From assembly GCF_013408145.1 (NCBI RefSeq), contig NZ_JACBZI010000001.1, forward strand, positions 930,001-994,000: a DNA stretch of 64,000 bases, given 5' to 3'. The translations under genes and the position numbers were made by a program. The notes beneath the pieces are model-generated. The model did no database searches and was not told the origin of the DNA. It saw nothing but the letters and a program-made list of their open reading frames with translations. This DNA is from Nocardioides marinus (lineage in GTDB: Bacteria; Actinomycetota; Actinomycetes; Propionibacteriales; Nocardioidaceae). Shown here piece after piece: positions 1 to 64,000 of this stretch; position 1 is the stretch's first letter; each line of letters opens with the position of its first letter.

Positions 1-2499
1 GACTTCGGGAGCGAGGACGTCTACTTCGGCCGTGACATCGGCTTCTTCGTCTTCGACCTGCCCTGGTACCACTTCGTCACCGACCTGGCGATGGCGGTGC
101 TGGTGCTCTCGGTGATCGCCGCGGCGCTGACCCACTACCTCTACGGCGGCATCCAGCTGCAGTCCTCCTCCGGGGAGCGGATGAGCGGCGCGGCGCAGGC
201 CCAGCTCTCCCTGCTCGTGGGCCTGTTCGTGCTGGCCAAGGGCGTGGACTACTGGCTGGACCGCTACGACCTGCCCACCGAGACCGGCAGCCTGATCACC
301 GGTGTCACCTACACCGACGACAACGCCGTGCTGCCGGCCAAGAACATCCTCATCGGCATCGCCGTGATCTGCGCGATCCTGTTCTTCCTCAACGTGTGGC
401 GCCGCACCTGGATGCTGCCCTCGGTCGGGATCGCCCTGCTGGCGCTGTCCGCGGTGCTGCTGGGCATGATCTGGCCCGGCCTGGTCCAGCAGTTCCAGGT
501 CCGGCCCTCGGAGCTGGACAAGGAGCGCGAGTACATCGGGCGCAACATCGAGGCCACGCGGGCGGCGTACGACCTGACCGACGTGGAGATCGAGCCCTAC
601 ACCCCCGACGCCTCGATCGGGGCGACGCTGGCCTCGCTGGACGGTCAGACCAAGTCGATCCCGCTGGTGGACCCGCAGGTCGTGCGGGCCGCCTTCGAGC
701 AGACCCAGCAGGTGCGCGCCTACTACTCCGTCGCGCCGGTGCTCGACGTCGACCGCTACGCCATCGACGGCACCGACCGTGCGCTGGTGCTCGGCGTGCG
801 GGAGCTGAACGTCGACGGCATCCCGGACCAGAACTGGACCAACACCGCGACCGTCTACACCCACGGCAACGGCATCATCGCGGCGTACGCCAACCAGCGC
901 GGCCGTGACGACCGCAGCCAGCTGGACACCGAGTCCGTCGGCGACGAGAACGCCGGCCTGGAGTGGGCGCAGGGCACGCAGGTCTCCGAGGACGACCTGC
1001 AGGAGGCCACCGGCGGCTACGAGGACCGCGTCTACTACGGCGAGCAGAGCCCCGACTACTCCATCGTCGGCAAGCCCAGCGAGGGCGCCGAGGACTACGA
1101 GCTGAACCTGCCGCTGCAGGGCTCGGAGAACGGCTCGACGACGACCTTCGAGGGTCGCGGCGACGCCGGTGTCGGCTCGACGTTCAACAAGCTGATGTTC
1201 GCGATCAAGTTCGGCGAGCCGAACTTCCTGCTCTCGGGCCGCGTGAACGACAACTCCAGGGTGCTCTTCGACCGCGACCCCACCGAGCGGCTGCAGAAGG
1301 TCGCGCCGTGGCTGACCGTCGACTCCGACCCGTACCCCGCGATCGTGGACGGACGGATCCTGTGGGTGCTGGACGGCTACACCACCACCGACCGGTTCCC
1401 GGGGGCGGAGAAGGACTCCTACTCCGACATGATCGACGACGCGCTGGCCGACACCACGACCGGTCTGCAGACGATCCCGACCGACCAGATCAACTACATG
1501 CGCAACGCGGTGAAGGCGACCGTCGACGCCTACGACGGGACGGTCACGCTCTACGAGTGGGACACCGAGGACCCGCTGCTGCAGGCGTGGAAGAAGGCCT
1601 TCCCCGGGACCGTCCAGGACAAGGAGGCCATCCCGGCCGAGCTGGCCGACCACCTGCGCTACCCCGAGGACCTGTTCAAGGTGCAGCGCTTCCAGCTGGC
1701 GCGCTACCACGTGACCGACCCCAGCGACTGGTACCAGTCCAACAACCGCTGGGAGGTCCCGGAGGACCCGTACGCGCAGCGCACCTTCCAGCCGCCGTAC
1801 CGCCTCTTCGTGGACGAGCCGACCGTCGAGGGTGAGAACGAGACCTTCTCGCTGACCAGCGTCTACGTGCCGTACCAGAAGAACAACCTGGCCTCGTTCG
1901 TCTCCGTCGACTCCGACGCGACCTCCGAGACCTACGGCACGATGCGGGTGCTGGAGCTGCCGAACGAGCAGACCCCCGGCCCGAACCTGGTGGCCAACCA
2001 GTTCGCCTCCGACGAGGAGGTGGCCTTCGAGCTCGCGCAGTTCGACCGCTCGGGTGCCCGACCGGTCTACGGCAACCTGCTGACGCTGCCGGTCAACGAC
2101 GGGCTGATGTACGTCCAGCCGGTCTACGCCGCGCGCCAGCTCTCCGACGCCGCGTTCCCGATCCTGCGCTTCGTGCTCACCAAGTACGGCGACGACATCG
2201 GCATCGGCTCCACGCTGCGCGAGTCGCTGCAGGACCTGCTCCAGAAGTCCGGCGGCAGCATCGACCCCACGCCGGACCCCGACCCGGACCCGGGCACGGG
2301 GGAGCCGCAGGAGCCCGAGGACCCGGAGGAGCCGCTGGAGGGGTCGGTCGCCGAGCAGATCGACCAGCTGCTCACGCGCGCCGAGGCCGCCTTCGAGGCC
2401 GCCGACCAGGCGCTCGCCGACGGTGACCTCGCGGAGTACCAGACCCAGGTCGAGCGGGCCCAGGACCTCATCGGCCGGGCGCTGGAGCTGCGTAGCTGA
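1..2499 (+). CDS. UPF0182 family membrane protein, 5' truncated by window edge
   Basis: The reading frame is open from base 1, so only the C-terminal ~832 residues are present. The start seen first at 91 is internal. Hydrophobic segments occur in the first ~150 residues. A long exported-type soluble part follows, with the repeated aromatic/acidic patches typical of UPF0182 proteins (for example VDGRILWVLDGYTTTDRFP). The tail is Pro/Asp/Glu-rich (about residues 750-790 of the visible part) and ends in a short charged helix, as in actinobacterial members. The molecular function of the family is unknown. It ends just before a strong hairpin and the tRNA, and I take it as chromosomal flank rather than ICE content. 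Confidence 0.9.
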   Translation, partial: DFGSEDVYFGRDIGFFVFDLPWYHFVTDLAMAVLVLSVIAAALTHYLYGGIQLQSSSGERMSGAAQAQLSLLVGLFVLAKGVDYWLDRYDLPTETGSLITGVTYTDDNAVLPAKNILIGIAVICAILFFLNVWRRTWMLPSVGIALLALSAVLLGMIWPGLVQQFQVRPSELDKEREYIGRNIEATRAAYDLTDVEIEPYTPDASIGATLASLDGQTKSIPLVDPQVVRAAFEQTQQVRAYYSVAPVLDVDRYAIDGTDRALVLGVRELNVDGIPDQNWTNTATVYTHGNGIIAAYANQRGRDDRSQLDTESVGDENAGLEWAQGTQVSEDDLQEATGGYEDRVYYGEQSPDYSIVGKPSEGAEDYELNLPLQGSENGSTTTFEGRGDAGVGSTFNKLMFAIKFGEPNFLLSGRVNDNSRVLFDRDPTERLQKVAPWLTVDSDPYPAIVDGRILWVLDGYTTTDRFPGAEKDSYSDMIDDALADTTTGLQTIPTDQINYMRNAVKATVDAYDGTVTLYEWDTEDPLLQAWKKAFPGTVQDKEAIPAELADHLRYPEDLFKVQRFQLARYHVTDPSDWYQSNNRWEVPEDPYAQRTFQPPYRLFVDEPTVEGENETFSLTSVYVPYQKNNLASFVSVDSDATSETYGTMRVLELPNEQTPGPNLVANQFASDEEVAFELAQFDRSGARPVYGNLLTLPVNDGLMYVQPVYAARQLSDAAFPILRFVLTKYGDDIGIGSTLRESLQDLLQKSGGSIDPTPDPDPDPGTGEPQEPEDPEEPLEGSVAEQIDQLLTRAEAAFEAADQALADGDLAEYQTQVERAQDLIGRALELRS

Positions 2500-2503
2500 C
2501 GTG

Positions 2504-2550
2504 ACACCGGCTCCGGGCGGACCCCGATTTGGCCCGTCCGGAGCCGGTGT
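2504..2550 (+). terminator. hairpin terminator after the UPF0182 gene
   Basis: A 17-bp inverted repeat (2504-2520 with 2534-2550, one G-T wobble) around a 13-nt loop begins five bases after the stop codon. There is no U-tract, which is common for terminators in high-GC actinobacteria. Confidence 0.75.
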
Positions 2551-2569
2551 GTAACGTTGGGTTCACCGA

Positions 2570-2646
2570 CGCGGGGTGGAGCAGCTCGGTAGCTCGCTGG
2601 GCTCATAACCCAGAGGTCGCAGGTTCAAATCCTGCCCCCGCTACCA
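2570..2646 (+). tRNA. initiator tRNA-fMet (CAT)
   Basis: This is a 77-nt cloverleaf with encoded CCA. The acceptor arm pairs 2571-2576 with CCCCGC, leaving position 1 (C) unpaired against T at position 72, as in initiators. The anticodon stem ends in the three G-C pairs diagnostic of initiator tRNA (CTGGG-CTCATAA-CCCAG), and the T-arm is GCAGG-TTCAAAT-CCTGC. An integrase gene follows and converges on it, so its 3' half is the likely attachment site. Confidence 0.95.
2605..2646 (+). other. presumed attachment-site region (attL or attR) at the tRNA 3' end
   Basis: Inference from position: ICE integrases of this class usually recombine within the anticodon-to-3' part of a tRNA gene and leave it intact, with the integrase gene as the nearest element gene. 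The exact core cannot be fixed because no second copy is visible in the window. Confidence 0.4.
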
Positions 2647-2648
2647 GA

Positions 2649-2690
2649 AAGTGGCCCCTGACCTGCGGAAACGCAGGTCGGGGGCCACTT
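2649..2690 (+). terminator. tRNA terminator hairpin
   Basis: A 19-bp stem (2649-2667 with 2672-2690, one G-T wobble) is closed by a GAAA tetraloop and followed by a short T-rich run. It starts two bases after the tRNA CCA and would end the tRNA transcript and the convergent integrase transcript. Bases 2691-2810 hold nothing else I can recognise. Confidence 0.85.
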
Positions 2691-2810
2691 GGTTTCTTGA
2701 GCCACATAGCCTTGTGCCGCGTTTATGTCCCGGAAACCTCCGCGTTGGCGGCCCATTGTTGTCCCGGGGTTGGGGCCAGGCCGGCGCTCGAGGCGGCCGC
2801 CTGGGGGACG

Positions 2811-3989
2811 TCAGACGTCCGATTTGGTCGTCGTGGCTTTGCCGGCGAAGGACTGAAGGATGTGCGTCACGTCGGGTGTCGTCCTGTCCTTCTGGATGTA
2901 AAACTCTTTGGTGATCGCGTCTGAGGAGTGGCCGAGAACGCGGGCCGCGGTGTCCGAGTCGACTAGGCGGTCGATCAAGGTCGCGACGGTCTTGCGGAAG
3001 GTATGTGGCGTTACCCAGTCGAAGCCTGTGTCTGCTCGGATCGTGCGCCACCGCCGCTCGATGTTGCCGACTTGGTGCCATGTGCCGTTGCGGGTGGCGA
3101 AGACGGCGTTGTAGTGATTCGGTCGTTGCTCGACACGTCGCCTCATCAGAACATCGACTGCGAACGGCGGCAGGGCGATGGTGCGCTTCGAAGAGTCGGA
3201 CTTCGGCTTGGGCTTGCGGTAGGTGCCCTTTCCCGTCTCCGTCTTGATCGTGCCGCTGATTGACACGGTCGGTGGCGTCGCACTCAAGTCGATGTCCGTC
3301 CATCGGATGGCAAGTACTTCTCCGATCCGGCAGCCTGTGGCGAGTAGCAGGTCAATGATGTCGGGCATGTCCTGGTTCGGCTTTGGACCGGGCCGCTTCT
3401 TGGTCATCCAGGAGTCCACGGCAGAGCGGACGGCGTTGAGGTCCTCCACCGAGAGCGCTTGGACGTCCTTCTTCTGGCCTCGAAGCCGTGATGTGGAGGA
3501 GACCGGGTTGGCTGGGAGCGCGTCGTCGATGACCGCGGCGTCAAACATCATCTTGAGGACCGTCTTGGTCTTCTTGCGGCGGCTGTGGGAGTCCTGGGAC
3601 CTGATTAGCCGTTCCAGGCGTCCAGCTGTTGCCTCCCGCAGGCGGATGTTGCCGATGGCTGGATTGATGACGTTCTCGATGACGCGTTGGTATTCGTTTG
3701 CGGTAGTTGCTTCGGAGCGCTGTTCGGCGCGATACAGCGAGAGCCAGATGTCGGCCACCTGGCTGATTCGCATGTCGGGGCCGATGAGGTCGCCGGACGG
3801 GGCGCTTCGGTCGGCGATCTTGGTCTTGAGTTCTCGTACTGCGGCGGCGGCGCTTCGACCGGTCCCCTTGATCTCGCGCGTGACGCCGTCGAAGTCTCGG
3901 AAGCGGGTTCTCGCGCGGTACACGCCAGGGCGTACCTCGTTCGTTGTGATGCTCCCGAATGTCCCGATGGGGAGCGGGGGGCGAGCCAT
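2811..3989 (-). CDS. tyrosine recombinase (phage/ICE integrase)
   Basis: Catalyses integration and excision of the element, presumably at the adjacent tRNA-fMet. Of its 392 residues, the N-terminal ~70 resemble an arm-binding domain and residues ~72-165 a SAM-like core-binding domain. The catalytic domain shows R221 (ATGCRIGEVLAIRW), H329-x-x-R332 (HTFRK), H354 (LGHSS) and nucleophile Y364 (EFYIQ). A GGAAGG ribosome site lies 5 bases before the ATG. It sits 26 bp after the excisionase-like gene on the same strand and its 3' end faces the tRNA, the usual layout of tRNA-targeting ICEs and prophages. Base composition is visibly less G+C-rich than the chromosomal flank, consistent with transfer. 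All catalytic residues are present, so it is likely active. Confidence 0.95.
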   Translation of the reverse strand: MARPPLPIGTFGSITTNEVRPGVYRARTRFRDFDGVTREIKGTGRSAAAAVRELKTKIADRSAPSGDLIGPDMRISQVADIWLSLYRAEQRSEATTANEYQRVIENVINPAIGNIRLREATAGRLERLIRSQDSHSRRKKTKTVLKMMFDAAVIDDALPANPVSSTSRLRGQKKDVQALSVEDLNAVRSAVDSWMTKKRPGPKPNQDMPDIIDLLLATGCRIGEVLAIRWTDIDLSATPPTVSISGTIKTETGKGTYRKPKPKSDSSKRTIALPPFAVDVLMRRRVEQRPNHYNAVFATRNGTWHQVGNIERRWRTIRADTGFDWVTPHTFRKTVATLIDRLVDSDTAARVLGHSSDAITKEFYIQKDRTTPDVTHILQSFAGKATTTKSDV

Positions 3990-4015
3990 GTGCCTTCCTT
4001 CTTGACCTCTGAGCG

Positions 4016-4444
4016 CTAGCGATGCCGCGGACGGGAGCGTCGTGACATGGAACCTAGTGTGCGGGATGTTGGTTGCTGGTCGCTCCCCGAGCGTCGACCC
4101 TCATCGTCGATGTCCGTTTCCGCCTGGAGGTCCAGGGTCTCGGCGTGGGCCTCGATCCACGCATCGAGATCGGAACGGCGGTACCGCAATGCGCCGCCGG
4201 CCTTCACCGCGCGTGGTCCGAATCCCGGGCGTCGCGTGCGCCAGGTATAGAGCGTCGACTTAGCGATCCCGATGTAGGCAGCCGCCTGGGCAATGTTCAT
4301 TGTCGCAGGGGTCAGGGCGGGTCGGCCGCGTTCTGCCAGGCGTAGCTCGTCGGGGTCTGCGCCTACATCATCGGGGATGCGTTCGCTCTGAGCAGCGAGC
4401 ATCCGGCGACCGCCAACAATGAGGGTCTCCTTGACGGTTTCCAT
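4016..4444 (-). CDS. excisionase-like helix-turn-helix protein
   Basis: 142 residues from an ATG with GGAGGA six bases upstream; an in-frame ATG at 4513 has no such site and would overlap the next gene. Residues ~49-100 form a MerR-type winged helix as in excisionase/HTH_17 proteins (MNIAQAAAYIGIAKSTLY, then AGGALRYRRSDLDAWI). The C-terminus is basic (SRRSRPRHR). Encoded directly before the integrase, it probably acts as recombination directionality factor and/or represses the integrase. A copy of the element-wide promoter-like motif lies 64 bp before the start. Confidence 0.8.
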   Translation of the reverse strand: METVKETLIVGGRRMLAAQSERIPDDVGADPDELRLAERGRPALTPATMNIAQAAAYIGIAKSTLYTWRTRRPGFGPRAVKAGGALRYRRSDLDAWIEAHAETLDLQAETDIDDEGRRSGSDQQPTSRTLGSMSRRSRPRHR

Positions 4445-4507
4445 CTCGTGTCCTCCGACCTGCTGTGGTGGGTCTCGGGTGGATCCAAGCCCACGGTGGT
4501 GTCTGAT

Positions 4508-4545
4508 GGTCACCTAAGTGGTCCAACAGGTGCCGAGCGATCAAT
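4508..4545 (-). promoter_or_regulatory. element-wide composite motif, copy 1 (before excisionase-like gene)
   Basis: Read on the minus strand, ATTGATCGC is followed 31 bp from its start by TAGGTGACC, preceded by CACT. It overlaps the 3' end of the preceding gene and lies 64 bp before the ATG of the HTH gene. Seven similar sites occur in the element. Confidence 0.6.
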
Positions 4546-6081
4546 GCTGCTGGGTGGCTTTCTGGGTGGCACGCCGTGTTGCGGCGACAAGGCCGAGGTG
4601 ACGTGGGCGTCATGCGCGTGGGCGGTTGTTGATGGCCCACCGGGCCGATGGCTAGGGCAGTTGGAGTGCGCGAGCATGGCAGAGGCTGCCGCGGTGGATG
4701 CCGCGGTCGCGGTGGCGGTACTTGCCGAGCGCAGGGTCTCCCGTACCGGCTGCGGCACTCTGACGGCACGTCGGGCGAGGATGTCGGCCGGGGAGACCCA
4801 CACGACGTCGCCCTCGGCCGGCGGGCTGGCCAGTCCGGACTCCACGTCGTTGTGTGCTCGGCGGGAGAGAGCACGCGCTGGGCCGGTCAGGTTGGGGGTG
4901 TCGGCCTTCTCGGCGACGACGTGCGCGAGCTCGGAGCCGGCCTCGATCGCGCGGAGGGTTGCCATGGTGGCCTGGGGGAGCCCGGGCCGGGTGGCGATGG
5001 CCTCTGGTGTCGCCAGCGTGGTGGTGTCGTGGGTGATCTGGCGGTAGGCGGCTCGGACTTCCGCGGCTGCGCGGGCCAGGGGCTCCTCGAGGCGGGCGCC
5101 GGGGGAAGCGAGGTCGCCCCAGCGGCTGGCCAGGTTGCTCCAGGAGCGGCCTGCGTCGGCGATCGCGGGGACCAGGCGGTCCGAGGGCTCGAGGATGCCG
5201 GCGGTGGCGCCCGCGTCGAGGAGGACCATGCTGGCGCCGGCGATGAGTCCTTGGGTGCGGGTGATGAGCAGGAGGTTGGCCGGCGCGAGGTCGCGGGCCA
5301 GGGCACGGTGGGACTGGATGTCCCAGTTGGCCAGCGCCTGGGCCAGTCGGCCGGGGTCGTCGACGGGCCGGATGGCCTCGCCGGTGAGGGCGTGGGGGAA
5401 CCAGTCGGTCAGGTAGCTGCGGGCGGTGTTCTCGCATGCGGACATCCGGTCGACCCAGACCCCGGTGGGTGCCACCGCGTAGGGGGAGTGGTGCTGGGCC
5501 AGCTGGACGCGGCGGCCTGATTCGCGGGCGTCGGTGACGCGGTCGCGGCCGTTGTCGTGCAGGGCGACGTTGACGGCGTGGGCGGTCAGGTAGAGGCCGT
5601 GCATGATCCTGGTGCGCGCTGCCTCGAGGTCGCGGTGGGCCTCGGTCTGCTCGTGCGGGATCTCGGCGCCGTAGCGGCGGACCAGGGCGGCGGCGTTGAG
5701 GAGGGTCTGGGTCATCTGGTCGACGCGGGGGTTGGTCGGGCCCTGACCTGGCCAGGCCTTCCGGCTGGACAGGCTGGACTCGATGGTGGCGGCCTGGGCG
5801 GAGAGGCTGGTGATGGGGCGGTCGCGCTCGTCGACGTCCGGGCGGCGGCCGGGCAGGGAGGCCCACAGGTCCTCCGCGGCGGCGACCATCGTGGGCCAGC
5901 TGCGCAGCAGCGTGCCGGCGTCGTCGCCTCCGACGTCCATGAGCAGCTGGCGGGCCAGGTAGTCGACGTCGAAGAGCATCTCGCCGACGCTGCGCACGTC
6001 GCGCGAGGTCATCGGGATCTGGTCGACGTCGAAGAGCTCCTGGTCGATGTCGGCGTATGCGGGGCGCAGGTCAGTAGCCAA
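4510..6081 (-). CDS. large helical hypothetical protein
   Basis: 523 residues with no family I recognise. It is mostly predicted alpha-helical and Ala/Arg/Asp-rich, with no signal peptide or membrane segment. Residues ~1-60 are acidic (DIDQELFDVDQIP), the middle has heptad-like Ala/Leu stretches, and the last ~60 are low-complexity Ser/Thr/Ala/Pro with many His. It starts 11 bases inside the 3' end of the upstream 122-residue gene, so the two are probably co-transcribed from the motif at 6566-6603. The length and clear coding pattern make it a real gene. Its place among integration and maintenance genes suggests an element-housekeeping role, but that is only context. Confidence 0.7.
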   Translation of the reverse strand: MATDLRPAYADIDQELFDVDQIPMTSRDVRSVGEMLFDVDYLARQLLMDVGGDDAGTLLRSWPTMVAAAEDLWASLPGRRPDVDERDRPITSLSAQAATIESSLSSRKAWPGQGPTNPRVDQMTQTLLNAAALVRRYGAEIPHEQTEAHRDLEAARTRIMHGLYLTAHAVNVALHDNGRDRVTDARESGRRVQLAQHHSPYAVAPTGVWVDRMSACENTARSYLTDWFPHALTGEAIRPVDDPGRLAQALANWDIQSHRALARDLAPANLLLITRTQGLIAGASMVLLDAGATAGILEPSDRLVPAIADAGRSWSNLASRWGDLASPGARLEEPLARAAAEVRAAYRQITHDTTTLATPEAIATRPGLPQATMATLRAIEAGSELAHVVAEKADTPNLTGPARALSRRAHNDVESGLASPPAEGDVVWVSPADILARRAVRVPQPVRETLRSASTATATAASTAAASAMLAHSNCPSHRPGGPSTTAHAHDAHVTSALSPQHGVPPRKPPSSIDRSAPVGPLR

Positions 6082-6439
6082 GGCCGCGGGCTTCCCGGAT
6101 GAGGTCGCACAGGTCGACGACCAGCTGCGAGCCGTGGACCAGGTCCGGCTGGTGCAATGGCAGTGGGCGGGTCAGTTCCTCGGCCTCGGTGAGCAGCTGC
6201 AGCGGGGTGCGCTCCTCGAGGTCGGCGAGCAGGTCGACGTCCTCGGGCAGCTCGTAGTCGTCGGGCAGTAGGGCGCTGGCTCGGGAGTGGGCGAGGTAGA
6301 CACCTAGCCCGAGGTCGTGGAGCGGGGAGTCGGCGGCGGCCGCGTCGGCGTCGGTCCACACCTGGGTAGCGGCCTGGTGCAGCAGCTGGGCGATCGAGCC
6401 GAGGCGGTCCCAGGTGCCGTCAGCGTTGAGGGTGTCCAC
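6071..6439 (-). CDS. small acidic hypothetical protein
   Basis: 122 residues from a GTG with AAAGGA six bases upstream (protein begins VDTLNADGTWDRL). Longer in-frame starts at 6475 and 6556 lack a ribosome site. It is acidic and helical (Asp/Glu/Leu-rich, for example LPEDVDLLADLEE), with no known domain. It overlaps the next gene by 11 bases, indicating translational coupling. The composite motif lies 127 bp upstream. Function unknown. Confidence 0.65.
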   Translation of the reverse strand: MDTLNADGTWDRLGSIAQLLHQAATQVWTDADAAAADSPLHDLGLGVYLAHSRASALLPDDYELPEDVDLLADLEERTPLQLLTEAEELTRPLPLHQPDLVHGSQLVVDLCDLIREARGLGY

Positions 6440-6518
6440 GGGCGTTCCTTTCGGTTGGAGGTCGGTCTGGCCCATGAACCCACGTCCCGGCCGCGGCCCG
6501 CTGCGCCGAGCGGCGGGC

Positions 6519-6527
6519 TGTGGATAA
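6519..6527 (-). promoter_or_regulatory. DnaA box (perfect TTATCCACA)
   Basis: The minus strand reads TTATCCACA, the classical DnaA-box consensus, in the divergent intergenic region 6440-6656. Two one-mismatch relatives lie at 11494-11502 and 14365-14373, and a protein with two DnaA-type DNA-binding domains is encoded at 9072-10007. Confidence 0.5.
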
Positions 6528-6565
6528 CTCGGGGTGCTGTCGGCACCTGGGCACAAACTGGTCTC

Positions 6566-6603
6566 GTTCGCCTATGTCGTCCGGCGGGTGTCGGACGATC
6601 ACC
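6566..6603 (-). promoter_or_regulatory. element-wide composite motif, copy 2
   Basis: Minus strand: GGTGATCGT, then 31 bp from its start AGGCGAAC preceded by GACAT. It lies upstream of the minus-strand pair 6071-6439 and 4510-6081. Confidence 0.5.
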
Positions 6604-6624
6604 GCGATCAAAGTCAAGAGATCC

Positions 6625-6634
6625 GCACTAGTGC
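6625..6634. promoter_or_regulatory. palindrome GCACTAGTGC before the M48-like gene
   Basis: A perfect 10-bp palindrome 22 bp before the ATG at 6657. The same core recurs at 14551-14560 (one mismatch) and 26653-26664 (12-bp palindrome), each time upstream of an operon. Either an operator or an unusual -10 region (TAGTGC/TAGTGT). Confidence 0.35.
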
Positions 6635-6656
6635 TGGAAGATGGAGGAGGGTCGAG

Positions 6657-7523
6657 ATGAGGTGCCCGATGACCGTGCTGAGGGTGGTGACGCTTGGGCC
6701 GGCACTGCTGGTGAGCTTCGTCCTCACCGTGGTGGTGTGCGCCCTGCTCCCGCCGGCGCTTGGCCTGGTGGTGTTCATGGCTGCGGGCGGCCTGCTGGTC
6801 GCGCTCGCGCTGGGGCAGCTGCAGGAGCCGGCGATCGCCGCGTTGACCAGGTCGCGGCCGGCGACCGAGGCCGAGTACGGCGTGCTGGCGCCGGTGCTGG
6901 CCGAGCTGGGCGGCCGCGGCGTCGACGTCGGCGCGTTGTTCGTACGCCGTGTGCAGCGGCCGAGCACCCCGGTGGCGGCGGCGATCGGCCGGCGCACCGT
7001 GGTGGTCAGCCCTGGGCTGGTCGAGGCGACGTACCGCGGTGGCGTGACTGGCGCGGAGGCGGCCGCCGCGGTGGCTCATGCTGTCGGCCGACATCAGGCG
7101 CTTCGGCCGAGGCTGGAGCTGGCGGTGCTCGCGGCGACGACGCCGTGGCGAGTGGTGGTGGCGACGTTCCGCGGCGTGGGCCGGGCGTTCGCCTGGCTTC
7201 CGTTCATGCGGCTGGCCTGGAGGCTGCGGGGCGTCGTGGGGGTCATCTGCGTGGTGCAGTCGGTCGCCGAGGGACGTGCCGCGCCTGGGCTGCTCGGCGG
7301 CGCGGTCGTCGCGTTGACCTACCTGGTGCCAGCAGCAGGCCGGCAGATCGGGCCCCGCATTGAGGCCGAGGCCGACCGGTTCGTGCTCGCGCGCGGTCTC
7401 GGTCCCGTGCTGGCAGGTCTGCTGCGGCGCTTCGGGCACCCGATGACGCTCGAGCGGATGCGGCAGCTGGAGGCCGCCGTCGAGCAGCCTCAGCGGCCGC
7501 GGCTGCACCTGGTGCACGGCTGA
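6657..7523 (+). CDS. membrane-anchored M48-like protein with degenerate active site
   Basis: 288 residues from an ATG preceded by GGAGGAGGG; earlier in-frame starts at 6534 have no ribosome site. Two hydrophobic segments at ~8-30 and ~35-53 anchor the N-terminus. The following domain has the layout of M48 zinc metallopeptidases. Where the family has HExxH it reads AVAHAVGRHQ (residues ~139-147), losing the catalytic Glu, while the distal ExxAD ligand motif survives (EAEADRF, ~237-242). A further hydrophobic region spans ~192-226. I infer an inactive or repurposed peptidase fold. It is the only plus-strand gene in this part of the left block and is divergent from the 6439 pair. Confidence 0.55.
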   Translation: MRCPMTVLRVVTLGPALLVSFVLTVVVCALLPPALGLVVFMAAGGLLVALALGQLQEPAIAALTRSRPATEAEYGVLAPVLAELGGRGVDVGALFVRRVQRPSTPVAAAIGRRTVVVSPGLVEATYRGGVTGAEAAAAVAHAVGRHQALRPRLELAVLAATTPWRVVVATFRGVGRAFAWLPFMRLAWRLRGVVGVICVVQSVAEGRAAPGLLGGAVVALTYLVPAAGRQIGPRIEAEADRFVLARGLGPVLAGLLRRFGHPMTLERMRQLEAAVEQPQRPRLHLVHG

Positions 7524-7562
7524 GGCTGTTCGCTGGCGGGTCGCGCGGCGGCCCGACGTGGG

Positions 7563-7724
7563 CTACTCGTCGTCGGCGAAGCCGGACGTGGAGTGATGCA
7601 CGCAGCCGCGGCCGTCGCCCTCGTGCGGCTTGTGGTTCATGCACGGCAGCGAACCCAGCTTGTGCGAGCAGTCGACCCAGCGGACGGTCGAGGGGCCGGT
7701 GGTCGGCGCGAGTGCGGTAGTCAT
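7563..7724 (-). CDS. 53-residue Cys/His-rich small protein
   Basis: Starts at an ATG with AGGAGG five bases upstream. The sequence carries Cys19, His21, Cys28, His31, His34, Cys41, His43 and His44, a spacing suited to binding one or two zinc ions. No family recognised. It follows the 76-residue gene by nine bases and is probably co-transcribed with it. The excellent ribosome site and metal-ligand clustering argue that it is real. Confidence 0.6.
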   Translation of the reverse strand: MTTALAPTTGPSTVRWVDCSHKLGSLPCMNHKPHEGDGRGCVHHSTSGFADDE

Positions 7725-7733
7725 CGCGGCCTC

Positions 7734-7964
7734 CTACCGGCGCGGGCCGCGGCGGCGGCCGAGCTGGGGCCGTTGGTAGGCGGCGGTGTCGGTGTGGTTG
7801 TGCTGGCGGCCGGACCGGTGAACCTGCGCGATCTCGGCGTCGGGGGAGGGGCCGGTGTCGGCGGCCGCGGCCTGGGCGGCTGCCTCCTCGCTGGCACTGA
7901 CCTCCTCGGCGCGCTGGCGTGCCTCTTCCTCGAGCGCGGCTTCCTCGCGAGCGGGGTCACTCAT
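7734..7964 (-). CDS. small acidic coiled-coil protein
   Basis: 76 residues from an ATG with GGGAG six bases upstream (begins MSDPAREEAALEEEARQRAE). The first ~45 residues are a Glu/Ala-rich helix likely to form a coiled coil; the tail is His/Gln/Arg-rich. The composite motif lies 50 bp upstream. No known function. Confidence 0.6.
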   Translation of the reverse strand: MSDPAREEAALEEEARQRAEEVSASEEAAAQAAAADTGPSPDAEIAQVHRSGRQHNHTDTAAYQRPQLGRRRGPRR

Positions 7965-8013
7965 CTGAACTCCCATGGATCTGTGGACCGGCACCGGCTG
8001 CGCCGGTCCTCCT

Positions 8014-8051
8014 GGTCACCTATGTGTGGGGCGAGGGTCCAGGCGATCACC
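8014..8051 (-). promoter_or_regulatory. element-wide composite motif, copy 3
   Basis: Minus strand: GGTGATCGC, then 31 bp from its start GGTGACCAGG preceded by CACATA. This is one of the two best matches to the consensus and lies 50 bp before the ATG at 7964. Confidence 0.65.
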
Positions 8052-8088
8052 GGCGGCCGAACTCCTTGGAAGGCGTGTTGGCCCGGGC

Positions 8089-8537
8089 TCAGGCAGGCTG
8101 GGCCAGCGGCGTGGCGCCCAGCAGCTGCGCCGTGTGCTCGAGGACGGTGTGGGAACCGGCGGAGCTTGGGCGGTCGCAGCACGGATGGGTGTCGTAGCCC
8201 TCGTCGACGACGATGCGGTGCAGCTGGCTACCGCAGGCGCGACAGCGTCGACCGGCGTGGGTGGGCACTGCTCGGCGGCAACGGCGCAGGGAAGGCATGC
8301 CGCGGCTGGAGGGGGAGTGACTTGGTGGTCGCGGTCCCAGTCGCGCCGCTGGCGCAGCAGCGTGGCGGTCTGTTGCCAGAGCGCGTGCTCGAGGTGCGGC
8401 GGCGCAGGTCGGCCGATCGCCTGGTCGACGGCCTTCTTGAGCAGCTGGTCACCGCAGGTGAGGATCCGCTCGTCGACGCCGCGACCGTAGCACCAGCGGG
8501 CCAGTGTCTTGGCGGCCGTCATCAGCTGGTCGTCCAT
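8089..8537 (-). pseudogene. zinc-ribbon protein gene with apparent frameshift
   Basis: The first ~90 codons (from 8537, MDDQLMTAAKTLARWCYGRG) look coding up to a CLPC pair. That frame then runs into low-complexity Ser/Thr/Pro/Arg sequence and stops at 8016. A second frame entering near 8260-8285 reads HAGRRCRACGSQLHRIV then DTHPCCD, a clear zinc ribbon, and stops at 8089. Joining the frames near 8265 gives a sensible ~149-residue protein with Cys pairs. So there is a one-base indel in the genome, a sequencing error, or two genes. It lies 13 bp after the nuclease gene, in the same operon. Confidence 0.5.
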
Positions 8538-8550
8538 GCCCGGCCCTCGC

Positions 8551-9075
8551 TCAGCAGCTGCCCCACAGGCCGCTGGCGGCCTCCTGGGCGTCGCCGGCGG
8601 CCGCGGAGTAGGAGTCTTCCCGGGCGAGATCCTGGGCGGCGTCGTAGCGGCGTGCGGCGCCGCGGGCCAGGAGCTCCTGGGCTACGTCGACGTCGTCGTG
8701 GTCGACGTAGCGCAGCAGACGGTCGTACCGGTCGCGGTCGGGCTGTCCGCTGTCGGTGACGAGCTGGACGGTGCTGTCGACCGGGACGAGGTCCTCGAGC
8801 AGGTCGGTTGCCTGGTCGGCGTAGCACTCCGCCGGCGCTGGCGGGTGGGCGACTTCGGGGGCGTCGATGCCGAGCAGGCGGACTCGGCCGAGCGGGCGGC
8901 CGGCCAAGTCCTCGACGCGCAGGGTGTCTCCGTCGACGACGGCCGTCACCCTGACCTGGGTGGCCGTGCCCTCGGCTGGGTCGGCGCCCGTGGGGGTGCC
9001 GGGGAGGGTTGCGGTGATGCCGCCGGCGGTCAGCGCGGCGATGGCAGCGGCGGCCAGGCCGATGAGGGCCTTCAC
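8551..9075 (-). CDS. secreted staphylococcal-type (thermo)nuclease
   Basis: 174 residues beginning with GTG. The N-terminal ~25 residues form a signal peptide (LIGLAAAAIAALTAGG), so it acts outside the membrane, presumably hydrolysing DNA or RNA with Ca2+. The SNase fold is recognisable from VVDGDTLRV (~45-53), RVRLLGIDAPEV (catalytic Arg and Glu as in SNase R35/E43) and YDRLLRYV (R87 equivalent). It ends in LWGSC, a typical ending for secreted members. Its GTGA start overlaps the stop of the tandem-DnaA-domain gene. On an ICE such nucleases may process DNA at the cell surface during mating; that is inference. Confidence 0.85.
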   Translation of the reverse strand: MKALIGLAAAAIAALTAGGITATLPGTPTGADPAEGTATQVRVTAVVDGDTLRVEDLAGRPLGRVRLLGIDAPEVAHPPAPAECYADQATDLLEDLVPVDSTVQLVTDSGQPDRDRYDRLLRYVDHDDVDVAQELLARGAARRYDAAQDLAREDSYSAAAGDAQEAASGLWGSC

Positions 9076-10007
9076 CGGGCGACCCTCAGCTGCGGGCGCT
9101 CGCCGGCGACGGGAACCGCGCGCTCCTGGGCCCGGGCGCCGGGAGAGCGGTAGCCGGCCTCGGGGATCTGCTCGTCGACGGCCGCGCGGGTGCTGGCACC
9201 GGCCGGCTCATCGGGGAGCTCGGCGGCGATCTTCGCAGCGAGGTCGCGCAGTGGCGGGGTCTTCTCGATCCGCCGGGTGGCGTGGAGCACGGTCGTGTGG
9301 TCGCGCTCGAAGTGCCGCGCGATCGTCGGCAGGCTGTGCCCGTGGATGCGGGCCGCGGTCATGGCCACGGCTCGGGCGTCGGCGGCCGTCCGGGTCCGAT
9401 CGGCGCCCAGGAGGATCTCGGGGGTGGTGCCGAAGGCCTCGGCGGCCGCGACGACGGCGTGCTCGACCGGGCCATCGGGCTCGAAGGTCGACGCGGGCTG
9501 GTCTTGGTGGAGGCTGACGACGGTGGCCTCGGGTCGGGGGAGTTGGGCGGTGTAGCGGTCGTTGACGTGCTCGGTGACCCGGGCCGCGGCGTCGGCCAGC
9601 CGGGGGCGTTCGGCGGTGCGGCGTACGGCGTGGATGACCGAGCCGTGGTCCTTGTTGAAGTGCTCGGCGATGGCCGGCAGGGACAGGCCGGCCTCGCGGG
9701 CGGCGGTCATGGCCACGGCGCGGGCGTCGCTGACGGGGCGGCTGCGCTCGGCGCTCAGGATCGCCTCGGGGGTGGTACCGAACATCGGCGCGGCGGCGTT
9801 GATGGCCAGCTCGCACACCGCTGCCGGTCCGGTTGCCGGCGCCGCCGGCAGGGTCTGGTCGACCTGGACGGCGAGGACGGCCACCAGCGACCGCAGCTGG
9901 TCGGCGTCCAGCGGTGCGACCAGGTCGGCGACCTGGTCATGCTGTCCGCGGCCGGCGGCATCGAGGATGAGGCTAGCCAGCTGGCGGCCGCCCTGATCGA
10001 GGTTCAT
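9072..10007 (-). CDS. protein with two DnaA domain-IV DNA-binding modules and no ATPase
   Basis: 311 residues. Residues ~64-142 and ~183-262 each match the C-terminal DNA-binding domain of DnaA, including the signature helix: KDHGSVIHAVRR (119-130) and RDHTTVLHATRR (235-246), each preceded by an ARAVAMTAAR-type helix and a SLPxIAxHF turn. There is no Walker motif and no AAA domain. A ~55-residue helical N-terminus may dimerise; the tail is basic and flexible. The ribosome site is AGGAGG. By family knowledge these modules read DnaA boxes, so the protein may organise or block an origin on the element. Three DnaA-box-like sites lie within 5 kb. Confidence 0.8.
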   Translation of the reverse strand: MNLDQGGRQLASLILDAAGRGQHDQVADLVAPLDADQLRSLVAVLAVQVDQTLPAAPATGPAAVCELAINAAAPMFGTTPEAILSAERSRPVSDARAVAMTAAREAGLSLPAIAEHFNKDHGSVIHAVRRTAERPRLADAAARVTEHVNDRYTAQLPRPEATVVSLHQDQPASTFEPDGPVEHAVVAAAEAFGTTPEILLGADRTRTAADARAVAMTAARIHGHSLPTIARHFERDHTTVLHATRRIEKTPPLRDLAAKIAAELPDEPAGASTRAAVDEQIPEAGYRSPGARAQERAVPVAGERPQLRVAR

Positions 10008-10023
10008 GACCGTCCCCTCCTGC

Positions 10024-10737
10024 CTACTGCGCCGGCGACGCGACGGGCGGGGATGCCTGGCGCGGCACTTGGGCGCGTCCCTGTTCGGCCATCCGCCGGC
10101 GGGTGTTGTCGGTGATGTCGCTGGCGATCCCGGCCGACTGCCGGGCGTTGGCCGCGGCGTGGTCGACGACGTTCTCGAGCAGGCGCACGTCCTCGTCGGC
10201 GCGGCCGAGCTCCTTGCCGGCGGTCGCGATGCTCCGCTCGAGGGTGACCGGCTCCAGCAGCGACGGTGGAGTCACCTGCTGTGTCGCCAGATGCGCGCTG
10301 TCGACGTGCTGGGCGGTCAGGCGCGCCATCGGCTTGGCCAGGTCGATCATCTCGCCCACCACGGCGAGGCGCGGCTTGAGCTGCGCGACCTCACTGGTGA
10401 TCTCGGGATCGGAGGTGTCTGCGTCCTGGAGGAGGTCGTGGGCGGTCGCGATGGCGTTCGATGCCCGCTCTAGGTGTCCGGTGAGTTCGTCGGCCAGCTC
10501 GGCGTTGTCGCTGCAGTGCCGCTGCAGGCGGCTCAGGTGCTCGCCGGCGGCCTCGAGGTAGTAGTCACCACGGTCGCTGAGCCGGGCCTTGGCCGAGTCG
10601 AGCTCAGCGTCATCGAGCACCCGGAGCGCGGAGTTGATTGTGTTGTGCAGCTCGTCGACGACCCGGCGGGCGCGTCCCACGGCCTGCTCGGCCATGAAGA
10701 CGGCGTCGGCGGCTTGGAGAGCGGTGGCGGTCCTCAT
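10024..10737 (-). CDS. coiled-coil hypothetical protein
   Basis: 237 residues, almost wholly predicted helix with heptad patterns (for example ELADELTGHLERASNAIATA) and a Pro/Ala tail. No transmembrane segment or catalytic motif. The ATG overlaps the TGA of the 55-residue upstream gene by four bases, and the tandem-DnaA gene follows after 16 bp, so it belongs to that operon. No function recognised. Confidence 0.6.
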   Translation of the reverse strand: MRTATALQAADAVFMAEQAVGRARRVVDELHNTINSALRVLDDAELDSAKARLSDRGDYYLEAAGEHLSRLQRHCSDNAELADELTGHLERASNAIATAHDLLQDADTSDPEITSEVAQLKPRLAVVGEMIDLAKPMARLTAQHVDSAHLATQQVTPPSLLEPVTLERSIATAGKELGRADEDVRLLENVVDHAAANARQSAGIASDITDNTRRRMAEQGRAQVPRQASPPVASPAQ

Positions 10738-10901
10738 GCGGACTCACCGCCTCCCGAGTCGGGCGGGGGTGTGCTGCTCGACGGGGGCAGTACGTCGCGG
10801 AGACGGTCGAGCGCGGCCAGGGCCTGCTCGAGGTGTTCGCGGGCCTCCTGAACCGGGTCACGGTCGGGTGCGCCGGAGGGGGAATCGGTGGGCGTGCTCA
10901 C
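10734..10901 (-). CDS. 55-residue leader gene of the DnaA-like operon
   Basis: Starts with GTG, with AAGGAG six bases upstream. One short amphipathic helix (QEARELEQ-like, residues ~18-37) lies between Ser/Pro/Asp-rich ends. Four-base ATGA overlap with the coiled-coil gene. The composite motif lies 34 bp upstream, making this the first gene of the unit 10901 to 8089. Function unknown. Confidence 0.6.
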   Translation of the reverse strand: MSTPTDSPSGAPDRDPVQEAREHLEQALAALDRLRDVLPPSSSTPPPDSGGGESA

Positions 10902-10934
10902 GGGCAGCTCCTTGGTTGACCGGGGTCATCTCTC

Positions 10935-10972
10935 AGTCACCAAAGGAAGGTCGACCCGCTCGGGCGATCACC
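10935..10972 (-). promoter_or_regulatory. element-wide composite motif, copy 4
   Basis: Minus strand: GGTGATCGC, then 31 bp from its start GGTGACTGAG preceded by CTTT. It lies 34 bp before the GTG at 10901, the likely start of the DnaA-like/nuclease operon. The second box lacks the ATA of other copies. Confidence 0.55.
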
Positions 10973-10999
10973 GAGGGCTAGAAATCTGGCCGCGAAAGG

Positions 11000-11407
11000 T
11001 CAGGGCTGGTCCCAGGGCATCGACTCCTGCCCGTCGTCGACGCCCTGGCTGATGATGTGCGCGGTTGCGTTGCGGGCGGCGTTCAGGTGCTTGTGGAGGT
11101 CGACCGCCAGGCCGCGGGCCTCCTCCAGATGGAGCCGCGCAACGCCGATCGCCATGGCGGGGTCGGACTCGTCGGTCATCGCATCCATGCTGAGCACCTG
11201 GTCGGCCAGTGCCCGCTCGAGCGTGCTCGACACCTGCGAGAACGCCTGGGGCAGCGCGGCCGCGAGGTCGGCGAACTCCGCGAGCTCATCCGAGGTCTCG
11301 GCCGGGATCTGGTCGCGCTCCCACAGGGTGGCGCGGTTGAAGCCGTAGACGTGTTCACGGGCCGCCGTCGCGTGCCCGCTCGCCTCGAGCTCGTCGTTGT
11401 CGTCCAC
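11000..11407 (-). CDS. helical hypothetical protein
   Basis: 135 residues from a GTG with AGGAAGG nine bases upstream. Acidic, helical, no known domain (FADLAAALPQAFSQVSSTLE; ends DDGQESMPWDQP). No signal peptide. Of similar size and character to other unknown genes in this block. Coding is supported by start context and composition only. Confidence 0.55.
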   Translation of the reverse strand: MDDNDELEASGHATAAREHVYGFNRATLWERDQIPAETSDELAEFADLAAALPQAFSQVSSTLERALADQVLSMDAMTDESDPAMAIGVARLHLEEARGLAVDLHKHLNAARNATAHIISQGVDDGQESMPWDQP

Positions 11408-11493
11408 CAGGGCGCCCTTCCTGCTGGGGGAGGTCTCGTTGGCGTTGAGTCTCGCGGATCTCGCCGGCGTACGCGCGGACGCGGTCGGTGGGC

Positions 11494-11502
11494 TGTGGAT
11501 AG
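11494..11502 (-). promoter_or_regulatory. DnaA-box-like site (CTATCCACA)
   Basis: The minus strand reads CTATCCACA, one mismatch from TTATCCACA, in the interval 11408-11593. That interval otherwise has only an unconvincing minus-strand frame. An identical nonamer on the plus strand is at 14365-14373. Confidence 0.4.
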
Positions 11503-11593
11503 CCGCGCCGCAGGGGTTCCCTCCGGCGCGTCCGGGCGGGAGACTGATCGGCCATCGACGACCAGGCGGCCTTGATCGCGCGACGCGTGGCCA

Positions 11594-11818
11594 TTGGCGG
11601 CGGCCGCCTGGTTTAACGCTCCGGCCGACGTCGGGGCCTACCGTCGGCTCGCAGCCGCGGTGGGGGAGTGGAACGCCTACAGCGCCGCGCCGCTGGAGAA
11701 CGTCGACGTCGACGAGCTGCTCGACGACCTGGCGGACGTCGCGCCCCCGACGCCGCTGGGCGAGGGCGTTGCCGACCTCGAGCCCGTCCTGCGGCGGCAG
11801 GCTCGCCGGCAGCTTTAG
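11594..11818 (+). CDS. possible small acidic protein
   Basis: 74 residues with a TTG start and no clear ribosome site. The sequence (VGEWNAYSAAPLENVDVDEL) has a plausible acidic helical composition, and its stop overlaps the convergent ATPase stop by four bases. No earlier start fits. Treat as tentative. Confidence 0.35.
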   Translation: MAAAAWFNAPADVGAYRRLAAAVGEWNAYSAAPLENVDVDELLDDLADVAPPTPLGEGVADLEPVLRRQARRQL

Positions 11819-13101
11819 CGGCGAGGGGTGCCGCGGCCGGGATCGGAGGCCGGCGGCAGTTCACGCCGGCGGCGCCCGGTAGCCAGCTGGCCGGTGCCCT
11901 GGTCGGCGTCCGCAGGTTCGCCGGCCAGGGTCTCCCGGATGTAGCGGTCGAAGCCGGGCATCGTGAATCGCACCTCGCCGCGCCCGGCGGGCTCGATGAT
12001 CCCCTTGTCGATCAGCCGTTCGCGGGGAACGCCCAGGGCCTGCGTGGATCGGCCAAGCTGCTCGGCGATCTCCGCCCTCGTCACCGTGGGCGTGCCGACC
12101 CGCGCCATCACGGCCATGATCTGCCGCTCCAGCTCGGTCGCGGCCGCCCACCGGGCGGCGTACATGGAGGTCAGCTGGTCGTCGGCCAGCGGCAGGCCCG
12201 CCTGGACCTCGCCGACGTCGAGCACCTCACCGGTTCCCGAGGGCTTGGCCACCTCCCACGTCGCGTGGGCGAGGACCTGCAGCAGGTACGGGAACCCCTG
12301 CGCCTCGGCCGCGATCGCCTGCAGCGCGGCGGGTGTCCAGGTCACGCCCAGCTCGGCGGCCGGCCCGGCCACCGCGGCGGCCGCGGCGGCGGGCTCGAGT
12401 CGGGGCAGGGTGAGGAACGTGCTGCGCTCCCCGAAGGTGGCTGCGTTGACCAGGACTCCCGGAGTCGAGGGCAGGCCGGCGCCGATGATGGCCAGCGGGT
12501 TGTCCTCGCGCCGTCCAGCCAGGTTCTGCATCGCGTTGAGCAGGACCGCGAGGTCATCGCGGGCGGCCGCGTGCAGCTCGTCGACGAAGACCACGAGTCC
12601 GGCGCCACCGCGTGCGCGGACCTGGGAGCTGGTCTCGTGCAGCAGGTCCTCCATCGCCGAGATCTGCGCACCGCTCGGAGGCGCGTCCGCCCCGGAGCGG
12701 TCGGCGGCCGCGGTCGCGCTCACCTTCACCCCGCTCGGCAGCCCGAACTCCAGGGCGATGCTCTCCAGGCGGAGCTTCCAGGAGCCCTTCTCGCCCCGGG
12801 GCAGGATGTCCGCGGTCTCGATCGCTTTGCCGACACGGCTCACCAGGTCGGGCAGGAACGGCGCGTTGCGGCGGCAGGCCACCCATGCGGTGATGAATCC
12901 GTGGGCCTCGGCGTCGCGCTGGGCCTCGCGCAGCAGGGAGGTCTTGCCGACCCCGCGCGGGCCTAGGAACACCAGGAGCGGGCCGCCCATCTCGCCGTAG
13001 GTGCCGATCCGGCTCAGGTAGCCTCTGATCCTGTCCTGCTGTTGTTCCCTCCCGGCCAGGACCCGCGGCAGTTCGCCCGGTGCGTAGGGGTTGGGCAGCA
13101 T
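11815..13101 (-). CDS. AAA ATPase (AAA_16/Orc-like) with C-terminal winged helix
   Basis: 428 residues from the ATG at 13101, which has GGGAG six bases upstream; an in-frame frame runs back to 13251 but crosses the palindrome 13123-13145. Walker A LGPRGVGKTS (K53), Walker B LVVFVDELH (D174/E175), then lid-type helices. A winged-helix-like part at ~335-395 (TRAEIAEQLGRSTQALG, FTMPGFDRYIRETL) resembles origin- or operator-binding STAND/Orc proteins. Probable nucleotide-driven DNA-binding switch in element replication, maintenance or regulation; the exact role is unknown. Preceded by an 8-bp inverted repeat likely to be its operator. Confidence 0.75.
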   Translation of the reverse strand: MLPNPYAPGELPRVLAGREQQQDRIRGYLSRIGTYGEMGGPLLVFLGPRGVGKTSLLREAQRDAEAHGFITAWVACRRNAPFLPDLVSRVGKAIETADILPRGEKGSWKLRLESIALEFGLPSGVKVSATAAADRSGADAPPSGAQISAMEDLLHETSSQVRARGGAGLVVFVDELHAAARDDLAVLLNAMQNLAGRREDNPLAIIGAGLPSTPGVLVNAATFGERSTFLTLPRLEPAAAAAAVAGPAAELGVTWTPAALQAIAAEAQGFPYLLQVLAHATWEVAKPSGTGEVLDVGEVQAGLPLADDQLTSMYAARWAAATELERQIMAVMARVGTPTVTRAEIAEQLGRSTQALGVPRERLIDKGIIEPAGRGEVRFTMPGFDRYIRETLAGEPADADQGTGQLATGRRRRELPPASDPGRGTPRR

Positions 13102-13122
13102 CAGAGGTCTCCCATACATTCT

Positions 13123-13145
13123 GTTACACAGCGGGCTTGTGTAAC
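13123..13145. promoter_or_regulatory. inverted repeat GTTACACA-N7-TGTGTAAC
   Basis: Perfect 8-bp arms separated by 7 bp, centred ~33 bp before the ATPase start and beyond the 3' end of the divergently placed 13169-13513 gene. The AT-rich arms contrast with the surroundings. Likely operator of the ATPase gene. Confidence 0.5.
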
Positions 13146-13168
13146 GAAGTGTATGCCGTCGAGCCGGA

Positions 13169-13513
13169 TCAGCGCCCGACGTCGAAGCTGCGTGTCCCAG
13201 GCGTGCTGGCAGCGCCTGGCGTGCGCGCTCCGAGTCGACGACGGGCGGCATCGTCGGGGCTCTCGCCCGCGGAACTGACCTCGTCGACGCCGCGGCCAGG
13301 TCGATCGGCGTGCAGCCGGGTCGTCTCGCTCAGGCATTCGGCTAGGTCCTCGACGTCGGCCTCCAGGACCCGCTCGAGGATGTCAGCGATGCCCCCTGAC
13401 GAGCCGTCACACTCGGCCACCAGGGCCTCGGCCAGACGATCGAGGGCAGCGTCTCCGCGGGCGGTGAAGGTGACGACAATGGGGACCGGGTTCTCGGCTG
13501 GGGGAATGCTCAT
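13169..13513 (-). CDS. small hypothetical protein
   Basis: 114 residues from an ATG with GAGGTGG upstream (begins MSIPPAENPVPIVVTF); the longer frame to 13582 crosses the composite motif and is rejected. Residues ~10-60 look like an alpha/beta fold (VPIVVTFTARGDAALDRLAE), then an acidic helix and a disordered tail. The composite motif ends 18 bp before the start. No family recognised. Confidence 0.55.
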   Translation of the reverse strand: MSIPPAENPVPIVVTFTARGDAALDRLAEALVAECDGSSGGIADILERVLEADVEDLAECLSETTRLHADRPGRGVDEVSSAGESPDDAARRRLGARTPGAASTPGTRSFDVGR

Positions 13514-13530
13514 GGTCCACCTCGCTTTCT

Positions 13531-13568
13531 GGTCACCTAGGTGCGAAGGAGGTAGGTAAGCGATCAGC
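13531..13568 (-). promoter_or_regulatory. element-wide composite motif, copy 5
   Basis: Minus strand: GCTGATCGC, then 31 bp from its start GGTGACCAG preceded by CACCTA, so the second box contains the palindrome CACCTAGGTG. It lies 18 bp before the ATG at 13513. The rest of 13569-13853 shows no gene or repeat. Confidence 0.6.
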
Positions 13569-13853
13569 CCGATCTGCGACACCAGGAGAATCTGCCGGCT
13601 ATCGCGCGGGAGAACTCACGGCCCTGTGCGGGGCTTGCGCCGGGCGGCCAGCCGGGAGCGAGGCCACCGAGGGTGACACCGAGGCTGGGCGGATTTCGTG
13701 CCCAAGGTCATTGCCGAGCGGCGAGGAGTGTCCGCGTGGCCAGCGGCGCACTCGATGAGAGACGGACGGCCTCCGCGGTCCCACGTCGTCGGTCCGGGGC
13801 GACCCAGACTGACCGATCCCGCAGGCGATCGGTACCGCTAGTGTTCGTCGGCG

Positions 13854-14306
13854 ATGGCATCCGGAATCGACCCCAACGCGTTGAGGGCTGCTCGCGAGGA
13901 AGCGGGGTTGACTCAGCATGAGTTGGCGCGCTTGGTGGGAGCGGCTGGGGGTGAGCGCATCTCTCGCTGGGAGTTGGGCACGTCATCTCCGCGCCCCGAC
14001 TTCCTGGTGAGGCTCGCCAAGGCCCTCGACATCCCGACGCTTCGGCTGATCCAGATCGACGGTGAGGTCCCCGACCTCAGGGCGTTGCGCCTGCAGGCAG
14101 GGCTCAGCGCGCAGAAGCTCGCGATGGCCGTGAAGGTAGCCGTCCCGACCTACTACGCCTGGGAGCAGGGGCGCTGGGCCCGACTCCCTGCACCTGAGTC
14201 GCTTGAAGCGCTCGCCCGCGCTTACGGGGTGGCCGTCGATGCGGTGGTCGCGGCTTTCCGTGAGTCGCAGCGACAGCGCCAGTGGGGCGGAGACACTTCG
14301 GCCTGA
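13854..14306 (+). CDS. double helix-turn-helix (XRE-type) regulator
   Basis: 150 residues with two XRE/Cro-like DNA-binding domains: ~9-64 (LRAAREEAGLTQHELARLVG, then RISRWELGTSSPRPDF) and ~73-128 (LRALRLQAGLSAQKLAMAV, then YYAWEQGR). No ligand or peptidase domain. There is no ribosome site. A TAGTGT hexamer ends nine bases before the ATG, suggesting leaderless transcription. Located between the maintenance block and the pilus operon, it may control either; a repressor of element genes is my guess. Confidence 0.8.
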   Translation: MASGIDPNALRAAREEAGLTQHELARLVGAAGGERISRWELGTSSPRPDFLVRLAKALDIPTLRLIQIDGEVPDLRALRLQAGLSAQKLAMAVKVAVPTYYAWEQGRWARLPAPESLEALARAYGVAVDAVVAAFRESQRQRQWGGDTSA

Positions 14307-14364
14307 GGAGACCTTCGGCAGCCGCACGGCGTCGCAAGTGCGCAACTGCAGCCGGGTTTGGACG

Positions 14365-14373
14365 CTATCCACA
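14365..14373 (+). promoter_or_regulatory. DnaA-box-like site (CTATCCACA)
   Basis: One mismatch from TTATCCACA, inside the 338-bp gap before the pilus operon. It is in the same 9-bp form as the site at 11494-11502 but on the opposite strand. Confidence 0.4.
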
Positions 14374-14550
14374 GGCGAGAAGCTGATTCCGGAAGAAGCG
14401 GACGATCTGTGGTCCCATGGACTCCGGATCATTCGGAGGCGTTGACGCTAATTCCATCGGGGGAATGAGCTGCGCAACCCTTCCGGTCAGGACTGGGCGA
14501 TGTCATCTCGGAATCGGTCACCTGTGGAAACCGAGCCGTTCGATAGAAAT

Positions 14551-14560
14551 GCACTAGTGT
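14551..14560 (+). promoter_or_regulatory. GCACTAGTG site before the pilus operon
   Basis: GCACTAGTGT, a one-mismatch form of the palindrome at 6625-6634 and 26653-26664. It lies 85 bp before the CpaB start and 23 bp before composite motif copy 6. Confidence 0.35.
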
Positions 14561-14582
14561 GCGAGTATCGAGTTGGGCTCGT

Positions 14583-14620
14583 GGTGATCGCCGAGGGCCC
14601 GTCTTGACACGTAGGTGATC
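14583..14620 (+). promoter_or_regulatory. element-wide composite motif, copy 6 (pilus operon)
   Basis: GGTGATCGC, then exactly 31 bp from its start GGTGATCGAG preceded by CACGTA: a 7-bp perfect direct repeat at three helical turns. It lies 25 bp before the first pilus gene, so it probably drives the whole Tad operon. Confidence 0.65.
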
Positions 14621-14644
14621 GAGACACGAGAGGACTCGGGATCC

Positions 14645-15325
14645 ATGTCGCTGAACACCGCTCAAAATGCGTCGGGCGAGGCGCCCTCCACCAGTCGACC
14701 TGCGCCCAATCTCAACAACAGTCCACGGCTCAAGCGGCGCCGCAGGCCGTGGGTTTTCGCACTTTGTGCTGCTTTCGTCGCCGCCGGCGCCCTGGGAACC
14801 GCGTTCGCGTTCACCTCGGTCAACGACACCCAAGAGGTCCTGGTCGTCAGCCGTGACATCAAGCGCGGCGAGACCATCGAGGTCGGGGACCTCTCGGTGG
14901 TGCGGGTGAGCGTCGACCCAGCGCTGACCCCGGTCGCCGGGAGTCAGAAGGGCGAGCTCCAGGGCAGCCGCGCGGCGGTCGATCTGTGGGCCGGCACCCT
15001 GCTCACCGAGCAGGCAGTCACCGACAGCCTGGTGCCGGGGGAGGGGGAGTCCCTGGTGGGCATCAGCCTCACTCCTGCCCAGATGCCCTCGGAGCCCCTC
15101 TACGGCGGCGACGCCGTTCGGATCGTCACCACGCCCGGCGACCAGGGCGAGGTGACCGACGAGGAGCCGGTGACCATCGAGGCAGTGGTGGTTGGTGTTA
15201 GCCGCGTCGAGGAGACGGGGGAGACCGTCGTCGACGTCTCGGTGCCCGAGCGCGAGGCCGCTGACCTGGCCGCCCGGGCCGCCACCGGACGGGTCGCGCT
15301 CGTCCTGGACGCCCGGGAGCGCTGA
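14645..15325 (+). CDS. cpaB: CpaB/RcpC-like pilus assembly protein (SAF domain)
   Basis: 226 residues from the inner ATG; ten earlier codons lack a ribosome site. A basic stretch (RLKRRRRPW) precedes one membrane anchor at ~34-56. The SAF domain is at ~66-125 (VLVVSRDIKRGETIEVGDL, the RxIxxGxxI pattern of CpaB), followed by an extracytoplasmic beta-rich domain. In Flp pilus systems CpaB-type proteins stabilise the outer part of the machine. First gene of a gapless operon running to 26293. Confidence 0.8.
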   Translation: MSLNTAQNASGEAPSTSRPAPNLNNSPRLKRRRRPWVFALCAAFVAAGALGTAFAFTSVNDTQEVLVVSRDIKRGETIEVGDLSVVRVSVDPALTPVAGSQKGELQGSRAAVDLWAGTLLTEQAVTDSLVPGEGESLVGISLTPAQMPSEPLYGGDAVRIVTTPGDQGEVTDEEPVTIEAVVVGVSRVEETGETVVDVSVPEREAADLAARAATGRVALVLDARER

Positions 15326-15328
15326 GCA

Positions 15329-16168
15329 ATGGCGCTGATCGTCCTCGCCTCCGCGAGCGGTTCGCCCGGCGTCTCCACCACCGCGCTCGGCCTCACCCTC
15401 AACTGGCACCGACCCGTCCTCCTGGTCGACGCCGACCCGACCGGATCGTCCGCGGTGTTCGCCGGCTACTTCCACGGCACCCAGGAGCCGACCGGCGGAC
15501 TGATCAACCTCGCCCTGTCCCTGCGCGAGGGGACGCTGGCCGACGCCCTGCCCCGCGAGACGCTCCTGCTCGACCCCGAGGCGCCGGCCGAGCGGTCGGC
15601 ATGGTTCCTGCCCGGCATCCGGGCCCACGAGCAGGCTCCCAGCCTGCTCCCGCTGTGGGATCCGCTCATCGAGCAGCTGCGTGCGCTGGAGCGCAACGGC
15701 CAGGACGTCATCGTCGACGCCGGACGGCTCGGCCTCGCCGGATGGCCCCAGCCGCTCATCGGGGCTGCCGACCTGACCCTACTCGTCACCCGCAACTCCC
15801 TGCCGGCACTGGCCGGCGCGACCAGCTGGGCCAAGACCCTGCGGGCACAGTTCGCCGCGGTCGGTGGCCTCTCACGCCTCGGGGTCCTCCTCGTCGACGA
15901 GGACCGCCGCTGGCCCGCGGTGCCCACTGGAGCCCGCGTCCGGCCCTACACCGCACGCCACATCGCCAAGGCCCTGCAGATCCCCGTCGTCGCCTCCGTG
16001 GAATGGGAGCCCGAGGTGGCCGAGGTCTACTCCCACGGCGCCCGCAAGCCCCGCAAGTTCGAGTCCTCCGGGCTGCTGCGCGGTTACCGGGCCAGCGCCG
16101 CGGCCATCCAGTCCATCCTCGGCGCCAACCAGGCCGCCCTCGCTCCCACGAACGGAGGTCGCGCATGA
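15329..16168 (+). CDS. TadZ/CpaE-like P-loop protein with lysine-less Walker A
   Basis: 279 residues in the ParA/MinD fold. The P-loop reads ASGSPGVSTTA (residues ~8-18): the position taken by the activating Lys in ParA is Ser, as in atypical TadZ/CpaE ATPases. Switch regions follow (LLVDADPTG ~34-42, VIVDAGRLG ~130-138). TadZ localises the Tad secretion machine at the membrane. It follows cpaB after 3 bp and overlaps tadA by four bases. Confidence 0.75.
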   Translation: MALIVLASASGSPGVSTTALGLTLNWHRPVLLVDADPTGSSAVFAGYFHGTQEPTGGLINLALSLREGTLADALPRETLLLDPEAPAERSAWFLPGIRAHEQAPSLLPLWDPLIEQLRALERNGQDVIVDAGRLGLAGWPQPLIGAADLTLLVTRNSLPALAGATSWAKTLRAQFAAVGGLSRLGVLLVDEDRRWPAVPTGARVRPYTARHIAKALQIPVVASVEWEPEVAEVYSHGARKPRKFESSGLLRGYRASAAAIQSILGANQAALAPTNGGRA

Positions 16169-17844
16169 GCACCAACGGCACCAACGGACACCAGCCCGGG
16201 ACCAACGGCCGCGACCCGCTGCGCGCCGACGAGTGGCTCGAGGCACGGCACGCCGCGACCAGCGACCGCACCTCGCCCTTCGCCCGCGGTCGCAACACCC
16301 AGCCGCCCCCGCCCCCGCCGGCCACGGAGGACCACGACCCGACCTCGCTGCCGATCTTCGCCTCCGCCTGGACCAGCGAGGAGCAGCTGCCGGGGCGCGC
16401 CCGCTCCGAGTTCAGCCTGCGCCCTCTCGTTGCGCCCACCCCGGAGGAGCACCACCAAACCCAGGGAGCGGATGGCGAGGTCGAGCTGGACTGGGAGTCG
16501 ATCGCGCAGTACCGCGCGGAGATCTCCTCGCGCCTGACCGCCCGGCTCGACAAGGAAGGTGGCCGGGTCACTGAGGAGGACCGCGAGCAGATGGGCCTCG
16601 ACGTGATCGAGGAGCTCATCAAGTCCGAGGCCGAGACGCTGGTCTCCACCGGCCGCCCGGCGTGGACCAAGGACCAGGAGAAGGCGCTCAAGTCCGCCCT
16701 CCACGCCGCCCTGTTCGGCCTGGGCCGCCTGCAGCCCCTCGTCGAGCGCGAGGACGTCGAGAACATCATCGTCATCGCCCGCGGCCCAGTCTGCGCGGTG
16801 TGGCTGGAGCTGGTCGACGGCACCCTGGTCGAGGCTGACCCGATCGCTGACTCTGAGGACGAGCTGCGCGAGTTCCTCGCCGACCTCGGCGCCCGGCAGA
16901 ACCGACCCTTCACCGAGGCCCGTCCGCACCTGGACCTCCGGCTGCCCGGGGGAGCGCGGCTCGCGGCCGGCTCCTGGGTGATGGCCTACACCTCGGTCGT
17001 GATCCGACGCCACGGCATGCGCGAGGTCTCCATGGACGAGATGGTCTACGACCGCAAGGCCTGCACCGCGGTCCTGGCCGACTTCCTCGCTGCCTGCGTG
17101 CGCGCCGGCAAGAGCATCGTCGTCTCCGGCGTCCAGGGCTCCGGCAAGACCACCTGGGTCCGCGCCCTGTGCTCGTGCATCCCGCCGTGGGAGATGATCG
17201 GCACCTTCGAGACCGAGTTCGAGCTGCACCTGCACGAGCTGGTCGACCGGCACAAGATCGTCCACGCCTGGGAGCACCGGCCCGGCTCAGGTGAGGTCGG
17301 CCTCGACGGCCGCCAGGCCGGTGAGTTCAGCCTCGAGGAGGCCATCCACCACTCCTTCCGGTTCAACCTCGCCCGCCAGATCGTCGGCGAGGTCCGCGGC
17401 CCGGAGGTCTGGAACATGCTCAAGGCCATGGAGTCCGGCCCGGGCTCGATCAGCACCACCCACGCCCGCAGCGCCGAGCACACCATCGAGAAGCTCGTCT
17501 CCTGCGCCATGGAGAAGGGACCGCAGGTCACCCGCGAGCTGGCGATCAGCAAGCTGGCCGCCGCGATCGACATCGTGATGTACCTGCGTTCCGAGGTCGT
17601 CCCCAACGGCGACGGCACCTTCCGCAAGCAGCGCTGGGTCGAGGAGGTCCTGGTCGTCCAGCCGAGCATCGACGCGGCCCGCGGGTACGCCACCACCCCG
17701 ATCTTCGCGCCCAACCAGCTCGGCCAGGCCGTCGCGACCGGCAAGCTCGACAACTTCCTCGCCCAGGAGCTGGCACGCCACGGGTTCGACCTCGAGGCGT
17801 ACAAGGCCGAGTCCCAGGCCAACCCGGGGGTGGCCACGTCATGA
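16165..17844 (+). CDS. tadA: TadA/CpaF secretion ATPase
   Basis: 559 residues from the ATG with GGAGG upstream. After a disordered Asn/Gly/Pro-rich ~110 residues come the N-terminal helical domain, then the type II/IV secretion ATPase core: Walker A SGVQGSGKTT (K328), Asp-box around EMIGTFETEFELHL, Walker B-type region QIVGEVRGPEV, and the His box SISTTHARS. It powers extrusion of Flp pilin through the TadB/TadC platform. ATGA overlaps both neighbours. All catalytic motifs are present. Confidence 0.92.
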   Translation: MSTNGTNGHQPGTNGRDPLRADEWLEARHAATSDRTSPFARGRNTQPPPPPPATEDHDPTSLPIFASAWTSEEQLPGRARSEFSLRPLVAPTPEEHHQTQGADGEVELDWESIAQYRAEISSRLTARLDKEGGRVTEEDREQMGLDVIEELIKSEAETLVSTGRPAWTKDQEKALKSALHAALFGLGRLQPLVEREDVENIIVIARGPVCAVWLELVDGTLVEADPIADSEDELREFLADLGARQNRPFTEARPHLDLRLPGGARLAAGSWVMAYTSVVIRRHGMREVSMDEMVYDRKACTAVLADFLAACVRAGKSIVVSGVQGSGKTTWVRALCSCIPPWEMIGTFETEFELHLHELVDRHKIVHAWEHRPGSGEVGLDGRQAGEFSLEEAIHHSFRFNLARQIVGEVRGPEVWNMLKAMESGPGSISTTHARSAEHTIEKLVSCAMEKGPQVTRELAISKLAAAIDIVMYLRSEVVPNGDGTFRKQRWVEEVLVVQPSIDAARGYATTPIFAPNQLGQAVATGKLDNFLAQELARHGFDLEAYKAESQANPGVATS

Positions 17845-18782
17845 GCACCACATCGTCGGCGTTCCTGCCCGCCGTCTTCGGCGCCTGCATCGTCATCGGC
17901 CTGATCGGCATGGCCTACGCGCTGATCCCGGCGCCGCCCAAGCCGCCGCGGCCTACTCGGACAGTCACCCCGTTCGGCCGGCTGGGCAGCCGGTTCGGCC
18001 GGCTCGACCGCCGTACCCGGCTGCTGGTGATCGGCGGCGCCGTGACCGGTCTCCTGGTGGCGCTGCTGACCGGCTGGGTGATCGCGATCGTCCTCGTGCC
18101 GGCCGCGATCGTCGGTATCCCGCTGCTGCTGACGCCCCCACCGGCGGCCGCGAGCATCGAGAAGCTCGAGGCGCTCGAGGAGTGGACCCGCTCCCTGTCG
18201 GGCAAGCTGACCGCCGGACAGTCCCTGCGCTCTGCGCTCATCAAGTCGCTGCAGTCGACGCCGCAGCCGATCGAGCGCGAGGTCGGGCTGCTGGTCTCCC
18301 GGCTGTGGAACAACACCTCCTCCACCGAGGACGTGCTGCGCGCCTTCGCCGAGGACCTCAGCGACTCCACCGGCGACGTCGTGGCCAGCCAGCTGATCCT
18401 GGCCGCCAGCGGCCGCGGACAGGCCGGACTGTCGAAGGCACTGGACGCCCTCGCCGAGACCGTCGCGGCCGACGTCCGCGCACGCCGCCAGATCGCCGCC
18501 GACCAGGCCAAGCCCCGCACCACCGCACGCACCGTCACCGTGATCACCCTCGCTGTCCTCGGCATCCTCGCGTTCACCGGCGACTACATCGAGCCCTACG
18601 GCACCCCGCTGGGTCAGGTCGTCCTCGCCGTCCTGCTCACCGCGTACGTGGCCACCCTGCTCTGGATGCGGCGGATGGCCGTTGCCAAGCCGCTCCCGCG
18701 GTTCCTCGACCTCCAGGCCCGCAACGCGCACCGCGCCGCCCAGCGCACAGCACCGGGCGAGAAGGAAGGAGCACTGGCATGA
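17841..18782 (+). CDS. tadB: TadB platform protein
   Basis: 313 residues. One N-terminal membrane segment (~8-28), two more at ~70-105, the cytoplasmic type II secretion F domain at ~112-240 (WTRSLSGKLTAGQSLRSAL, then QLILAASGRGQAGLSKAL), and two C-terminal segments at ~232-280. Inner-membrane platform with TadC for the TadA motor. Four-base overlaps on both sides. Confidence 0.88.
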   Translation: MSTTSSAFLPAVFGACIVIGLIGMAYALIPAPPKPPRPTRTVTPFGRLGSRFGRLDRRTRLLVIGGAVTGLLVALLTGWVIAIVLVPAAIVGIPLLLTPPPAAASIEKLEALEEWTRSLSGKLTAGQSLRSALIKSLQSTPQPIEREVGLLVSRLWNNTSSTEDVLRAFAEDLSDSTGDVVASQLILAASGRGQAGLSKALDALAETVAADVRARRQIAADQAKPRTTARTVTVITLAVLGILAFTGDYIEPYGTPLGQVVLAVLLTAYVATLLWMRRMAVAKPLPRFLDLQARNAHRAAQRTAPGEKEGALA

Positions 18783-19693
18783 CCGGCCTGCAGCTCGCGC
18801 TCGCCAGCGGCACCCTCCTCGGGCTGGCCCTCGCCCTGCTCGTGTGGCGCCTCGCGCCCTCCGACCCCGACCTGGTCGACGCGCTGGACCGGCTCTCTCC
18901 CGACCGCGTCGTCCCCCGCCGCGGCACCCCCGGCCCCGACGACGCCGGCACCGACACCGGCTCGGCCGTCGACCGGATCGGCCTGTGGGCAATGAAGAAC
19001 CTCCCCGGCGGCGCGTGGGCGCACACGCCCCGCAAGGACCTGGCCATCCTGCAGATCAGCGAGGCCCGGTTCTACGGCGAGAAGGTCGTCTGGGCCCTCC
19101 TCGGCCTCACCATGCCGCCGCTGCTGGCCGGCTTCTTCACGATGATCGGGCTCCCGCTGCCGTTCGCTATCCCCACGCTCGGCTCGCTGGCCCTGGCCGC
19201 CCTGTTCTGGTTCATGCCCAACTACAACGCCACCGACGAGGCCAAGAAGGCGCGCATCGAGTTCAACCGCGCCCTCGGCGCCTACATCGACATGGTCGCC
19301 ACCGGCGTCCGCGACGGCTCCAGCGGCCAGCAGGCGCTGCGCTCGGCCGCCGAGGTCGGCGACACCTGGGTGTTCAAGCGGATCGAGAGCGAACTGCGCC
19401 GCGCCCGGTACATGACGCGCGCACCGTGGGACTCCCTGCACCAACTGGCGGACGAGCTCGGCGTCCCCGAGCTCGACGACCTCGCCGACATCATGCAGCA
19501 GTCCGGCCAGGACGGAGCCCAGATCTACAACAACCTCCGCGCCCGGGCCGCGGCCCTCCGCTCGGCGATGCTCAGCGCCGAGCTCGGCAAGGCCAACGCG
19601 GCCTCCGAGCGCATGTACATCCCCGCCAGCCTGCTCGGCATCGTCTTCATGGCGATCCTCGTCACCCCCTCGATGCTCCGATTCGCCACCTGA
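18779..19693 (+). CDS. tadC: TadC platform protein
   Basis: 304 residues from the ATG that overlaps the tadB stop; an open frame continues upstream but is antiphase to tadB. Membrane segments at ~3-24, ~105-150 and ~280-300 flank a type II secretion F domain (~165-275: GAYIDMVATGVRDGSSGQQAL, then DIMQQSGQDGAQIYNNL). Partner of TadB. A 77-bp gap without a clear terminator precedes the pilin gene. Confidence 0.88.
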   Translation: MTGLQLALASGTLLGLALALLVWRLAPSDPDLVDALDRLSPDRVVPRRGTPGPDDAGTDTGSAVDRIGLWAMKNLPGGAWAHTPRKDLAILQISEARFYGEKVVWALLGLTMPPLLAGFFTMIGLPLPFAIPTLGSLALAALFWFMPNYNATDEAKKARIEFNRALGAYIDMVATGVRDGSSGQQALRSAAEVGDTWVFKRIESELRRARYMTRAPWDSLHQLADELGVPELDDLADIMQQSGQDGAQIYNNLRARAAALRSAMLSAELGKANAASERMYIPASLLGIVFMAILVTPSMLRFAT

Positions 19694-19770
19694 CGCCCTA
19701 ACACCGACCCCACCCACCGGCACGGGTCGCCCAAGACCGCAAACCGAACAACCAAGGAAGGAACAACCCG

Positions 19771-19974
19771 ATGTTGAAGCTCTTCATCGCCCTCCAGCTC
19801 GCGGTGCTCACCGTGCGCGATGTCCTCGAGGACCGGGCCAGGATCCAGCGCGACGAGCGCGGCTCCGTCACGATTCAGGAGGTGCTCTGGGCAGTGGCGG
19901 CCATCGCCATCGCCGGCATCGTCGTCGCCGCCATCAGGGCCTTCGTGACCAGCGAGTCCGGCAAGATCAAGTAG
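19771..19974 (+). CDS. flp: Flp-type pilin precursor
   Basis: 67 residues with a strong AAGGAAGG ribosome site. The basic leader ends RDERG, and the mature part begins SVTIQEVLWAVAAIAIAGIV: a prepilin cleavage site with Glu at +6 followed by one hydrophobic helix and a short charged tail. Family knowledge makes this the major pilus subunit. No prepilin peptidase is encoded nearby, so a host TadV/CpaA is presumably borrowed. Its own gap and strong ribosome site fit high expression. Confidence 0.8.
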   Translation: MLKLFIALQLAVLTVRDVLEDRARIQRDERGSVTIQEVLWAVAAIAIAGIVVAAIRAFVTSESGKIK

Positions 19975-19991
19975 GCCGGAGCCAGTTCGTC

Positions 19992-20387
19992 ATGTCCGCC
20001 ACCTCTCAGCGCCGTCGCCGAGACGAGCGCGGGTCGGTGACCATCCAGATGGTCTTCTTGATGCCCGCCCTCTTCCTGCTGATGTTCCTCGGCCTCCAGG
20101 GCGCGCTGTACTACCACGCGAAGCAGGTAGCGCTCGCGGCCGCGCAGGAGGGCGCCCGCGAGGCGGGCAGCGAGACCGGCACCCGAGAGTCCGGTCTGGC
20201 AACGGCGAACACCTTCCTCAACCACGCCGGCGGCTCCGACGTGATGACGTCGACCAGCGTCTCGGGGTCACGCACCACGACCACCGCCACCATCACGGTC
20301 ACGGGCAAGTCCCTGAGCGTGATTCCGGGGTGGCACGTCACCGTCTCCCAGAGCGCCAGCGTGCCGGTCGAGAGGCTCACCGAATGA
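19992..20387 (+). CDS. TadE-like pseudopilin 1
   Basis: 131 residues. The N-terminus RRRRDERGSVTIQMVFLMPALF carries the same DERG-S processing motif as the pilin, then one membrane helix and a ~90-residue exported Thr/Ser-rich domain. TadE-family minor pilins initiate or cap the fibre. Overlaps the next gene by four bases. Confidence 0.78.
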   Translation: MSATSQRRRRDERGSVTIQMVFLMPALFLLMFLGLQGALYYHAKQVALAAAQEGAREAGSETGTRESGLATANTFLNHAGGSDVMTSTSVSGSRTTTTATITVTGKSLSVIPGWHVTVSQSASVPVERLTE

Positions 20388-20845
20388 CCAGCCAACTCCA
20401 CGGGTGGACCAGCTGGCCGCGCAGGCGCCGGGACGAGCGAGGATCGGTGGCGATCGAGGCCGCAATCGGCGTCCCGGCCTTCGGCCTGTTCATCGCGATG
20501 ATCATCCTCGGCGGCCGCGTGGAGATCGCCAAGCAGTCAGTAGAGGCAGCCGCCTACGAAGCAGCCCGAGCCGCCTCCATCGAGCGGACCCAGAACGAGG
20601 CGATCAGCTCCGGCAAGTCCGCAGCCACCAGCAGCCTGCACGACCAGGGCCTGCAGTGCGCGACCACCAACGTCACGGTCAACGCCGCCGCGTTCAACGC
20701 GCCACTGGGCACCACCGCCCAAGTGACCGCAACGGTGACCTGCAAGGTCGACGTCGCCGACCTTGCCATCCCCGGCCTGCCGGGGACCAGGACGATCACC
20801 GCGACCGCCAGCAGCCCCGTCGACGCATACCGGGAGCGCCGATGA
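20384..20845 (+). CDS. TadE-like pseudopilin 2
   Basis: 153 residues from an ATG overlapping the previous stop. Again RRRRDERGSVAIEAAIGVPAF, with Glu at the canonical +5/+6 position, a single helix, then an exported domain with two Cys (QCATTN, TCKVDV) that could pair. Minor pilin; four-base overlap with the next gene. Confidence 0.78.
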   Translation: MTSQLHGWTSWPRRRRDERGSVAIEAAIGVPAFGLFIAMIILGGRVEIAKQSVEAAAYEAARAASIERTQNEAISSGKSAATSSLHDQGLQCATTNVTVNAAAFNAPLGTTAQVTATVTCKVDVADLAIPGLPGTRTITATASSPVDAYRERR

Positions 20846-21291
20846 TCAGCCAGCTGTGCCGCCTCCTGGCGGCCCGGGCGCGCGACGAGCGAGGCTCCAT
20901 CAGCGTGTGGTTCGCCACCGCCTCGTTCGCGATGATCATCCTCGTCGGGATGGCCGTCGACCTCGGCGGCAAGGTCCACACCCAGCAGCAGGCCCGCAGC
21001 GCCGCCGCCCAGGCCGCCCGCACCGGCGCCCAGGAGGTCCAGGGCTCGACCGCCGTGCGCGGCGAGGACCTCCGCGTCGACATCAACGCCGCCAAGGCAG
21101 CCGCGATGGACTACCTCCACGCCGCCGGCGTGGAAGGCAACGCGCGCGTCGTCGACGGCGACACCCTGATCGTCACCACCACCGACACCTACACCAGCAA
21201 GTTCCTCGGGATCATCGGCCTGGACACCATGCAGGTCACCGGGGAGGCGTCCGCGCGGCTCATCCGCGCCGAAGGAGGCATCGAAAGATGA
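20842..21291 (+). CDS. TadE/TadG-like pseudopilin 3
   Basis: 149 residues. ARDERGSISVWFATASFAMIILVG gives the third DERG-S leader of the cluster; it lacks the +5 Glu (Val-Trp instead), as TadG-type proteins do. The exported domain is alpha-rich near the membrane (QQQARSAAAQAARTGAQEV), then beta-rich. Overlaps the LysM/BTAD gene by four bases. Confidence 0.75.
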   Translation: MISQLCRLLAARARDERGSISVWFATASFAMIILVGMAVDLGGKVHTQQQARSAAAQAARTGAQEVQGSTAVRGEDLRVDINAAKAAAMDYLHAAGVEGNARVVDGDTLIVTTTDTYTSKFLGIIGLDTMQVTGEASARLIRAEGGIER

Positions 21292-24200
21292 CCACGCCCA
21301 CCCACCCCACTCTGGGCCAGCGGCTCACCGGCCTCGCGGCCTCGGTCGCCGTGCTCGGCATCCTCGTAGGGCTCCCTGCCCTGTTCCTCGCCATCGGGGC
21401 CAGCCCGATCCCCGACCAGGCCCCGACCCTGGACAGCATCAAGAACGCGCTCCTCGCGCCCGACGACGGCACCCTCGTCCTCGGCCTGTTCAAGGTGATC
21501 GGCTGGGCCGCGTGGGCCTTCATGGCGCTCAGCCTCGTTGTCGAGACCATCGCACGCCTCCGCAACATCCAGGCACCCCAGCTGCCCGGCCTCAGGCTCC
21601 CGCAGGCCGGCGCCCGCAACCTGATCGGGCTCGCGGCCCTGTTCTTCATCGCCGCACCCATTGCGACGCAGGCAGCCCCCGCCGCTCCCGCCGCTGCCGC
21701 CCCGGCCGCGGTGGGTCATGTCCACGCCGCCGCCGTCGACCAGGCCCCCGCGCAGCAGGACGTCAAGGCCGAGACGAAGCAGGAGCGCCAAGCGCCCAAG
21801 ACCGTCGACCACGCCGTGAAGCCGGGGGAGAGCCTCTGGTCGATCGCCGAGGACCACTTCGGCGACGGAGCCAGGTACAAGGAGATCGCCGAGCTCAACC
21901 GCGACCTACTCGGCACGCAGCCGAACTTCCTCGAGCCCGGCTGGGTGCTCAAGCTCCCCGCGCACCAGGTCAAGGACGCCCCCGCACACCAGTACGGCGT
22001 CCAGGCCGGCGACACCCTCAGCGAGATCGCACACGAGCAGCTCGGCGACGCCGACCGGTGGCCCGAGATCTACCAGGCCTCCACCGGCATCGCCCAGCCC
22101 GGCGGAGCCCAGCTGACCGACCCCGACCTCATCGACGTCGGCTGGACCCTCAACATCCCCGGCGCCGACAACCAGCAGCAGCCACGTGAGGTCGAGCCCG
22201 AGAACCCCGCCAGCCCCGAGGGCCAGCAGCCCGTCGACCCGCCGGCCAAGGAGAAGCCGCCGGTCGTCCAGGAGCCCGACGTGCCGGAGGTTCCCGAAAC
22301 TGCGGCACCTGAGACTGAGGCACCCGAGGTCGCGCCGCCCCAGGCCGAGCAGCCGGCAGCCGCCGAGGTCGACCAGGTCGACGACAGCGACGACTCGATC
22401 CTCGAGGCACCCTGGGTCCTCGCCGGTCTCACCGGCGGGGGCGTGCTGCTGTCCGGGGCTCTGCTGATGGCCCTGCGCTCACGCCGACGCGCCGCGTTCC
22501 GCAACCGCCCGCCCGGCCGCGCGATCGCCGCCCCGTCGCCAGAGCTCGCGCCGGTGGAGATGACCCTGAACGCCACCGGCGCCGCCGCGGCCGCCACCGT
22601 GGAGTTCGCCGACGAGGCGCTGCGCCGCCTCGCGGCCGCCGTCGGCACCCAGGGCACCACGATGCCGCCCCTCGCCGCGGTGGAGCTCGGGCACGGCAAG
22701 CTCACCCTGCACCTCAGCGCCCCGGCCACCGTCCCCGCCCCCTGGGTAGGCAGCCCCGACCAGACCCACTGGCACGTCACCACCGACACCGACGTCGACC
22801 AACTCGGTCCCGACACCGACAACGTCGAGCCGCCCTACCCGCTCCTGGCCACCATCGGGATGAGCGACACCGGCGAGACGTGGCTGCTGAACTGCGAGGA
22901 GTTGTCCACCCTCACCATCAGCGGAGACCCCACCTACGGCCGCGACTTCGCCCGCCACCTCGCCGCCCAGCTGGCCGTGAACCCCTGGTCGCGCCGGGTG
23001 CAGGTCGACTGCATCGGCCTAGCCGAGGAGACCGTCGCCATGGACGAGCGGATCAGCTTCTACCCGACCGGAGCAGCCGGATCGCCGGCAACCGCGGAGA
23101 CCCTCGCGGCCGCGGTCACCACCGTCGACCGGGCCAAGCGCCACGACACCGACGTGTCCACGGCCCGCACCGGCAGCGTCGACGACGACACCTGGCCCGC
23201 CCGGATGCTCCTGGTCGACGCGGCAGCCGGTGATCCAGAGGACCTCGAGCAGCTGCTGCAACTGGTCAACGACCACGTCGGGCAGTCGGCAACCTCCATC
23301 GTCGTCGCAGGCGAACGCCCCAACACCCCGGGCGCGGTGCTGCACATGACCAACACCGGCCGCGTCGTCCTCGAGCACGCCGGCCTCAATCTCATCGCCG
23401 TCGGCCTCACCAGCGACGAAGCCCGCGGCTGCGCCCTGGTCTACGCCCAGAGCGAGACCCCGGAGTACGTCGACACCCCAGTGGACGAGACCGCCACCGA
23501 CGGCTGGGAGGCCTACACCGACTCCTCCGGGGCTCTGCGCCGCGAGTACACCCTGCCGCGCAACACCCCCAAGGACGCCGTCGACGAGCCGATGTCCTCC
23601 CTCCTCGAAGGCCAGGACGAGAAGTACATCCGCGAGAGCGCGATCGTGCAGGAGGACCTCGAGGCGCTCGCGCCCAAGGTGCCGGGTCACGTCCGCGCCG
23701 AGGTCGAGGAAAAGGACCCCGACCTGGACCAGGACATCGCCGACTGGTTCTCACCCACCTGCGACCGGCCCCGGCTCACCCTGCTCGGTCCGGTCTCAGC
23801 ACGCGCCCACGGCAAGGCGCTGGCCAAGCGCAAGCCGTACTTCACCGAGCTGCTGGCGTTCCTCGCCCTGCACCGCAAGCACGGCGCCACCCGCGAGCAG
23901 ATCCGCGAGGCGTTCTCGATCTCTGACGGCAAGGTGCGCGACTACACCAACATCGTCCGCGATTGGCTCGGCACCAACCCCCGCACCGGCGAGGACCACC
24001 TGCCCTACGCCGACAAGGCACCGGCCGCGAAGGTCACCGGCGTCAACGTCTACCAGGTAGACGACGGCCTGCTCGTCGACCTGGACCTGTTCCTCCGGTT
24101 ACGCAAGCGCGGCCAGGCCCGAGGGGGCGCAGAAGGCGTCGCGGACCTATGCACCGCGCTCGAACTGGTCGGGGAGGCCCAGCCGTTCAGCCAGCTCCGC

Positions 24201-24542
24201 GAGGAGGGATGGTCCTGGCTGGCCAACGAGCCCGACCGCGTCGACCTCATGGCGGCCGGCTGGATCGCCGACGTCGCCCTCATCGTCGTCACCGAGGCTC
24301 TCGCGGCCGGCGACCTGATCAAGGCCCGCTCCGCCGCCTACGTCGCCAACCGCGCAGACCCCGACGGCGAGAGCACCCGACTGTGCCTGGCACACGTCAT
24401 GAAGGCCGAGGGCGACCAACTCGAGGCCGACCGGATCCTGCGCGAGGAGATCTGCAACCGGTCCGACGACGGCGACGCCCCCATGGAACTGTCGGAACGC
24501 ACGAAGACCATCATCCGTACACATGGCTGGCTCGCGAGCTGA
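21288..24542 (+). CDS. giant LysM and BTAD membrane protein of the pilus operon
   Basis: 1084 residues. Membrane segments at ~15-37, ~64-86, ~110-128 and ~370-393. Two LysM peptidoglycan-binding modules at ~173-224 (AVKPGESLWSIAEDHFGDG) and ~235-291 (GVQAGDTLSEIAHEQLGD) lie outside the membrane, followed by a Pro/Glu linker. The cytoplasmic half has an FHA-less mixed domain and ends in a winged-helix plus BTAD/TPR-like region (~815-1084: LTLLGPVSAR, LALHRKHGATREQIREAF). Similar LysM-BTAD fusions recur in actinobacterial Tad loci. The layout suggests a wall-sensing or anchoring protein that signals inward. Function not demonstrated. Confidence 0.75.
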   Translation: MTTPTHPTLGQRLTGLAASVAVLGILVGLPALFLAIGASPIPDQAPTLDSIKNALLAPDDGTLVLGLFKVIGWAAWAFMALSLVVETIARLRNIQAPQLPGLRLPQAGARNLIGLAALFFIAAPIATQAAPAAPAAAAPAAVGHVHAAAVDQAPAQQDVKAETKQERQAPKTVDHAVKPGESLWSIAEDHFGDGARYKEIAELNRDLLGTQPNFLEPGWVLKLPAHQVKDAPAHQYGVQAGDTLSEIAHEQLGDADRWPEIYQASTGIAQPGGAQLTDPDLIDVGWTLNIPGADNQQQPREVEPENPASPEGQQPVDPPAKEKPPVVQEPDVPEVPETAAPETEAPEVAPPQAEQPAAAEVDQVDDSDDSILEAPWVLAGLTGGGVLLSGALLMALRSRRRAAFRNRPPGRAIAAPSPELAPVEMTLNATGAAAAATVEFADEALRRLAAAVGTQGTTMPPLAAVELGHGKLTLHLSAPATVPAPWVGSPDQTHWHVTTDTDVDQLGPDTDNVEPPYPLLATIGMSDTGETWLLNCEELSTLTISGDPTYGRDFARHLAAQLAVNPWSRRVQVDCIGLAEETVAMDERISFYPTGAAGSPATAETLAAAVTTVDRAKRHDTDVSTARTGSVDDDTWPARMLLVDAAAGDPEDLEQLLQLVNDHVGQSATSIVVAGERPNTPGAVLHMTNTGRVVLEHAGLNLIAVGLTSDEARGCALVYAQSETPEYVDTPVDETATDGWEAYTDSSGALRREYTLPRNTPKDAVDEPMSSLLEGQDEKYIRESAIVQEDLEALAPKVPGHVRAEVEEKDPDLDQDIADWFSPTCDRPRLTLLGPVSARAHGKALAKRKPYFTELLAFLALHRKHGATREQIREAFSISDGKVRDYTNIVRDWLGTNPRTGEDHLPYADKAPAAKVTGVNVYQVDDGLLVDLDLFLRLRKRGQARGGAEGVADLCTALELVGEAQPFSQLREEGWSWLANEPDRVDLMAAGWIADVALIVVTEALAAGDLIKARSAAYVANRADPDGESTRLCLAHVMKAEGDQLEADRILREEICNRSDDGDAPMELSERTKTIIRTHGWLAS

Positions 24543-24564
24543 CTCGGGAAGGGAGCCCCAGCAC

Positions 24565-24837
24565 ATGGCAACGTTCGACCAGGAGCTCACCGGCCGCTAC
24601 GCCGCGGCCGGTGGAGACCGCCCCGACCCGGACGCCCGACGTATCGCCCGGGCCGCGTTCGTGCGCGACACCATCCGCACCCTCTACAACGCCGACAAGA
24701 AGTTCGGCATCGACCCTGCCGACAACGGCTCGCTCGCCGAGCTCGTCGACGCCGCCGAAGAGCACCTCGAGCACATCGTCAACGACGTCAGCAGATCCGT
24801 CACGACCCTGCCCAACACAGGAGGAGACACCGCATGA
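24565..24837 (+). CDS. small soluble protein of the pilus operon
   Basis: 90 residues from an ATG with GGGAG upstream; the longer frame from 24523 overlaps the previous gene. Helical, with a basic first half (ARRIARAAFVRDTIRTLYNA) and acidic second half (ELVDAAEEHLEHIV). No signal or known domain. Four-base overlap with the lipoprotein gene. Confidence 0.6.
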   Translation: MATFDQELTGRYAAAGGDRPDPDARRIARAAFVRDTIRTLYNADKKFGIDPADNGSLAELVDAAEEHLEHIVNDVSRSVTTLPNTGGDTA

Positions 24838-25397
24838 GGAAGCACCACTCCGCACTCGGGGGAGTGGCCCTCGCCCTCGCCCTGGCCCTAACCGGCTGCG
24901 GCGGCGACGACACCGACCCCGAGGTCACGGAGACCCCCACCGAGTCGCCCTCCCCGACACCCACCAGCACGCCAACCCCAAAGACCCCCGAGGAGAAGGC
25001 CGCCGCCCAGCTGACCGCCTACCTCGACGTCCGCGACGACGCGTTCCGGGCCGCCACGATCGACTTCAAGCGTCTCAACCCAGTGGCAACGGGGCGAGAG
25101 TTCCTCAACGTTCAGCAGAACGTCTCCGGGATCGAGCGCTCTGGAAGCAAGGTCACCGGGGAGTACGTGCACACCCTCGCTGAGCCCCGCCAGCGCGCCG
25201 ACGACCAGATCTTCATCATCGACTGCGAGGACCGCACCGGAGTGAAGCGGACGAAGGATGGCAAGCCCGTCCCAGAGCAGAAGGACCCTGAAGGCAACCC
25301 GCTGCGCAACCCGGTGCCGATTGAGTACGAGTTGGTACTGGAGAAGGGCCGGTGGCTGGTCACCAGCTCCAATGTGTTGTGGGACGAGCCGTGCTAG
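24834..25397 (+). CDS. lipoprotein
   Basis: 187 residues. Signal sequence with lipobox LTGC at ~19-22, so it is lipid-anchored outside the membrane. A Thr/Pro/Ser linker (SPTPTSTPTPKTP) is followed by a ~130-residue domain resembling NTF2-type or DUF-type lipoprotein folds (AAQLTAYLDVRDDAFRAA, ending RWLVTSSNVLWDEPC) with a final Cys. AGGAGG ribosome site. Likely an accessory of the pilus machine. Confidence 0.7.
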   Translation: MRKHHSALGGVALALALALTGCGGDDTDPEVTETPTESPSPTPTSTPTPKTPEEKAAAQLTAYLDVRDDAFRAATIDFKRLNPVATGREFLNVQQNVSGIERSGSKVTGEYVHTLAEPRQRADDQIFIIDCEDRTGVKRTKDGKPVPEQKDPEGNPLRNPVPIEYELVLEKGRWLVTSSNVLWDEPC

Positions 25398-26293
25398 CCC
25401 GAGCACTCGCCGCGATGCTCGCCGCGGCCGCATTCGTCGTGGTCGGCTCGACCTCGCCCGCGGCGGCGGCCGGCGGTGAGAACTGCTGGTACGAGACTGA
25501 CCCGAACACTGGGGAGGTCAAGCTCGTCTGCGAGGACCCGGGCAACGGCGGGGGCGGTAACGGTGACCCCGGCTCCGGAGGTTCGTCGACCTGCAACTAC
25601 GCCGGGAAGGAGATCCCGTGCACCGGCCCAGAAGGGTCGGTCTGGAGCAGCAAGTACGCGTGCTGGATCGGCGCGCGCGGCCCGGACTACATGGTCCCGC
25701 CCGAGGGCCAGACCAAGGAGGACGGGTGGTGGCACGTCTGCTACTACCCGCCGCCCGGGTCGTCGTGGGAGTACATGTGGATCGAGGCCGGCGTGGTCGG
25801 AATCGACCCGGTGGTCCTCGCTAATCGTGCGATCGCCTCGATGGACCTGGACCCGATCCAGATCGGCATCGTTCCCGAGTCGGGCGCCAACCGCGCCGGC
25901 CTGGTCGGCCTGCCGGTGTGGATGTGGGTCGACAGTCCGACCGAGGACACCTTCGGCCCGATCACCCGCTCCGCGAGCCAGGGGACAGTCTCGGTCAGCG
26001 CGACCGCCAGCGTCTCCAGCATCGTGTGGAACATGGGCGACGGCACCAAGGTGACCTGCACCGGCAAGGGCACGCCGTACGCAGATCACTACGGCAAGCA
26101 ACCCTCGCCGACCTGCGGTCACCGCTACGCGAAGATGTCGTCGGACCAGCCGGACGGTGCGTACCAGGTCACCGCGACCAGCCACTGGGTCGTCGAGTGG
26201 ACCGGTGGCGGCCAGTCCGGAACCATCGAGTTCGACCTGACCACCGAGCCGCTGTCGATCCGCATCGGCGAGGCTCAGGTGCTCACTCAATGA
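25391..26293 (+). CDS. exported PKD-like domain protein
   Basis: 300 residues from a GTG overlapping the lipoprotein stop by seven bases; the frame to 25352 is a longer alternative. Signal peptide ~1-27 (MLAAAAFVVVGSTSPAAAAG). The mature part is Cys/Trp/Gly-rich (CNYAGKEIPC, VCYYPPPGSSWEYMW), then a PKD-like beta-sandwich at ~195-270 (SSIVWNMGDGTKVTC, then CGHRYA). PKD folds act in surface adhesion and recognition. As the last gene of the pilus operon it could be a tip or surface adhesin; inference only. Confidence 0.65.
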   Translation: MLARALAAMLAAAAFVVVGSTSPAAAAGGENCWYETDPNTGEVKLVCEDPGNGGGGNGDPGSGGSSTCNYAGKEIPCTGPEGSVWSSKYACWIGARGPDYMVPPEGQTKEDGWWHVCYYPPPGSSWEYMWIEAGVVGIDPVVLANRAIASMDLDPIQIGIVPESGANRAGLVGLPVWMWVDSPTEDTFGPITRSASQGTVSVSATASVSSIVWNMGDGTKVTCTGKGTPYADHYGKQPSPTCGHRYAKMSSDQPDGAYQVTATSHWVVEWTGGGQSGTIEFDLTTEPLSIRIGEAQVLTQ

Positions 26294-26329
26294 TGGGCGG
26301 GGCCGTCACCCCGTAGCTCAACCCCAAGG

Positions 26330-26363
26330 CAGGTCCCCGTCCTAGGAGCAGGACGGGGACCTG
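26330..26363 (+). terminator. terminator 1 after the pilus operon
   Basis: A 14-bp perfect stem (26330-26343 with 26350-26363) with a 6-nt loop, 37 bp after the last pilus gene. Confidence 0.85.
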
Positions 26364-26434
26364 GTCTCATTCACCGGCCCGCGCCCACCCGAGGCCCCCC
26401 CTGAGAAGGCTCGGTACGACGCTGCTGGACGTGA

Positions 26435-26470
26435 AAGAGCCCCAGGCGTCTCGGGTCACCTGGGGCTCTT
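26435..26470 (+). terminator. terminator 2 after the pilus operon
   Basis: A 12-bp perfect stem (26435-26446 with 26459-26470) with a 12-nt loop, ending in TT. Tandem terminators isolate the pilus operon from the defence island. The rest of 26471-26805 holds the palindrome at 26653 and no gene I can support. Confidence 0.8.
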
Positions 26471-26652
26471 GGCCCAAGTAGAGCACGTGCCGCGAAGGTG
26501 CCGCAGGTGAATCGGGTCTATGGAGGCGCCCGGCCCAGCCGTCAACTGCCGCGAGCGTATGCCTGTCGGCCATGCATGCGCTAGCACGGGCCGCACATTT
26601 CAAGGTGACCGAGGCCGGATCTCAGACGTCCGCCCGAGACGACTCCATGGAC

Positions 26653-26664
26653 TGCACTAGTGCA
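26653..26664. promoter_or_regulatory. palindrome TGCACTAGTGCA before the defence island
   Basis: A 12-bp perfect palindrome containing the GCACTAGTGC core also found at 6625-6634 and, with one mismatch, 14551-14560. It lies 142 bp before the zinc-finger gene that heads the restriction operon. Confidence 0.4.
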
Positions 26665-26805
26665 TTTCTCTCGATCTTGCCAAAGTCGGCACGACGGCGG
26701 CCGGTGACAAATGCGCAGCCAGACTGCACAATAAATGCCGACAGACACGCTGCGCCGGCGAAGAAGTGGCCTCCCCGCGGGCGATGGCCAAAGGAGTTGA
26801 GTCCC

Positions 26806-27171
26806 ATGGCACGTCGCGCAACCGACGTGATCCCCGACGAAAATGTGCGCGCGGCCCATGACGACTCGATGACTCGACGATGCGACAACCCCGAGTGCAG
26901 CCAGCGCCTCACCTGGCGTGCCGGACGAGGGCGTCCGCCGCTCTTCTGCTCAGCCAACTGCCGTAAGCGAGCGCTGTATGCCGCCGCCGCCTTGGTCCAG
27001 CAGATCGATGAGCGACACCGAGCTCTCGCGGGCGACATCACGTACCGACGCGAGCGGGAGATCCGCTCGGAGCTGGCTCGCCTTGAGTGGCTGCTCTCGG
27101 CGTACCCGCCCTCTGCCGCAGCGGCCGCCGATTCCCTGGGATCCACTCAAAGCGCCGGGACCGACACGTAA
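26806..27171 (+). CDS. small zinc-finger protein ahead of the restriction operon
   Basis: 121 residues from an ATG with AAAGGAG upstream; open sequence before it has no start context. Residues ~22-52 form a four-Cys finger (CDNPECSQRLTWRAG then FCSANCRKRAL), followed by a long basic/acidic helix (YRREREIRSELARLEWLLSAY). Such fingers are common in actinobacterial mobile DNA. It lies 61 bp before hsdM and may regulate it; function unproven. Confidence 0.6.
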   Translation: MARRATDVIPDENVRAAHDDSMTRRCDNPECSQRLTWRAGRGRPPLFCSANCRKRALYAAAALVQQIDERHRALAGDITYRREREIRSELARLEWLLSAYPPSAAAAADSLGSTQSAGTDT

Positions 27172-27232
27172 CCTCAGCCGAGGGCCGAGACCATCCCGAC
27201 GGTCGCCCTCTTCAGCACGGCACAGGAGACAT

Positions 27233-28990
27233 GTGAGCACTCTCGGCAACTTCGTCTGGTCGATCGCCGACCAACTTCGCGGCGTCTACAAGCCTCACCA
27301 GTACGGCGACGTGATCCTGCCGATGACGATCCTGCGGCGACTGGACTGCGTCCTCGAGCCGACCCGTGACCAGGTCCGCCAGATCGCCGAAGCCGAATCG
27401 CGTGAGGAACTGCGGGACGTCAAGATCAAGCGCGCCACTGGCCTGGGCTTCTACAGCACCAGCCCATGGGACTTCACCCGACTCGTGGGCGACCCCGACG
27501 GCCTCTCCGCGAACCTGACGGACTACATCGCGGGATTCTCCAAGAACATCGACGTCTTCGAGCGGTTCCGGTTCGACAACCAGATCGCCACCCTGTCAGA
27601 GAAGAACCGTCTGCTCATCGTCGTCCAGAAGTTCGCCGAGGTCGACCTCCATCCGAGCTCCGTCAGCAACGCGGAGATGGGCGACCTCTTCGAGGAGTTG
27701 ATCCGCAAGTTCGCTGAGGCCTCCAACGAGACTGCCGGTGAGCACTTCACACCACGCGACGCGATCCGGCTGATGGTGGATCTGCTGTTCGCGGGCGACG
27801 ACCAGGCGCTGGTCGAGAAGGGCGTGGTCCGCACGGTCTACGACCCGACAGCGGGCACGGGCGGCATGCTCTCGGTCGCCGAGGAGCATCTGGTAGGTAC
27901 TCCCGAGCACCCCGGCCTGAACCCCGACGCACGGCTGCGTCTCTACGGCCAGGAGATCAACGACCAGTCCTACGCGATCTGCAAGTCCGACATGATCGCC
28001 AAGGGCCAGGACGCCTCCAACATCCAGCTCGGCGACACCCTCGCCGAGGACAAGTTCGCCGGCACCACCTTCGACTATTGCCTGTCCAACCCGCCCTATG
28101 GCGTGGACTGGAAGGCGTCCGAGAAGGCGGTTAAGGACGAGGTCGCCCGGGCCGGCGAACGGTCGCGCTTTCCTGGCGGACTCCCCTCGATCGGCGACGG
28201 CCAGATGCTCTTCCTCCAGCACCTCGCCACCAAGATGCGGCCCGTCCACGACGGCGGCGGCCGCGCCGGCATCGTCCTCAACGGCTCTCCGCTGTTCACC
28301 GGCGCAGCCGAGTCCGGACCATCGCAGATCCGCCGCTGGTTGCTGGAGAACGACCTGGCCGACGCGATCGTCGCCCTGCCGACCAACATGTTCTACAACA
28401 CCGGGATCGCCACCTACGTCTGGATCCTCGACAACGCCAAGCCCGCCGAGCGGATCGGCAAGGTCCAGCTCATCGACGGAACCGAGTTCTACTCCAAGAT
28501 CCGGAAGAACCTCGGCAACAAGTCCCGGGAGATCACAGCTGCCGACCGGGAACAGATCGTCAAGCTCTACGCCGCCTACGACGAGACCGAGCACTCCAAG
28601 ATCTTCCCCACCGACGCCTTCGGCTACTGGACCATCACCGTCGAACGACCCCTCCTCGACGAGCACGGTGAGGTCGTCCGCGACCGCAAGGGCAACCCGA
28701 AGCCGGACCCGAAACTCCGCGACACCGAGAACGTCCCGTTCACCTACGCCGGCAACGACCTCGGCGACGACGGTCGCGACGCCACCATCAAGGCGTACGT
28801 CGAAGCCGAGGTGCTGCCGCACATCCCCGACGCGTGGGTGGACGAGAAGAAGACCAAGGTCGGCTACGAGATCCCCTTCACCCGGCACTTCTACAAGTAC
28901 CTCCCACCGCGGCCACTCGACGAGATCGACGCCGACCTCAACCAGCTCGTCGCCGAGATCCTCGATCTGCTCCGCGAGGTCGAGAAGTGA
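27233..28990 (+). CDS. hsdM: type I restriction-modification DNA methyltransferase subunit
   Basis: 585 residues from a GTG with GGAG upstream. An N-terminal helical domain (~1-150) is followed by the N6-adenine methyltransferase fold: SAM-binding motif I DPTAGTGGM (204-212) and catalytic motif IV NPPYG (286-290). It methylates adenine in the sequence chosen by HsdS and forms the M2S (with HsdR R2M2S) complex. Its stop overlaps the hsdS GTG by four bases. Confidence 0.95.
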   Translation: MSTLGNFVWSIADQLRGVYKPHQYGDVILPMTILRRLDCVLEPTRDQVRQIAEAESREELRDVKIKRATGLGFYSTSPWDFTRLVGDPDGLSANLTDYIAGFSKNIDVFERFRFDNQIATLSEKNRLLIVVQKFAEVDLHPSSVSNAEMGDLFEELIRKFAEASNETAGEHFTPRDAIRLMVDLLFAGDDQALVEKGVVRTVYDPTAGTGGMLSVAEEHLVGTPEHPGLNPDARLRLYGQEINDQSYAICKSDMIAKGQDASNIQLGDTLAEDKFAGTTFDYCLSNPPYGVDWKASEKAVKDEVARAGERSRFPGGLPSIGDGQMLFLQHLATKMRPVHDGGGRAGIVLNGSPLFTGAAESGPSQIRRWLLENDLADAIVALPTNMFYNTGIATYVWILDNAKPAERIGKVQLIDGTEFYSKIRKNLGNKSREITAADREQIVKLYAAYDETEHSKIFPTDAFGYWTITVERPLLDEHGEVVRDRKGNPKPDPKLRDTENVPFTYAGNDLGDDGRDATIKAYVEAEVLPHIPDAWVDEKKTKVGYEIPFTRHFYKYLPPRPLDEIDADLNQLVAEILDLLREVEK

Positions 28991-30234
28991 CTCGCTCACG
29001 GCCCGATCTTGTCGACTCCGGCGTGCCGTGGCTCGGGCGAGTGCCAGCTGGGTGGAAGACCAAGCCACTCTGGTCACTGTTCGAACGAATCAAGGATGTC
29101 GACCACCCCGAGGAACGGATGCTTTCAGTCTTCCGCGAGTTCGGTGTTGTGGCGAAGGACTCGTACGACAACATCAACAAGACGGCTGAGAACAGAAGCA
29201 TCTACCAACTGGTCCACCCTGGCTGGCTCGTCGCGAACCGGATGAAGGCATGGCAGGGCTCAGTGGGGATCTCCTCGCTGCGAGGCATCGTCTCCGGGCA
29301 CTACATCTGCTTCGCACCTCGGCACAACGAGGACCACCGCTACCTCAACTGGCTCCTGCGCTCGACTGCGTACTCGAACGGGTACGCCGTTCTCTCCAGG
29401 GGAGTGAGGATCGGTCAGGCCGAGATCGACAATGACGAATTTCGGCTCATGCCCATCCTGCTGCCTCCGGTTGAGGAGCAGCGCGCCATCTCCGACTATC
29501 TCGACCGCGAGACCGACCAGATCGACACTCTCATCGCCAAGCAGGAGCAGCTCATCGCAACCCTGCGCGAGCGACGTCGGTCGCTGGTCAGGCGGGCCCT
29601 GACGCCAGCGGATAGCTGGACCACCTCGCGGATCAAGCACCTCGCGACGACGACCCTCGGCAAGATGCTTGATGCCGGTCGCGCTGTGCGCGACGACGAC
29701 AGTCTCGCGCCCTACGTTCGTGCGGCGGACATCCTGGCGGACGGCAGCGTCCGACTCACCGATCTCAACGAGATGCCCTTCTCCGCCCCTGAAATGAGCA
29801 AGTTCAGTTTGCAACGGGGCGACGTTCTGTTGATAGAAGGTGGCGCGACGGTTGGTCGACCCGGCTTCCTCGAAGCAGATGCGCCCGGGATCGCATTCCA
29901 GAAGACCGTCAACCGCCTACGGCCCGGCGCCGACCTGGTTCCTCGGTTCGCGTATTGGTCGATGCTCGCCCTCTATGAGTCCGACTTCTATGTCCGCTTC
30001 TACGGATCCGTGTCCTTCGTCCACCTCACTGGCGAGAAGTTGCGGGAGATTTCCATCGCCCACCCCGACGTCTCCGAGCAGAGCGAGATCGCCGGATACC
30101 TCGACGAGAAGACAGCCAAGATCGACGAGCTCATCGCGAAGACCGAGCGCTTCATCGAGCTCTCCAAGGAACGCCGCTCAGCCCTGATCACCGCGGCGGT
30201 GACCGGGCAGATCGACGTGCGGGCAGCAGCATGA
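28987..30234 (+). CDS. hsdS: type I restriction specificity subunit
   Basis: 415 residues starting at GTG in a four-base overlap with hsdM. Two target-recognition domains (~15-165 and ~215-365), each followed by a conserved coiled-coil spacer: EEQRAISDYLDRETDQIDTL (~163-182) and EQSEIAGYLDEKTAKIDELI (~366-385). It decides the bipartite recognition sequence. Less G+C-rich than its neighbours, as is usual for this rapidly exchanged subunit. Confidence 0.93.
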   Translation: MTRSRPDLVDSGVPWLGRVPAGWKTKPLWSLFERIKDVDHPEERMLSVFREFGVVAKDSYDNINKTAENRSIYQLVHPGWLVANRMKAWQGSVGISSLRGIVSGHYICFAPRHNEDHRYLNWLLRSTAYSNGYAVLSRGVRIGQAEIDNDEFRLMPILLPPVEEQRAISDYLDRETDQIDTLIAKQEQLIATLRERRRSLVRRALTPADSWTTSRIKHLATTTLGKMLDAGRAVRDDDSLAPYVRAADILADGSVRLTDLNEMPFSAPEMSKFSLQRGDVLLIEGGATVGRPGFLEADAPGIAFQKTVNRLRPGADLVPRFAYWSMLALYESDFYVRFYGSVSFVHLTGEKLREISIAHPDVSEQSEIAGYLDEKTAKIDELIAKTERFIELSKERRSALITAAVTGQIDVRAAA

Positions 30235-31370
30235 TGGTGCAGCGTAAGCCGGACCTAAGCTACGTCATCCCTGGCTGGAGCGAGAACCGGTGGAGCGATC
30301 TGCTCGCCTCGCTGATCAAGACCGATCCGGCTCCGATCGCTTCACTGATCGGGACAATTCCGGACGATGTCCGCCGCGAGGTAGCCGTACCCGGCGAGAC
30401 GTCGCGGAAGTCCGACCGCCTCGATGTCCTGCTCACCCACGGCGAGCGACAGATTGCCGCGATCGAGGTCAAGGTGCTCTCCGACCTTGGCCTCGATCAG
30501 CTCGCGCGCTACACCGCGGCTTTCCCTGACGCCGAGCACCGCTACGTGCTGCATCTGGCCTCCCTGCCGGTGAACACGACGGCGACTCCGGGGTGGGGTG
30601 AGCTCTCCTGGGAGTCGGTGCTAGCGGCGTACTCCATGAGCGATCAGCCGTGGGTTGCCGCGACAGCGAAGGCATGGCTCGCGCAGCTCGACGATCTCGT
30701 CCCGGCTGTCGATGCGGACACGGTCTGGAACGACGTGCCGGAGGATGCGCGGGACTTCGAGCTCGCCCTGCGCGCCCGGATCGCATGGCTTGCCCACCAC
30801 CTCGGCGACTCGACGCTGGAGCGCGACATCGTCCAGTCCTCCGGTGGCGGGATCTGGGTGCTGCGCTTCTGGGCCGACACGGCTGTGCCGAATCTGCGGG
30901 TGCAGGTCGAGGTACAGGAGGGGATGACTGCCTACGAGTGGCGGGCCGACGCCGAACGGCGCTACCGCGACCGGCTCAAGGGCCCCGCACCGGTGGTGTC
31001 GTTGCGGTTGAGCGACGTCGACTCCTCGGAGGCTTTCGACTGGGGGCTGCTACGCCGCGTGTTTGCCGAGCACGTCCTCGATGAGAACGGCGATGCGCTC
31101 CCGGACTGGCCGTGGCAGCTCACGCCGGCCAACCCGCGACACCCCGTGGACCGCGCGGCGTGGAGCGCCATGGTCGTGGCAGGTGGGCCGAAGTGGCTCG
31201 GGAAGGGCTTCGGGATGGCGGTCGCGACCAAGGCCTACCGAGAGTGCCTGTTCGGAGCACGGATGCAGTTCGCGCCGACGCTGACGCTCGGACAGATCCG
31301 CAGCGAGTTGCTGCGTCTGGAGCCGCTGGTTCTCGCGATGTCGGCCACGGTCGATGCATCCGCGCACTAG
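30231..31370 (+). CDS. PD-(D/E)XK nuclease-like accessory protein inside the hsd operon
   Basis: 379 residues. Residues ~61-94 give a PD-(D/E)XK pattern: SDRLDVLL (D65), IAAIEVKV (E79-V-K81), then LDQLARY (Q90, Y94). The remainder (~120-379) is a mixed domain with Trp-rich strands (GGIWVLRFWAD) and no recognised fold. It sits between hsdS and hsdR with overlaps on both sides, so it is transcribed with the restriction system. It may be an additional nuclease or a control subunit. Confidence 0.7.
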   Translation: MMVQRKPDLSYVIPGWSENRWSDLLASLIKTDPAPIASLIGTIPDDVRREVAVPGETSRKSDRLDVLLTHGERQIAAIEVKVLSDLGLDQLARYTAAFPDAEHRYVLHLASLPVNTTATPGWGELSWESVLAAYSMSDQPWVAATAKAWLAQLDDLVPAVDADTVWNDVPEDARDFELALRARIAWLAHHLGDSTLERDIVQSSGGGIWVLRFWADTAVPNLRVQVEVQEGMTAYEWRADAERRYRDRLKGPAPVVSLRLSDVDSSEAFDWGLLRRVFAEHVLDENGDALPDWPWQLTPANPRHPVDRAAWSAMVVAGGPKWLGKGFGMAVATKAYRECLFGARMQFAPTLTLGQIRSELLRLEPLVLAMSATVDASAH

Positions 31371-31380
31371 CGTGACGGGT

Positions 31381-34300
31381 GTGAGTGTCGAGCACGAGCT
31401 GGCCTTCGAGGACGAGATCTGCGCCCACCTGGCTGCTGACGGCTGGCTCTACTCGCCGACCGACGATCGGTACGACAAGACTCGAGCCCTGTTCCCCGCC
31501 GACGTCTTCGCCTGGCTCCAGGAGACCCAACCCGAGGAGTGGGCGAAGGTCGTCAAGCCGTCGCTGTCACCCGCTGAGCAGGAGCGCGCGAAGGAGCAGT
31601 TGCTCGACCGGCTCGTGAAGACGCTCGACCTGCCGTTGGAGTCGGGCGGCGGCACTCTCGCCGTACTCCGCAAGGGGTTCAAGAAGACGCCGGCCCGGTT
31701 CGCGATGTGCGAGTTCAAGCCCGCCACCACGCTCAACGCGGCAGCGATGGAGCGGTATGCCGCCGTTCGGCTGCGCGTGATGCGGCAGGTCTACTACTCA
31801 GGCGAGCACAAGGGCTCGATCGACCTGGTGCTGTTCGTCAACGGGCTGCCGGTCGCCACGCTCGAGCTCAAGACCGACAACACCCAGTCGATCGAGCACG
31901 CCAAGGCGCAGTACCGCACCGACCGCGACCCGAAGGGCGAGCCGCTGCTCGGGTTCGCCAATCGATGCCTGGTGCACTTCGCGGTCTCCAACGACGAGGT
32001 CGCGATGACGACGCGGCTCGCCGGGAAGGCGACCCACTTCCTGCCGTTCAACGTGGGCAACGACGGCGCGGCGGGCAACCCGGTCAACCCGCGCGGTGCC
32101 GCGACGTCGTACCTGTGGGAGCGGGTCCTGCAGCGCGACTCCTGGCTGCACATCATCGGCAAGCTGCTCCACCTCGAGACCCGCACCGACATCGACCCCA
32201 TCACCGGCGAGGCGTCGAAGAAGACGACACTGCTCTTCCCCCGCTTCCACCAGTGGGAGCTGGTCACCAACCTGCTCGCGACCGCCGCCCAGGAGGGGCC
32301 GGGACACCGCTACCTCGCGATGCACTCCGCCGGCTCGGGCAAGACCAACTCGATCGCCTGGACCGCACACGGCCTGGCCACCCTGTTCGACGAGCGCAAC
32401 CAGAAGGTCTTCGACACCGTCATCGTCGTCACCGACCGCACCGTGCTCGACGACCAGCTCCAGAAGGCGATCAAGCAGATCGAGGGCGTCGACGGCACCG
32501 TCGCCACCATCAACGCCGATCAGGTCCGCAACGCGGGCACCGGATCCAAGTCCGGTCTCCTTGCCGCCGAGCTCCTCGCCGGCAAGCTCATCGTGATCGT
32601 CACGATGCAGACCTTCCCGTTCGCGCTCCAGGCGATCCGCGACAACGCCGGCCTGGCCGGGAAGAGGTTCGCGATCATCGCCGACGAGGCCCACTCCTCC
32701 CAGACCGGGCGGACGTCGCAGCAGCTGCGCGCCGTACTCACAGCTGAGGAGCTGGCGGACCTCGACGACGGCGGCGAGATCGACACCGAGGCGATCCTCG
32801 CGGCGGAGATGGAGGCGCGGGCGGAATCACCCAACCTCTCGTTCTTCGCCTTCACCGCCACTCCGAAGAACAAGACGCTCGAGCTGTTCGGCCGCCCCGA
32901 CGCGGATGGCGTTCCGCGGCCGTTCCACGTGTACTCGATGCAGCAGGCGATCGAGGAGGGCTACATCCTCGACGTGCTGCGCAACTACACGACGTACGAC
33001 ACCGCCTTCCAGATCGCCGAGCGCTCTCGGCAGCATCTGGAAGAGGTGAAGCTGGTCGACGAGTCCGAGGCCACCAAGGGCCTGATGCGCTGGGTGTCAC
33101 TGCACCCGACGAACATCGCTCAGAAGGTGCAGATCATCGTCGAGCACTACCGCGCCAACGTGCGTCACCTGCTCGACGGGCACGCCAAGGCCATGGTCGT
33201 CACCAGCTCCCGCGAGCACGCCGTGCGCTACAAGGAGGCGATCGATGCCTACATCGCCAAGCGCGGCTACCGGCTCGCCACGCTGGTCGCATTCTCGGGC
33301 TCGATCACCCTCGACGGTGTTGCGTTCGCCGGCGCGGAGCCGCCGTACACCGAAGCCAACCTCAACTCCGGGCTGCGGGGGCGGACCCTGCCGGTCGCGT
33401 TCGGCACCGACGACTTCCAGATTCTGATCGTCGCCAACAAGTACCAGACCGGCTTCGACCAGCCGCTGTTGAGTGCGATGTACGTCGACAAGCGACTCTC
33501 CGGCGTCACAGCCGTGCAAACGCTCTCCCGGCTCAACCGGACCTATCCCGCCGGTGGCAAGGACACGACCTACGTCCTGGACTTCGTCAACGATCCCGCC
33601 GAGATCCTCGGCTCCTTCAAGCCCTACTACCGCGAGGCCACGATCGAGGGTGCGACCGACCCCGACATCGTCCACGACCTGCAGGCCAAGCTCGACGCAG
33701 CAGGGATCTACACCGAATCGGAGATCGACGCGTTCGTGACCGCCTACCTGACCGGCAAGCACGGGGCGATCTCCGCGCCGCTCAAGGCTGCCGCCGACCG
33801 GTTCAACAGCCGCTACACCGCCGCAGTCGTGGACGGTGACGCCGCCACCGTCGAGGAACTCGACCTCTTCCGCAAGGACGTCGGGAGCTTCGTGCGGCTC
33901 TACGACTTCCTCTCCCAGATCGTGAACTACGCCGACACCGACCTGGAGAAGCGATCCCTCTTCCTCCGACTGCTCGCCGGCCGCCTGACCGGACGCCTGG
34001 GCGCCGAGACGGTCGACTTCTCCACCGTCGAGCTCACCCACATCAAACAGGCTCGCTCCGGTGACCACGCTCTCGATCTCGACAGCGGCGAGCCTGTGGC
34101 GCTACGTCCGGTGTCCGCGACCGGGACCGGCTCCGCGCGCGACCCGCGGATGGTGCGCCTGGCCGAAGTGCTGGCGAAGATCAACGACCTGTTCGCCGGC
34201 GAGGACTTCACACCCGCCGAGCAACAGTCGTGGGTCGAAGGCCTCGTCACCGTCCTGATGGACGACGACACAATCCGCGCCCAGGCGGGCGCCAACACCC

Positions 34301-34479
34301 GCAAGCAGTTCGTCGAGTCGCCCGACCTCTCCGACGCCGTCACCGAGGCCGTCCTGGGGAACCAGACGAGCCACCACAAGATGGCCGACTACTTCTTCAC
34401 CGACGACCGCGTGAAGGTCCAGCTCGTCAAGCTCCTGGGCGAGTTGGTGCACGAGAACCTCAAGGCCGAGATCACCTGA
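31381..34479 (+). CDS. hsdR: type I restriction endonuclease/translocase subunit
   Basis: 1032 residues from the GTG at 31381, where family homology begins (SVEHELAFEDEICAHLAADG); an ATG at 31354 overlaps the previous gene and is a possible alternative. Nuclease domain with D148 and E162-L-K164 (LELKTD). SF2 helicase with Walker A HSAGSGKTNS (K321), DEAH at 435-438, and motif VI-like QTLSRLNRTYP. A helical C-terminus assembles with HsdM/HsdS. It cleaves unmodified DNA after ATP-driven translocation. All key motifs are intact. Confidence 0.95.
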   Translation: MSVEHELAFEDEICAHLAADGWLYSPTDDRYDKTRALFPADVFAWLQETQPEEWAKVVKPSLSPAEQERAKEQLLDRLVKTLDLPLESGGGTLAVLRKGFKKTPARFAMCEFKPATTLNAAAMERYAAVRLRVMRQVYYSGEHKGSIDLVLFVNGLPVATLELKTDNTQSIEHAKAQYRTDRDPKGEPLLGFANRCLVHFAVSNDEVAMTTRLAGKATHFLPFNVGNDGAAGNPVNPRGAATSYLWERVLQRDSWLHIIGKLLHLETRTDIDPITGEASKKTTLLFPRFHQWELVTNLLATAAQEGPGHRYLAMHSAGSGKTNSIAWTAHGLATLFDERNQKVFDTVIVVTDRTVLDDQLQKAIKQIEGVDGTVATINADQVRNAGTGSKSGLLAAELLAGKLIVIVTMQTFPFALQAIRDNAGLAGKRFAIIADEAHSSQTGRTSQQLRAVLTAEELADLDDGGEIDTEAILAAEMEARAESPNLSFFAFTATPKNKTLELFGRPDADGVPRPFHVYSMQQAIEEGYILDVLRNYTTYDTAFQIAERSRQHLEEVKLVDESEATKGLMRWVSLHPTNIAQKVQIIVEHYRANVRHLLDGHAKAMVVTSSREHAVRYKEAIDAYIAKRGYRLATLVAFSGSITLDGVAFAGAEPPYTEANLNSGLRGRTLPVAFGTDDFQILIVANKYQTGFDQPLLSAMYVDKRLSGVTAVQTLSRLNRTYPAGGKDTTYVLDFVNDPAEILGSFKPYYREATIEGATDPDIVHDLQAKLDAAGIYTESEIDAFVTAYLTGKHGAISAPLKAAADRFNSRYTAAVVDGDAATVEELDLFRKDVGSFVRLYDFLSQIVNYADTDLEKRSLFLRLLAGRLTGRLGAETVDFSTVELTHIKQARSGDHALDLDSGEPVALRPVSATGTGSARDPRMVRLAEVLAKINDLFAGEDFTPAEQQSWVEGLVTVLMDDDTIRAQAGANTRKQFVESPDLSDAVTEAVLGNQTSHHKMADYFFTDDRVKVQLVKLLGELVHENLKAEIT

Positions 34480-34498
34480 AGCGGGACCGCGGCGCACG

Positions 34499-35644
34499 TC
34501 AGACGACGGACAACTCCCCCCGCAAGTACCGCAGCAGGATCTGCGCCTTCTCTTGCGTGTAGGACCCTGTTGTCGTCTCGCGTAGTGGGGCGGCGTACTC
34601 CAACGCTTCTCGCTGATCGGCCGTCAGTTGCTCTTCTTCGCGCCCCTGCAACGACCCTAACTCCTCTCCGAACCTCACGAAGTCGGCACGAGCCGGCAGT
34701 GCTTCACCGGTTCGCAGGAAGTCTTCGATCACGAGGTAGTAGATGAAGAAGGTGGACTGCTGACGCAGAAGTGGATCACCCTCTTCGAAGATCTCGTTCA
34801 TCGCCTCGAGGGTCGGCCTAACGGCGTCAACCAAGGCAGCCAGGGTTCGTTGCACGTTCTGCCGCTCGGAGTCGCTGAACGATTCGCCGAAGTCCGGTCT
34901 GAAGGAAGACGCGAACTGGTCGATCAGCGTTCGCTTCATGTCTGGCACGTCGTGAATCGTGCCCTGACGCGACTTGACGAAGAGGAGCCGCAGGAGAAGG
35001 TCTTCGTGCTTGCGACGCACGTTCCTGAACCCGGCGCAACGGAACAAGTCGTCGTTTCGAACGAGCGGTATGACGTGGGATCGCAAAAGCTCGCCTCGGG
35101 TTCTCTTCTCAGCTGGGTTGAGAGGGACACCCTCGTTAAGCCGGAAGAACAGTTCTTCGATGAGTTCCGGATCCTCCGTGTCGACCACCGTGACCGGGAT
35201 TTCGTAGTCCAAAAAGCGGTACGCAAGAGACGGCGCTTCCGCGCGGAGCTCACCAAGGGTGAGTCCGCCGAATCGACCGCGTCCTCCGGCGAACTCCTCC
35301 AACAGAACCGCTTGACTATCCTCCACGTCCTCCAGCAAGCGGAAGTCGTCATCCAGGCGCAGCCGGCCGGACGCGAACTCCTCAAGCGCCTCCAACCGCT
35401 GGCGCCCGTCGATGACGGCGTAACTGGCAGCGCGACCATCCCGAAACTCAGGAGGGCGCAGCTGGTGCAGGTAAAGCGGCGGAACGTCGAACCCGTTGAG
35501 GATGCTGTCGATGAACAGCTGCTGACGGCTGCGAGTCCAGATTCCGCCCTCACGCTGATAGACCGGATCGAGGAGGAAGTTGTCTTGCCAGCCGATCAGC
35601 TGCTCGACACGGAACCCACGCCGCGAGATGCCCAACCGGCTCAT
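34499..35644 (-). CDS. DUF262 (ParB/GmrS-type) protein
   Basis: 381 residues. DUF262 N-terminal domain: DPVYQREGGIW (YQR 29-31) and YAVIDGRQRLEAL (DGRQR 79-83), the ParB/Srx-like nucleotide-binding motifs seen in GmrSD and related defence proteins. A helical C-terminal half carries no HNH motif, so there is no obvious DUF1524 nuclease. It is convergent with hsdR (20 bp apart) and overlaps the FRG gene by four bases. Base composition is clearly lower in G+C than the rest, indicating separate acquisition. Confidence 0.82.
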   Translation of the reverse strand: MSRLGISRRGFRVEQLIGWQDNFLLDPVYQREGGIWTRSRQQLFIDSILNGFDVPPLYLHQLRPPEFRDGRAASYAVIDGRQRLEALEEFASGRLRLDDDFRLLEDVEDSQAVLLEEFAGGRGRFGGLTLGELRAEAPSLAYRFLDYEIPVTVVDTEDPELIEELFFRLNEGVPLNPAEKRTRGELLRSHVIPLVRNDDLFRCAGFRNVRRKHEDLLLRLLFVKSRQGTIHDVPDMKRTLIDQFASSFRPDFGESFSDSERQNVQRTLAALVDAVRPTLEAMNEIFEEGDPLLRQQSTFFIYYLVIEDFLRTGEALPARADFVRFGEELGSLQGREEEQLTADQREALEYAAPLRETTTGSYTQEKAQILLRYLRGELSVV

Positions 35645-36432
35645 GCGAACAACTCTCTGACTCGGCTTCCCAGGCGGTGCAGATCCGGGTAGACCGTTCT
35701 TTCCTCGACGCCCAGCGATCTCAACTCCTCCAGGATCTGCTGCTTGGCCGCGCCCTCAACCCGGATGCGAGTTAGGAACTTGGCTGCATCCGGCAGGTGC
35801 TCGATGGCCGTCTCCTCTCCCGTGATCGTGAACGTTCCCCACTGACTGATGATCCTCGGGAAGTTCCGAGATGCGATAACAGCGACATGGCGGAGCGGTA
35901 CCTGAGGTGCGGTGCCCGCCATCGGGTTGTACGGATCCAAGTTGCTGTCGACCCCGACAAACGGGAGGTCCTCGACGTGCTTCGATGACCATGTACCTGC
36001 CTGCCGGTTGAGACCTTCGGGCATCAAGACCCACACGTCGCCGTCAGGTTCGGGCACCCCTTCCAGCCGGGTGTCGTCAGTCTCGCAGGCGAAAAACAAG
36101 GCCACGAGTGCGTTCTCGGACCAGTCCAATAGACGGGTCGGCACCCCATGGTGCTGCGCCAGGAGCAACCAATCCCAGTCGCTGGCAGGAGGCTCAGCAA
36201 GATGAGGTAGCGCATCCTGCATGAAGCGCTTCAGCATGGCGACCTCGTTTTCCCGGAATCGGTCGCCGCGCAACGCACTGGCTTGCAGTCGATAGGCAGC
36301 GTTTCGGTGACCTCGAAACCAGAGCGGCCGCGTCATGCCGCCAGCGCCGAGGTCGCGGAGTGCCTGGACGAACTGGCCGACGTTGTCGATCGTCACCTTC
36401 GGATCCACGTCTGACGCTCCCTTGCTCCCCAC
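35641..36432 (-). CDS. FRG-domain protein
   Basis: 263 residues. FRG domain at ~35-215: PLWFRGHRNAAYRLQ (WFRG 38-41) and LLLAQHHGVPTRLLDWSENAL (~90-108), the two signature blocks of the family, whose biochemical role is not established. Probably cytoplasmic; no signal peptide. First gene of a two-gene unit with the DUF262 gene (stop/start overlap of four bases). Adjacent to the restriction operon, so a phage-defence role is likely by context. Confidence 0.82.
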   Translation of the reverse strand: MGSKGASDVDPKVTIDNVGQFVQALRDLGAGGMTRPLWFRGHRNAAYRLQASALRGDRFRENEVAMLKRFMQDALPHLAEPPASDWDWLLLAQHHGVPTRLLDWSENALVALFFACETDDTRLEGVPEPDGDVWVLMPEGLNRQAGTWSSKHVEDLPFVGVDSNLDPYNPMAGTAPQVPLRHVAVIASRNFPRIISQWGTFTITGEETAIEHLPDAAKFLTRIRVEGAAKQQILEELRSLGVEERTVYPDLHRLGSRVRELFA

Positions 36433-36471
36433 GGACCTTAGCGCCGATCCCTTCTCAAAGTCGCCCCGCTT

Positions 36472-36565
36472 GGTAGATCTTGACCGTGACAGCGACTTGT
36501 CAAGATTCGCTGCATCTCGACAAAGTTGTCGAGATGCACGAAGGATTGATGGCCCGCCCGCGGGA
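36472..36565 (+). repeat. island-flanking repeat, copy A
   Basis: About 94 bp, roughly 85% identical to 46775-46868 in the same orientation. It contains two inverted repeats: ATCTTGAC...GTCAAGAT, and a perfect 13-bp-arm hairpin TGCATCTCGACAA-AG-TTGTCGAGATGCA (36509-36536). It marks the junction between the defence and mercury islands. The rest of 36433-36772 contains no gene I can support. Confidence 0.75.
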
Positions 36566-36772
36566 GACCTTGACGAGATCGGCCATTTGCGTGGTTGCCG
36601 TCAAGGTAGGCCGGTCCGGACACGAGCTCTCCCCGCAGAGCGCCCCGTCACCGGCGAGCTTCGCGGACGGGTCATCCGGGACGCCCGGGCATTGGTCAGT
36701 GGGCTGGCCTGCTCAGGTCCCGCACGAGGTTCCAGTAAGGGACGGCCCCAGATCGCCGATGTGCTGCGTGAG

Positions 36773-37315
36773 TCAAGGCCCGCTCGTGCCTACCCGTCGG
36801 TTTGCCGTCGAGGTACGCCCTCTGCCTACCGCCCATCCGGCCTCGACGGTCCCGGCGACGGCGAGCCCGAAGACCAGGTGCGCGATGACTCCGCGGAGGT
36901 GCGTGCTGAGCGGATAGTCGAGGTTTGCTGCGGAGAACCCGAAGGCGGGGGTGATGAGTTCGTCGGCGACGATACTCATGGCGGCCCCGGTCGCGAGCCC
37001 GGCGATTGGCGGAGACCACCCGGTGCTACGCCGCAGGAGGGGATAGAGCGGCGCCCACTGGATGGCCAGGCCGTAGTGGAAGGCCAGGCTCAAGCGATCC
37101 AGCTGCTCGTCGCTGAGATCCAAGCCGACGTGGCGGCTGAGCTTCTCTGCTGCGATCCGGTACGGCGGTCCCGGGCGTACGGCGTCCTCGCGCTCTCGGT
37201 CAGCCGCGGACTCCATGTCGTACAACTTCATGCTGACCGGTTCCATGGCCTTGGTGCCGACGTATCCCGCGGCGGCGGCAAGGATCAGGTCAAGGGCGGC
37301 TTGTCGGATGTGCAC
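36773..37315 (-). CDS. small membrane protein, YagU/DUF1440-like
   Basis: 180 residues from a GTG with GGAGG four bases upstream. Membrane segments at ~7-25, ~80-97, ~103-120 and ~140-162. The pattern GYVGTKAMEPVSMKLYD near the N-terminus and LHYG-like WAPLYPLLRR resembles the YagU/DUF1440 family of unknown function. Last gene of the minus-strand mercury operon, separated by ~220 bp with no recognisable feature. Confidence 0.5.
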   Translation of the reverse strand: MHIRQAALDLILAAAAGYVGTKAMEPVSMKLYDMESAADREREDAVRPGPPYRIAAEKLSRHVGLDLSDEQLDRLSLAFHYGLAIQWAPLYPLLRRSTGWSPPIAGLATGAAMSIVADELITPAFGFSAANLDYPLSTHLRGVIAHLVFGLAVAGTVEAGWAVGRGRTSTANRRVGTSGP

Positions 37316-37536
37316 TGTTCCTCCAAAGGTCGCGTTGAAAGGTTCTCACGGCCGCTGAGCATCCGCGCCGGGATGTAGCCGTGGTGTGCCTGCTAGTCAC
37401 GCCATCCCGCGGCGTCGGGCTGGGTCGCGGGCACGACGGCAACGGCTTCGCGACCGCGGCGGCTGGGTTGTGCTCGGCGACCACACGTCCGCGAGGCGAG
37501 CCTGATGAACGGGCGGCCCGGAAGGTCAGAGAGTTC

Positions 37537-38889
37537 TCACAGCATCGAGCCCAGGTCGGACCCGACGGTGGGGTAGGCGGCTGTCGCGGATTTGAGTTGC
37601 CGAGTGGTGAGGCCGAGCTTGATGGCCAGGCCGAGGGTGTTGATAAGTTCGCCGTATTCGGGTCCGAGGAGGTGGGCGCCGACGATCTGGTCGTTGGTCT
37701 GGTCGATGAGGATCTTCGCGGCTGCGGTTGTCTCCCCGATGCGGTAGTTGGAGTACCAGTCGCTGGTGTCGTTGTAGCGGACGATGAGGTCGATGCCGAT
37801 GTCGCGGGCCTCGGCCTCGAGCATGCCGACGCGGGCGAGTTCAGGGATGGTGAAGACCGCGGTGGGGATGCCTGAGTAGTCCGGGGCCGTGGTGGTGTCC
37901 TTGAGCATGTTGGAGGCGGCGACCTTGGCTTCGGAGACCGCGACCGGGGTGAGCGGCATTCCCGCTGTGTCGGCTGAGTCCCCGGCCGCCCAGACGTGGG
38001 GATTCGTGATGCTCTGCAGGTGGTCGGCGACGTGGATGCCGTGCTCGCCCCACTCGACGCCCGCGGCGTCGAGTCCCAGGTCGGCCAGGTCCGCGACGCG
38101 TCCGGCGCCGTGGACGACGAGGTCGGTCTCGACCGTCTCCTGGTCACCGTCGTGTTCCAGGGTGACCTGGTAGCCATCACCGGACGGCAGTACCTCGCGG
38201 ATGGTGGTGGTGCGGCGCAGCTGGATGCCGATCTCGTGGCCACGGTTGACCAGCAGCTCGACGAGGTCGGGGTCGAAGTTCTTCAGTGGGCGCTCGCCAC
38301 GGTCGACGATGGTCGGCGAGCTGCCGGCACGGACGGCGATGTGGGCAAACTCGAAGGAAATGAAACCGCCGCCGACGAACAGGATCCGGGAGGGGAGGTG
38401 CTCGAGGTTCAGGAAGTCGGTGCTGTCGATGAGGTGCTCGTGGCCCGGGAAGTCCAGGGGGCGGGGGCGGGCGCCGGTGGCGACCAGGAAGCGGTCGGCG
38501 TCGTAGGCGGTGTCCTCGATCTCCAGTTGGCGTGGGCCGGTGAATCTGGCGCGGCCGTGCAGGGTGGTGACGCCATGGCTGCTCAGGCCGTCTTCCATGT
38601 TCTGGGGCACGGGGTCGGTGAAGCCGTGCTTGTGCTTCATCAGGTCGGCCCAGTTGATGGAAAGATCCGCGTCGTCGATGCCCTTGCCGCGCATCAGCCG
38701 TGCGCTGTCGATGACCTCGGCCCCGCGGCGCAGGATCTTCTTCGGATCGCACCCCCGCAGCGCGCACGTGCCTCCGTAGGGCAGGGAGTCCACGATGGCC
38801 ACCTTCCATCCCTGCGCTGCGCACTTGTTGGCGGCGGCGACACCGGCCATGCCGGCGCCGATGACGATCAGGTCGAACTGTTCATTCAT
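37537..38889 (-). CDS. mercuric-reductase-like flavin disulfide reductase
   Basis: 450 residues from the ATG nine bases after GGAG; earlier in-frame ATGs overlap that site. FAD site GAGMAGVAAA (~11-20), redox pair C42-x4-C47 in GGTCALRGCDPKK, NAD(P) motif GGGFISFEFA, second FAD motif VWAAGDSADT. The C-terminal dimer domain ends YPTVGSDLGSML: the His of glutathione reductase is Tyr, as in MerA, yet there is no terminal Cys pair. Probably an NAD(P)H oxidoreductase acting on thiols or metals with the mer genes. Paralogous, not identical, to MerA at 41901. Confidence 0.8.
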   Translation of the reverse strand: MNEQFDLIVIGAGMAGVAAANKCAAQGWKVAIVDSLPYGGTCALRGCDPKKILRRGAEVIDSARLMRGKGIDDADLSINWADLMKHKHGFTDPVPQNMEDGLSSHGVTTLHGRARFTGPRQLEIEDTAYDADRFLVATGARPRPLDFPGHEHLIDSTDFLNLEHLPSRILFVGGGFISFEFAHIAVRAGSSPTIVDRGERPLKNFDPDLVELLVNRGHEIGIQLRRTTTIREVLPSGDGYQVTLEHDGDQETVETDLVVHGAGRVADLADLGLDAAGVEWGEHGIHVADHLQSITNPHVWAAGDSADTAGMPLTPVAVSEAKVAASNMLKDTTTAPDYSGIPTAVFTIPELARVGMLEAEARDIGIDLIVRYNDTSDWYSNYRIGETTAAAKILIDQTNDQIVGAHLLGPEYGELINTLGLAIKLGLTTRQLKSATAAYPTVGSDLGSML

Positions 38890-38982
38890 CTGCATCTCTC
38901 CAGAGTGGAATAGTTGTAAGAGGCGGTGGGTGGGGCGTCCAGGCAAATGTTTGGCGATCCGTTGGCGACGAGCAGCAGCCAG

Positions 38983-39324
38983 CTACCCTTCAGGTACGTG
39001 CTGACGAGCTCGATCTGCCCGCCGCGCGCGCGGGCGGCAAGTCGGGGCCGAAGCGCCGCGGTGCAGCATCCACGCTGCGGCGAAGAGCGCGGCAGCGCCG
39101 AGGAAGAACGGCCAGGACGCGGGCCCGTCCACGCTGGCCCCTGCGGCAGCCGTACCGGCGCCGGCCACGGCCAAGGGGGCGCCACAGCAGAGGCCGAGCA
39201 TCGCCAACCCTGCTCCGATGAAGGCGGCCACAGCGCCGAGCCCTGCCGCGATGACCGCGAACAGCCGCAATGTGAGACGGCCGGCGGCTCCGGCAAGGTG
39301 GGGTGAGGTGGCTGTCGGCCTCAC
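38983..39324 (-). CDS. MerT-like small membrane protein
   Basis: 113 residues from a GTG in a GTGA overlap with the CcdA stop. Two or three membrane helices (~20-47, ~48-62, ~70-86) with a vicinal Cys pair in the first-second helix region (MLGLCCGAPLAV), the hallmark of Hg(II) transporters of the MerT/MerC/MerF type. The tail is basic. Likely brings Hg(II) in for reduction. The family assignment is by motif, not by overall similarity I can check. Confidence 0.6.
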   Translation of the reverse strand: MRPTATSPHLAGAAGRLTLRLFAVIAAGLGAVAAFIGAGLAMLGLCCGAPLAVAGAGTAAAGASVDGPASWPFFLGAAALFAAAWMLHRGASAPTCRPRARRADRARQHVPEG

Positions 39325-40280
39325 CGCGAACGGCCCTCGCGACGATCCTGGTCGCGCGCGGGTGTCTGCGGTCTTGTGAGCGCGGGGGCGCAGCAGCCCT
39401 CGGGATCGGTCACCATCGGATCCGCGGCCTCCCCCGGGTCGGTGATGCGGCGGGTTCGGTGGTGGTGAATGACCACCGCGAGCGCGAGCAGGACGGCTCC
39501 CGTCGCGGACAGGGCGATGAGCGTGCCGTGGGCTTGCACCCAGGTGGCGGCGGTGGCGGCGACGCTGGTCAGGCCGGTGCCGCTGGTCGCGCGGTCACCC
39601 GTCACTGCGGTCGGGTACCAATACCAGATGAGGTAGGTGCCGGTGACCGCGAGGACGATCGCGGTGAGTGTGGGGCCGTACCGGGCCAGGGAGGCCGTGC
39701 GCCGGGTGAGGGCGGTGCCGGCGATGGCGGTGGCGATGGCGAGGAGCAGCAGGACGGTGGCTGCCCCGGCGGCATAGACGGCGAAGACCACGATCAGGCC
39801 GGTGTAGGTGGCGGTGGCCTGGGCCTGAGCGATGACCGCGAGGAGCACCCCGAAGGTGCACGATAGCGAGGCCCCGGCGAACCCGACGCCGTAGGCGACC
39901 GATTGGCCCACCCCGTGGCCTCGCGCTGCGGGCTTCGCGCCGATGCCGGGCAGACGGAGGCCCAGTGAGCGACCGGTGAGCATCGCCCCCGCGAACAGCA
40001 GCAGCACCACTCCTGTGGCCAGCCCGAGCCAGGGCGCCGCTTTGATGACCGCGTGGGCTCCGGCGCTCACGATGAGTCCGACGGCCACCAGGGTGCCGGC
40101 GAACCCGATGGTCAGCGCGACTCCGGACGGCAGGGCCCGGGCTAGGCGGCCCGCCAGGGCGGTGTGGTGGGTGGTGTCTCCCAGGGAGAGGGTGATCCAG
40201 GCGGGCAGGAGCGCGAACCCGCAGGGGTTGACGGGGGCCACCATGCCGGCGGCGAAGGCAAGCGCAAGCAGCCCGCCCAT
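39321..40280 (-). CDS. CcdA/DsbD-type thiol-reductant membrane transporter
   Basis: 319 residues with about seven membrane helices. The two Cys motifs of the CcdA family are present: PVNPCGFALLPAW (helix 1) and ASLSCTFGVLL (helix 4). They shuttle electrons from cytoplasmic thioredoxin to exported thiol proteins. An unusual His/Arg-rich tail ends in a vicinal pair (DPEGCCAPALT). It overlaps the thioredoxin-like lipoprotein by one base and MerT-like by four, so the redox partners are co-made within the mercury operon. Confidence 0.8.
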   Translation of the reverse strand: MGGLLALAFAAGMVAPVNPCGFALLPAWITLSLGDTTHHTALAGRLARALPSGVALTIGFAGTLVAVGLIVSAGAHAVIKAAPWLGLATGVVLLLFAGAMLTGRSLGLRLPGIGAKPAARGHGVGQSVAYGVGFAGASLSCTFGVLLAVIAQAQATATYTGLIVVFAVYAAGAATVLLLLAIATAIAGTALTRRTASLARYGPTLTAIVLAVTGTYLIWYWYPTAVTGDRATSGTGLTSVAATAATWVQAHGTLIALSATGAVLLALAVVIHHHRTRRITDPGEAADPMVTDPEGCCAPALTRPQTPARDQDRREGRSR

Positions 40281-40846
40281 CAGCCCGTCACCTTGTCCAG
40301 CTCGGCACGGATCTTCTCGGCGTTGGGCTCCACGCCCCGGAAGACCACCTTGCCGTCGGGGTCGACGATTACCACGGTGCTCAACTGGGTGACCCCGTAG
40401 CGGGCGGTCAACGTGCCGTCGGGGTCACTGGCGTAGGCCAGGGCGGTGGCGTCGTAGTCCTTGAGGAATCCTTCGATGTCCTTGGACGTCTCGTAGGCGG
40501 CCACGTCGATGACCCCGAAGTCCGCCGCCTTGGGATCCTGGGCCCGCGCCTGGGCCAGGGCGTTGGCGGTGGGTCCGCAGCCGCCGCACTCGACGGAGAA
40601 GAACAGCAGCACGCTCGGACGCTCACCGGGCAGCGTGATGGAGCTGCCGGCGATGGTGCGGGCGGTGAAACCTGCCGTGGAGGCGCCTCCGTCACCTGCC
40701 GGGGAGGGGTTGTCCTTGGTCAGGCCTCCGCAGGCGGTCAACAAGACGGCGAGCACGCTGATCATGCCCAGCGCAGTGAATCGGCGCCGAAATGGGCGGG
40801 CGCGGCGAGCAGTACCGGTGCGATCGGGAGTGTCAGTGGGGTGCAC
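40280..40846 (-). CDS. TlpA/thioredoxin-like lipoprotein
   Basis: 188 residues (GTG start). Basic n-region, hydrophobic stretch and lipobox LLTAC at ~35-39, so anchored outside the membrane. Redoxin fold with active site ECGGCGPT (C-x-x-C) after FFSV, and a cis-Pro region around VTQLSTVVIVDPDG. Probably reduced by the adjacent CcdA protein; it may keep Hg-binding cysteines reduced or reduce exported protein disulfides. Confidence 0.8.
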   Translation of the reverse strand: MHPTDTPDRTGTARRARPFRRRFTALGMISVLAVLLTACGGLTKDNPSPAGDGGASTAGFTARTIAGSSITLPGERPSVLLFFSVECGGCGPTANALAQARAQDPKAADFGVIDVAAYETSKDIEGFLKDYDATALAYASDPDGTLTARYGVTQLSTVVIVDPDGKVVFRGVEPNAEKIRAELDKVTG

Positions 40847-40849
40847 TGG

Positions 40850-41143
40850 TCAGCGGCCCTCTCCTCGGGCGCGGCCCGGCGTGGATTCGTTGCGGGACGG
40901 GTCGGGTGCGCAGCAGTCGTCGTTATCGCGCTTGTGCCGTCGTGGGACGGCCAGCACCGCAACGACGACGAGCAGGACGCCTGCCGCAATCACCCACGGG
41001 CTGCGAATGAACCCGCCAATCCCAGCGAGTGCTCCGCCGGCGATGAGGAGGGGAAGGGCGCAGCAAGCGACCATGAGCAGCCCGGCTCCGGCGGCCATGA
41101 GCAGGCCACCGCCACCTGGTTGGTTGTCGCGGTTTGATGTCAT
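40850..41143 (-). CDS. MerC/MerF-like small Hg(II) transporter
   Basis: 97 residues, two membrane helices (~15-42 and ~50-66) with a Cys pair in helix 1 (MVACCALPLLI) and a second vicinal pair in the cytoplasmic tail (DNDDCCAPDPS). This matches the logic of MerF/MerC: Hg(II) taken by membrane Cys and handed to tail Cys, then to MerA. Just upstream of the TlpA-like gene. Confidence 0.68.
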   Translation of the reverse strand: MTSNRDNQPGGGGLLMAAGAGLLMVACCALPLLIAGGALAGIGGFIRSPWVIAAGVLLVVVAVLAVPRRHKRDNDDCCAPDPSRNESTPGRARGEGR

Positions 41144-41190
41144 GGGTGTTCCTCTCTCGTTCTCTCGTCGGCCCTCTCGTCGGCCTTGTG

Positions 41191-41850
41191 TCAGCAGCAG
41201 TGGGGGTCCTCGGACCCGGTCGGGTCGGCCTGGAGGCGGCCAAGCAGGCTGGCGGTGAGGGCGGCGCCGAGTTGGAAGGCGTCGGCCACGGTGACCACTT
41301 CGGCTTCGGGGTGCCCGGCGAGCCAGCCCGCCGCGTCCTGGGGGGAGGTGAAGTAGTGCACCTGGTCGCAGAACGAGGAGCGGATCGAGGTGATCTCGTC
41401 GGGGTTGACCAGGGACACCACAGCCGTGGAAGGCTCGACGCTGGTGACACCGCCGGCGGGGTCAACGGCCACCCGGATCGCGCCACCGCCGACCGGCGAG
41501 ACCGACTCGATGCGGGCGGCGCGTTCGAGCAGGGCGGGGAACATCAGGGTGTCGAGGGCACACCAGGTGTAGAGCTCCTCGCCGGCCACGGTGAACCGGT
41601 GCGCGGTGGGGCGCAGGGTGAGGCCTTGGCCGATGATCCGGCCCTGGTCGTCGTACTCGGTGTCCGGCACGGCGGCCAGACCACGGCGCACGTCGTCGAC
41701 GGTGCGGCCGGATGCGGCGGCGAGTTGCTCGAGGGTGACGGGGTCGCCGTCCACGAGCAGCCGCAACAGCGGGACGAGCAGGCCTGCGTCCAGGCCGGTC
41801 TCCTCGGGTCGGGTGAGTCGGTCGGTCAGGTCGGTGCTGAGGTTCGACAC
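41191..41850 (-). CDS. merB: organomercurial lyase
   Basis: 219 residues from the GTG at 41850; a frame to 41991 runs into merA and is rejected. An N-terminal winged-helix-like part (~22-60: LLRLLVDGDPVTLEQLAAASG) precedes the MerB fold with catalytic Cys97 and Asp100 (YTWCALDTLMFP) and Cys161 (SSFCDQVHYF), equivalent to C96/D99/C159 of the characterised enzyme. It breaks the C-Hg bond. It ends HCC, an added vicinal pair. Confidence 0.92.
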   Translation of the reverse strand: MSNLSTDLTDRLTRPEETGLDAGLLVPLLRLLVDGDPVTLEQLAAASGRTVDDVRRGLAAVPDTEYDDQGRIIGQGLTLRPTAHRFTVAGEELYTWCALDTLMFPALLERAARIESVSPVGGGAIRVAVDPAGGVTSVEPSTAVVSLVNPDEITSIRSSFCDQVHYFTSPQDAAGWLAGHPEAEVVTVADAFQLGAALTASLLGRLQADPTGSEDPHCC

Positions 41851-41900
41851 GTGCGTTGGCTCCGTTCTTGTCGGGGTGAGAGTGCCCTCGGGTGCGGGGG

Positions 41901-43325
41901 TCAGGCGCAGCAGGACAGCTTCGAGACGTCGGCGCCGAAGGCCTTGGCGGCGATCCGGATGCCCTCGGTCATGGTCAGGTAGGGCGCCCACGCCTCGGCG
42001 ACCTCGGTGAGGGTCTTGCCCAGGACGTGGACGCCGGCGGCGGCGAGCTCGCCTGCGTCCTTGGCGACCGCGGTCAGACCGAGGATCTCGCCGGTCTCGG
42101 CGTTGGCGACCAGCTTGATGAACCCGCGGGTGTCGCGGTTGACCAGCGCCCGCGGTACGTAGTCCAGCGGTAATACCCGGCAGTCGCAGCGGATCCCGGC
42201 CTCGAGGACCTGGGCCTCGGTCATCCCGACTGCCCCGATCGCGGGGCTGGTGAACGTCACCCTCGGCAGCCGGCTGTAGTCGACGGACCGGTCGGCGGCG
42301 CCGAATGCGTTCTCGGCGACCATCGTGCCGTGGTGGGCAGCGACGTAGACGAACTCGGGGTGTCCGGTCACATCGCCGGCGGCCCAGATCCGCGGGTTGG
42401 AGGACTGCAGTTGGTCGGTGACAACGATGTGGCCGGCCTCGCCGGTCTTCACCTCCACCGCGTCGAGGTTGAGGCCGTCGGTGACCGGACGCCGTCCGAG
42501 CGCGACCAGGACCTGGTCGGCGCGGAACTCCTGCACGCCCCCGGACACCTCGGCGGTCACGACGACCTGCCCCGTAGCCCCGTCGCGGGTGACCCGGCTC
42601 AGGACGGCGCGGCGGACCACCCGGATGCCCTCGTCAGCGAAGACCTCTTGCAGCGCCTTGGAGACCTCCGGCTCCTCCTTCGAGGCCAGCCGCGATCGCA
42701 CCAACATGGTCACCTTGGAGCCCAGCCGGGCGAACAGTTGGGCCTGCTCCAGGGCCACGTAGCCGCCGCCGAGCACCAGGAGCGACTCCGGAACCTCGGT
42801 CAGCTCCATCGCCGTGGTCGAGGTCAGGTAGCCGACCTCCGCCAGGCCGGCGGTCGGCGGGGCCCAGGCCTGGGCGCCGGTGGCCACCAGGTAGTTCTCG
42901 GCCTCGATCACCTCGACTCTGCCCTCGGCTGCGGTGACCTGGAGGGCCGGTGCGTCCGGGGTGCCGGTGAAGCTCGCCTCACCTTGGCGGACCTGCCAGC
43001 CGTAGGCGTCAGCCACGTCGACGTACTTCTCGCTCCGCAGGGCCTCGACCAGACCTTCCTTGCCGCCGATCAGGCCCGGCATGTCGACCGCGGAGGCGGT
43101 GGTGGCGATGCCGGGGAACCGGGTGCTCGCGTCAGCGGCCACATGGCGGGCCTCGGCCGCGGCGATCAGCGCCTTGGACGGCACACAGCCGGTGTTCACG
43201 CAGGTGCCGCCGAACGTGCCACGCTCGACCATCACCACCGACTTGCCGAGCGTGGTCGCGCGGATGGCGGCGGCGAACGCCGCCCCACCCGACCCGATCA
43301 CCGCCAGGTCATACCTCGAACCCAT
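41901..43325 (-). CDS. merA: mercuric reductase
   Basis: 474 residues, without the N-terminal heavy-metal domain of longer MerAs. FAD site GSGGAAFAAAI (~11-21), redox pair C42/C47 in GGTCVNTGCVPSK, NADPH motif GGGYVALEQA, second FAD motif WAAGDVTGHP, and the MerA C-terminus APYLTMTEGIRIAA with terminal C472-C473 (KLSCCA) that binds Hg(II). Reduces Hg(II) to Hg(0) with NADPH. First gene of the minus-strand operon, divergent from merR. Confidence 0.97.
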   Translation of the reverse strand: MGSRYDLAVIGSGGAAFAAAIRATTLGKSVVMVERGTFGGTCVNTGCVPSKALIAAAEARHVAADASTRFPGIATTASAVDMPGLIGGKEGLVEALRSEKYVDVADAYGWQVRQGEASFTGTPDAPALQVTAAEGRVEVIEAENYLVATGAQAWAPPTAGLAEVGYLTSTTAMELTEVPESLLVLGGGYVALEQAQLFARLGSKVTMLVRSRLASKEEPEVSKALQEVFADEGIRVVRRAVLSRVTRDGATGQVVVTAEVSGGVQEFRADQVLVALGRRPVTDGLNLDAVEVKTGEAGHIVVTDQLQSSNPRIWAAGDVTGHPEFVYVAAHHGTMVAENAFGAADRSVDYSRLPRVTFTSPAIGAVGMTEAQVLEAGIRCDCRVLPLDYVPRALVNRDTRGFIKLVANAETGEILGLTAVAKDAGELAAAGVHVLGKTLTEVAEAWAPYLTMTEGIRIAAKAFGADVSKLSCCA

Positions 43326-43353
43326 GCCAGTACCTCCCCGGTCCGTTGAGAAA

Positions 43354-43406
43354 CTCCCTTGATGCGGCGATACTGGACCTTCCAGTACAGGGGAAGGTCA
43401 AGGGAG
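43354..43406 (-). promoter_or_regulatory. merA promoter with MerR operator
   Basis: On the minus strand: -35 TTGACC (43401-43396), 20-bp spacer, -10 CAGTAT (43375-43370). The over-long spacer holds the dyad ACCTTCC-N8-GGAAGGT (43377-43398), the arrangement that MerR-family activators untwist. An outer 9-bp inverted repeat CTCCCTTGA / TCAAGGGAG (43354-43362, 43398-43406) surrounds it. Confidence 0.8.
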
Positions 43407-43427
43407 ACCTGCGACACAGGAGGCGCG

Positions 43428-43817
43428 ATGCGGATCGGGGAGATCGCCGACACGGCCGGCACCACCACCAAAACGCTGCGGTTCTACGAAGACCAAGGGC
43501 TGCTCCCGCCGACCGAGCGCACCCCGGCCGGCTACCGCGACTACACGCCCGAGACCGTCGCCCGGATAGATTTCATCCACCGCGGCCAGGCGGCCGGACT
43601 CACGCTCGCCCAGATCCGACAGATCCTCGACATCCGCGATCGAGGACAAGCACCCTGCGACCACGTCCGCGACCTGCTCGACGCACGTCTGACGGAAATC
43701 GAGCAACAACTCGCCGGGCTCGCCGCGCTGCGCGACACCATCGCCGAGCTACGCGACCAAGCGGCCCGGCCCGAACCCGAGTCCTGCAACCCCGACCAGG
43801 TCTGCCGCTACCTGTAG
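43428..43817 (+). CDS. merR: MerR family regulator (Hg-responsive)
   Basis: 129 residues from the ATG with AGGAGG upstream; the frame before it overlaps the operator. MerR winged helix at 1-70 (MRIGEIADTAGTTTKTLRFYE), dimerising helix, and three Cys at 77, 120 and 126 (APCDHV, ESCNPDQVC), matching the C82/C117/C126 triad of Hg(II)-binding MerR. Divergent from merA with the operator between them. Confidence 0.9.
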   Translation: MRIGEIADTAGTTTKTLRFYEDQGLLPPTERTPAGYRDYTPETVARIDFIHRGQAAGLTLAQIRQILDIRDRGQAPCDHVRDLLDARLTEIEQQLAGLAALRDTIAELRDQAARPEPESCNPDQVCRYL

Positions 43818-44006
43818 GCCGGCGGCTGTCAGGTCGCTAGTTGCACAACACAAGAGCGCCAGCCGATGCGCACGCTTTCCGGATGGGGCATGGTCCCGCG
43901 AAGCGTCCGGTACGGAATCGTCAATATGCAGCGTGACCGGTGCGGCACGCCGACACTTTCGGAGCGCGAGCTTGAGACGGTCCGCGTCGACCGTGGCCGG
44001 CCACCG

Positions 44007-44062
44007 ATCCCGTACCGGGTCGCTCCGCGAGCCCATCCCGTACCGGGTCGCTCCACAAGCGG
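44007..44062 (+). repeat. 28-bp intergenic repeat, two tandem units
   Basis: Units 44007-44034 and 44035-44062 (ATCCCGTACCGGGTCGCTCC core; the second degenerates after base 16). Relatives at 45769-45824 (two units, opposite strand) and 46661-46688. The surrounding gap 43818-44160 holds no gene I can support. Confidence 0.75.
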
Positions 44063-44160
44063 ATCCGCTTTCGGTGGTCGTCGGGACATTCCCCGTGCCC
44101 GGCGCGGTCGTCGACAGGGCCCGATGGTCGTTCGACGTGCGGGCACCAGGCACGGACGCC

Positions 44161-44643
44161 TCAAGCCAGGTAGCGACTCATGAGGCTGTCGACCCAGGCG
44201 GGCTGCCGGACCGATTCTGGGAGCAGTTGGCGCATCACCGGCTTGAGGTCGAGTATCGGTGAACCATCGAGCGCGTCGAGGCCGCGAACCTGCAGCGTGC
44301 AGGCCTTGACGTCGATGACTTGGCATGTGGTGGTCCCGATGCGGTTGGGGCGTCGCGGCCCGCGGTCGGCGAAGACTCCGACCGCGGGCAGGTCGCTCCG
44401 GCCACGGCTGGGTCTAGCAATCGTGTAGTCCGATCGTTCGGTGGTGCGGTCGAAGACGAAGACAACCTCGACGTGGGAGAACCCAGCAAGCCCGACCAGG
44501 CCATCTGGTCCGAACCGTTCAGGGTCTACGGCGATCTCACTGACGACCTGACCCCAGTGGTCTGAGTCATCCATGGTGGTGCGACCTCCGCGGACCCAGC
44601 CGATGCTGCCAACGACGAACCCTGAGGTCGATCGCTCATTCAC
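44161..44643 (-). CDS. TrmO-like (TsaA family) protein
   Basis: 160 residues from a GTG with GGAG upstream; the frame extends back to 45084 only as antisense to YciI. The beta-barrel pattern of the TsaA/TrmO family is visible: FVVGSIGWVR at the start, LAGFSHVEVVFVFDR, GVFADRGPRRPNRIGTTTCQV (the RPNxIG block) and LDALDGSPILDLKPV. TrmO methylates the t6A base of tRNA. This short version might instead be a divergent paralogue. Confidence 0.75.
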   Translation of the reverse strand: MNERSTSGFVVGSIGWVRGGRTTMDDSDHWGQVVSEIAVDPERFGPDGLVGLAGFSHVEVVFVFDRTTERSDYTIARPSRGRSDLPAVGVFADRGPRRPNRIGTTTCQVIDVKACTLQVRGLDALDGSPILDLKPVMRQLLPESVRQPAWVDSLMSRYLA

Positions 44644-44666
44644 GGTCGACTCCGCTGCTGGCTGGC

Positions 44667-45035
44667 TCACTGGTCGGGAGCTTCTTGCAGGGCGCGTACC
44701 TCGACGCGGCTGGTCAGCGCCTTCGAGGCCTTGGCCGCCCACTCGATGGCGTCGTCCTGGGTGGCGGCGTCGATAACCCAGAAGCCGCCGAGATACTCCG
44801 GCGCCTCCACGAAGGGTCCGTCCGTGCGCTGGAGCGTCGGGCCCGTGTGGTCGACGGTGACCGCGGTCGACGGCGGCTGCAGGCCGCCGGCGAAGACGAA
44901 TGCGCCCGAGCTCATCAGCTCGTCGATGAAGGCGCCTGCGGCGGCCATCGCGGTCTCGGCGTCCTCGGGAGCCATCGACTCCAGCGTCGGCGACTCCTCG
45001 GTGTCGTGGGGCAGGGACAACAGGTACTGCGTCAT
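44667..45035 (-). CDS. YciI-like (YCII family) protein
   Basis: 122 residues. Ferredoxin-like fold of YCII/DGPF proteins: MTQYLLSLPHD, the DGPFVEAPEYLGGFWVID signature, and a final helix plus strand (VEVRALQE). Members are often linked to regulators; the precise reaction is unknown. Divergent from the MarR gene, with a 97-bp AT-rich intergenic region containing CAACGAT/ATCGTTG arms (45054-45060, 45112-45118). Confidence 0.85.
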   Translation of the reverse strand: MTQYLLSLPHDTEESPTLESMAPEDAETAMAAAGAFIDELMSSGAFVFAGGLQPPSTAVTVDHTGPTLQRTDGPFVEAPEYLGGFWVIDAATQDDAIEWAAKASKALTSRVEVRALQEAPDQ

Positions 45036-45132
45036 GGGAACTCCTTAGGTTGGCAACGATCCCAAAGAGTTCATCATCGAACACTTTATGTCAAGACTGT
45101 TCAGCGAAGTCTATCGTTGCTACGTTCTATGA
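45036..45132. promoter_or_regulatory. YciI-MarR divergent regulatory region
   Basis: AT-richer than its neighbours. Contains inverted arms CAACGAT (45054-45060) and ATCGTTG (45112-45118), and a smaller dyad GTTC-N6-GAAC near 45070. Likely operator of the MarR protein. Confidence 0.45.
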
Positions 45133-45690
45133 GTGAACAATCAACGCGACGCGCGACAGACCCGCAACGCGGCTCCGGACTTGCAGCCCGCGATCGTGAA
45201 CGTGGACCCGATCAACGCCGTACTCGATGCGTGGCGTCGCGAACGACCTGAACTCGACCTCACTGCAGTGGGGCTCGTTGCACGGCTGAGTCGCGCGGTC
45301 CTTCTCTTGGGGCCCCTGCAGGAGAAGGTCTTCGTCGACCATGGCCTGCATCGGGGAGAGTTCGACGTACTGGCGACGTTGCGACGATCCGGTGCGCCGT
45401 ACGTTCTGACGCCCTCGGAGCTGGCTGCGACCCTGATGCTCTCGAGAGGCGGCATGACCGCACGGCTCGATCGGTTAGAAGCCGCAGGACTGGTCGACCG
45501 CGCCCTTGATCCGGACAACCGAGCGAGCTTCCGCATCACCTTGACCTCGGCCGGGTTCGAGGTGATTGACGCCGCCATGACAGCCCACACCGCCAACCTC
45601 ACCGAGCTCGTCTCGGATCTCAGTCCGACCGAACAGGTTTCTCTCGACGCCCTCCTCAGCAGCCTGCTCGGCCACCTCTCCCGCCGGTGA
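45133..45690 (+). CDS. MarR family transcriptional regulator
   Basis: 185 residues from GTG. MarR winged helix: HGLHRGEFDVLATLRR, LTPSELAATLMLSRGGMTARL (recognition helix) and the wing GLVDRALDPDNRASFRITLT. Two terminal helices dimerise. Divergent from the YciI gene, which it presumably controls; the ligand is unknown. Confidence 0.88.
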   Translation: MNNQRDARQTRNAAPDLQPAIVNVDPINAVLDAWRRERPELDLTAVGLVARLSRAVLLLGPLQEKVFVDHGLHRGEFDVLATLRRSGAPYVLTPSELAATLMLSRGGMTARLDRLEAAGLVDRALDPDNRASFRITLTSAGFEVIDAAMTAHTANLTELVSDLSPTEQVSLDALLSSLLGHLSRR

Positions 45691-45768
45691 AGCCGAACTT
45701 TGCACCCGGCTACGCCGACACTCGCCTCTACCGCCAAGGCAACTGCCTGCTGGACTCCGCGAGCCGAT

Positions 45769-45824
45769 GGGCTCGCGGAGCGACCCGGTGCGGGATGGGC
45801 TCGCGGAGCGACCCGGTGCGGGAT
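45769..45824 (-). repeat. 28-bp intergenic repeat, two tandem units (opposite strand)
   Basis: Two identical 28-bp units (45769-45796, 45797-45824; GGGCTCGCGGAGCGACCCGG core), the reverse complement of the 44007 family. The first unit also pairs with 45755-45765 to form an 11-bp hairpin. The rest of 45691-45972 shows no gene. Confidence 0.8.
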
Positions 45825-45972
45825 CGGCACGCGGAACGTCCCACAACGGGACCGATATCCCAGGCAACGGCCCCTCGATGGTTCCCCGGCTGGTGCCTGG
45901 GGCGGTTCCGTCATCGAGAGGTGGGCGAGAGTGCGAACAGGAGCGGTCGCGTGCTGAGACGAGTCAAGACGC

Positions 45973-46596
45973 TCAGGCCCAGGGCTGAAGGTGCGGTGGC
46001 GAGCCACGGCCGAGAAGCCATGCGACCAGCTCCCGAGAGTCGGCCCTGTCTGGAAGCCCCGCGACGAGGCTCGGAAGCATACGGTCGACAAGTTCCGGTG
46101 GCCAGTCGCTACTGGTGATCCCCATCCCGAGGTCGACCAGGTGGATCTCCACCTCGCGCCACCGCCTGTAGGGCAGCAACGCGGCAGGATGCTCGCCTCC
46201 GCGGACGGTCTTCACCGGACGGGTCCAGCACTCGTCGGACAGACCGGCGAACAAGTCGTCCACTCGGGCAGCACGCTGAACCGCATCATCGACGATCTGT
46301 CGCGCATCACGAGCGGCTCCGGCTTCGATCTCAGCCGCACGGCCAGCCGCACCGCCCGCATACTGCTCGACGACCTCTCCGCGCATAGCTCCCTCGACGC
46401 GTTTGCACATGGCGTCGGCGTTTCGAGCAAGGTGGGTCAGGACGTGCCCGACGGTCCAGTCGGGTAGAAGGGATGGACGACGAACGACCGAATCGTCGGC
46501 GCCAGTGATGAGGACCGTCATTCGCGCGTGAGCGTCTCGGCATGCCTCGATGTCGCCGGAAGGACGGTCCACCCACCCGACGCTATCCCGGCACAC
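45973..46596 (-). CDS. mycothiol-dependent maleylpyruvate isomerase-like (DinB fold) protein
   Basis: 207 residues (GTG; a second GTG at 46572 is equally possible). Four-helix DinB/MDMPI fold: EACRDAHARMTVLITGADD, RRPSLLPDWTVGHVLTHLARNADAM (metal-binding His), then YRRWREVEIHLVDLGMG. Family members are mycothiol-dependent enzymes of actinobacteria, but substrates vary, so the reaction is not assignable. Confidence 0.82.
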   Translation of the reverse strand: MCRDSVGWVDRPSGDIEACRDAHARMTVLITGADDSVVRRPSLLPDWTVGHVLTHLARNADAMCKRVEGAMRGEVVEQYAGGAAGRAAEIEAGAARDARQIVDDAVQRAARVDDLFAGLSDECWTRPVKTVRGGEHPAALLPYRRWREVEIHLVDLGMGITSSDWPPELVDRMLPSLVAGLPDRADSRELVAWLLGRGSPPHLQPWA

Positions 46597-46660
46597 CCGC
46601 GTCGCTCCAGAGCCCGCGATCGACCACGCGAAGGATCGTTCGCGAGCCTTCGCAGAAGCG

Positions 46661-46688
46661 ATCCCTCACCGGGTCGCTCCGCGAGCCC
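46661..46688 (+). repeat. 28-bp intergenic repeat, single unit
   Basis: ATCCCTCACCGGGTCGCTCC then GCGAGCCC, same strand as the 44007 copy and two mismatches from it. Confidence 0.75.
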
Positions 46689-46774
46689 ATCCCTTCTGGG
46701 AGGGCTCGCTTCTGTGACGTGGCGCCACAGGTGACAAGCGTGCCGCTCGGACGAACCCCAATGTCTACCCCTTA

Positions 46775-46868
46775 GGTAGATCTTGACATTGACAGCGACT
46801 TGTCAAGGTTCGCTGCATCTCGACACAAGTGTTGAGATGCAGTGAAGGTTGATCGGCCGACCGCGGGG
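46775..46868 (+). repeat. island-flanking repeat, copy B
   Basis: Same orientation as copy A (36472-36565), about 85% identical. The hairpin TGCATCTCGACAC-AA-GTGTTGAGATGCA keeps pairing through compensating changes, with one mismatch. Together the two copies bracket the 10.2-kb mercury island. Confidence 0.75.
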
Positions 46869-46903
46869 AAGTTCTAACGGACCAGACCTCGACGTCTTTC
46901 CCG

Positions 46904-47560
46904 TCAGAGTGCGTGCCGGTTGTCGGCTGGACTGTCGGGTGCGACCGAGTCGTGTGCTGAGCCTGGTTCTCGACGAGCGCGGCGATACGCGGTGTGGGCC
47001 GCTCGACAGAGGTCGCAGCGGCATCCGCGACCGTATGCGGCGACCGTGCCGCACGGACGGAGGCTCGGCTTCTTCGCCTCGTACAACCGGTCCAACGTCG
47101 CTTGCTTGGCCTCGGGCGACTTGGCCTCCCATGTCCGCCTCCATGAGTCGCTCCGCTTCGCGAGGGCCTCTGGCGTAAAGGCACGGTCTCGGAGGGCGGT
47201 CATGTCGACGCCGGCGGTTCCGTCCGCCTTCCCCTTGGCGCCGGCACGAGTGACGCGGTACTTCCCGTGTCCCTGCTTGTGCGCCTCGTGGAGTGCGGTC
47301 TTGTCTTGTGCTGCGGCCCGTTGCCTCGAGGCCTCGCTGAGGTCAGCGTCGGCTACAGACTCCTTCACCTTCAGCCCACAGATGTCCCGCATCGTGAACT
47401 TGTCGATGCCGTGTTTGAGCGCGACGTGGTTGAGCGGCGACTTCCAGGGTCCGCGGCCGCAGATAGGGCACATCTGATGACGCAGGAGTTCGCGCGCGTC
47501 GCCCGCGGAGACGCCCCACGATTCGGGGTCGGGGATGGCGTCTTCTCCGGACTTGGGCAC
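46904..47560 (-). CDS. phage-like zinc-finger protein
   Basis: 218 residues. N-terminal finger MCPICGRGPWKSPLNHVALKHG (~30-52, C2H2-like) followed by FTMRDICGLKV, a MucR/Lsr2-like recognition element. A basic middle is followed by a C-terminal Cys cluster PCGTVAAYGRGCRCDLCRAA (~170-190), a motif frequent in actinophage proteins. Probably a DNA-binding protein of prophage origin. It lies between repeat copies B and C. Confidence 0.6.
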   Translation of the reverse strand: MPKSGEDAIPDPESWGVSAGDARELLRHQMCPICGRGPWKSPLNHVALKHGIDKFTMRDICGLKVKESVADADLSEASRQRAAAQDKTALHEAHKQGHGKYRVTRAGAKGKADGTAGVDMTALRDRAFTPEALAKRSDSWRRTWEAKSPEAKQATLDRLYEAKKPSLRPCGTVAAYGRGCRCDLCRAAHTAYRRARREPGSAHDSVAPDSPADNRHAL

Positions 47561-47714
47561 GCCGTGACGCTACCGCTGACTGAGGGAAGGTCAATGGCCG
47601 TTACGTGGATACGGGGGGATCAACCGCGCGCAGCGGCAGCATGACGCGCGCCCCGTGAAAGCCGACGGGTTGACGTAATCAGACAAGGCAACCTTGTCGT
47701 GGGCAAAGTCAGAA

Positions 47715-47731
47715 TTCGCTGCATCTCGACA
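47715..47731 (+). repeat. partial third copy (C) of the island repeat
   Basis: The 17-bp core TTCGCTGCATCTCGACA, identical in copies A (36506-36522) and B (46809-46825), followed by AAGTGGCCCGCG similar to the copy A continuation. The second hairpin arm is missing. Confidence 0.6.
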
Positions 47732-47775
47732 AGTGGCCCGCGCAAGGGGGTAGCCGAAAAACTTTCTCAACTTTC

Positions 47776-47853
47776 GGGGGGACGCCCTCTGACCTGCGAA
47801 AACGCGCGTCCCCCCTCTGCGTCCCCCCTCCAAATCAGGGGTTTGGGGGGACG
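47776..47853 (+). promoter_or_regulatory. competing C-tract/G-tract hairpins before the transfer operon
   Basis: GGGGGGACG (47776-47784) can pair with CGTCCCCCC at 47807-47815 or at 47820-47828. GGGGGGACG (47845-47853) can pair with either C-tract too. The alternatives are mutually exclusive, as in attenuators. The structure ends 65 bp before the first transfer gene. The remaining sequence in 47561-47918 holds only repeat C. Confidence 0.45.
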
Positions 47854-47918
47854 GATACGGGGACGCCCGCTCGCGACCTTTCTGCCGTGCACAGCCGCGG
47901 ACGAAAGGAGCGAGTGCG

Positions 47919-48872
47919 ATGAGTGTGGGAGACCAGCTCGGCCTCGACGACAACAGCGAACTGCTCGACCAGGCGCGCCAGAAGTGGCCGGCCTGGGTGG
48001 CCGCGGATCCGCGGCTTGGAGTCGTCGAACGGTTCGACGACCTGCGGGCCTGGCTGCCCTCGGTGGACAGCGCGGCCTCTGACGAGGTCCTCCTGGCGCT
48101 GGCCATGCTGGCGGCCCCCGATGGCGGTGACGACATCGCCGCGGCTGCGGCGCTCGCCAAGTGCCTGCTGCCCGGCGCGTGCCGGCTCGCGGGCTGGCTG
48201 AGCACCCTGCCTCCCCGCGAGGTCTTCCGCGACAGCCAACCTGTCGCCGCCGGATCCTGGTCGGCCGTCGAGCGGATCGACGAGCTCGTGGCCTCCCAGC
48301 TGTGGATCGAGGTCCGGACCTTCAAATGGCGTCGACTGCGCAAGGTCGCCGCCAACATCCTGATCAACACCAGGGTCGGTGTCCTCCGCGAGGTCGGCGA
48401 CTTCTTCCACGTCTCCCGCGCCGACCGCACCTGGGCGAACACCACCCTCGTGGAGTCCTTCTCCTCGGGCGACCTGACAGACGGCGACGCCAGCGCGTGG
48501 AGCGCAGCGGCGATGCCGACCGAGCGCGTTGCCGGCGCCCTGTTCCACCGCCCCGAGATCCTCGCCGACGCCGGCCCGGAGCATGAGGAGCCCTCGGCCA
48601 CCGAGGAGCTGCTGGAGCTGCTGGCGTGGGCGTGCGAGAACCAGGTCATCAGCCCGGCCGACCGCTACCTGCTGCTGTGCCTGGTCGACGAGGCCGACCG
48701 GGTCGAGACCCGAAACCTCGCCCGCGGCTACGGCGGCCTGCTCAGCAACGAGGTGTCCAGCCGAGTCGCGCCCCGCGTCGGGGTGTCCGAGGCAACCGTC
48801 CGTCGCCACGGCTCGCGCAGCATGCGCGCCCTCGCCGCGGCCGCCCCGAGGAAGTTCGGCCATGACGAATGA
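47919..48872 (+). CDS. sigma-factor-like regulator heading the transfer operon
   Basis: 317 residues from an ATG with AAAGGAG upstream. Residues ~115-165 have a sigma region-2-like helical pattern (LWIEVRTFKWRRLRKVAANI), and ~230-306 an HTH like region 4 (ISPADRYLLLCLVDEADRV, then RVGVSEATVRRHGSRSMRAL). No ATPase or ligand domain. I infer a sigma-like or related DNA-binding activator that opens the transfer operon. It could read the composite motif that starts nine bases after its stop codon. Family not certain. Confidence 0.6.
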   Translation: MSVGDQLGLDDNSELLDQARQKWPAWVAADPRLGVVERFDDLRAWLPSVDSAASDEVLLALAMLAAPDGGDDIAAAAALAKCLLPGACRLAGWLSTLPPREVFRDSQPVAAGSWSAVERIDELVASQLWIEVRTFKWRRLRKVAANILINTRVGVLREVGDFFHVSRADRTWANTTLVESFSSGDLTDGDASAWSAAAMPTERVAGALFHRPEILADAGPEHEEPSATEELLELLAWACENQVISPADRYLLLCLVDEADRVETRNLARGYGGLLSNEVSSRVAPRVGVSEATVRRHGSRSMRALAAAAPRKFGHDE

Positions 48873-48880
48873 GCGCAACC

Positions 48881-48917
48881 GTGATCGCTCCCACCGCCCC
48901 ACGACACATAGGCGGCT
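48881..48917 (+). promoter_or_regulatory. element-wide composite motif, copy 7
   Basis: CGTGATCGC, then 30 bp from its start GGCGGCT preceded by CACATA. It lies between the sigma-like gene and the next gene (17 bp before its ATG). The second repeat is degenerate after CACATAGG. Confidence 0.5.
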
Positions 48918-48933
48918 GGAGGTGGTGAAGCCC

Positions 48934-49155
48934 ATGACAAACACCAAGGACGACGGCGAGAGCCGGACGCCGCAGCAGATCGCCGAGCTGTTCGCGATCG
49001 CCGGCCGCGAGGTCGAGGCGATCGAGCAGCTCACCGGCTGTGTGGCCCAGCTGCACGAGGTCCAGGCCGCCAAGGCCCAGCTGGCCAGCCTGACCCCGGC
49101 TGAGGTCCGTGCCGCGCTCGAGTTCCGCCGCGGCGGTATCGGGGAGGCCCAGTGA
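48934..49155 (+). CDS. small coiled-coil protein of the transfer operon
   Basis: 73 residues from ATG with GGAGGTG upstream. Helical throughout (QQIAELFAIAGREVEAIEQL, then QLHEVQAAKAQLASLTPAEV). Four-base overlap with the MinD-like gene. Unknown function. Confidence 0.6.
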   Translation: MTNTKDDGESRTPQQIAELFAIAGREVEAIEQLTGCVAQLHEVQAAKAQLASLTPAEVRAALEFRRGGIGEAQ

Positions 49156-50015
49156 GCACCCAGGTCACGGCCCCGGCCTCGAGCCGCCCGGTCGGCGTCG
49201 ACGAGCTCAAGCGGGCCTGGGACGCGGTGAACGCCGGCGAGTTCCGCACCGACCCCGGTGCCGGCAAGGGACCCCGCGGCCGCGGCACCGTCGCCGCCGA
49301 CAACTGGTCACTCGCTGCGGGGGAGCACACCATCGCCGTCATCGGATGCGCCGGCTCGGTGGGAGCCAGCACCGTCGCCCTCGCCACCGGCCTGGCCGCC
49401 GCCGCCCCGGTCCGGGTCATCGAGTGCTGCTCGGTCACCGCCTCCGGTCTCGCCGCGGCGAGCACCGCCGAGCTCGGCTTGCACCCGACCGACTGGCGTC
49501 AGGGCAAGCGCGACCACGTCCTGCTCGAGCGGGCCAGCGAGGTCCTCGCCGGCGTCGACGAGGTTCCGCTCCCGGTCGACGCCGAGCACGAGACCCAGCT
49601 GACCATCCTCGACGTCGGCTGGGAGGCCGGCCAGCTCCTGGCCACCGACTGCTGGCTCGCCGAGGCCGTCCGCACCGCCGACCAGGTCGTCCTGGTCACC
49701 ACCGCCACCGTCCCCGGGATGCGCCGCGCCTCGGTCGCGCTCGAGCTGCTGGCCAACCACTGGCAGCCCGAGCAGATCACCCTCGCCGTGCGCGGGCCGC
49801 GCCGCAAGAAGTGGCCCCGAGGCCTCGAGCACGCCGGCGGCCCCGCCGTACGACGCGCCCTGGACGCGGACCGGTGCGTGGAGATCCCCGAGGACCGCGA
49901 GCTGGCGGTCAACGGCCTGGACTCCCGACCCGTCCCGACCCCCCTGATCTCGGCAGCACGTCAGCTGCTCGAGCCCGCACACCTGCCCACCAACAACACC
50001 AGCGAAAGCGCCTGA
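49152..50015 (+). CDS. MinD/ParA-like protein with lysine-less P-loop
   Basis: 287 residues from GTG. The P-loop reads VIGCAGSVGASTVALATG (~63-80), with Ser replacing the activating Lys, much like the TadZ-type protein at 15329. A switch-II-like LTILDVGWEAG (~149-159) and LVTTATVPGMRRASVAL follow. Probably positions the type IV secretion machine at the membrane rather than partitioning DNA. 38 bp precede the next gene. Confidence 0.68.
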   Translation: MSTQVTAPASSRPVGVDELKRAWDAVNAGEFRTDPGAGKGPRGRGTVAADNWSLAAGEHTIAVIGCAGSVGASTVALATGLAAAAPVRVIECCSVTASGLAAASTAELGLHPTDWRQGKRDHVLLERASEVLAGVDEVPLPVDAEHETQLTILDVGWEAGQLLATDCWLAEAVRTADQVVLVTTATVPGMRRASVALELLANHWQPEQITLAVRGPRRKKWPRGLEHAGGPAVRRALDADRCVEIPEDRELAVNGLDSRPVPTPLISAARQLLEPAHLPTNNTSESA

Positions 50016-50053
50016 CCCGCCCGAGGTCAGCAACCCAGAAAGGAAGTCCACCC

Positions 50054-50347
50054 ATGGACGTCATGACCGCAACCGCAACCACCGTGATGGCTGTCTGCCC
50101 GAAGGCGCCCCCGGGTGCTGTCGGTCCCACCAACGAGATCACCAGCTACGTGCTGTGGGGCGTCATCGTCCTGTTCGGTCTCGGCATCATCATCGCGATC
50201 GGCGCGATCATCGCCGGCCGAGTGTTCTCGCTGCCGCACGCCTCCAAGGTCGGCGTCATCTCGGTGGTGGTCGTTTTCGCCTGCGCGATCGCCTACCTGG
50301 TGCTGCCCGGCATGCTCAACGGCATCCTCGGCAAGGGCTGCATCTGA
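50054..50347 (+). CDS. small two-helix membrane protein, VirB2/TrbC-like candidate
   Basis: 97 residues with AAAGGAAG upstream. Two hydrophobic helices, ~30-54 (YVLWGVIVLFGLGIIIAIGA) and ~66-85, joined by a short basic loop, the layout of VirB2/TrbC pilins in Gram-positive transfer systems. No signal peptidase site is obvious. Its stop shares one base with the next start. Confidence 0.55.
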   Translation: MDVMTATATTVMAVCPKAPPGAVGPTNEITSYVLWGVIVLFGLGIIIAIGAIIAGRVFSLPHASKVGVISVVVVFACAIAYLVLPGMLNGILGKGCI

Positions 50348-51213
50348 TGCGGCGCGCAGCCACGAAGAAGGCAGAAGGCACCAGCGAGTGGAGCCGTCGC
50401 CGCCTCCTCGGGATTCTGGTCATGGCCGTCGTCGTGGCTGCGCTCCTGATCGGGGGCCTCGTCTACGGAAGCTACCTCGCCCTCGCCGGCATCGGCGACG
50501 ACGCCACCGCGGCCCCCGGTGTGGCGACCGGTGAGTCCGACCACTCGACAGTTGCCCAGGGTGCTGCTCACCGCGACGACATCGCGGCCGAGCCGATGCT
50601 GACCGTGCCAGAGAGCGCCGCCTTCCCGGCCGAGACCACCAGCGCCAAGGCACCGGAGATCAAGATCCCGGCCGGCGCCGGCGTCAACGGACCCGCGTTC
50701 GTGATGACCGGGTTCCCGCAGACCCCCGAGGGCGCGATCGGCCAGCTCGCCCAGATCGACCTCGCGGTGCTGCAGTCGATGAGCCTGACCACCGCCGAGG
50801 AGGTCTACAACGCCTGGGCCCTGCCCGGCGGGGTCCGCGCCGAGGACTGGTGGATCACCGCCAGCGTCCGAGCCTTCCTCTCCAGCACCGGCATGGGCGA
50901 GGTCAAGGACCCCAGCTCCTCGGTCTCCCTGGAGCCGGCCGCCGCACTCGTGAAGGGCACCGACGGTCCGGACTGGACCACCGTCTGCGTGCTCATGAAG
51001 GTCACCGCCTCCTACAAGCAGGAAGCGCAGATCGCCTTCGCCCACTGCGAGCGCATGCAGTGGGTCGGCGGCCGCTGGATGGTCGCCCCCGGCGCACCGC
51101 CCGCCCCCGCTCCCGCTACTTGGCCCGGCACCCAACTGGCACATGAGGCCGGTTGGCGCACCTGGTCGACCGACGCCACCACTGACCCTGACCACATCGA
51201 ACGGGACCACTGA
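50347..51213 (+). CDS. membrane-anchored transfer protein (VirB8/TcpC-like candidate 1)
   Basis: 288 residues. Basic cytoplasmic start, one anchor at ~20-45 (LLGILVMAVVVAALLIGGLV), disordered Ala/Glu linker, then an exported domain (~120-255) with NTF2-like features (AEEVYNAWALPGGVRAEDWW, VTASYKQEAQIAFAHCERMQ) and a Pro-rich tail. One-base overlaps on both sides. In Gram-positive systems, VirB8/TcpC-type proteins form the channel scaffold. Confidence 0.6.
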   Translation: MRRAATKKAEGTSEWSRRRLLGILVMAVVVAALLIGGLVYGSYLALAGIGDDATAAPGVATGESDHSTVAQGAAHRDDIAAEPMLTVPESAAFPAETTSAKAPEIKIPAGAGVNGPAFVMTGFPQTPEGAIGQLAQIDLAVLQSMSLTTAEEVYNAWALPGGVRAEDWWITASVRAFLSSTGMGEVKDPSSSVSLEPAAALVKGTDGPDWTTVCVLMKVTASYKQEAQIAFAHCERMQWVGGRWMVAPGAPPAPAPATWPGTQLAHEAGWRTWSTDATTDPDHIERDH

Positions 51214-51986
51214 TGAAGAACCTGACGACCGGCAACGACGACTCGCGCGCGACCCTCGTGCGCATCGGCATCTTGGTGGCGATCGCGACCATGGTGGCCA
51301 CTGTCGTCTGGCTCGGTGCCCAAAGCCGAGGCGACGACGCCGGCACCCCCGGCACGTCCGGCGGGGACAGCTCGAGCCAGACGGTCAAGAACACCTCGGT
51401 CGAGCAGGTCGCACCGGACACCGCGCCCGCGGACGGTGTGGTGATCCCGACCGGCACCGACCAGGTCGACGGCCACCCGACCGGGTTCCCGGCCACCGAC
51501 CTCGGCGCCGTGGCGCTGCAGGTCGAGGTGGCCAAGGCCCAGGTCGGATTCGACTACGACCAGGCCGTCACCGTCGCTGACCTCTACGCCGACCCCGATG
51601 ACAAGGCCGTCTTCGAGGAGCGCGCCCGCGCCGCGGTCGAGTTGCGTCGCAAGCAGGCCGGCGTCGCCAAGGACGGCGACGTGCCCGCCCCCGCGTCATA
51701 CGCCCTCACCCCGGTCGCCTACACCCTCGAGCAGCTCGACACCGGCTACTACGCGGTCAACCTGCTCAGCTACGTCACGCTCACCACCGCCGACGGCAAG
51801 GTCCACGACAGCCTCTACGCCGGCACCCAGCTGATGCAGTGGCTCGACGGTGACTGGCGCCTGGTCCAGGGCAGTGAAGCCGACATCCAGCACCTGGTCT
51901 CGGAGGGCCAGCCCCAGGCGGTGGCCCCCGGCACCCCCGAGTTCGAGAAGGCCGGCTGGATCCGGATCAACGGAGCGCCCCAGTGA
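51213..51986 (+). CDS. membrane-anchored transfer protein (VirB8/TcpC-like candidate 2)
   Basis: 257 residues with one anchor (~15-36, RIGILVAIATMVATVVWLGA), a flexible linker, and an exported NTF2-like domain (~165-240: YALTPVAYTLEQLDTGYYAV, then WLDGDWRLVQGSEADIQHL). A different sequence from the preceding gene but the same architecture, so the two may form a pair in the wall-spanning channel. Confidence 0.62.
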   Translation: MKNLTTGNDDSRATLVRIGILVAIATMVATVVWLGAQSRGDDAGTPGTSGGDSSSQTVKNTSVEQVAPDTAPADGVVIPTGTDQVDGHPTGFPATDLGAVALQVEVAKAQVGFDYDQAVTVADLYADPDDKAVFEERARAAVELRRKQAGVAKDGDVPAPASYALTPVAYTLEQLDTGYYAVNLLSYVTLTTADGKVHDSLYAGTQLMQWLDGDWRLVQGSEADIQHLVSEGQPQAVAPGTPEFEKAGWIRINGAPQ

Positions 51987-53977
51987 CCACGACCGCCATC
52001 GCACCCCGGGCTCTCCGACTGGGAATCGCCGCGCTGGCGGTCCTGGTCCTCACCACGCTCCTCGGAGCTGCTATCACCCTGCAGGCGCCCACCGCGGCCG
52101 CGGCCGAGCCGGTGACCAGCACGGCCAACGCCACCGCCCTCGCCACCGGCCAGCTGCCGGCCCGCGGCAACGTGAAGATGGGCTGCACCGGGCCCGACGC
52201 ACTGTGCGATCTCGGCGGCGATGCACTCGACTGCGCCAGCGACCCGATCGACTGCGGCAAAGACGCCGCCGGCGACGTGAAGGACGGCGCCGGCAACCTG
52301 CTCGACGGCGCCGGGAACGCCCTGGACGGCGCAGCAGGGCTGCTGTCTGACGGCTGCGGGATCCTCGACGCGATCTGCGGCGGAGACCTGCCTGGGTTGC
52401 CCGGGCTTCCGGGACTGCCTGGCGTTCCCGGCCTCCCGGGAATCCCCGGTCTGCCGAACGTCGGTGACCTCTTCGGTGGCGGCATCCCCGGCGTAGGCGA
52501 CATCCCCAACCCGTTCGAGGCCATCGGCGACGTCATCGCCAAGGCCGCGGCGGACGCCTGGACCGCAGCCATGCTCGCGGTCTGGAACTCCGGCCTGTTC
52601 GTGCTGCGCATCGTGCTCACGTTCAGCGAGCTGTTCTTGACCCCCGACCTGCGGGCCGACGGACCCGGTAAGGACGTCTACGCCTTCACTCTGTGGCTCG
52701 CCCTGGCCCTGGTGGTCATCTTGGCGATGATCCAGCTGGGGGCCGCGGCCTTCAAGCGCGAGGGTAAGGGTCTCGCCCGGGCGTTCATCGGAGCCGGCCA
52801 GTTCGTCGTCATCAACGCGTGCTGGTTCGGCTATGCCGTCACCCTGATCGCTGCCTGTGGTGCGATCACCCGGGCGTTGATGAAGTCGCTGCTCAGGGTC
52901 CAGACCTGGCCCGACTGGGACCCGCTGGGCGGCCTCGGCGTCGACGACATCACCGACGCCGGCGTAGCCACCGCGCTTGCCTTCCTTGGGATCTTCCTGT
53001 GGCTGGCCGCCATCGGCCACCTCCTGGTCTACCTGGCTCGCGCGGCTTCGCTCCTGGTGCTCACCGCCACCGGCCCGCTCGCGGCCGCCGGCCTGGTCTC
53101 GGACTTCACCCGGTCCTGGTTCTGGAAGAGCCTGCGGTGGCTGCACGCCGCGGCGTTCACCCCGGTCCTGATGATCATGGTGCTCGGCATCGGCGTGCAG
53201 TTCGCCAACGGCGTCGCGGCCCATCTGGCCGAGGACACCGCCAAGACCTTCGGCACCGCGCTGCCGGCCGTGATGACGATCCTGATCAGCGTCGTGGCCC
53301 CGCTGTCGCTGTTCAAGCTCCTCGCCTTCGTCGACCCCGGCACCCCCAGCGGCGCATCGTTCCGCCAGGGCATGGCCATCCAGGGCGGCCTCCAGGGCCT
53401 GCTCGGCGGCGGTGGTGGCGGCGGCTCGTCGGCCGCGTCGACCACCGACGGCAACGGCCGCTCCTCGGGTGAGCAGAGCGCCGAGGCCTCGACCGGCGAC
53501 CGGTTCAACAAGTCCACCCAGGGCTTCCTTGGCAGCTTCGGCGGCGTCGGCCAGGCGCTCGCAGCCGGGATGGGGATGATCAACTCCGCCGGCGCGAAGG
53601 CGACCTCCCTGATGTCGGACGAGGCCAACCAGGCCGGCGTCGGGCAGAGCACCTACGGCCCCGACTTCAGCGGCATGGGCGGCCGGCAGTCCGGCGGCCA
53701 GTCCGGCGGCCAGGGCGGGAGCCAGCCGGATCCGCAGGGTGGCGACCAGGGCGACGGTGACTCCTCGATGCCGACCCCGCCCACGCCTCCAGCGCCGCCC
53801 ACCCCGCCGACGCTGCCCACCGGCGGCGGACCCGGCGGCGGCTCCGGCGGCGGCCAGGGCGGCGGGGGAGCGGGCGCAGCCCCCAAGACCCCGGCAGCAG
53901 GCGGCGGCGGGGGAGCGGCCGGCGGTGCCGGCGGTGCCGGCGCAGCAGCTGGCGGCATCCCACCGGTGGCGGTGTAG
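51983..53977 (+). CDS. VirB6/TrbL-like polytopic channel protein with collagen-like stretch
   Basis: 664 residues from a GTG in four-base overlap. Signal-like segment ~10-40; exported Cys/Asp-rich stretch; collagen-like GLPGLPGLPGVPGLPGIPG (~139-157); then about six membrane helices at ~195-460 (for example LWLALALVVILAMIQLGAAA, YLARAASLLVLTATGPLAAA) as in VirB6/TrbL. The C-terminal ~200 residues are Gly/Ser/Gln/Pro low-complexity. Forms the inner-membrane channel. Confidence 0.75.
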   Translation: MTTTAIAPRALRLGIAALAVLVLTTLLGAAITLQAPTAAAAEPVTSTANATALATGQLPARGNVKMGCTGPDALCDLGGDALDCASDPIDCGKDAAGDVKDGAGNLLDGAGNALDGAAGLLSDGCGILDAICGGDLPGLPGLPGLPGVPGLPGIPGLPNVGDLFGGGIPGVGDIPNPFEAIGDVIAKAAADAWTAAMLAVWNSGLFVLRIVLTFSELFLTPDLRADGPGKDVYAFTLWLALALVVILAMIQLGAAAFKREGKGLARAFIGAGQFVVINACWFGYAVTLIAACGAITRALMKSLLRVQTWPDWDPLGGLGVDDITDAGVATALAFLGIFLWLAAIGHLLVYLARAASLLVLTATGPLAAAGLVSDFTRSWFWKSLRWLHAAAFTPVLMIMVLGIGVQFANGVAAHLAEDTAKTFGTALPAVMTILISVVAPLSLFKLLAFVDPGTPSGASFRQGMAIQGGLQGLLGGGGGGGSSAASTTDGNGRSSGEQSAEASTGDRFNKSTQGFLGSFGGVGQALAAGMGMINSAGAKATSLMSDEANQAGVGQSTYGPDFSGMGGRQSGGQSGGQGGSQPDPQGGDQGDGDSSMPTPPTPPAPPTPPTLPTGGGPGGGSGGGQGGGGAGAAPKTPAAGGGGGAAGGAGGAGAAAGGIPPVAV

Positions 53978-54049
53978 CCAGATGCGCCCCCACCTCGAGC
54001 ACCAACCGACCACACCCGCCGACCTCACTGACCAGAAAGGAAGCCGACG

Positions 54050-55555
54050 ATGACGACCTACGCCGACTACCAGCGCGACCGCATCGGCTGGTTCTTCGGC
54101 CTCTCCGGAGGCCAGCTGATGTTCCTGGCGCTGGCCAGCCTGCCGGCGTTCTGGGGGATCAGCCGCGGAGCGTGGTTCTCCGCGTTCCTGTTCGCTCTGG
54201 TCTGGCTGTTCCTGCTGGCCATCACCGTCATCCCGGTCCGGGGCCGCTCGGCCACCGGCTGGGTGTTCGCCTCGACGATGTACGCCGTCGGCGGCCTGCT
54301 CGGATGGACCTCCTTCCGCGCCAAGGCCACCCAGGGTCGCGCCGAGGACCTCGACACCCCCGACCTACCCGGGGTCCTGCAGGGCGTCCAGATCCACGAC
54401 GGCCCGCCGCACGGCTCGCAGCTGCAGCGGGTGGCGATCATCGAGAACCACGCCATGAAGACTTGGGCGGTCACCGCCTCGATCGTCCACCCGGGCATCG
54501 GGATGAAGGACGTCGAGGAGCGTGCCCGGTACGGCGAGGCGCTCGCCGGGCTGCTCGACGTCGCCGGCCGCACCGAGAAGGTCGACGAGATCCTCTTTAT
54601 GGTGCGCACCGTCCCCGAGGACGGCGCCGAGCGCGACCTGTGGGTCAACCGTCACCGCCGCCCCAACGCCCCGGAGCTGTCAGAGGTCGTCAACAGCGAC
54701 CTGGCCCACGGCCTCACTCAGGCGTCGGTACGCACCGAGACGTTCGTGACCATCGTCGTCCCGGAGACCCGGATCGCCCGGTCGGCCAAGGAGTCCGGAG
54801 GCGGCTTCGAGGGTCGCTGCCGTGAGCTCTACCTGCTCATGGCCGAGATCGAGGCCCAGCTGCGCGGCCCGATGGGGATGACGACGGTGCGCTGGCTCAC
54901 CAGCCCCGAGCTCGCCCTGGCCTGCCGGACCGGGTTCGCCCCCGGCGACCGCGCCGGCATCGTCGAGGCCCTCTCGCTGCGGGAGAAGGACCCGAGCGTC
55001 AACGCCGACGTCCCGTGGGCGATGGCTGGCCCGTCCGGCGCCGACGCGACGGTGCGGCACTACAGCCACGACGCCTGGAACTCGGTCAGCGCCACCATCA
55101 AGCTCCCCACCCGCGGCGTCGCGATGGGTGCCCTGGCGCCGATCCTGACCCCCAGCGAGTTCGGGGAGCGGCGCTCGTTCGTCGTCGCCTACCCGATCGT
55201 GTGCCAGTCCAAGGCCGACCGGCAGTCCGGCAACGCCGAGTGGGCCGCCGACCTGGCCGAGGGGATGAACGAGAAGCTCGGCCGCAAGACCCGCGCCAAG
55301 CAGCGCGACGAGGCCCACAAGGCGCGCGGGCTCGACGCCAAGCTGGCCCGCGGCAACTCGCTGACCCGGCCCTACGGCGTGTGCACGGTGACCGTCCCCA
55401 AGACGATGAGGATCACCGAGTTCGGTCGCCGCCTGGACGCCTCGGTCCGGCGTGCCGGGTTCGCGCCGCTGCGCCTCGACCTCGCCCAGGACGTCGGGTT
55501 CGCCGCGTCCACCATCCCCCTTGGCACGAGCCTGACCCGGAGCGGAGACGCCTGA
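54050..55555 (+). CDS. SCO6880-type VirB3/VirB4 N-terminal transfer protein
   Basis: 501 residues. Two N-terminal membrane helices (~20-75), VirB3/PrgI-like (IGWFFGLSGGQLMFLALASL), are followed by a large cytoplasmic domain matching the N-terminal half of VirB4 (RVAIIENHAMKTWAVTASIV, YLLMAEIEAQLRGPMGMTTV). No Walker motif: the ATPase half is the next gene. Typical of actinobacterial SCO6880-family proteins. Confidence 0.78.
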   Translation: MTTYADYQRDRIGWFFGLSGGQLMFLALASLPAFWGISRGAWFSAFLFALVWLFLLAITVIPVRGRSATGWVFASTMYAVGGLLGWTSFRAKATQGRAEDLDTPDLPGVLQGVQIHDGPPHGSQLQRVAIIENHAMKTWAVTASIVHPGIGMKDVEERARYGEALAGLLDVAGRTEKVDEILFMVRTVPEDGAERDLWVNRHRRPNAPELSEVVNSDLAHGLTQASVRTETFVTIVVPETRIARSAKESGGGFEGRCRELYLLMAEIEAQLRGPMGMTTVRWLTSPELALACRTGFAPGDRAGIVEALSLREKDPSVNADVPWAMAGPSGADATVRHYSHDAWNSVSATIKLPTRGVAMGALAPILTPSEFGERRSFVVAYPIVCQSKADRQSGNAEWAADLAEGMNEKLGRKTRAKQRDEAHKARGLDAKLARGNSLTRPYGVCTVTVPKTMRITEFGRRLDASVRRAGFAPLRLDLAQDVGFAASTIPLGTSLTRSGDA

Positions 55556-57093
55556 TGACCACCACCACCCGCCGCAACCGCCGCGGCGGCCGCGACATGG
55601 CCGCCCTGCTCTCCGACTTCGGGCACGACCTGCCCACGATCCCCACGCTCGCCCCGGAGCCCAAGGAGCCCCGGCTCTTCCGGTACGCGCCGCGCCGCGG
55701 TGCCGCTCGACCCGGCCGAGGCTGGGCCGCCTCCACCGCCCCGGCAATGGCCTGGCGGATGACCAGCGACCAGGCCCCGGTGTTCTGGCCCTTCGTCTCC
55801 GCGCCGGCCCTACCCCCGACCGGCGCGCAGATGGGCGTCGACCAGCTCTCCGGCGGCAGCTTCTACTGCGACCCGTTCGGGTGGGTGCTGCGCGACGACG
55901 TGCCCGCCACCAACCCCAACATCTTCCAGTTCGCCAAGCCGGGAAGCGGCAAGTCCGGCACCACCAAGGGCTTCTGCACCCGGATGATGCCGTTCGGCTA
56001 CCGCACCCTGGTCACCGGAGACGTCAAGGACGAGTACGAGTCGCTGTGCCACGCTCTCGGCGTCGAGCCCTTCGTCATCGCTCCCGGCTTCACTGCCCGG
56101 GTCAACCCGCTGGACAAGGGCCCGCTCGGCGACGGCTGGGAGAAGCTCTCGGCCGAGGAAGCCCAGCGTCGCGCCACGATCATCTTCAAGCGGTGGCTGG
56201 TCTTGGTCCGCGGCCTGGTCGGCAGCATGAAGATCGACGACGAGCGCCGGGTGCCGTTCGGCCCCGACGAGTCCGACGTCGTGCGCAACGCCCTGGCGAT
56301 CCTCACCGGCTACGCCGCCGGCAACAGCGTCCTGGCCGAGACCACCATCCCGCGGCTGTGGGACCTGCTGCGCAACCCCACCGAGGAGCTCGTCCGGGTG
56401 TGCGAGTACGCGAACACCCGCGTCTTCCTCGACGAGACCCGCCTGCTGCGCAACGCGCTCGGTGAGCTCGTCAACGGCACGCTGGCCGGTCTCTTCGACG
56501 ACTTCACCAACATCGAGGTCGACTGGAAGGCGCCGATCCAGTCGTTCAGCCTCTCCCGGCTCGACGGCCTGGGCGATGAGGCAGTGGGCATCGCGCTGCT
56601 GTGCATGAACTCCTGGGGCCGTGGGCTGAGGGAGATCGCCGAGCCCGGCGACCTGCGCATCGTCGTGCGCGACGAGGTCTGGAAGCAGATGCGCCTCGGA
56701 ACCGCCGCGGTGGCGAGCTTCGACGCCGACCTGCGGCTCTCGCGCGGCATGGCCGGCAAGGGCGGCGACATCCAGTTCTGCAACCTCCACAAGCCCTCGG
56801 ACCTGCTCTCGGTCGGCGACGCCGACTCCCAGGCCGCGATGATCGCCAAGGACCTCCTCGAGCTGGCCGACATCAAGATCCTCGGTGCCCAGAAGCCCCG
56901 TGTCGCCCGCGAGCTCGACTCCATGCTCGGTCTCGGCCCGATCGCTCAGGACCTCGTCTCCGGGTGGGCCATGCAGGACAAGGGCCGCGCGCTGTGGTGC
57001 ATCGGTGACGCCATGTACAAGGTCCAGACGGTGCTCCACCCGCTGGAGAAGAAGCTCTACTACACCAACGAGGCGATCGAGTCCGCCGCCTGA
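55555..57093 (+). CDS. VirB4-like ATPase (C-terminal half)
   Basis: 512 residues sharing one base with the previous stop; a longer open frame upstream is antiphase to that gene. RecA-like ATPase: Walker A FAKPGSGKSGTTK (K133), Walker B LRIVVRDEVWKQM, and arginine-finger region GGDIQFCNLHKPSD. Energises channel assembly or pilus/substrate movement with the SCO6880-type partner. VirB4 is thus split over two genes here. Confidence 0.88.
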   Translation: MTTTTRRNRRGGRDMAALLSDFGHDLPTIPTLAPEPKEPRLFRYAPRRGAARPGRGWAASTAPAMAWRMTSDQAPVFWPFVSAPALPPTGAQMGVDQLSGGSFYCDPFGWVLRDDVPATNPNIFQFAKPGSGKSGTTKGFCTRMMPFGYRTLVTGDVKDEYESLCHALGVEPFVIAPGFTARVNPLDKGPLGDGWEKLSAEEAQRRATIIFKRWLVLVRGLVGSMKIDDERRVPFGPDESDVVRNALAILTGYAAGNSVLAETTIPRLWDLLRNPTEELVRVCEYANTRVFLDETRLLRNALGELVNGTLAGLFDDFTNIEVDWKAPIQSFSLSRLDGLGDEAVGIALLCMNSWGRGLREIAEPGDLRIVVRDEVWKQMRLGTAAVASFDADLRLSRGMAGKGGDIQFCNLHKPSDLLSVGDADSQAAMIAKDLLELADIKILGAQKPRVARELDSMLGLGPIAQDLVSGWAMQDKGRALWCIGDAMYKVQTVLHPLEKKLYYTNEAIESAA

Positions 57094-57122
57094 GTGCGCG
57101 CGACCCTCGGGACTGACCTGTC

Positions 57123-60100
57123 ATGAAGAAGCTGCTGCTCGCGGGACTGCCCGTCCTGATCATCTTCATGGGGCTTCCGCTCCTCGTCAGCTTGATGGTG
57201 GTGATGAGCACCACCGCGGCCGCCGAGTGCCGCACGCAGACCAACCAGACCGGACCCACCGAGCTCGGTGACCTCGGTGCCATCGACGGCCCGGTGGGCG
57301 GCCCGGTCAAGGGCAAGATCACCATGGCGCAGGCCAACATCCCGCGCCGCTCCGGCCTCGACGGGTTCCGGGCCTCGATGCCCAAGGTGCTGTCCAAGAA
57401 CCCGGAGTTCGTCACCCTCAACGAGGCCGGCGGCTGGAGCCTGGCGCAGATCGAAGCAGCTGCTCCCGGCTACTCCGCCTTCCGGGTGGAGGCAGCCGCC
57501 GGCACCGGCGCCGGTGCCGAGCAGGCCGTGGGCAACATCGTGCTCTGGAAGAGCTCGACCTGGACGAAGGTCAACGGCGGCCGGGTCCAGCTCGTCGACG
57601 ACGACAAGACCTTCTACGACGGCCGCCCCGTCACCTGGGACCGCTTCGCGACGTGGGTGATGCTGCGCCGCGCCGACGGCGCCGTGGTCTCGGTGGTCTC
57701 CACCCACCACATGACCAACCCGCACCGTTGGCCGAAGCAGCACGGCAACCCGCCGCTGACCCGGCCCCAGCAGTACGGCGCCGGAATGGACATCCTGCTG
57801 CAGCTGCGCAACTCGCTGGCCGCCCACGGTCCGGTGCTGATCGGCGGCGACACGAACACCCAGGCCTCCTACACCGACATCCCCTGGACGGCGGCCGCGA
57901 AGATGAAGGCCGCCGGCTACGGATGGCACAACCACGGCGTCGACTTCATCTTCTTCCCGCACCACCAGGGCGCCCGTCTCGAGCAGGGCTGGGACGGCAC
58001 GATGGTGTCGGATCACCACTGGCTCTCGGCTCGCATCGCGATGAACGGCGCCGGCCCGGAGAGCGCGCCCGAGACCACCACCACGACCGACGGGATCGTG
58101 CCCGCGGCGACCACCGCCCGGACGTCCGCCGAGCCGCCGGCCGGCGACGTGCTCGCCCAGCTGATGCGGCTGCGGTTCGCGTCCAACTACCCGACCATGA
58201 CCGCCGAGCAGGCCCGCGACGCGATCACCATCGCCCAGGTCGCCCGCGACCTCGAGATTCCCCGCTACGGGCTGCAGATCGCGATCGCCGCCGCGATCCA
58301 GGAGTCCAAGCTGGTCAACCTCACCGGAGGTGACCGCGACTCCGGCGGCCTGTTCCAGCAGCGCCCCTCGGCCGGCTGGGGAAGCCGGGCCGAGATCACC
58401 AACCCCGTCCTCGCGGCCCGCGCGTTCTTCGGCCAGGCCCAGCACACCGGCAACCCCGGCCTCCTCGACATCCCCGGCTGGCAGAACATGCCGCTCACCC
58501 AGGCCGTGCAGGCCGTCCAGCGCTCGGGCTACCCCGACGCCTACGCCCAGTGGGAGGACGTCGCCGGCGACATCACCGATCTGCTCGGCGGCGACCTGCC
58601 GGACCTGCCCGACGACGGCTCCACCACGAACGTCGCCAACTGCCAGGGCGAGACCGTCAACCCCATCACCGTCGGCACCCTCAACCTGCTCGGCGCCGGC
58701 CACACCGACAAGCCGGGGGAGCGGCCCGGGTACGACACCTGGGACAAGCGACTGCCCGGCGCCATGCGCACGATCGAGAACGCCGGCGTCACGATCGCCG
58801 GCCTCCAGGAGGTGCATGGCCCGCAGGCTCAGGCGCTGGAGAACCAGTACGCGGCCAAGTGGGGGATCTACCCGGCCAGCGGGAAGGCACAGAACCGGGT
58901 GATCTGGGACCGCAACGAGTGGGAGCAGACCGACGGGCGCCTCGTCGACATCCCGTACTTCGGCGGCAAGGACGTCGGCATGCCCCTGGTGCAGCTGACC
59001 TCGACGACCACCGGGCAGGTGATCTGGGTCTGGAGCATCCACAACCCGGCCAACACTCAAGGAAACGCCGCCGGGCACCGCCAGGAGGCGCTGCGCCGCC
59101 AGTTGGCCACGATGACCGAGCTCGCCGGCACCGGCACCCCTGCGGTGATCCTGGGCGACTTCAACGACGGCAAGGACGGCAACAACTCCTCGCACTGCGC
59201 ACTGACCCCTGAGCTGAGCAACGCCTTCGGCGGCTCTGCCGACCCCTGCAAGGAGCCCAAGCAGGACGCGCCGATCGACCACGTCTACGGCGCGAACCTC
59301 ACCTGGGCCAGCGCCGCGGTCGACACCAGCACCCAGGCCAGCAAGATCGCTGACCACCCGCTGGTGACCGCCACCACCGCCGGCAGCAGCGCCGGGTGCG
59401 CAGTCGACTCCGACACCGCGGAGGCCAAGTACAACCTCGGCCCGGTCAAGCCGCAGCTGACCCAGCTGGTCAACATCCTCGGCCCCATGTTCGACATCAA
59501 GACCGTCGGCGGCTACCGCGAGAGCGCCACCGACCCCAACGGCCACCCGGCCGGGCTCGCGGCCGACTTCATGGTGCCACTCAGCGCGGCGGGCCGCGCG
59601 CAGGGCGACCGTCTCGCCGCCTACGCCAAGGCCAATGCCCAGAAGCTCGGCATCGACTACATCATCTGGTACCAGCGGATCTGGTCGGTCGCCCGCGCAG
59701 GCGAGGGCTGGCGGCCGATGGAGGACCGGGGGAGCGCTACCGAGAACCACCTCGACCATGTCCACATCAACGTCAAGCCCGGCGCCTCCGTCCAGCCGGT
59801 CGGCCTCGAGGGCGCCTCCTGCGACGAGGTCGTCTATCCGGTGCCCGCGCAGTACGTCGGGACCGACAACCACAACTGGCACGAGACCGGCCCTTACTGG
59901 TCCAAGTGGCACACCGGCACCGACTTCTCCGCACCCTGCGGAACCACCGTCTACGCCGCCCACGCCGGCACCATCGAGATCGACACCACTCGGCGTTGGG
60001 CTGGGCCGCAGCTGGTCAAGGTCACCACCGGCGCCGGGTCCCTGACCACCTGGTACGCCCACATGGCGACCGTCAGCGTCAGCCGCGGCCAGACCGTCGC

Positions 60101-60263
60101 AGCCGGCGAGCCGATCGGCCAGATCGGCAAGGAGGGCAACGTCTCCGGCTGCCACCTCCACTTCGAGGTCCACCTCAAGAACGGCTCCATCTACGGCCCC
60201 GACAACGTCGATCCCTCGGCTTGGCTCGCAGAGAACGCATCACGCCCGAGCCGCGCCGTGTGA
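57123..60263 (+). CDS. five-domain surface enzyme: two EEP domains, lytic-type domain, M15/ARB-like domain, M23 peptidase
   Basis: 1046 residues, N-terminal anchor ~5-32. EEP domain 1 (~65-305): NEAGGW, STHHM (H195/196), GGDTNTQ, SDHHWLSA (H298/299). Lysozyme-like domain (~342-485): ALQIAIAAAIQESKLVN, GGLFQQRP. EEP domain 2 (~515-752): GLQEVHG, WSIHNP, LGDFNDG, IADHPLV. ARB_07466-like domain (~765-890): GLAADFMVP, NHLDHVHINV. M23 endopeptidase (~895-1035): H930 and D934 (HTGTDFS), HLHFE (1011-1015). All catalytic signatures are intact. It likely opens peptidoglycan for the transfer channel; what the two EEP domains cut is unknown. Confidence 0.85.
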   Translation: MKKLLLAGLPVLIIFMGLPLLVSLMVVMSTTAAAECRTQTNQTGPTELGDLGAIDGPVGGPVKGKITMAQANIPRRSGLDGFRASMPKVLSKNPEFVTLNEAGGWSLAQIEAAAPGYSAFRVEAAAGTGAGAEQAVGNIVLWKSSTWTKVNGGRVQLVDDDKTFYDGRPVTWDRFATWVMLRRADGAVVSVVSTHHMTNPHRWPKQHGNPPLTRPQQYGAGMDILLQLRNSLAAHGPVLIGGDTNTQASYTDIPWTAAAKMKAAGYGWHNHGVDFIFFPHHQGARLEQGWDGTMVSDHHWLSARIAMNGAGPESAPETTTTTDGIVPAATTARTSAEPPAGDVLAQLMRLRFASNYPTMTAEQARDAITIAQVARDLEIPRYGLQIAIAAAIQESKLVNLTGGDRDSGGLFQQRPSAGWGSRAEITNPVLAARAFFGQAQHTGNPGLLDIPGWQNMPLTQAVQAVQRSGYPDAYAQWEDVAGDITDLLGGDLPDLPDDGSTTNVANCQGETVNPITVGTLNLLGAGHTDKPGERPGYDTWDKRLPGAMRTIENAGVTIAGLQEVHGPQAQALENQYAAKWGIYPASGKAQNRVIWDRNEWEQTDGRLVDIPYFGGKDVGMPLVQLTSTTTGQVIWVWSIHNPANTQGNAAGHRQEALRRQLATMTELAGTGTPAVILGDFNDGKDGNNSSHCALTPELSNAFGGSADPCKEPKQDAPIDHVYGANLTWASAAVDTSTQASKIADHPLVTATTAGSSAGCAVDSDTAEAKYNLGPVKPQLTQLVNILGPMFDIKTVGGYRESATDPNGHPAGLAADFMVPLSAAGRAQGDRLAAYAKANAQKLGIDYIIWYQRIWSVARAGEGWRPMEDRGSATENHLDHVHINVKPGASVQPVGLEGASCDEVVYPVPAQYVGTDNHNWHETGPYWSKWHTGTDFSAPCGTTVYAAHAGTIEIDTTRRWAGPQLVKVTTGAGSLTTWYAHMATVSVSRGQTVAAGEPIGQIGKEGNVSGCHLHFEVHLKNGSIYGPDNVDPSAWLAENASRPSRAV

Positions 60264-60296
60264 TCGCACCGGAGCACTGACGGCACATAGGTGACC
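60259..60296 (+). promoter_or_regulatory. element-wide composite motif, copy 8 (coupling-protein operon)
   Basis: TGTGATCGC, then exactly 31 bp from its start GGTGACCAGCG preceded by CACATA. It begins at the stop of the five-domain enzyme gene and lies 45 bp before the ATG at 60341, so it could give the last four transfer genes their own promoter. Confidence 0.65.
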
Positions 60297-60340
60297 AGCG
60301 AGGCCCAACGACCCACGACCGCCTGGAGGTGGCGAGACCG

Positions 60341-60943
60341 ATGCAGCGTGAGCGACGACGAGACCCCTACCCGTGGACCTGGGAGATCCCCGTAGCGGTG
60401 GCCTTGGCGACCCTGTTCGTCAGTGTCATCGGCATCCAGCTCGGACGATCAGTCGCCAATCTGCTCGCCGGCGCCGGATGGACATGGCCCGACGCCAACG
60501 CCGGCGCGTTCCCCTCACCCATCGGCACCGCCTTCTGGACCAGCCTTCCTGGCGTCCTCGGCGGACACGCCGACGCCGGGCTGCCGAGCCCCACGTCCGA
60601 CGGTCTGGCCGGTAGCGGCCTGGTCTGGGTCAGCCTCGCCCTGGCCGAGGTCGCGCTGCTCACCGCGACCATCTGGCTCGGCGCGCGGGCCTACCAGCGC
60701 TGGGGCCCGGGCCGCATGCGAGGCATGGCGACCGCAGCCGAGGCCGAGAAGCTGCTCGGCGTCACCCGGCTCCGCAAGGTCGCCGGCATCGTCCGCCCGG
60801 ACCTCTACGGCAAGCACGCCGCCGCGACACCGGCACCGGTCCAGCGCACCGCCGGCGACCTCACCGAACAACCCGGCCCGCAGCTGGGCCACGGCCTCAG
60901 CCCGTGGCTCCTGGACGGCCGCCGAACGAAGGAAGACCGATGA
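60341..60943 (+). CDS. membrane protein preceding the coupling ATPase
   Basis: 200 residues from the ATG with GGAGGTG upstream. Two membrane helices (~18-42, IPVAVALATLFVSVIGIQLG, and ~92-113, LVWVSLALAEVALLTATIWL) around an extracytoplasmic loop; cytoplasmic C-terminus. In actinobacterial ICEs this gene type provides the membrane part for a T4CP that lacks its own helices, which is the case here. Role inferred. Confidence 0.65.
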   Translation: MQRERRRDPYPWTWEIPVAVALATLFVSVIGIQLGRSVANLLAGAGWTWPDANAGAFPSPIGTAFWTSLPGVLGGHADAGLPSPTSDGLAGSGLVWVSLALAEVALLTATIWLGARAYQRWGPGRMRGMATAAEAEKLLGVTRLRKVAGIVRPDLYGKHAAATPAPVQRTAGDLTEQPGPQLGHGLSPWLLDGRRTKEDR

Positions 60944-61224
60944 GCAACGAGACCCCACTGCACGGCAACCCGTCACTTCGCACCTGCGGCCGCCGTCGGA
61001 GCGGCATCAGCTGTCGCCGCCGCGGACACCGGCCGGTCCTCGTCGAGCGCCACTACTACGTGGCTGCCGGCCAGGTGGAACTCCTCTGCGAGGCGCGCGA
61101 CCTGCTGTCCGACGCCTCTTTCCTGCTCCTCGGTCGCCGAGCAGAAGAACGCCACGGCCGTGCGGTGATCTGCCGTCGCTGCCTCGCCCCGAGCGGGGAC
61201 ACCGTTCCCGAGGTGGCGCGATGA
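60940..61224 (+). CDS. small Arg/Cys-rich protein
   Basis: 94 residues, ATGA overlaps on both ends. Cys at ~16, 25, 50, 78 and 81 (RTCGRRRSGISC, VICRRCLAP) could form a zinc site; a central helix (VELLCEARDLLSDASFLLLG) lies between them. No family recognised. Co-transcribed with the coupling ATPase. Confidence 0.55.
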   Translation: MSNETPLHGNPSLRTCGRRRSGISCRRRGHRPVLVERHYYVAAGQVELLCEARDLLSDASFLLLGRRAEERHGRAVICRRCLAPSGDTVPEVAR

Positions 61225-62699
61225 AGCTGAGGTTCGACCCCTGGGACGTGGGCTGGCGCATCGGTGATGCCCACGAGCCGCGAGGCGGCGAGCTGTGGGT
61301 GCCGTGGGACCGCACCGCCGGCGTAATCGGCCCGCAGGGATCCGGCAAGACCCTCGACCTGCTCACCCCTGCGCTGCTCGGCGCTCCGGGTGCCGCCCTG
61401 GTGACACTGACGAAGGTCGAGGACCTGCTGCTCAGCCTGACCGAGCGTTCCCGCGACGACCGGCCGTGCGTGGTGCTCGACCCCTTCGGACTGGCCGAGG
61501 GCGTCGTCGACGAGCTGATCTGGGACCCGATCGCCGGCTGCGTGGACCCCAAGGTCGCCGAGCGACGCGCCAAGGCTTTCACCGCCGGCACCGTCAAGGG
61601 CGCGATCACCGGCGGCACCGGCGACGATGCTGCGCGGTTCTACGCCGCCGAGTCCGCGAAGGTGCTGCAGGGCTACTTCCACGCCGCGGCGCTGACCGGT
61701 AGGACGCTCGAGGACGTGCTGCAGTGGGTCGCCAACCCCACCGCAGCCACCCAGCCGATGGAGATCTTGCGGCGGCACCCGCACGCTGAGCCGTTCTGGC
61801 ACGGCCTCCTGCACGGTGCGCTGAACGGTGACGACCGCACCGCCGGCAACACCGTCACCACGGTGCAGCAGGCGGTCTCGCTGTTCTTCCAGGCCGACAT
61901 CCGCCGCCGCTGCATTCCCAGCCCCGGACGTCCCGCCACCGACCTCGCCGGCGTGATCCGTCGACGCGGCACCATCTACCTGCTCGGCCGCGAAGACCCC
62001 TACGCCTCGGCCAGCCCGCTGATGACCGCCGTGGCCGAGCACGTCTTGGACACCGGCCTGCTGCTGGCCAACAGCTCCCCGTGGGGCGGCCGGCTGTGCC
62101 CGCCCCTGGTCTCGGTGCTCGATGAGCTGCCCTCGACCGCACCGCTGCCGACCCTGCGCACCCGGATGGCCAACGAGCGTGCCCTGGGCCTGTCGTTCAT
62201 CTGGGCCGCCCAGACTCGGCCCCAGCTGACCAGCATCTTCGGCGAGCACGAGGCCCGGGCGCTTCTCGGGCTCACCAACACGCTGGTGATGTTCGGCGGG
62301 TCGAAGGACGTCGCGTTCAACCAGGAGATCTCCGACCTGCTGGGAACCGTCCGCATCGGCCGCGTCACCCACTCCACCGGCGGGTTCAACGGCGGCGGCC
62401 GCAACTTCTCCGGCGACGACATCCCCATCATGCGGCCCGAGGAGGTCCGCCAGCTGCCCGAGCGGCGGGCCCTGGTGATCGCCGAGAACGGCAAGCCGAT
62501 CATCGCCAAGCTGCACCGCTGCGTGGAGGGCAAGGCCGGCGAGCGGCTCCTGGCCGACCAGCGGGCGCTGCGCGCGCGGCTCACCAACGACCGCCGCATG
62601 GTCATCACCCCCGAGGCCCGGGCGACCGCCGCGCTCGTCGAGGCGCGCCGTCTCGGCTTCGTCGACGACGACACCGAACCGACAAGGAGTGAGCTGTGA
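61221..62699 (+). CDS. VirD4/TraG-type coupling ATPase (T4CP)
   Basis: 492 residues, cytoplasmic, without N-terminal membrane helices. Walker A VIGPQGSGKTLDLL (K43), Walker B PPLVSVLDELPSTAPL, and the VirD4 motif-3 region LGLSFIWAAQTRPQL. Near the C-terminus: GTVRIGRVTHSTGG and EEVRQLPERRALVI, the usual TraG/VirD4 ending. Delivers the DNA substrate to the channel; membrane attachment is probably via the 60341 protein. Four-base overlaps with both neighbours. Confidence 0.9.
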   Translation: MKLRFDPWDVGWRIGDAHEPRGGELWVPWDRTAGVIGPQGSGKTLDLLTPALLGAPGAALVTLTKVEDLLLSLTERSRDDRPCVVLDPFGLAEGVVDELIWDPIAGCVDPKVAERRAKAFTAGTVKGAITGGTGDDAARFYAAESAKVLQGYFHAAALTGRTLEDVLQWVANPTAATQPMEILRRHPHAEPFWHGLLHGALNGDDRTAGNTVTTVQQAVSLFFQADIRRRCIPSPGRPATDLAGVIRRRGTIYLLGREDPYASASPLMTAVAEHVLDTGLLLANSSPWGGRLCPPLVSVLDELPSTAPLPTLRTRMANERALGLSFIWAAQTRPQLTSIFGEHEARALLGLTNTLVMFGGSKDVAFNQEISDLLGTVRIGRVTHSTGGFNGGGRNFSGDDIPIMRPEEVRQLPERRALVIAENGKPIIAKLHRCVEGKAGERLLADQRALRARLTNDRRMVITPEARATAALVEARRLGFVDDDTEPTRSEL

Positions 62700-63394
62700 C
62701 GACCGAACAGGCCCGACGGGCCGCGCCCAGTCCGATGGTGTTCCCGTTCCCCGTGCCTGTGGAGCAGGTCCGGTTGGCCTACCGCGAGCTCCACATTGCC
62801 ATCAACGGCACCGAGGAGGAGAAGAAGGCTCTGGGCCACCACGCCCTGCTGCCGCGGCCCTGGGAGCCGGCTACGTGCCTGGACCCCGAGCTGCGGTACC
62901 AGCTGTGGGAGTGGCTCGAGGACGTCGTGGCCTGGCTCAACCGCGAGTACGCCTGGGACGTCTCCGGGCTCATCCCCAGCTGCTGGCCCCTGCACCCGCA
63001 CATGGTCCACGAGATCGCGGTGCTGGCCGACCAGCGCCGCCGCGCTGGGCTGGCCATGACCAGCGACGCGCTCGAGGAGTGGCACCGCTACTGCCTGCCC
63101 GCCTTCACCGACCGCATGCGCAACCGGCTGCGGGCCCACTGCGACGACGAGCACAAGAGTTGGCCGGCCAAGCCGCGACACAACGAGCACCTGGGCGAGG
63201 CCAGCACCCAGCGGCGTGAGAACGCCTTCGCCCGCGACGTCGACGCGCTGCCCGCCAACCGACGGGCCTATGAGCAGCCCGAACCGGTCGGTCGACCGCG
63301 CTTGGTCGAGGTCGACCTGGACACCGGTGAGATCAAGGACGACCTGCTCGGTGCGCAGCCGCGCACCCGTACTGAGAAGGAGCCGCGCGACTAG
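62696..63394 (+). CDS. DUF4913-like protein, last gene of the transfer operon
   Basis: 232 residues from GTG. Central block LWEWLEDVVAWLNREYAWDV followed by IPSCWPLHPHMVHEIAVLAD matches the DUF4913 pattern known from actinobacterial plasmids and ICEs; a disordered Arg/Glu tail follows. Cytoplasmic, function unknown. Ends the run of overlapping genes. Confidence 0.68.
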   Translation: MTTEQARRAAPSPMVFPFPVPVEQVRLAYRELHIAINGTEEEKKALGHHALLPRPWEPATCLDPELRYQLWEWLEDVVAWLNREYAWDVSGLIPSCWPLHPHMVHEIAVLADQRRRAGLAMTSDALEEWHRYCLPAFTDRMRNRLRAHCDDEHKSWPAKPRHNEHLGEASTQRRENAFARDVDALPANRRAYEQPEPVGRPRLVEVDLDTGEIKDDLLGAQPRTRTEKEPRD

Positions 63395-63405
63395 TCAAGC
63401 GATCC

Positions 63406-63424
63406 ATTGATTCTACTGATCAAT
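63406..63424. promoter_or_regulatory. inverted repeat ATTGAT-N7-ATCAAT in an AT-rich gap
   Basis: Perfect 6-bp arms in the 166-bp gap 63395-63560, which is distinctly AT-rich. A further TTGATTTGG follows at 63432. Likely operator/promoter of the dioxygenase gene, and possibly a seam between transfer genes and catabolic cargo. Confidence 0.45.
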
Positions 63425-63560
63425 TCGCCTTGATTTGGTCTTTGTGTTACTGGCCACAGGATCGTTAGCGTCTTACGACGGAGCCACTATGCGCAATCGA
63501 AATTCGCAGCGAAAGGGCTCCAGCGGGCACGACCAAGCATTCGACGAGGGCGAGGAAAAG

Positions 63561-64000
63561 ATGACAATCGGCGAGACGGTCTCTGACGGTGCGCTCACCG
63601 AACTGAGTCGGTGGAGTGATCGCGTCCTGGAGGACCGGGTTCATCGAACCCTCTACACCGATCCGGCCGTGTTCGAGGAGGAGATCGTCAAGGTCTTCGG
63701 CGGACAGTCGTGGGTCTACCTGGCCCACGAGTCTCAGTTGCCGAAGCCCCACTCCTATCTCTCGGTGCGGATGGGCCAGCGGCCGCTGCTCCTGACACGA
63801 GACCGCAACGGCGCCCTCCACGGCATCTTTAACCGATGCACACACCGCGGCGCGACCATCTGCCGCGACGAGGCCGGGGTTGCCAAGAGCTTCCAGTGCC
63901 CGTACCACGGATGGACGTTCCGCAACACCGGGGAGCTGGTCGGCGCGCCGTGGCCCGAGGGCTATGGGATGGACTTCGACAAGTCGCAGTTCGGCCTGCT
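63561..64000 (+). CDS. Rieske aromatic-ring-hydroxylating dioxygenase, large subunit (3' truncated)
   Basis: About 147 residues of an oxygenase alpha subunit; an in-frame ATG at 63489 is an alternative start. The Rieske [2Fe-2S] ligands are complete: C93-x-H95 (FNRCTHRGA) and C113-x-x-H116 (FQCPYHGWTF). The flanking pattern SWVYLAHESQLPKPHSYLSV resembles benzoate/anthranilate- and PAH-type alpha subunits. Catalytic non-haem iron residues lie beyond the window. With ferredoxin and reductase partners it would insert O2 into an aromatic ring. Confidence 0.88.
   Translation, partial: MTIGETVSDGALTELSRWSDRVLEDRVHRTLYTDPAVFEEEIVKVFGGQSWVYLAHESQLPKPHSYLSVRMGQRPLLLTRDRNGALHGIFNRCTHRGATICRDEAGVAKSFQCPYHGWTFRNTGELVGAPWPEGYGMDFDKSQFGL

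Follow-up and report, generated by a model that had tools for sequence, protein, structure and literature searches.

An integrated conjugative element with a recurrent two-box motif

The window (the whole stretch of DNA analysed, 64,000 nucleotides) takes in part of a 128-kb element that is integrated in a Nocardioides-type host, with its att repeat in tRNA-Met (Table 1). An integrase, att repeats, a relaxase, a coupling protein and type IV secretion system (T4SS) genes were all found, the relaxase being recognized by its similarity to TrwC relaxase and the T4SS by gene order relative to plasmid pCHL. By gene content, the element is integrative and conjugative; transfer itself is putative. The order of its pilus-type genes resembles an arrangement annotated in pCHL, and the coupling protein probably starts further inside its open frame. 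The P0001 gene belongs to the gene run downstream of site 4, while the gene that follows site 2 gave no match in a Pfam search.

Table 1 Features of the element within the window, with promoter-like sites numbered from the left.
Feature	Position	Strand	Basis or score
attL core, 3' part of tRNA-Met	2610..2644	+	exact copy at extended 130914-130948
Tyrosine integrase	2811..3989	−	Pfam PF00589, E=1.2e-15
Excisionase-like HTH_17 gene, first gene after site 1 (4508)	4016..4444	−	PF12728, E=8.3e-11 on longer frame 4016-4513
Promoter-like site 1	4508..4545	−	38.5 bits
Promoter-like site 2, precedes gene 6071-6439 (−)	6566..6603	−	32.7 bits
Promoter-like site 3, precedes small gene 7734-7964 (−)	8014..8051	−	41.8 bits
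P0001, two DnaA domain-IV helix-turn-helix stretches	9072..10007	−	PF08299, two stretches, E=4e-32
Promoter-like site 4, precedes 10734-10901, 10024-10737, 9072-10007 and 8551-9075 (−)	10935..10972	−	31.2 bits
AAA ATPase, weak winged-helix match, after site 5 (13531)	11815..13251	−	PF13191, E=1.4e-17
Promoter-like site 5, precedes gene 13169-13513 (−)	13531..13568	−	37.0 bits
Protein with two Cro/CI-type (XRE) helix-turn-helix stretches	13854..14306	+	PF01381, two stretches, E=2.2e-25
Promoter-like site 6, precedes pilus-type genes	14583..14620	+	41.0 bits
Pilus-type genes after site 6	SAF 14645-15325; CpaF/VirB11-like 15601-17844; T2SSF 17841-18782		Pfam
P0002, predicted divergent sigma-70-type factor	47919..48872	+	predicted fold, weak Pfam Sigma70_r4, co-occurrence, co-divergence
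Promoter-like site 7, precedes 48934-49155 and T4SS genes	48880..48917	+	35.5 bits
T4SS gene	51983..53977	+	gene order relative to pCHL only (pCHL feature 'type IV secretion system protein')
Promoter-like site 8, precedes 60341-60943 and coupling-protein gene	60259..60296	+	41.0 bits
Open frame with T4SS coupling protein, TraG/TraD type	60423..62699	+	PF12696, E=6.4e-24

The motif has the layout of a −35/−10 promoter

Eight motif sites had been described in a first-pass annotation, and their positions, orientation and short distance to a start codon in the sense direction hold for all eight. The two strings quoted for them stand as a consensus but not as exact sequences, GGTGATCGC occurring at three of the eight sites (8014, 10935 and 14583) and ACATAGGTGACC at two (8014 and 60259). 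The one exception to the regular spacing, a pair of units 30 bp apart from start to start, disappears on inspection: the site listed at 48881 in fact begins at 48880 (CGTGATCGC), and its gap is 17 bp like that of the other seven; the sequence where its second GGTGAYC unit was placed is GGCGGCT.

The words conserved across sites are TGATCGC(T/C) and ACNTAGGTGAC, giving a motif of TGATCGC, 17 bp and ACNTAGGTGAC(C/T) with identical spacing in all eight window sites. The GG preceding TGATCGC is poorly kept (G makes up 37% and 64% of the two columns among 164 unique sites), and the two units are therefore not repeats of one word. Taking TGATCGC and ACNTAGGTGAC as the boxes leaves a 17-bp spacer, so that the gap, previously judged too long for a sigma-70 promoter, is normal for −35/−10.

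Scored as summed matching bases out of 21, the window holds nine matches at 17 or above, eight of which are the listed sites; 20 sequences simulated with its trinucleotide composition averaged 0.25 matches per 64 kb at this score and had none at 18 or above. A scan of the whole 4.11-Mb genome (G000), as the first-pass annotation had proposed, found the matches concentrated in the element: 10 of 12 lay inside it with up to three mismatches allowed, the two outside each carried three mismatches, and the pattern read backwards gave none at the same stringency. The element carries three more sites past the right edge of the window, at extended coordinates 85197 (−), 85419 (+) and 91593 (+), the first of them before the relaxase gene. 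The genes that follow the sites in the sense direction belong to modules for excision, maintenance, pilus, secretion, relaxase and single-strand binding. An exact scan of viral contigs gave three matches. A literature search of listings, with most subscription papers outside its coverage, returned no paper on this motif and none on a sigma factor of any Nocardioides conjugative element.

P0002 is a predicted divergent sigma factor

Site 7 begins 7 bp past the stop codon of the gene for P0002, a protein of 317 aa with a poorly predicted stretch at 162-222. Its predicted fold contains both a sigma-2 and a sigma-4 domain, as expected of the sigma-70 family, and in a VIA-align comparison of this fold all 50 among the matches listed were sigma factors or their transcription complexes. 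The predicted domains and the bipartite promoter with a 17-bp spacer are shared with ECF and stress sigma factors; unlike these, P0002 falls below the Pfam cut-off for Sigma70_r4 (14.0 against 24.1 bits), has no match in an NCBIfam search and has a long N-terminal part. A weak Sigma70_r4 match was seen in 9 of 18 P0002 relatives. Searching solved structures by sequence returned nothing with P0002 alone and three poor matches with its profile, none of them a sigma factor. We also considered an FlhC/FlhD-family regulator, but neither family was matched by P0002 or 17 relatives (E≤1), and the fold is sigma-like. P0002 is thus predicted, from its modelled fold, to be a divergent sigma-70-type factor, which would bind core RNA polymerase and direct promoter-specific initiation.

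Motif and P0002 occur and diverge together

Across 341 Nocardioidaceae genomes, at least three motif sites were present in all 42 genomes with a close P0002 relative and in 10 of the 299 without one, and the motif was strongly enriched in mobile DNA of the family. P0002 relatives of ~50-63% identity have altered versions of the motif directly 3' of their own gene (a fragmented relative in G093, 58% identical, was left out of this comparison), and in the G335 element the box spacing is shifted by one base. Near distant relatives (~29-40% over the aligned part; G010, G022, G041, G043, G109, G298 and others), the same motif was not found above 10 bits. Fold, co-occurrence and co-divergence favour the earlier suggestion of an unusual sigma factor's promoter.

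We consider it highly probable, taking the explanation as a whole, that the sites are −35/−10 boxes read by the element-encoded, sigma-70-type P0002. P0002 would bind core RNA polymerase, with its sigma-4 domain reading TGATCGC and its sigma-2 domain reading ACNTAG, and the transcript would begin with the purine that follows the second box. Production of P0002 would then activate the genes for excision, pilus, T4SS and relaxase together.

The sites might instead be operators, at which the 9072, 13854 or 11815 protein, as activator or repressor, contacts two boxes separated by three helical turns and acts with the host's main sigma factor. The first-pass annotation had named these three as candidates beside the 47919 protein (P0002), the one for which the predicted sigma-like fold speaks. 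Pfam identifies the 9072 and 13854 proteins as DNA-binding, that at 11815 has its weak winged-helix match, the two similar words lie 31 bp apart, and SetCD-type ICE activators are described as acting where the promoter has a poor −35 box (PMC4344509). Even so, we regard this explanation as improbable. Among the 42 genomes, which were picked by P0002, so that the comparison shows whether the rivals can be absent and not whether P0002 can, matches at E≤1e-10 are missing for the 9072 protein in 14 and for the 13854 protein in 4, and every one of the 42 has at least three sites. Matches to the 11815 protein are only about 32% identical and distant from P0002 in many genomes. All three were rejected as readers of the motif. 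The boxes are also unlike in sequence, and the poorly kept GG and the one-base shift in the G335 element argue against a direct-repeat operator of GGTGAYC.

Sites precede excisionase-like genes in other elements

The presence of sites in genomes without a close P0002 relative might suggest that the motif is the promoter of a host sigma factor, borrowed by elements while P0002 has another role, but this is very improbable, because a host sigma factor ought to have host promoters and yet 247 of the 341 family genomes are free of matches, G000 has just the two outside its element, and 40 of the 56 sites examined in genomes without a close P0002 relative are followed by excisionase-like genes, mostly of other mobile elements.

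Of these sites, 22 sit directly after a separate TrwC-type relaxase gene of ~900 aa, whose product is 27-29% identical to the large element's relaxase (eight cases compared). The excisionase-like proteins form several groups that share little similarity with one another or, for the most part, with that of the large element; all eight tested matched HTH_17 at E≤0.01, six above the HTH_17 cut-off. A TrwC relaxase (E=1.6e-50), to which the relaxases before the 22 sites are related, was found in the G138 element and a Phage_integrase match in the G182 element. An att search (exact repeats of at least 15 bases; 10 loci of 20 kb) found a repeat at 1 of 11 tRNA placements, a 22-bp tRNA-Val repeat that bounds one element, the copies ~10 kb apart. 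The excisionase-like genes behind these sites thus belong mostly to other, probably small, mobile elements; G110 and G156 are examples of genomes with a small element and no large one.

Fragments of the large element do occur in some such genomes (G134, G205, G290 and others), as would fit sites that are relics of decayed large-element copies and not independent hitchhikers. We think this unlikely, given the dissimilar excisionase groups, the different relaxase preceding the 22 sites, the tRNA-Val frame and a search confined to the large-element genes of 47919-63394, which found none of them in 20 such loci of 20 kb (E≤1e-8).

With the small elements read as independent, the same promoter before xis in unrelated, putatively mobilizable elements would keep them integrated until a P0002-bearing element arrives, whereupon they may excise and use its secretion machine. 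We find it reasonably likely that a private sigma factor and promoter code run the whole life cycle of this actinobacterial conjugative element, and that several unrelated families of small mobilizable elements have adopted the code before xis, with the sigma factor as arrival signal.

Discussion

AcaCD of IncA/C plasmids, paired with SGI1, and SetCD of SXT/R391, paired with MGIs, are element-encoded master regulators that switch on excision and transfer genes; in both systems unrelated integrated elements put xis under the helper's regulator, which marks its arrival (PMC4605294, PMC4344509, PMC5704250). The present case would share with both an element-encoded regulator of excision and transfer genes that also governs the xis of other elements, and the pairing of P0002 with the motif-bearing elements resembles the helper-satellite relation of SGI1 and AcaCD, with a predicted sigma factor in the regulator's place. 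In those systems the regulator is an activator (AcaCD being of the FlhDC family) that acts at or upstream of the −35 region, whereas P0002 is itself predicted to be a sigma factor, for which the motif would supply both −35 and −10. Those hosts are Gammaproteobacteria and these Actinobacteria; helper dependence is proven there and inferred here.

Conjugative transposons of Clostridioides difficile likewise carry predicted sigma-factor-like genes on integrated conjugative elements (PMC3158075). There they are described among accessory genes, with only the −35-binding domain recognizable and the targets open, whereas in the present case the sequence shows a regulon scattered across the backbone.

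For the conjugative element of 42 of 341 family genomes, these results point to P0002 as the probable master regulator and outline its predicted regulon. The element type also occurs on free plasmids, among them pCHL, which bears predicted resistance genes. A sigma factor together with its promoter is self-contained, so that a single gene and a single reporter would be enough to test whether the small elements depend on P0002. Actinobacteria gain a candidate counterpart of the SGI1/AcaCD relation in which, if our reading is true, a sigma factor takes the activator's role between helper and satellite, and sites before xis-like genes would let hitchhikers leave upon the arrival of the large element.

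A two-box motif is concentrated in a large integrated element

The window covers positions 930001–994000 of a single-contig genome of 4.11 Mb. The tRNA-Met 3′ end at window 2610–2644 is repeated exactly at extended coordinates 130914–130948 (continuing the window's numbering), so the integrated conjugative element is about 128 kb long and extends past the window. All eight places listed in the first-pass annotation for a composite promoter-like motif were recovered at their positions and on their strands; the copy listed at 48881 is present but truly starts at 48880, with the same spacing as the others rather than one base less. Their alignment reads TGATCGC, 17 bp, ACNTAGGTGAC(C/T), and three additional sites were found in the genome (see table). 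The 11 sites score 31.2–46.0 bits, against 9.9 for the runner-up place in 136 kb, by a matrix built from these same sites; the independent tests are the genome and family scans.

With up to three mismatches, the whole genome held 12 matches, 10 of them inside the element (~3% of the genome), and no match to the reversed pattern. Allowing up to one mismatch, 94 of 341 Nocardioidaceae genomes had a match; with the pattern reversed, a single genome of the 341 did. Among the remaining families of the order, one or two matches occurred in 10 of 170 genomes and three or more in none of the 170. The exact 18-base version, sought in 84,980 species genomes, returned 70 stretches, titled Nocardioides or Pimelobacter (54), Actinomycetota (3) or scattered others (13).

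Sites and neighbouring genes of the large element (window coordinates unless marked extended)
Feature	Position	Strand	Remarks
Site	4508
Site	6566
Site	8014
Site	10935
Site	13531
Site	14583
Site	48880
Site	60259
Site	85197 (extended)	-	Before MobF-type relaxase gene, named from position and start sequence versus plasmid pCHL
Site	85419 (extended)	+
Site	91593 (extended)	+	Before gene corresponding to the pCHL single-strand-binding protein, named in the same way
P0002	47919–48872	+	Predicted divergent sigma-70-type factor
Tandem XRE protein	13854–14306	+	Two helix-turn-helix stretches of Cro/CI type; flanked by the divergent sites 13531 and 14583; possible repressor
Tandem DnaA-IV protein	9072–10007	-	DNA-binding domain IV of DnaA present twice, ATPase part lacking; in gene run after site 10935
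Fusion gene	57123–60263	+	Endonuclease/exonuclease/phosphatase and M23 peptidase domains in a single gene; coupling protein downstream
Restriction-enzyme-like helicase gene	31354–34479	+	HSDR_N, SWI2_SNF2; probable defence cargo

The motif has a promoter-like geometry

Conservation was profiled over 164 unique sites of at least 22 bits, drawn from every locus retrieved up to that point: conjugative elements, other elements and a few unrelated ones. Strong conservation was found only in TGATCGC(T/C) and A-C-N-TAGGTGAC(C/T), and the column just after the second box, which lies outside the matrix, was a purine in 96% of sites. Several columns further downstream are also purine-rich (71–85%), because ribosome-binding sites come next. 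We infer that transcription starts at the purine after the second box. Counted from there, TGATCGC would span -36 to -30 and ACNTAG -12 to -7, separated by 17 bp: a geometry usual for a sigma-70-family promoter, in unusual words. The likely ATG of the relaxase gene would lie only 6 bases downstream of this putative start.

The motif accompanies P0002 and diverges with it

P0002 had a match at E≤1e-100, a limit chosen post hoc with the data already seen, in 42 of 341 family genomes, and all 42 carried sites (3 to 19 each). The genomes with the next matches (G292, G335 and G185; E 1e-95 to 2e-81) had no motif match at one mismatch. Ten of the 299 remaining genomes had at least three sites. P0002 was absent from the stretches read in G205 and G134, which are rearranged; the G290 contig ends at the expected P0002 place; site order in G040 suggests a large deletion; the G231 and G323 assemblies are 86–87% complete, in many contigs; and the sites read in G149, G169, G171 and G229 mostly precede excisionase-like genes or left-part genes of the large element. 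At E≤1e-10, 14 of the 42 P0002-bearing genomes lacked a match to the tandem DnaA-IV protein and 4 lacked one to the tandem XRE protein, so the motif can persist in the absence of either one.

Six P0002 relatives of ~50–63% identity had their neighbourhood read (G225, G292, G335, G247, G185 and G279), and each has a two-box site directly after its own stop codon, whose TGA doubles as the opening TGA of the first box. Motif wording has drifted along with the protein: TGAACGC, TGACCGC or TGACGGC occurs in G185, G279 and G247, and the best-scoring places of the G335 element include five with a 16-bp spacer. Some high-scoring sites in these relatives' elements retain TGATCGC and 17 bp. Above-threshold matches number 20 to 42 per relative element versus 3 to 11 in reversed-sequence controls. 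Such co-divergence is evidence for the pairing of motif and P0002 but falls short of proof, since all genes of an element drift together. Near four distant relatives (29–38% identical; L066, L067, L070 and L071 in G010, G022, G041 and G043) the same motif was not found, and these may have their own promoter code.

P0002 is also encoded on three plasmid records (89.6–94.0% identity), two from Pimelobacter simplex and one, pCHL, from Nocardioides sp. QY071, the only one from which backbone and sites are described here. The pCHL backbone has a similar order (SAF, CpaF/VirB11, pilus genes, T4SS, TraM-recognition protein, mobF, single-strand-binding protein), and its P0002 relative is annotated as hypothetical. 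It carries 9 sites of 31.2–40.7 bits (runner-up 10.3), with none above 14 bits in its reversed sequence. Between its pilus and T4SS modules, pCHL (NZ_CP124682.1; L259, L260) has predicted cmx, sul1, qacEdelta1, aadA2 and an erm gene.

Other mobile elements carry the motif before excisionase-like genes

Fifty-two family genomes have a match but lack P0002 at E≤1e-100. We set aside G040, G134, G205, G279, G290 and G323 as large-element fragments or relatives and sampled 56 sites, not every site per genome, from the other 46; in 8 of these, P0002 matches exist but are weak and distant (E 1e-16 to 1e-5). An excisionase-like HTH_17 gene lies in sense within 700 bp at 40 of the 56 sites (36 genomes), of type A at 22, B at 11, C at 6 and like the large element's own at 1; searching 1500 bp on the upstream side of these sites yielded 2 such excisionase matches. 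Each of the eight seed proteins hits HTH_17 with E≤0.01, and six of them exceed the family's cut-off. Every type-A site (22/22) directly follows a relative of a ~900-aa relaxase, one relaxase matching TrwC (E=1.6e-50), and an integrase relative lies no more than 700 bp from 11 of the sites. A further 21 sites, from the same genomes, G279 and G150 and with at least one repeat, show a mixture of excisionase-like and large-element backbone genes.

Among the 16 sites lacking an excisionase-like gene, four score ≤20 bits and resemble chance matches, another four precede backbone genes or fall within large-element fragments, six share a non-coding unit adjoining tRNA-Leu sequence and two are unassigned. 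This conserved unit of roughly 250 bp (L013, L014, L016, L205, L207 and L236; G070, G078, G096, G153 and G293) comprises a motif copy and then ~150 bp with a GC-rich hairpin, as judged by eye, at the far end. A tRNA-Leu 3′ end, intact or partial, lies next to the unit. Two possible readings are a small RNA and an att-end feature, with the motif as promoter.

The G156 element is bounded by a 22-bp tRNA-Val-end repeat, ~10 kb apart, and contains a relaxase, two HTH_17 genes and genes that are integrase-like by eye only. In twenty 20-kb loci surrounding motif sites of these P0002-poor genomes, no large-element gene from 47919–63394 turned up.

A proposed private sigma factor and its possible passengers

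A private sigma factor is the simplest account of the sites. Once produced, P0002 would bring RNA polymerase to some eleven promoters, jointly activating excision, maintenance, pilus, T4SS, relaxase and single-strand-binding functions. The matrix scan found no motif before P0002's own start, so its control would lie with something else, for which the tandem XRE protein is a candidate.

Small elements that place xis under this promoter would remain integrated in ordinary hosts, where it goes unread, and would leave once a helper's sigma factor arrives. The same helper–satellite logic is proven for SGI1 with AcaCD (PMC4605294) and has been described for MGIs, with SetCD and AcaCD as regulators (PMC5704250, PMC4344509); the regulator of SGI1/AcaCD and MGI/SetCD is an activator, whereas here it is a predicted sigma factor. 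Predicted sigma factors are noted in Clostridioides difficile conjugative transposons, their targets left open (PMC3158075). Our literature search found no paper describing the motif or, for this group, a conjugative element run by a sigma factor; the components are familiar and their combination appears new.
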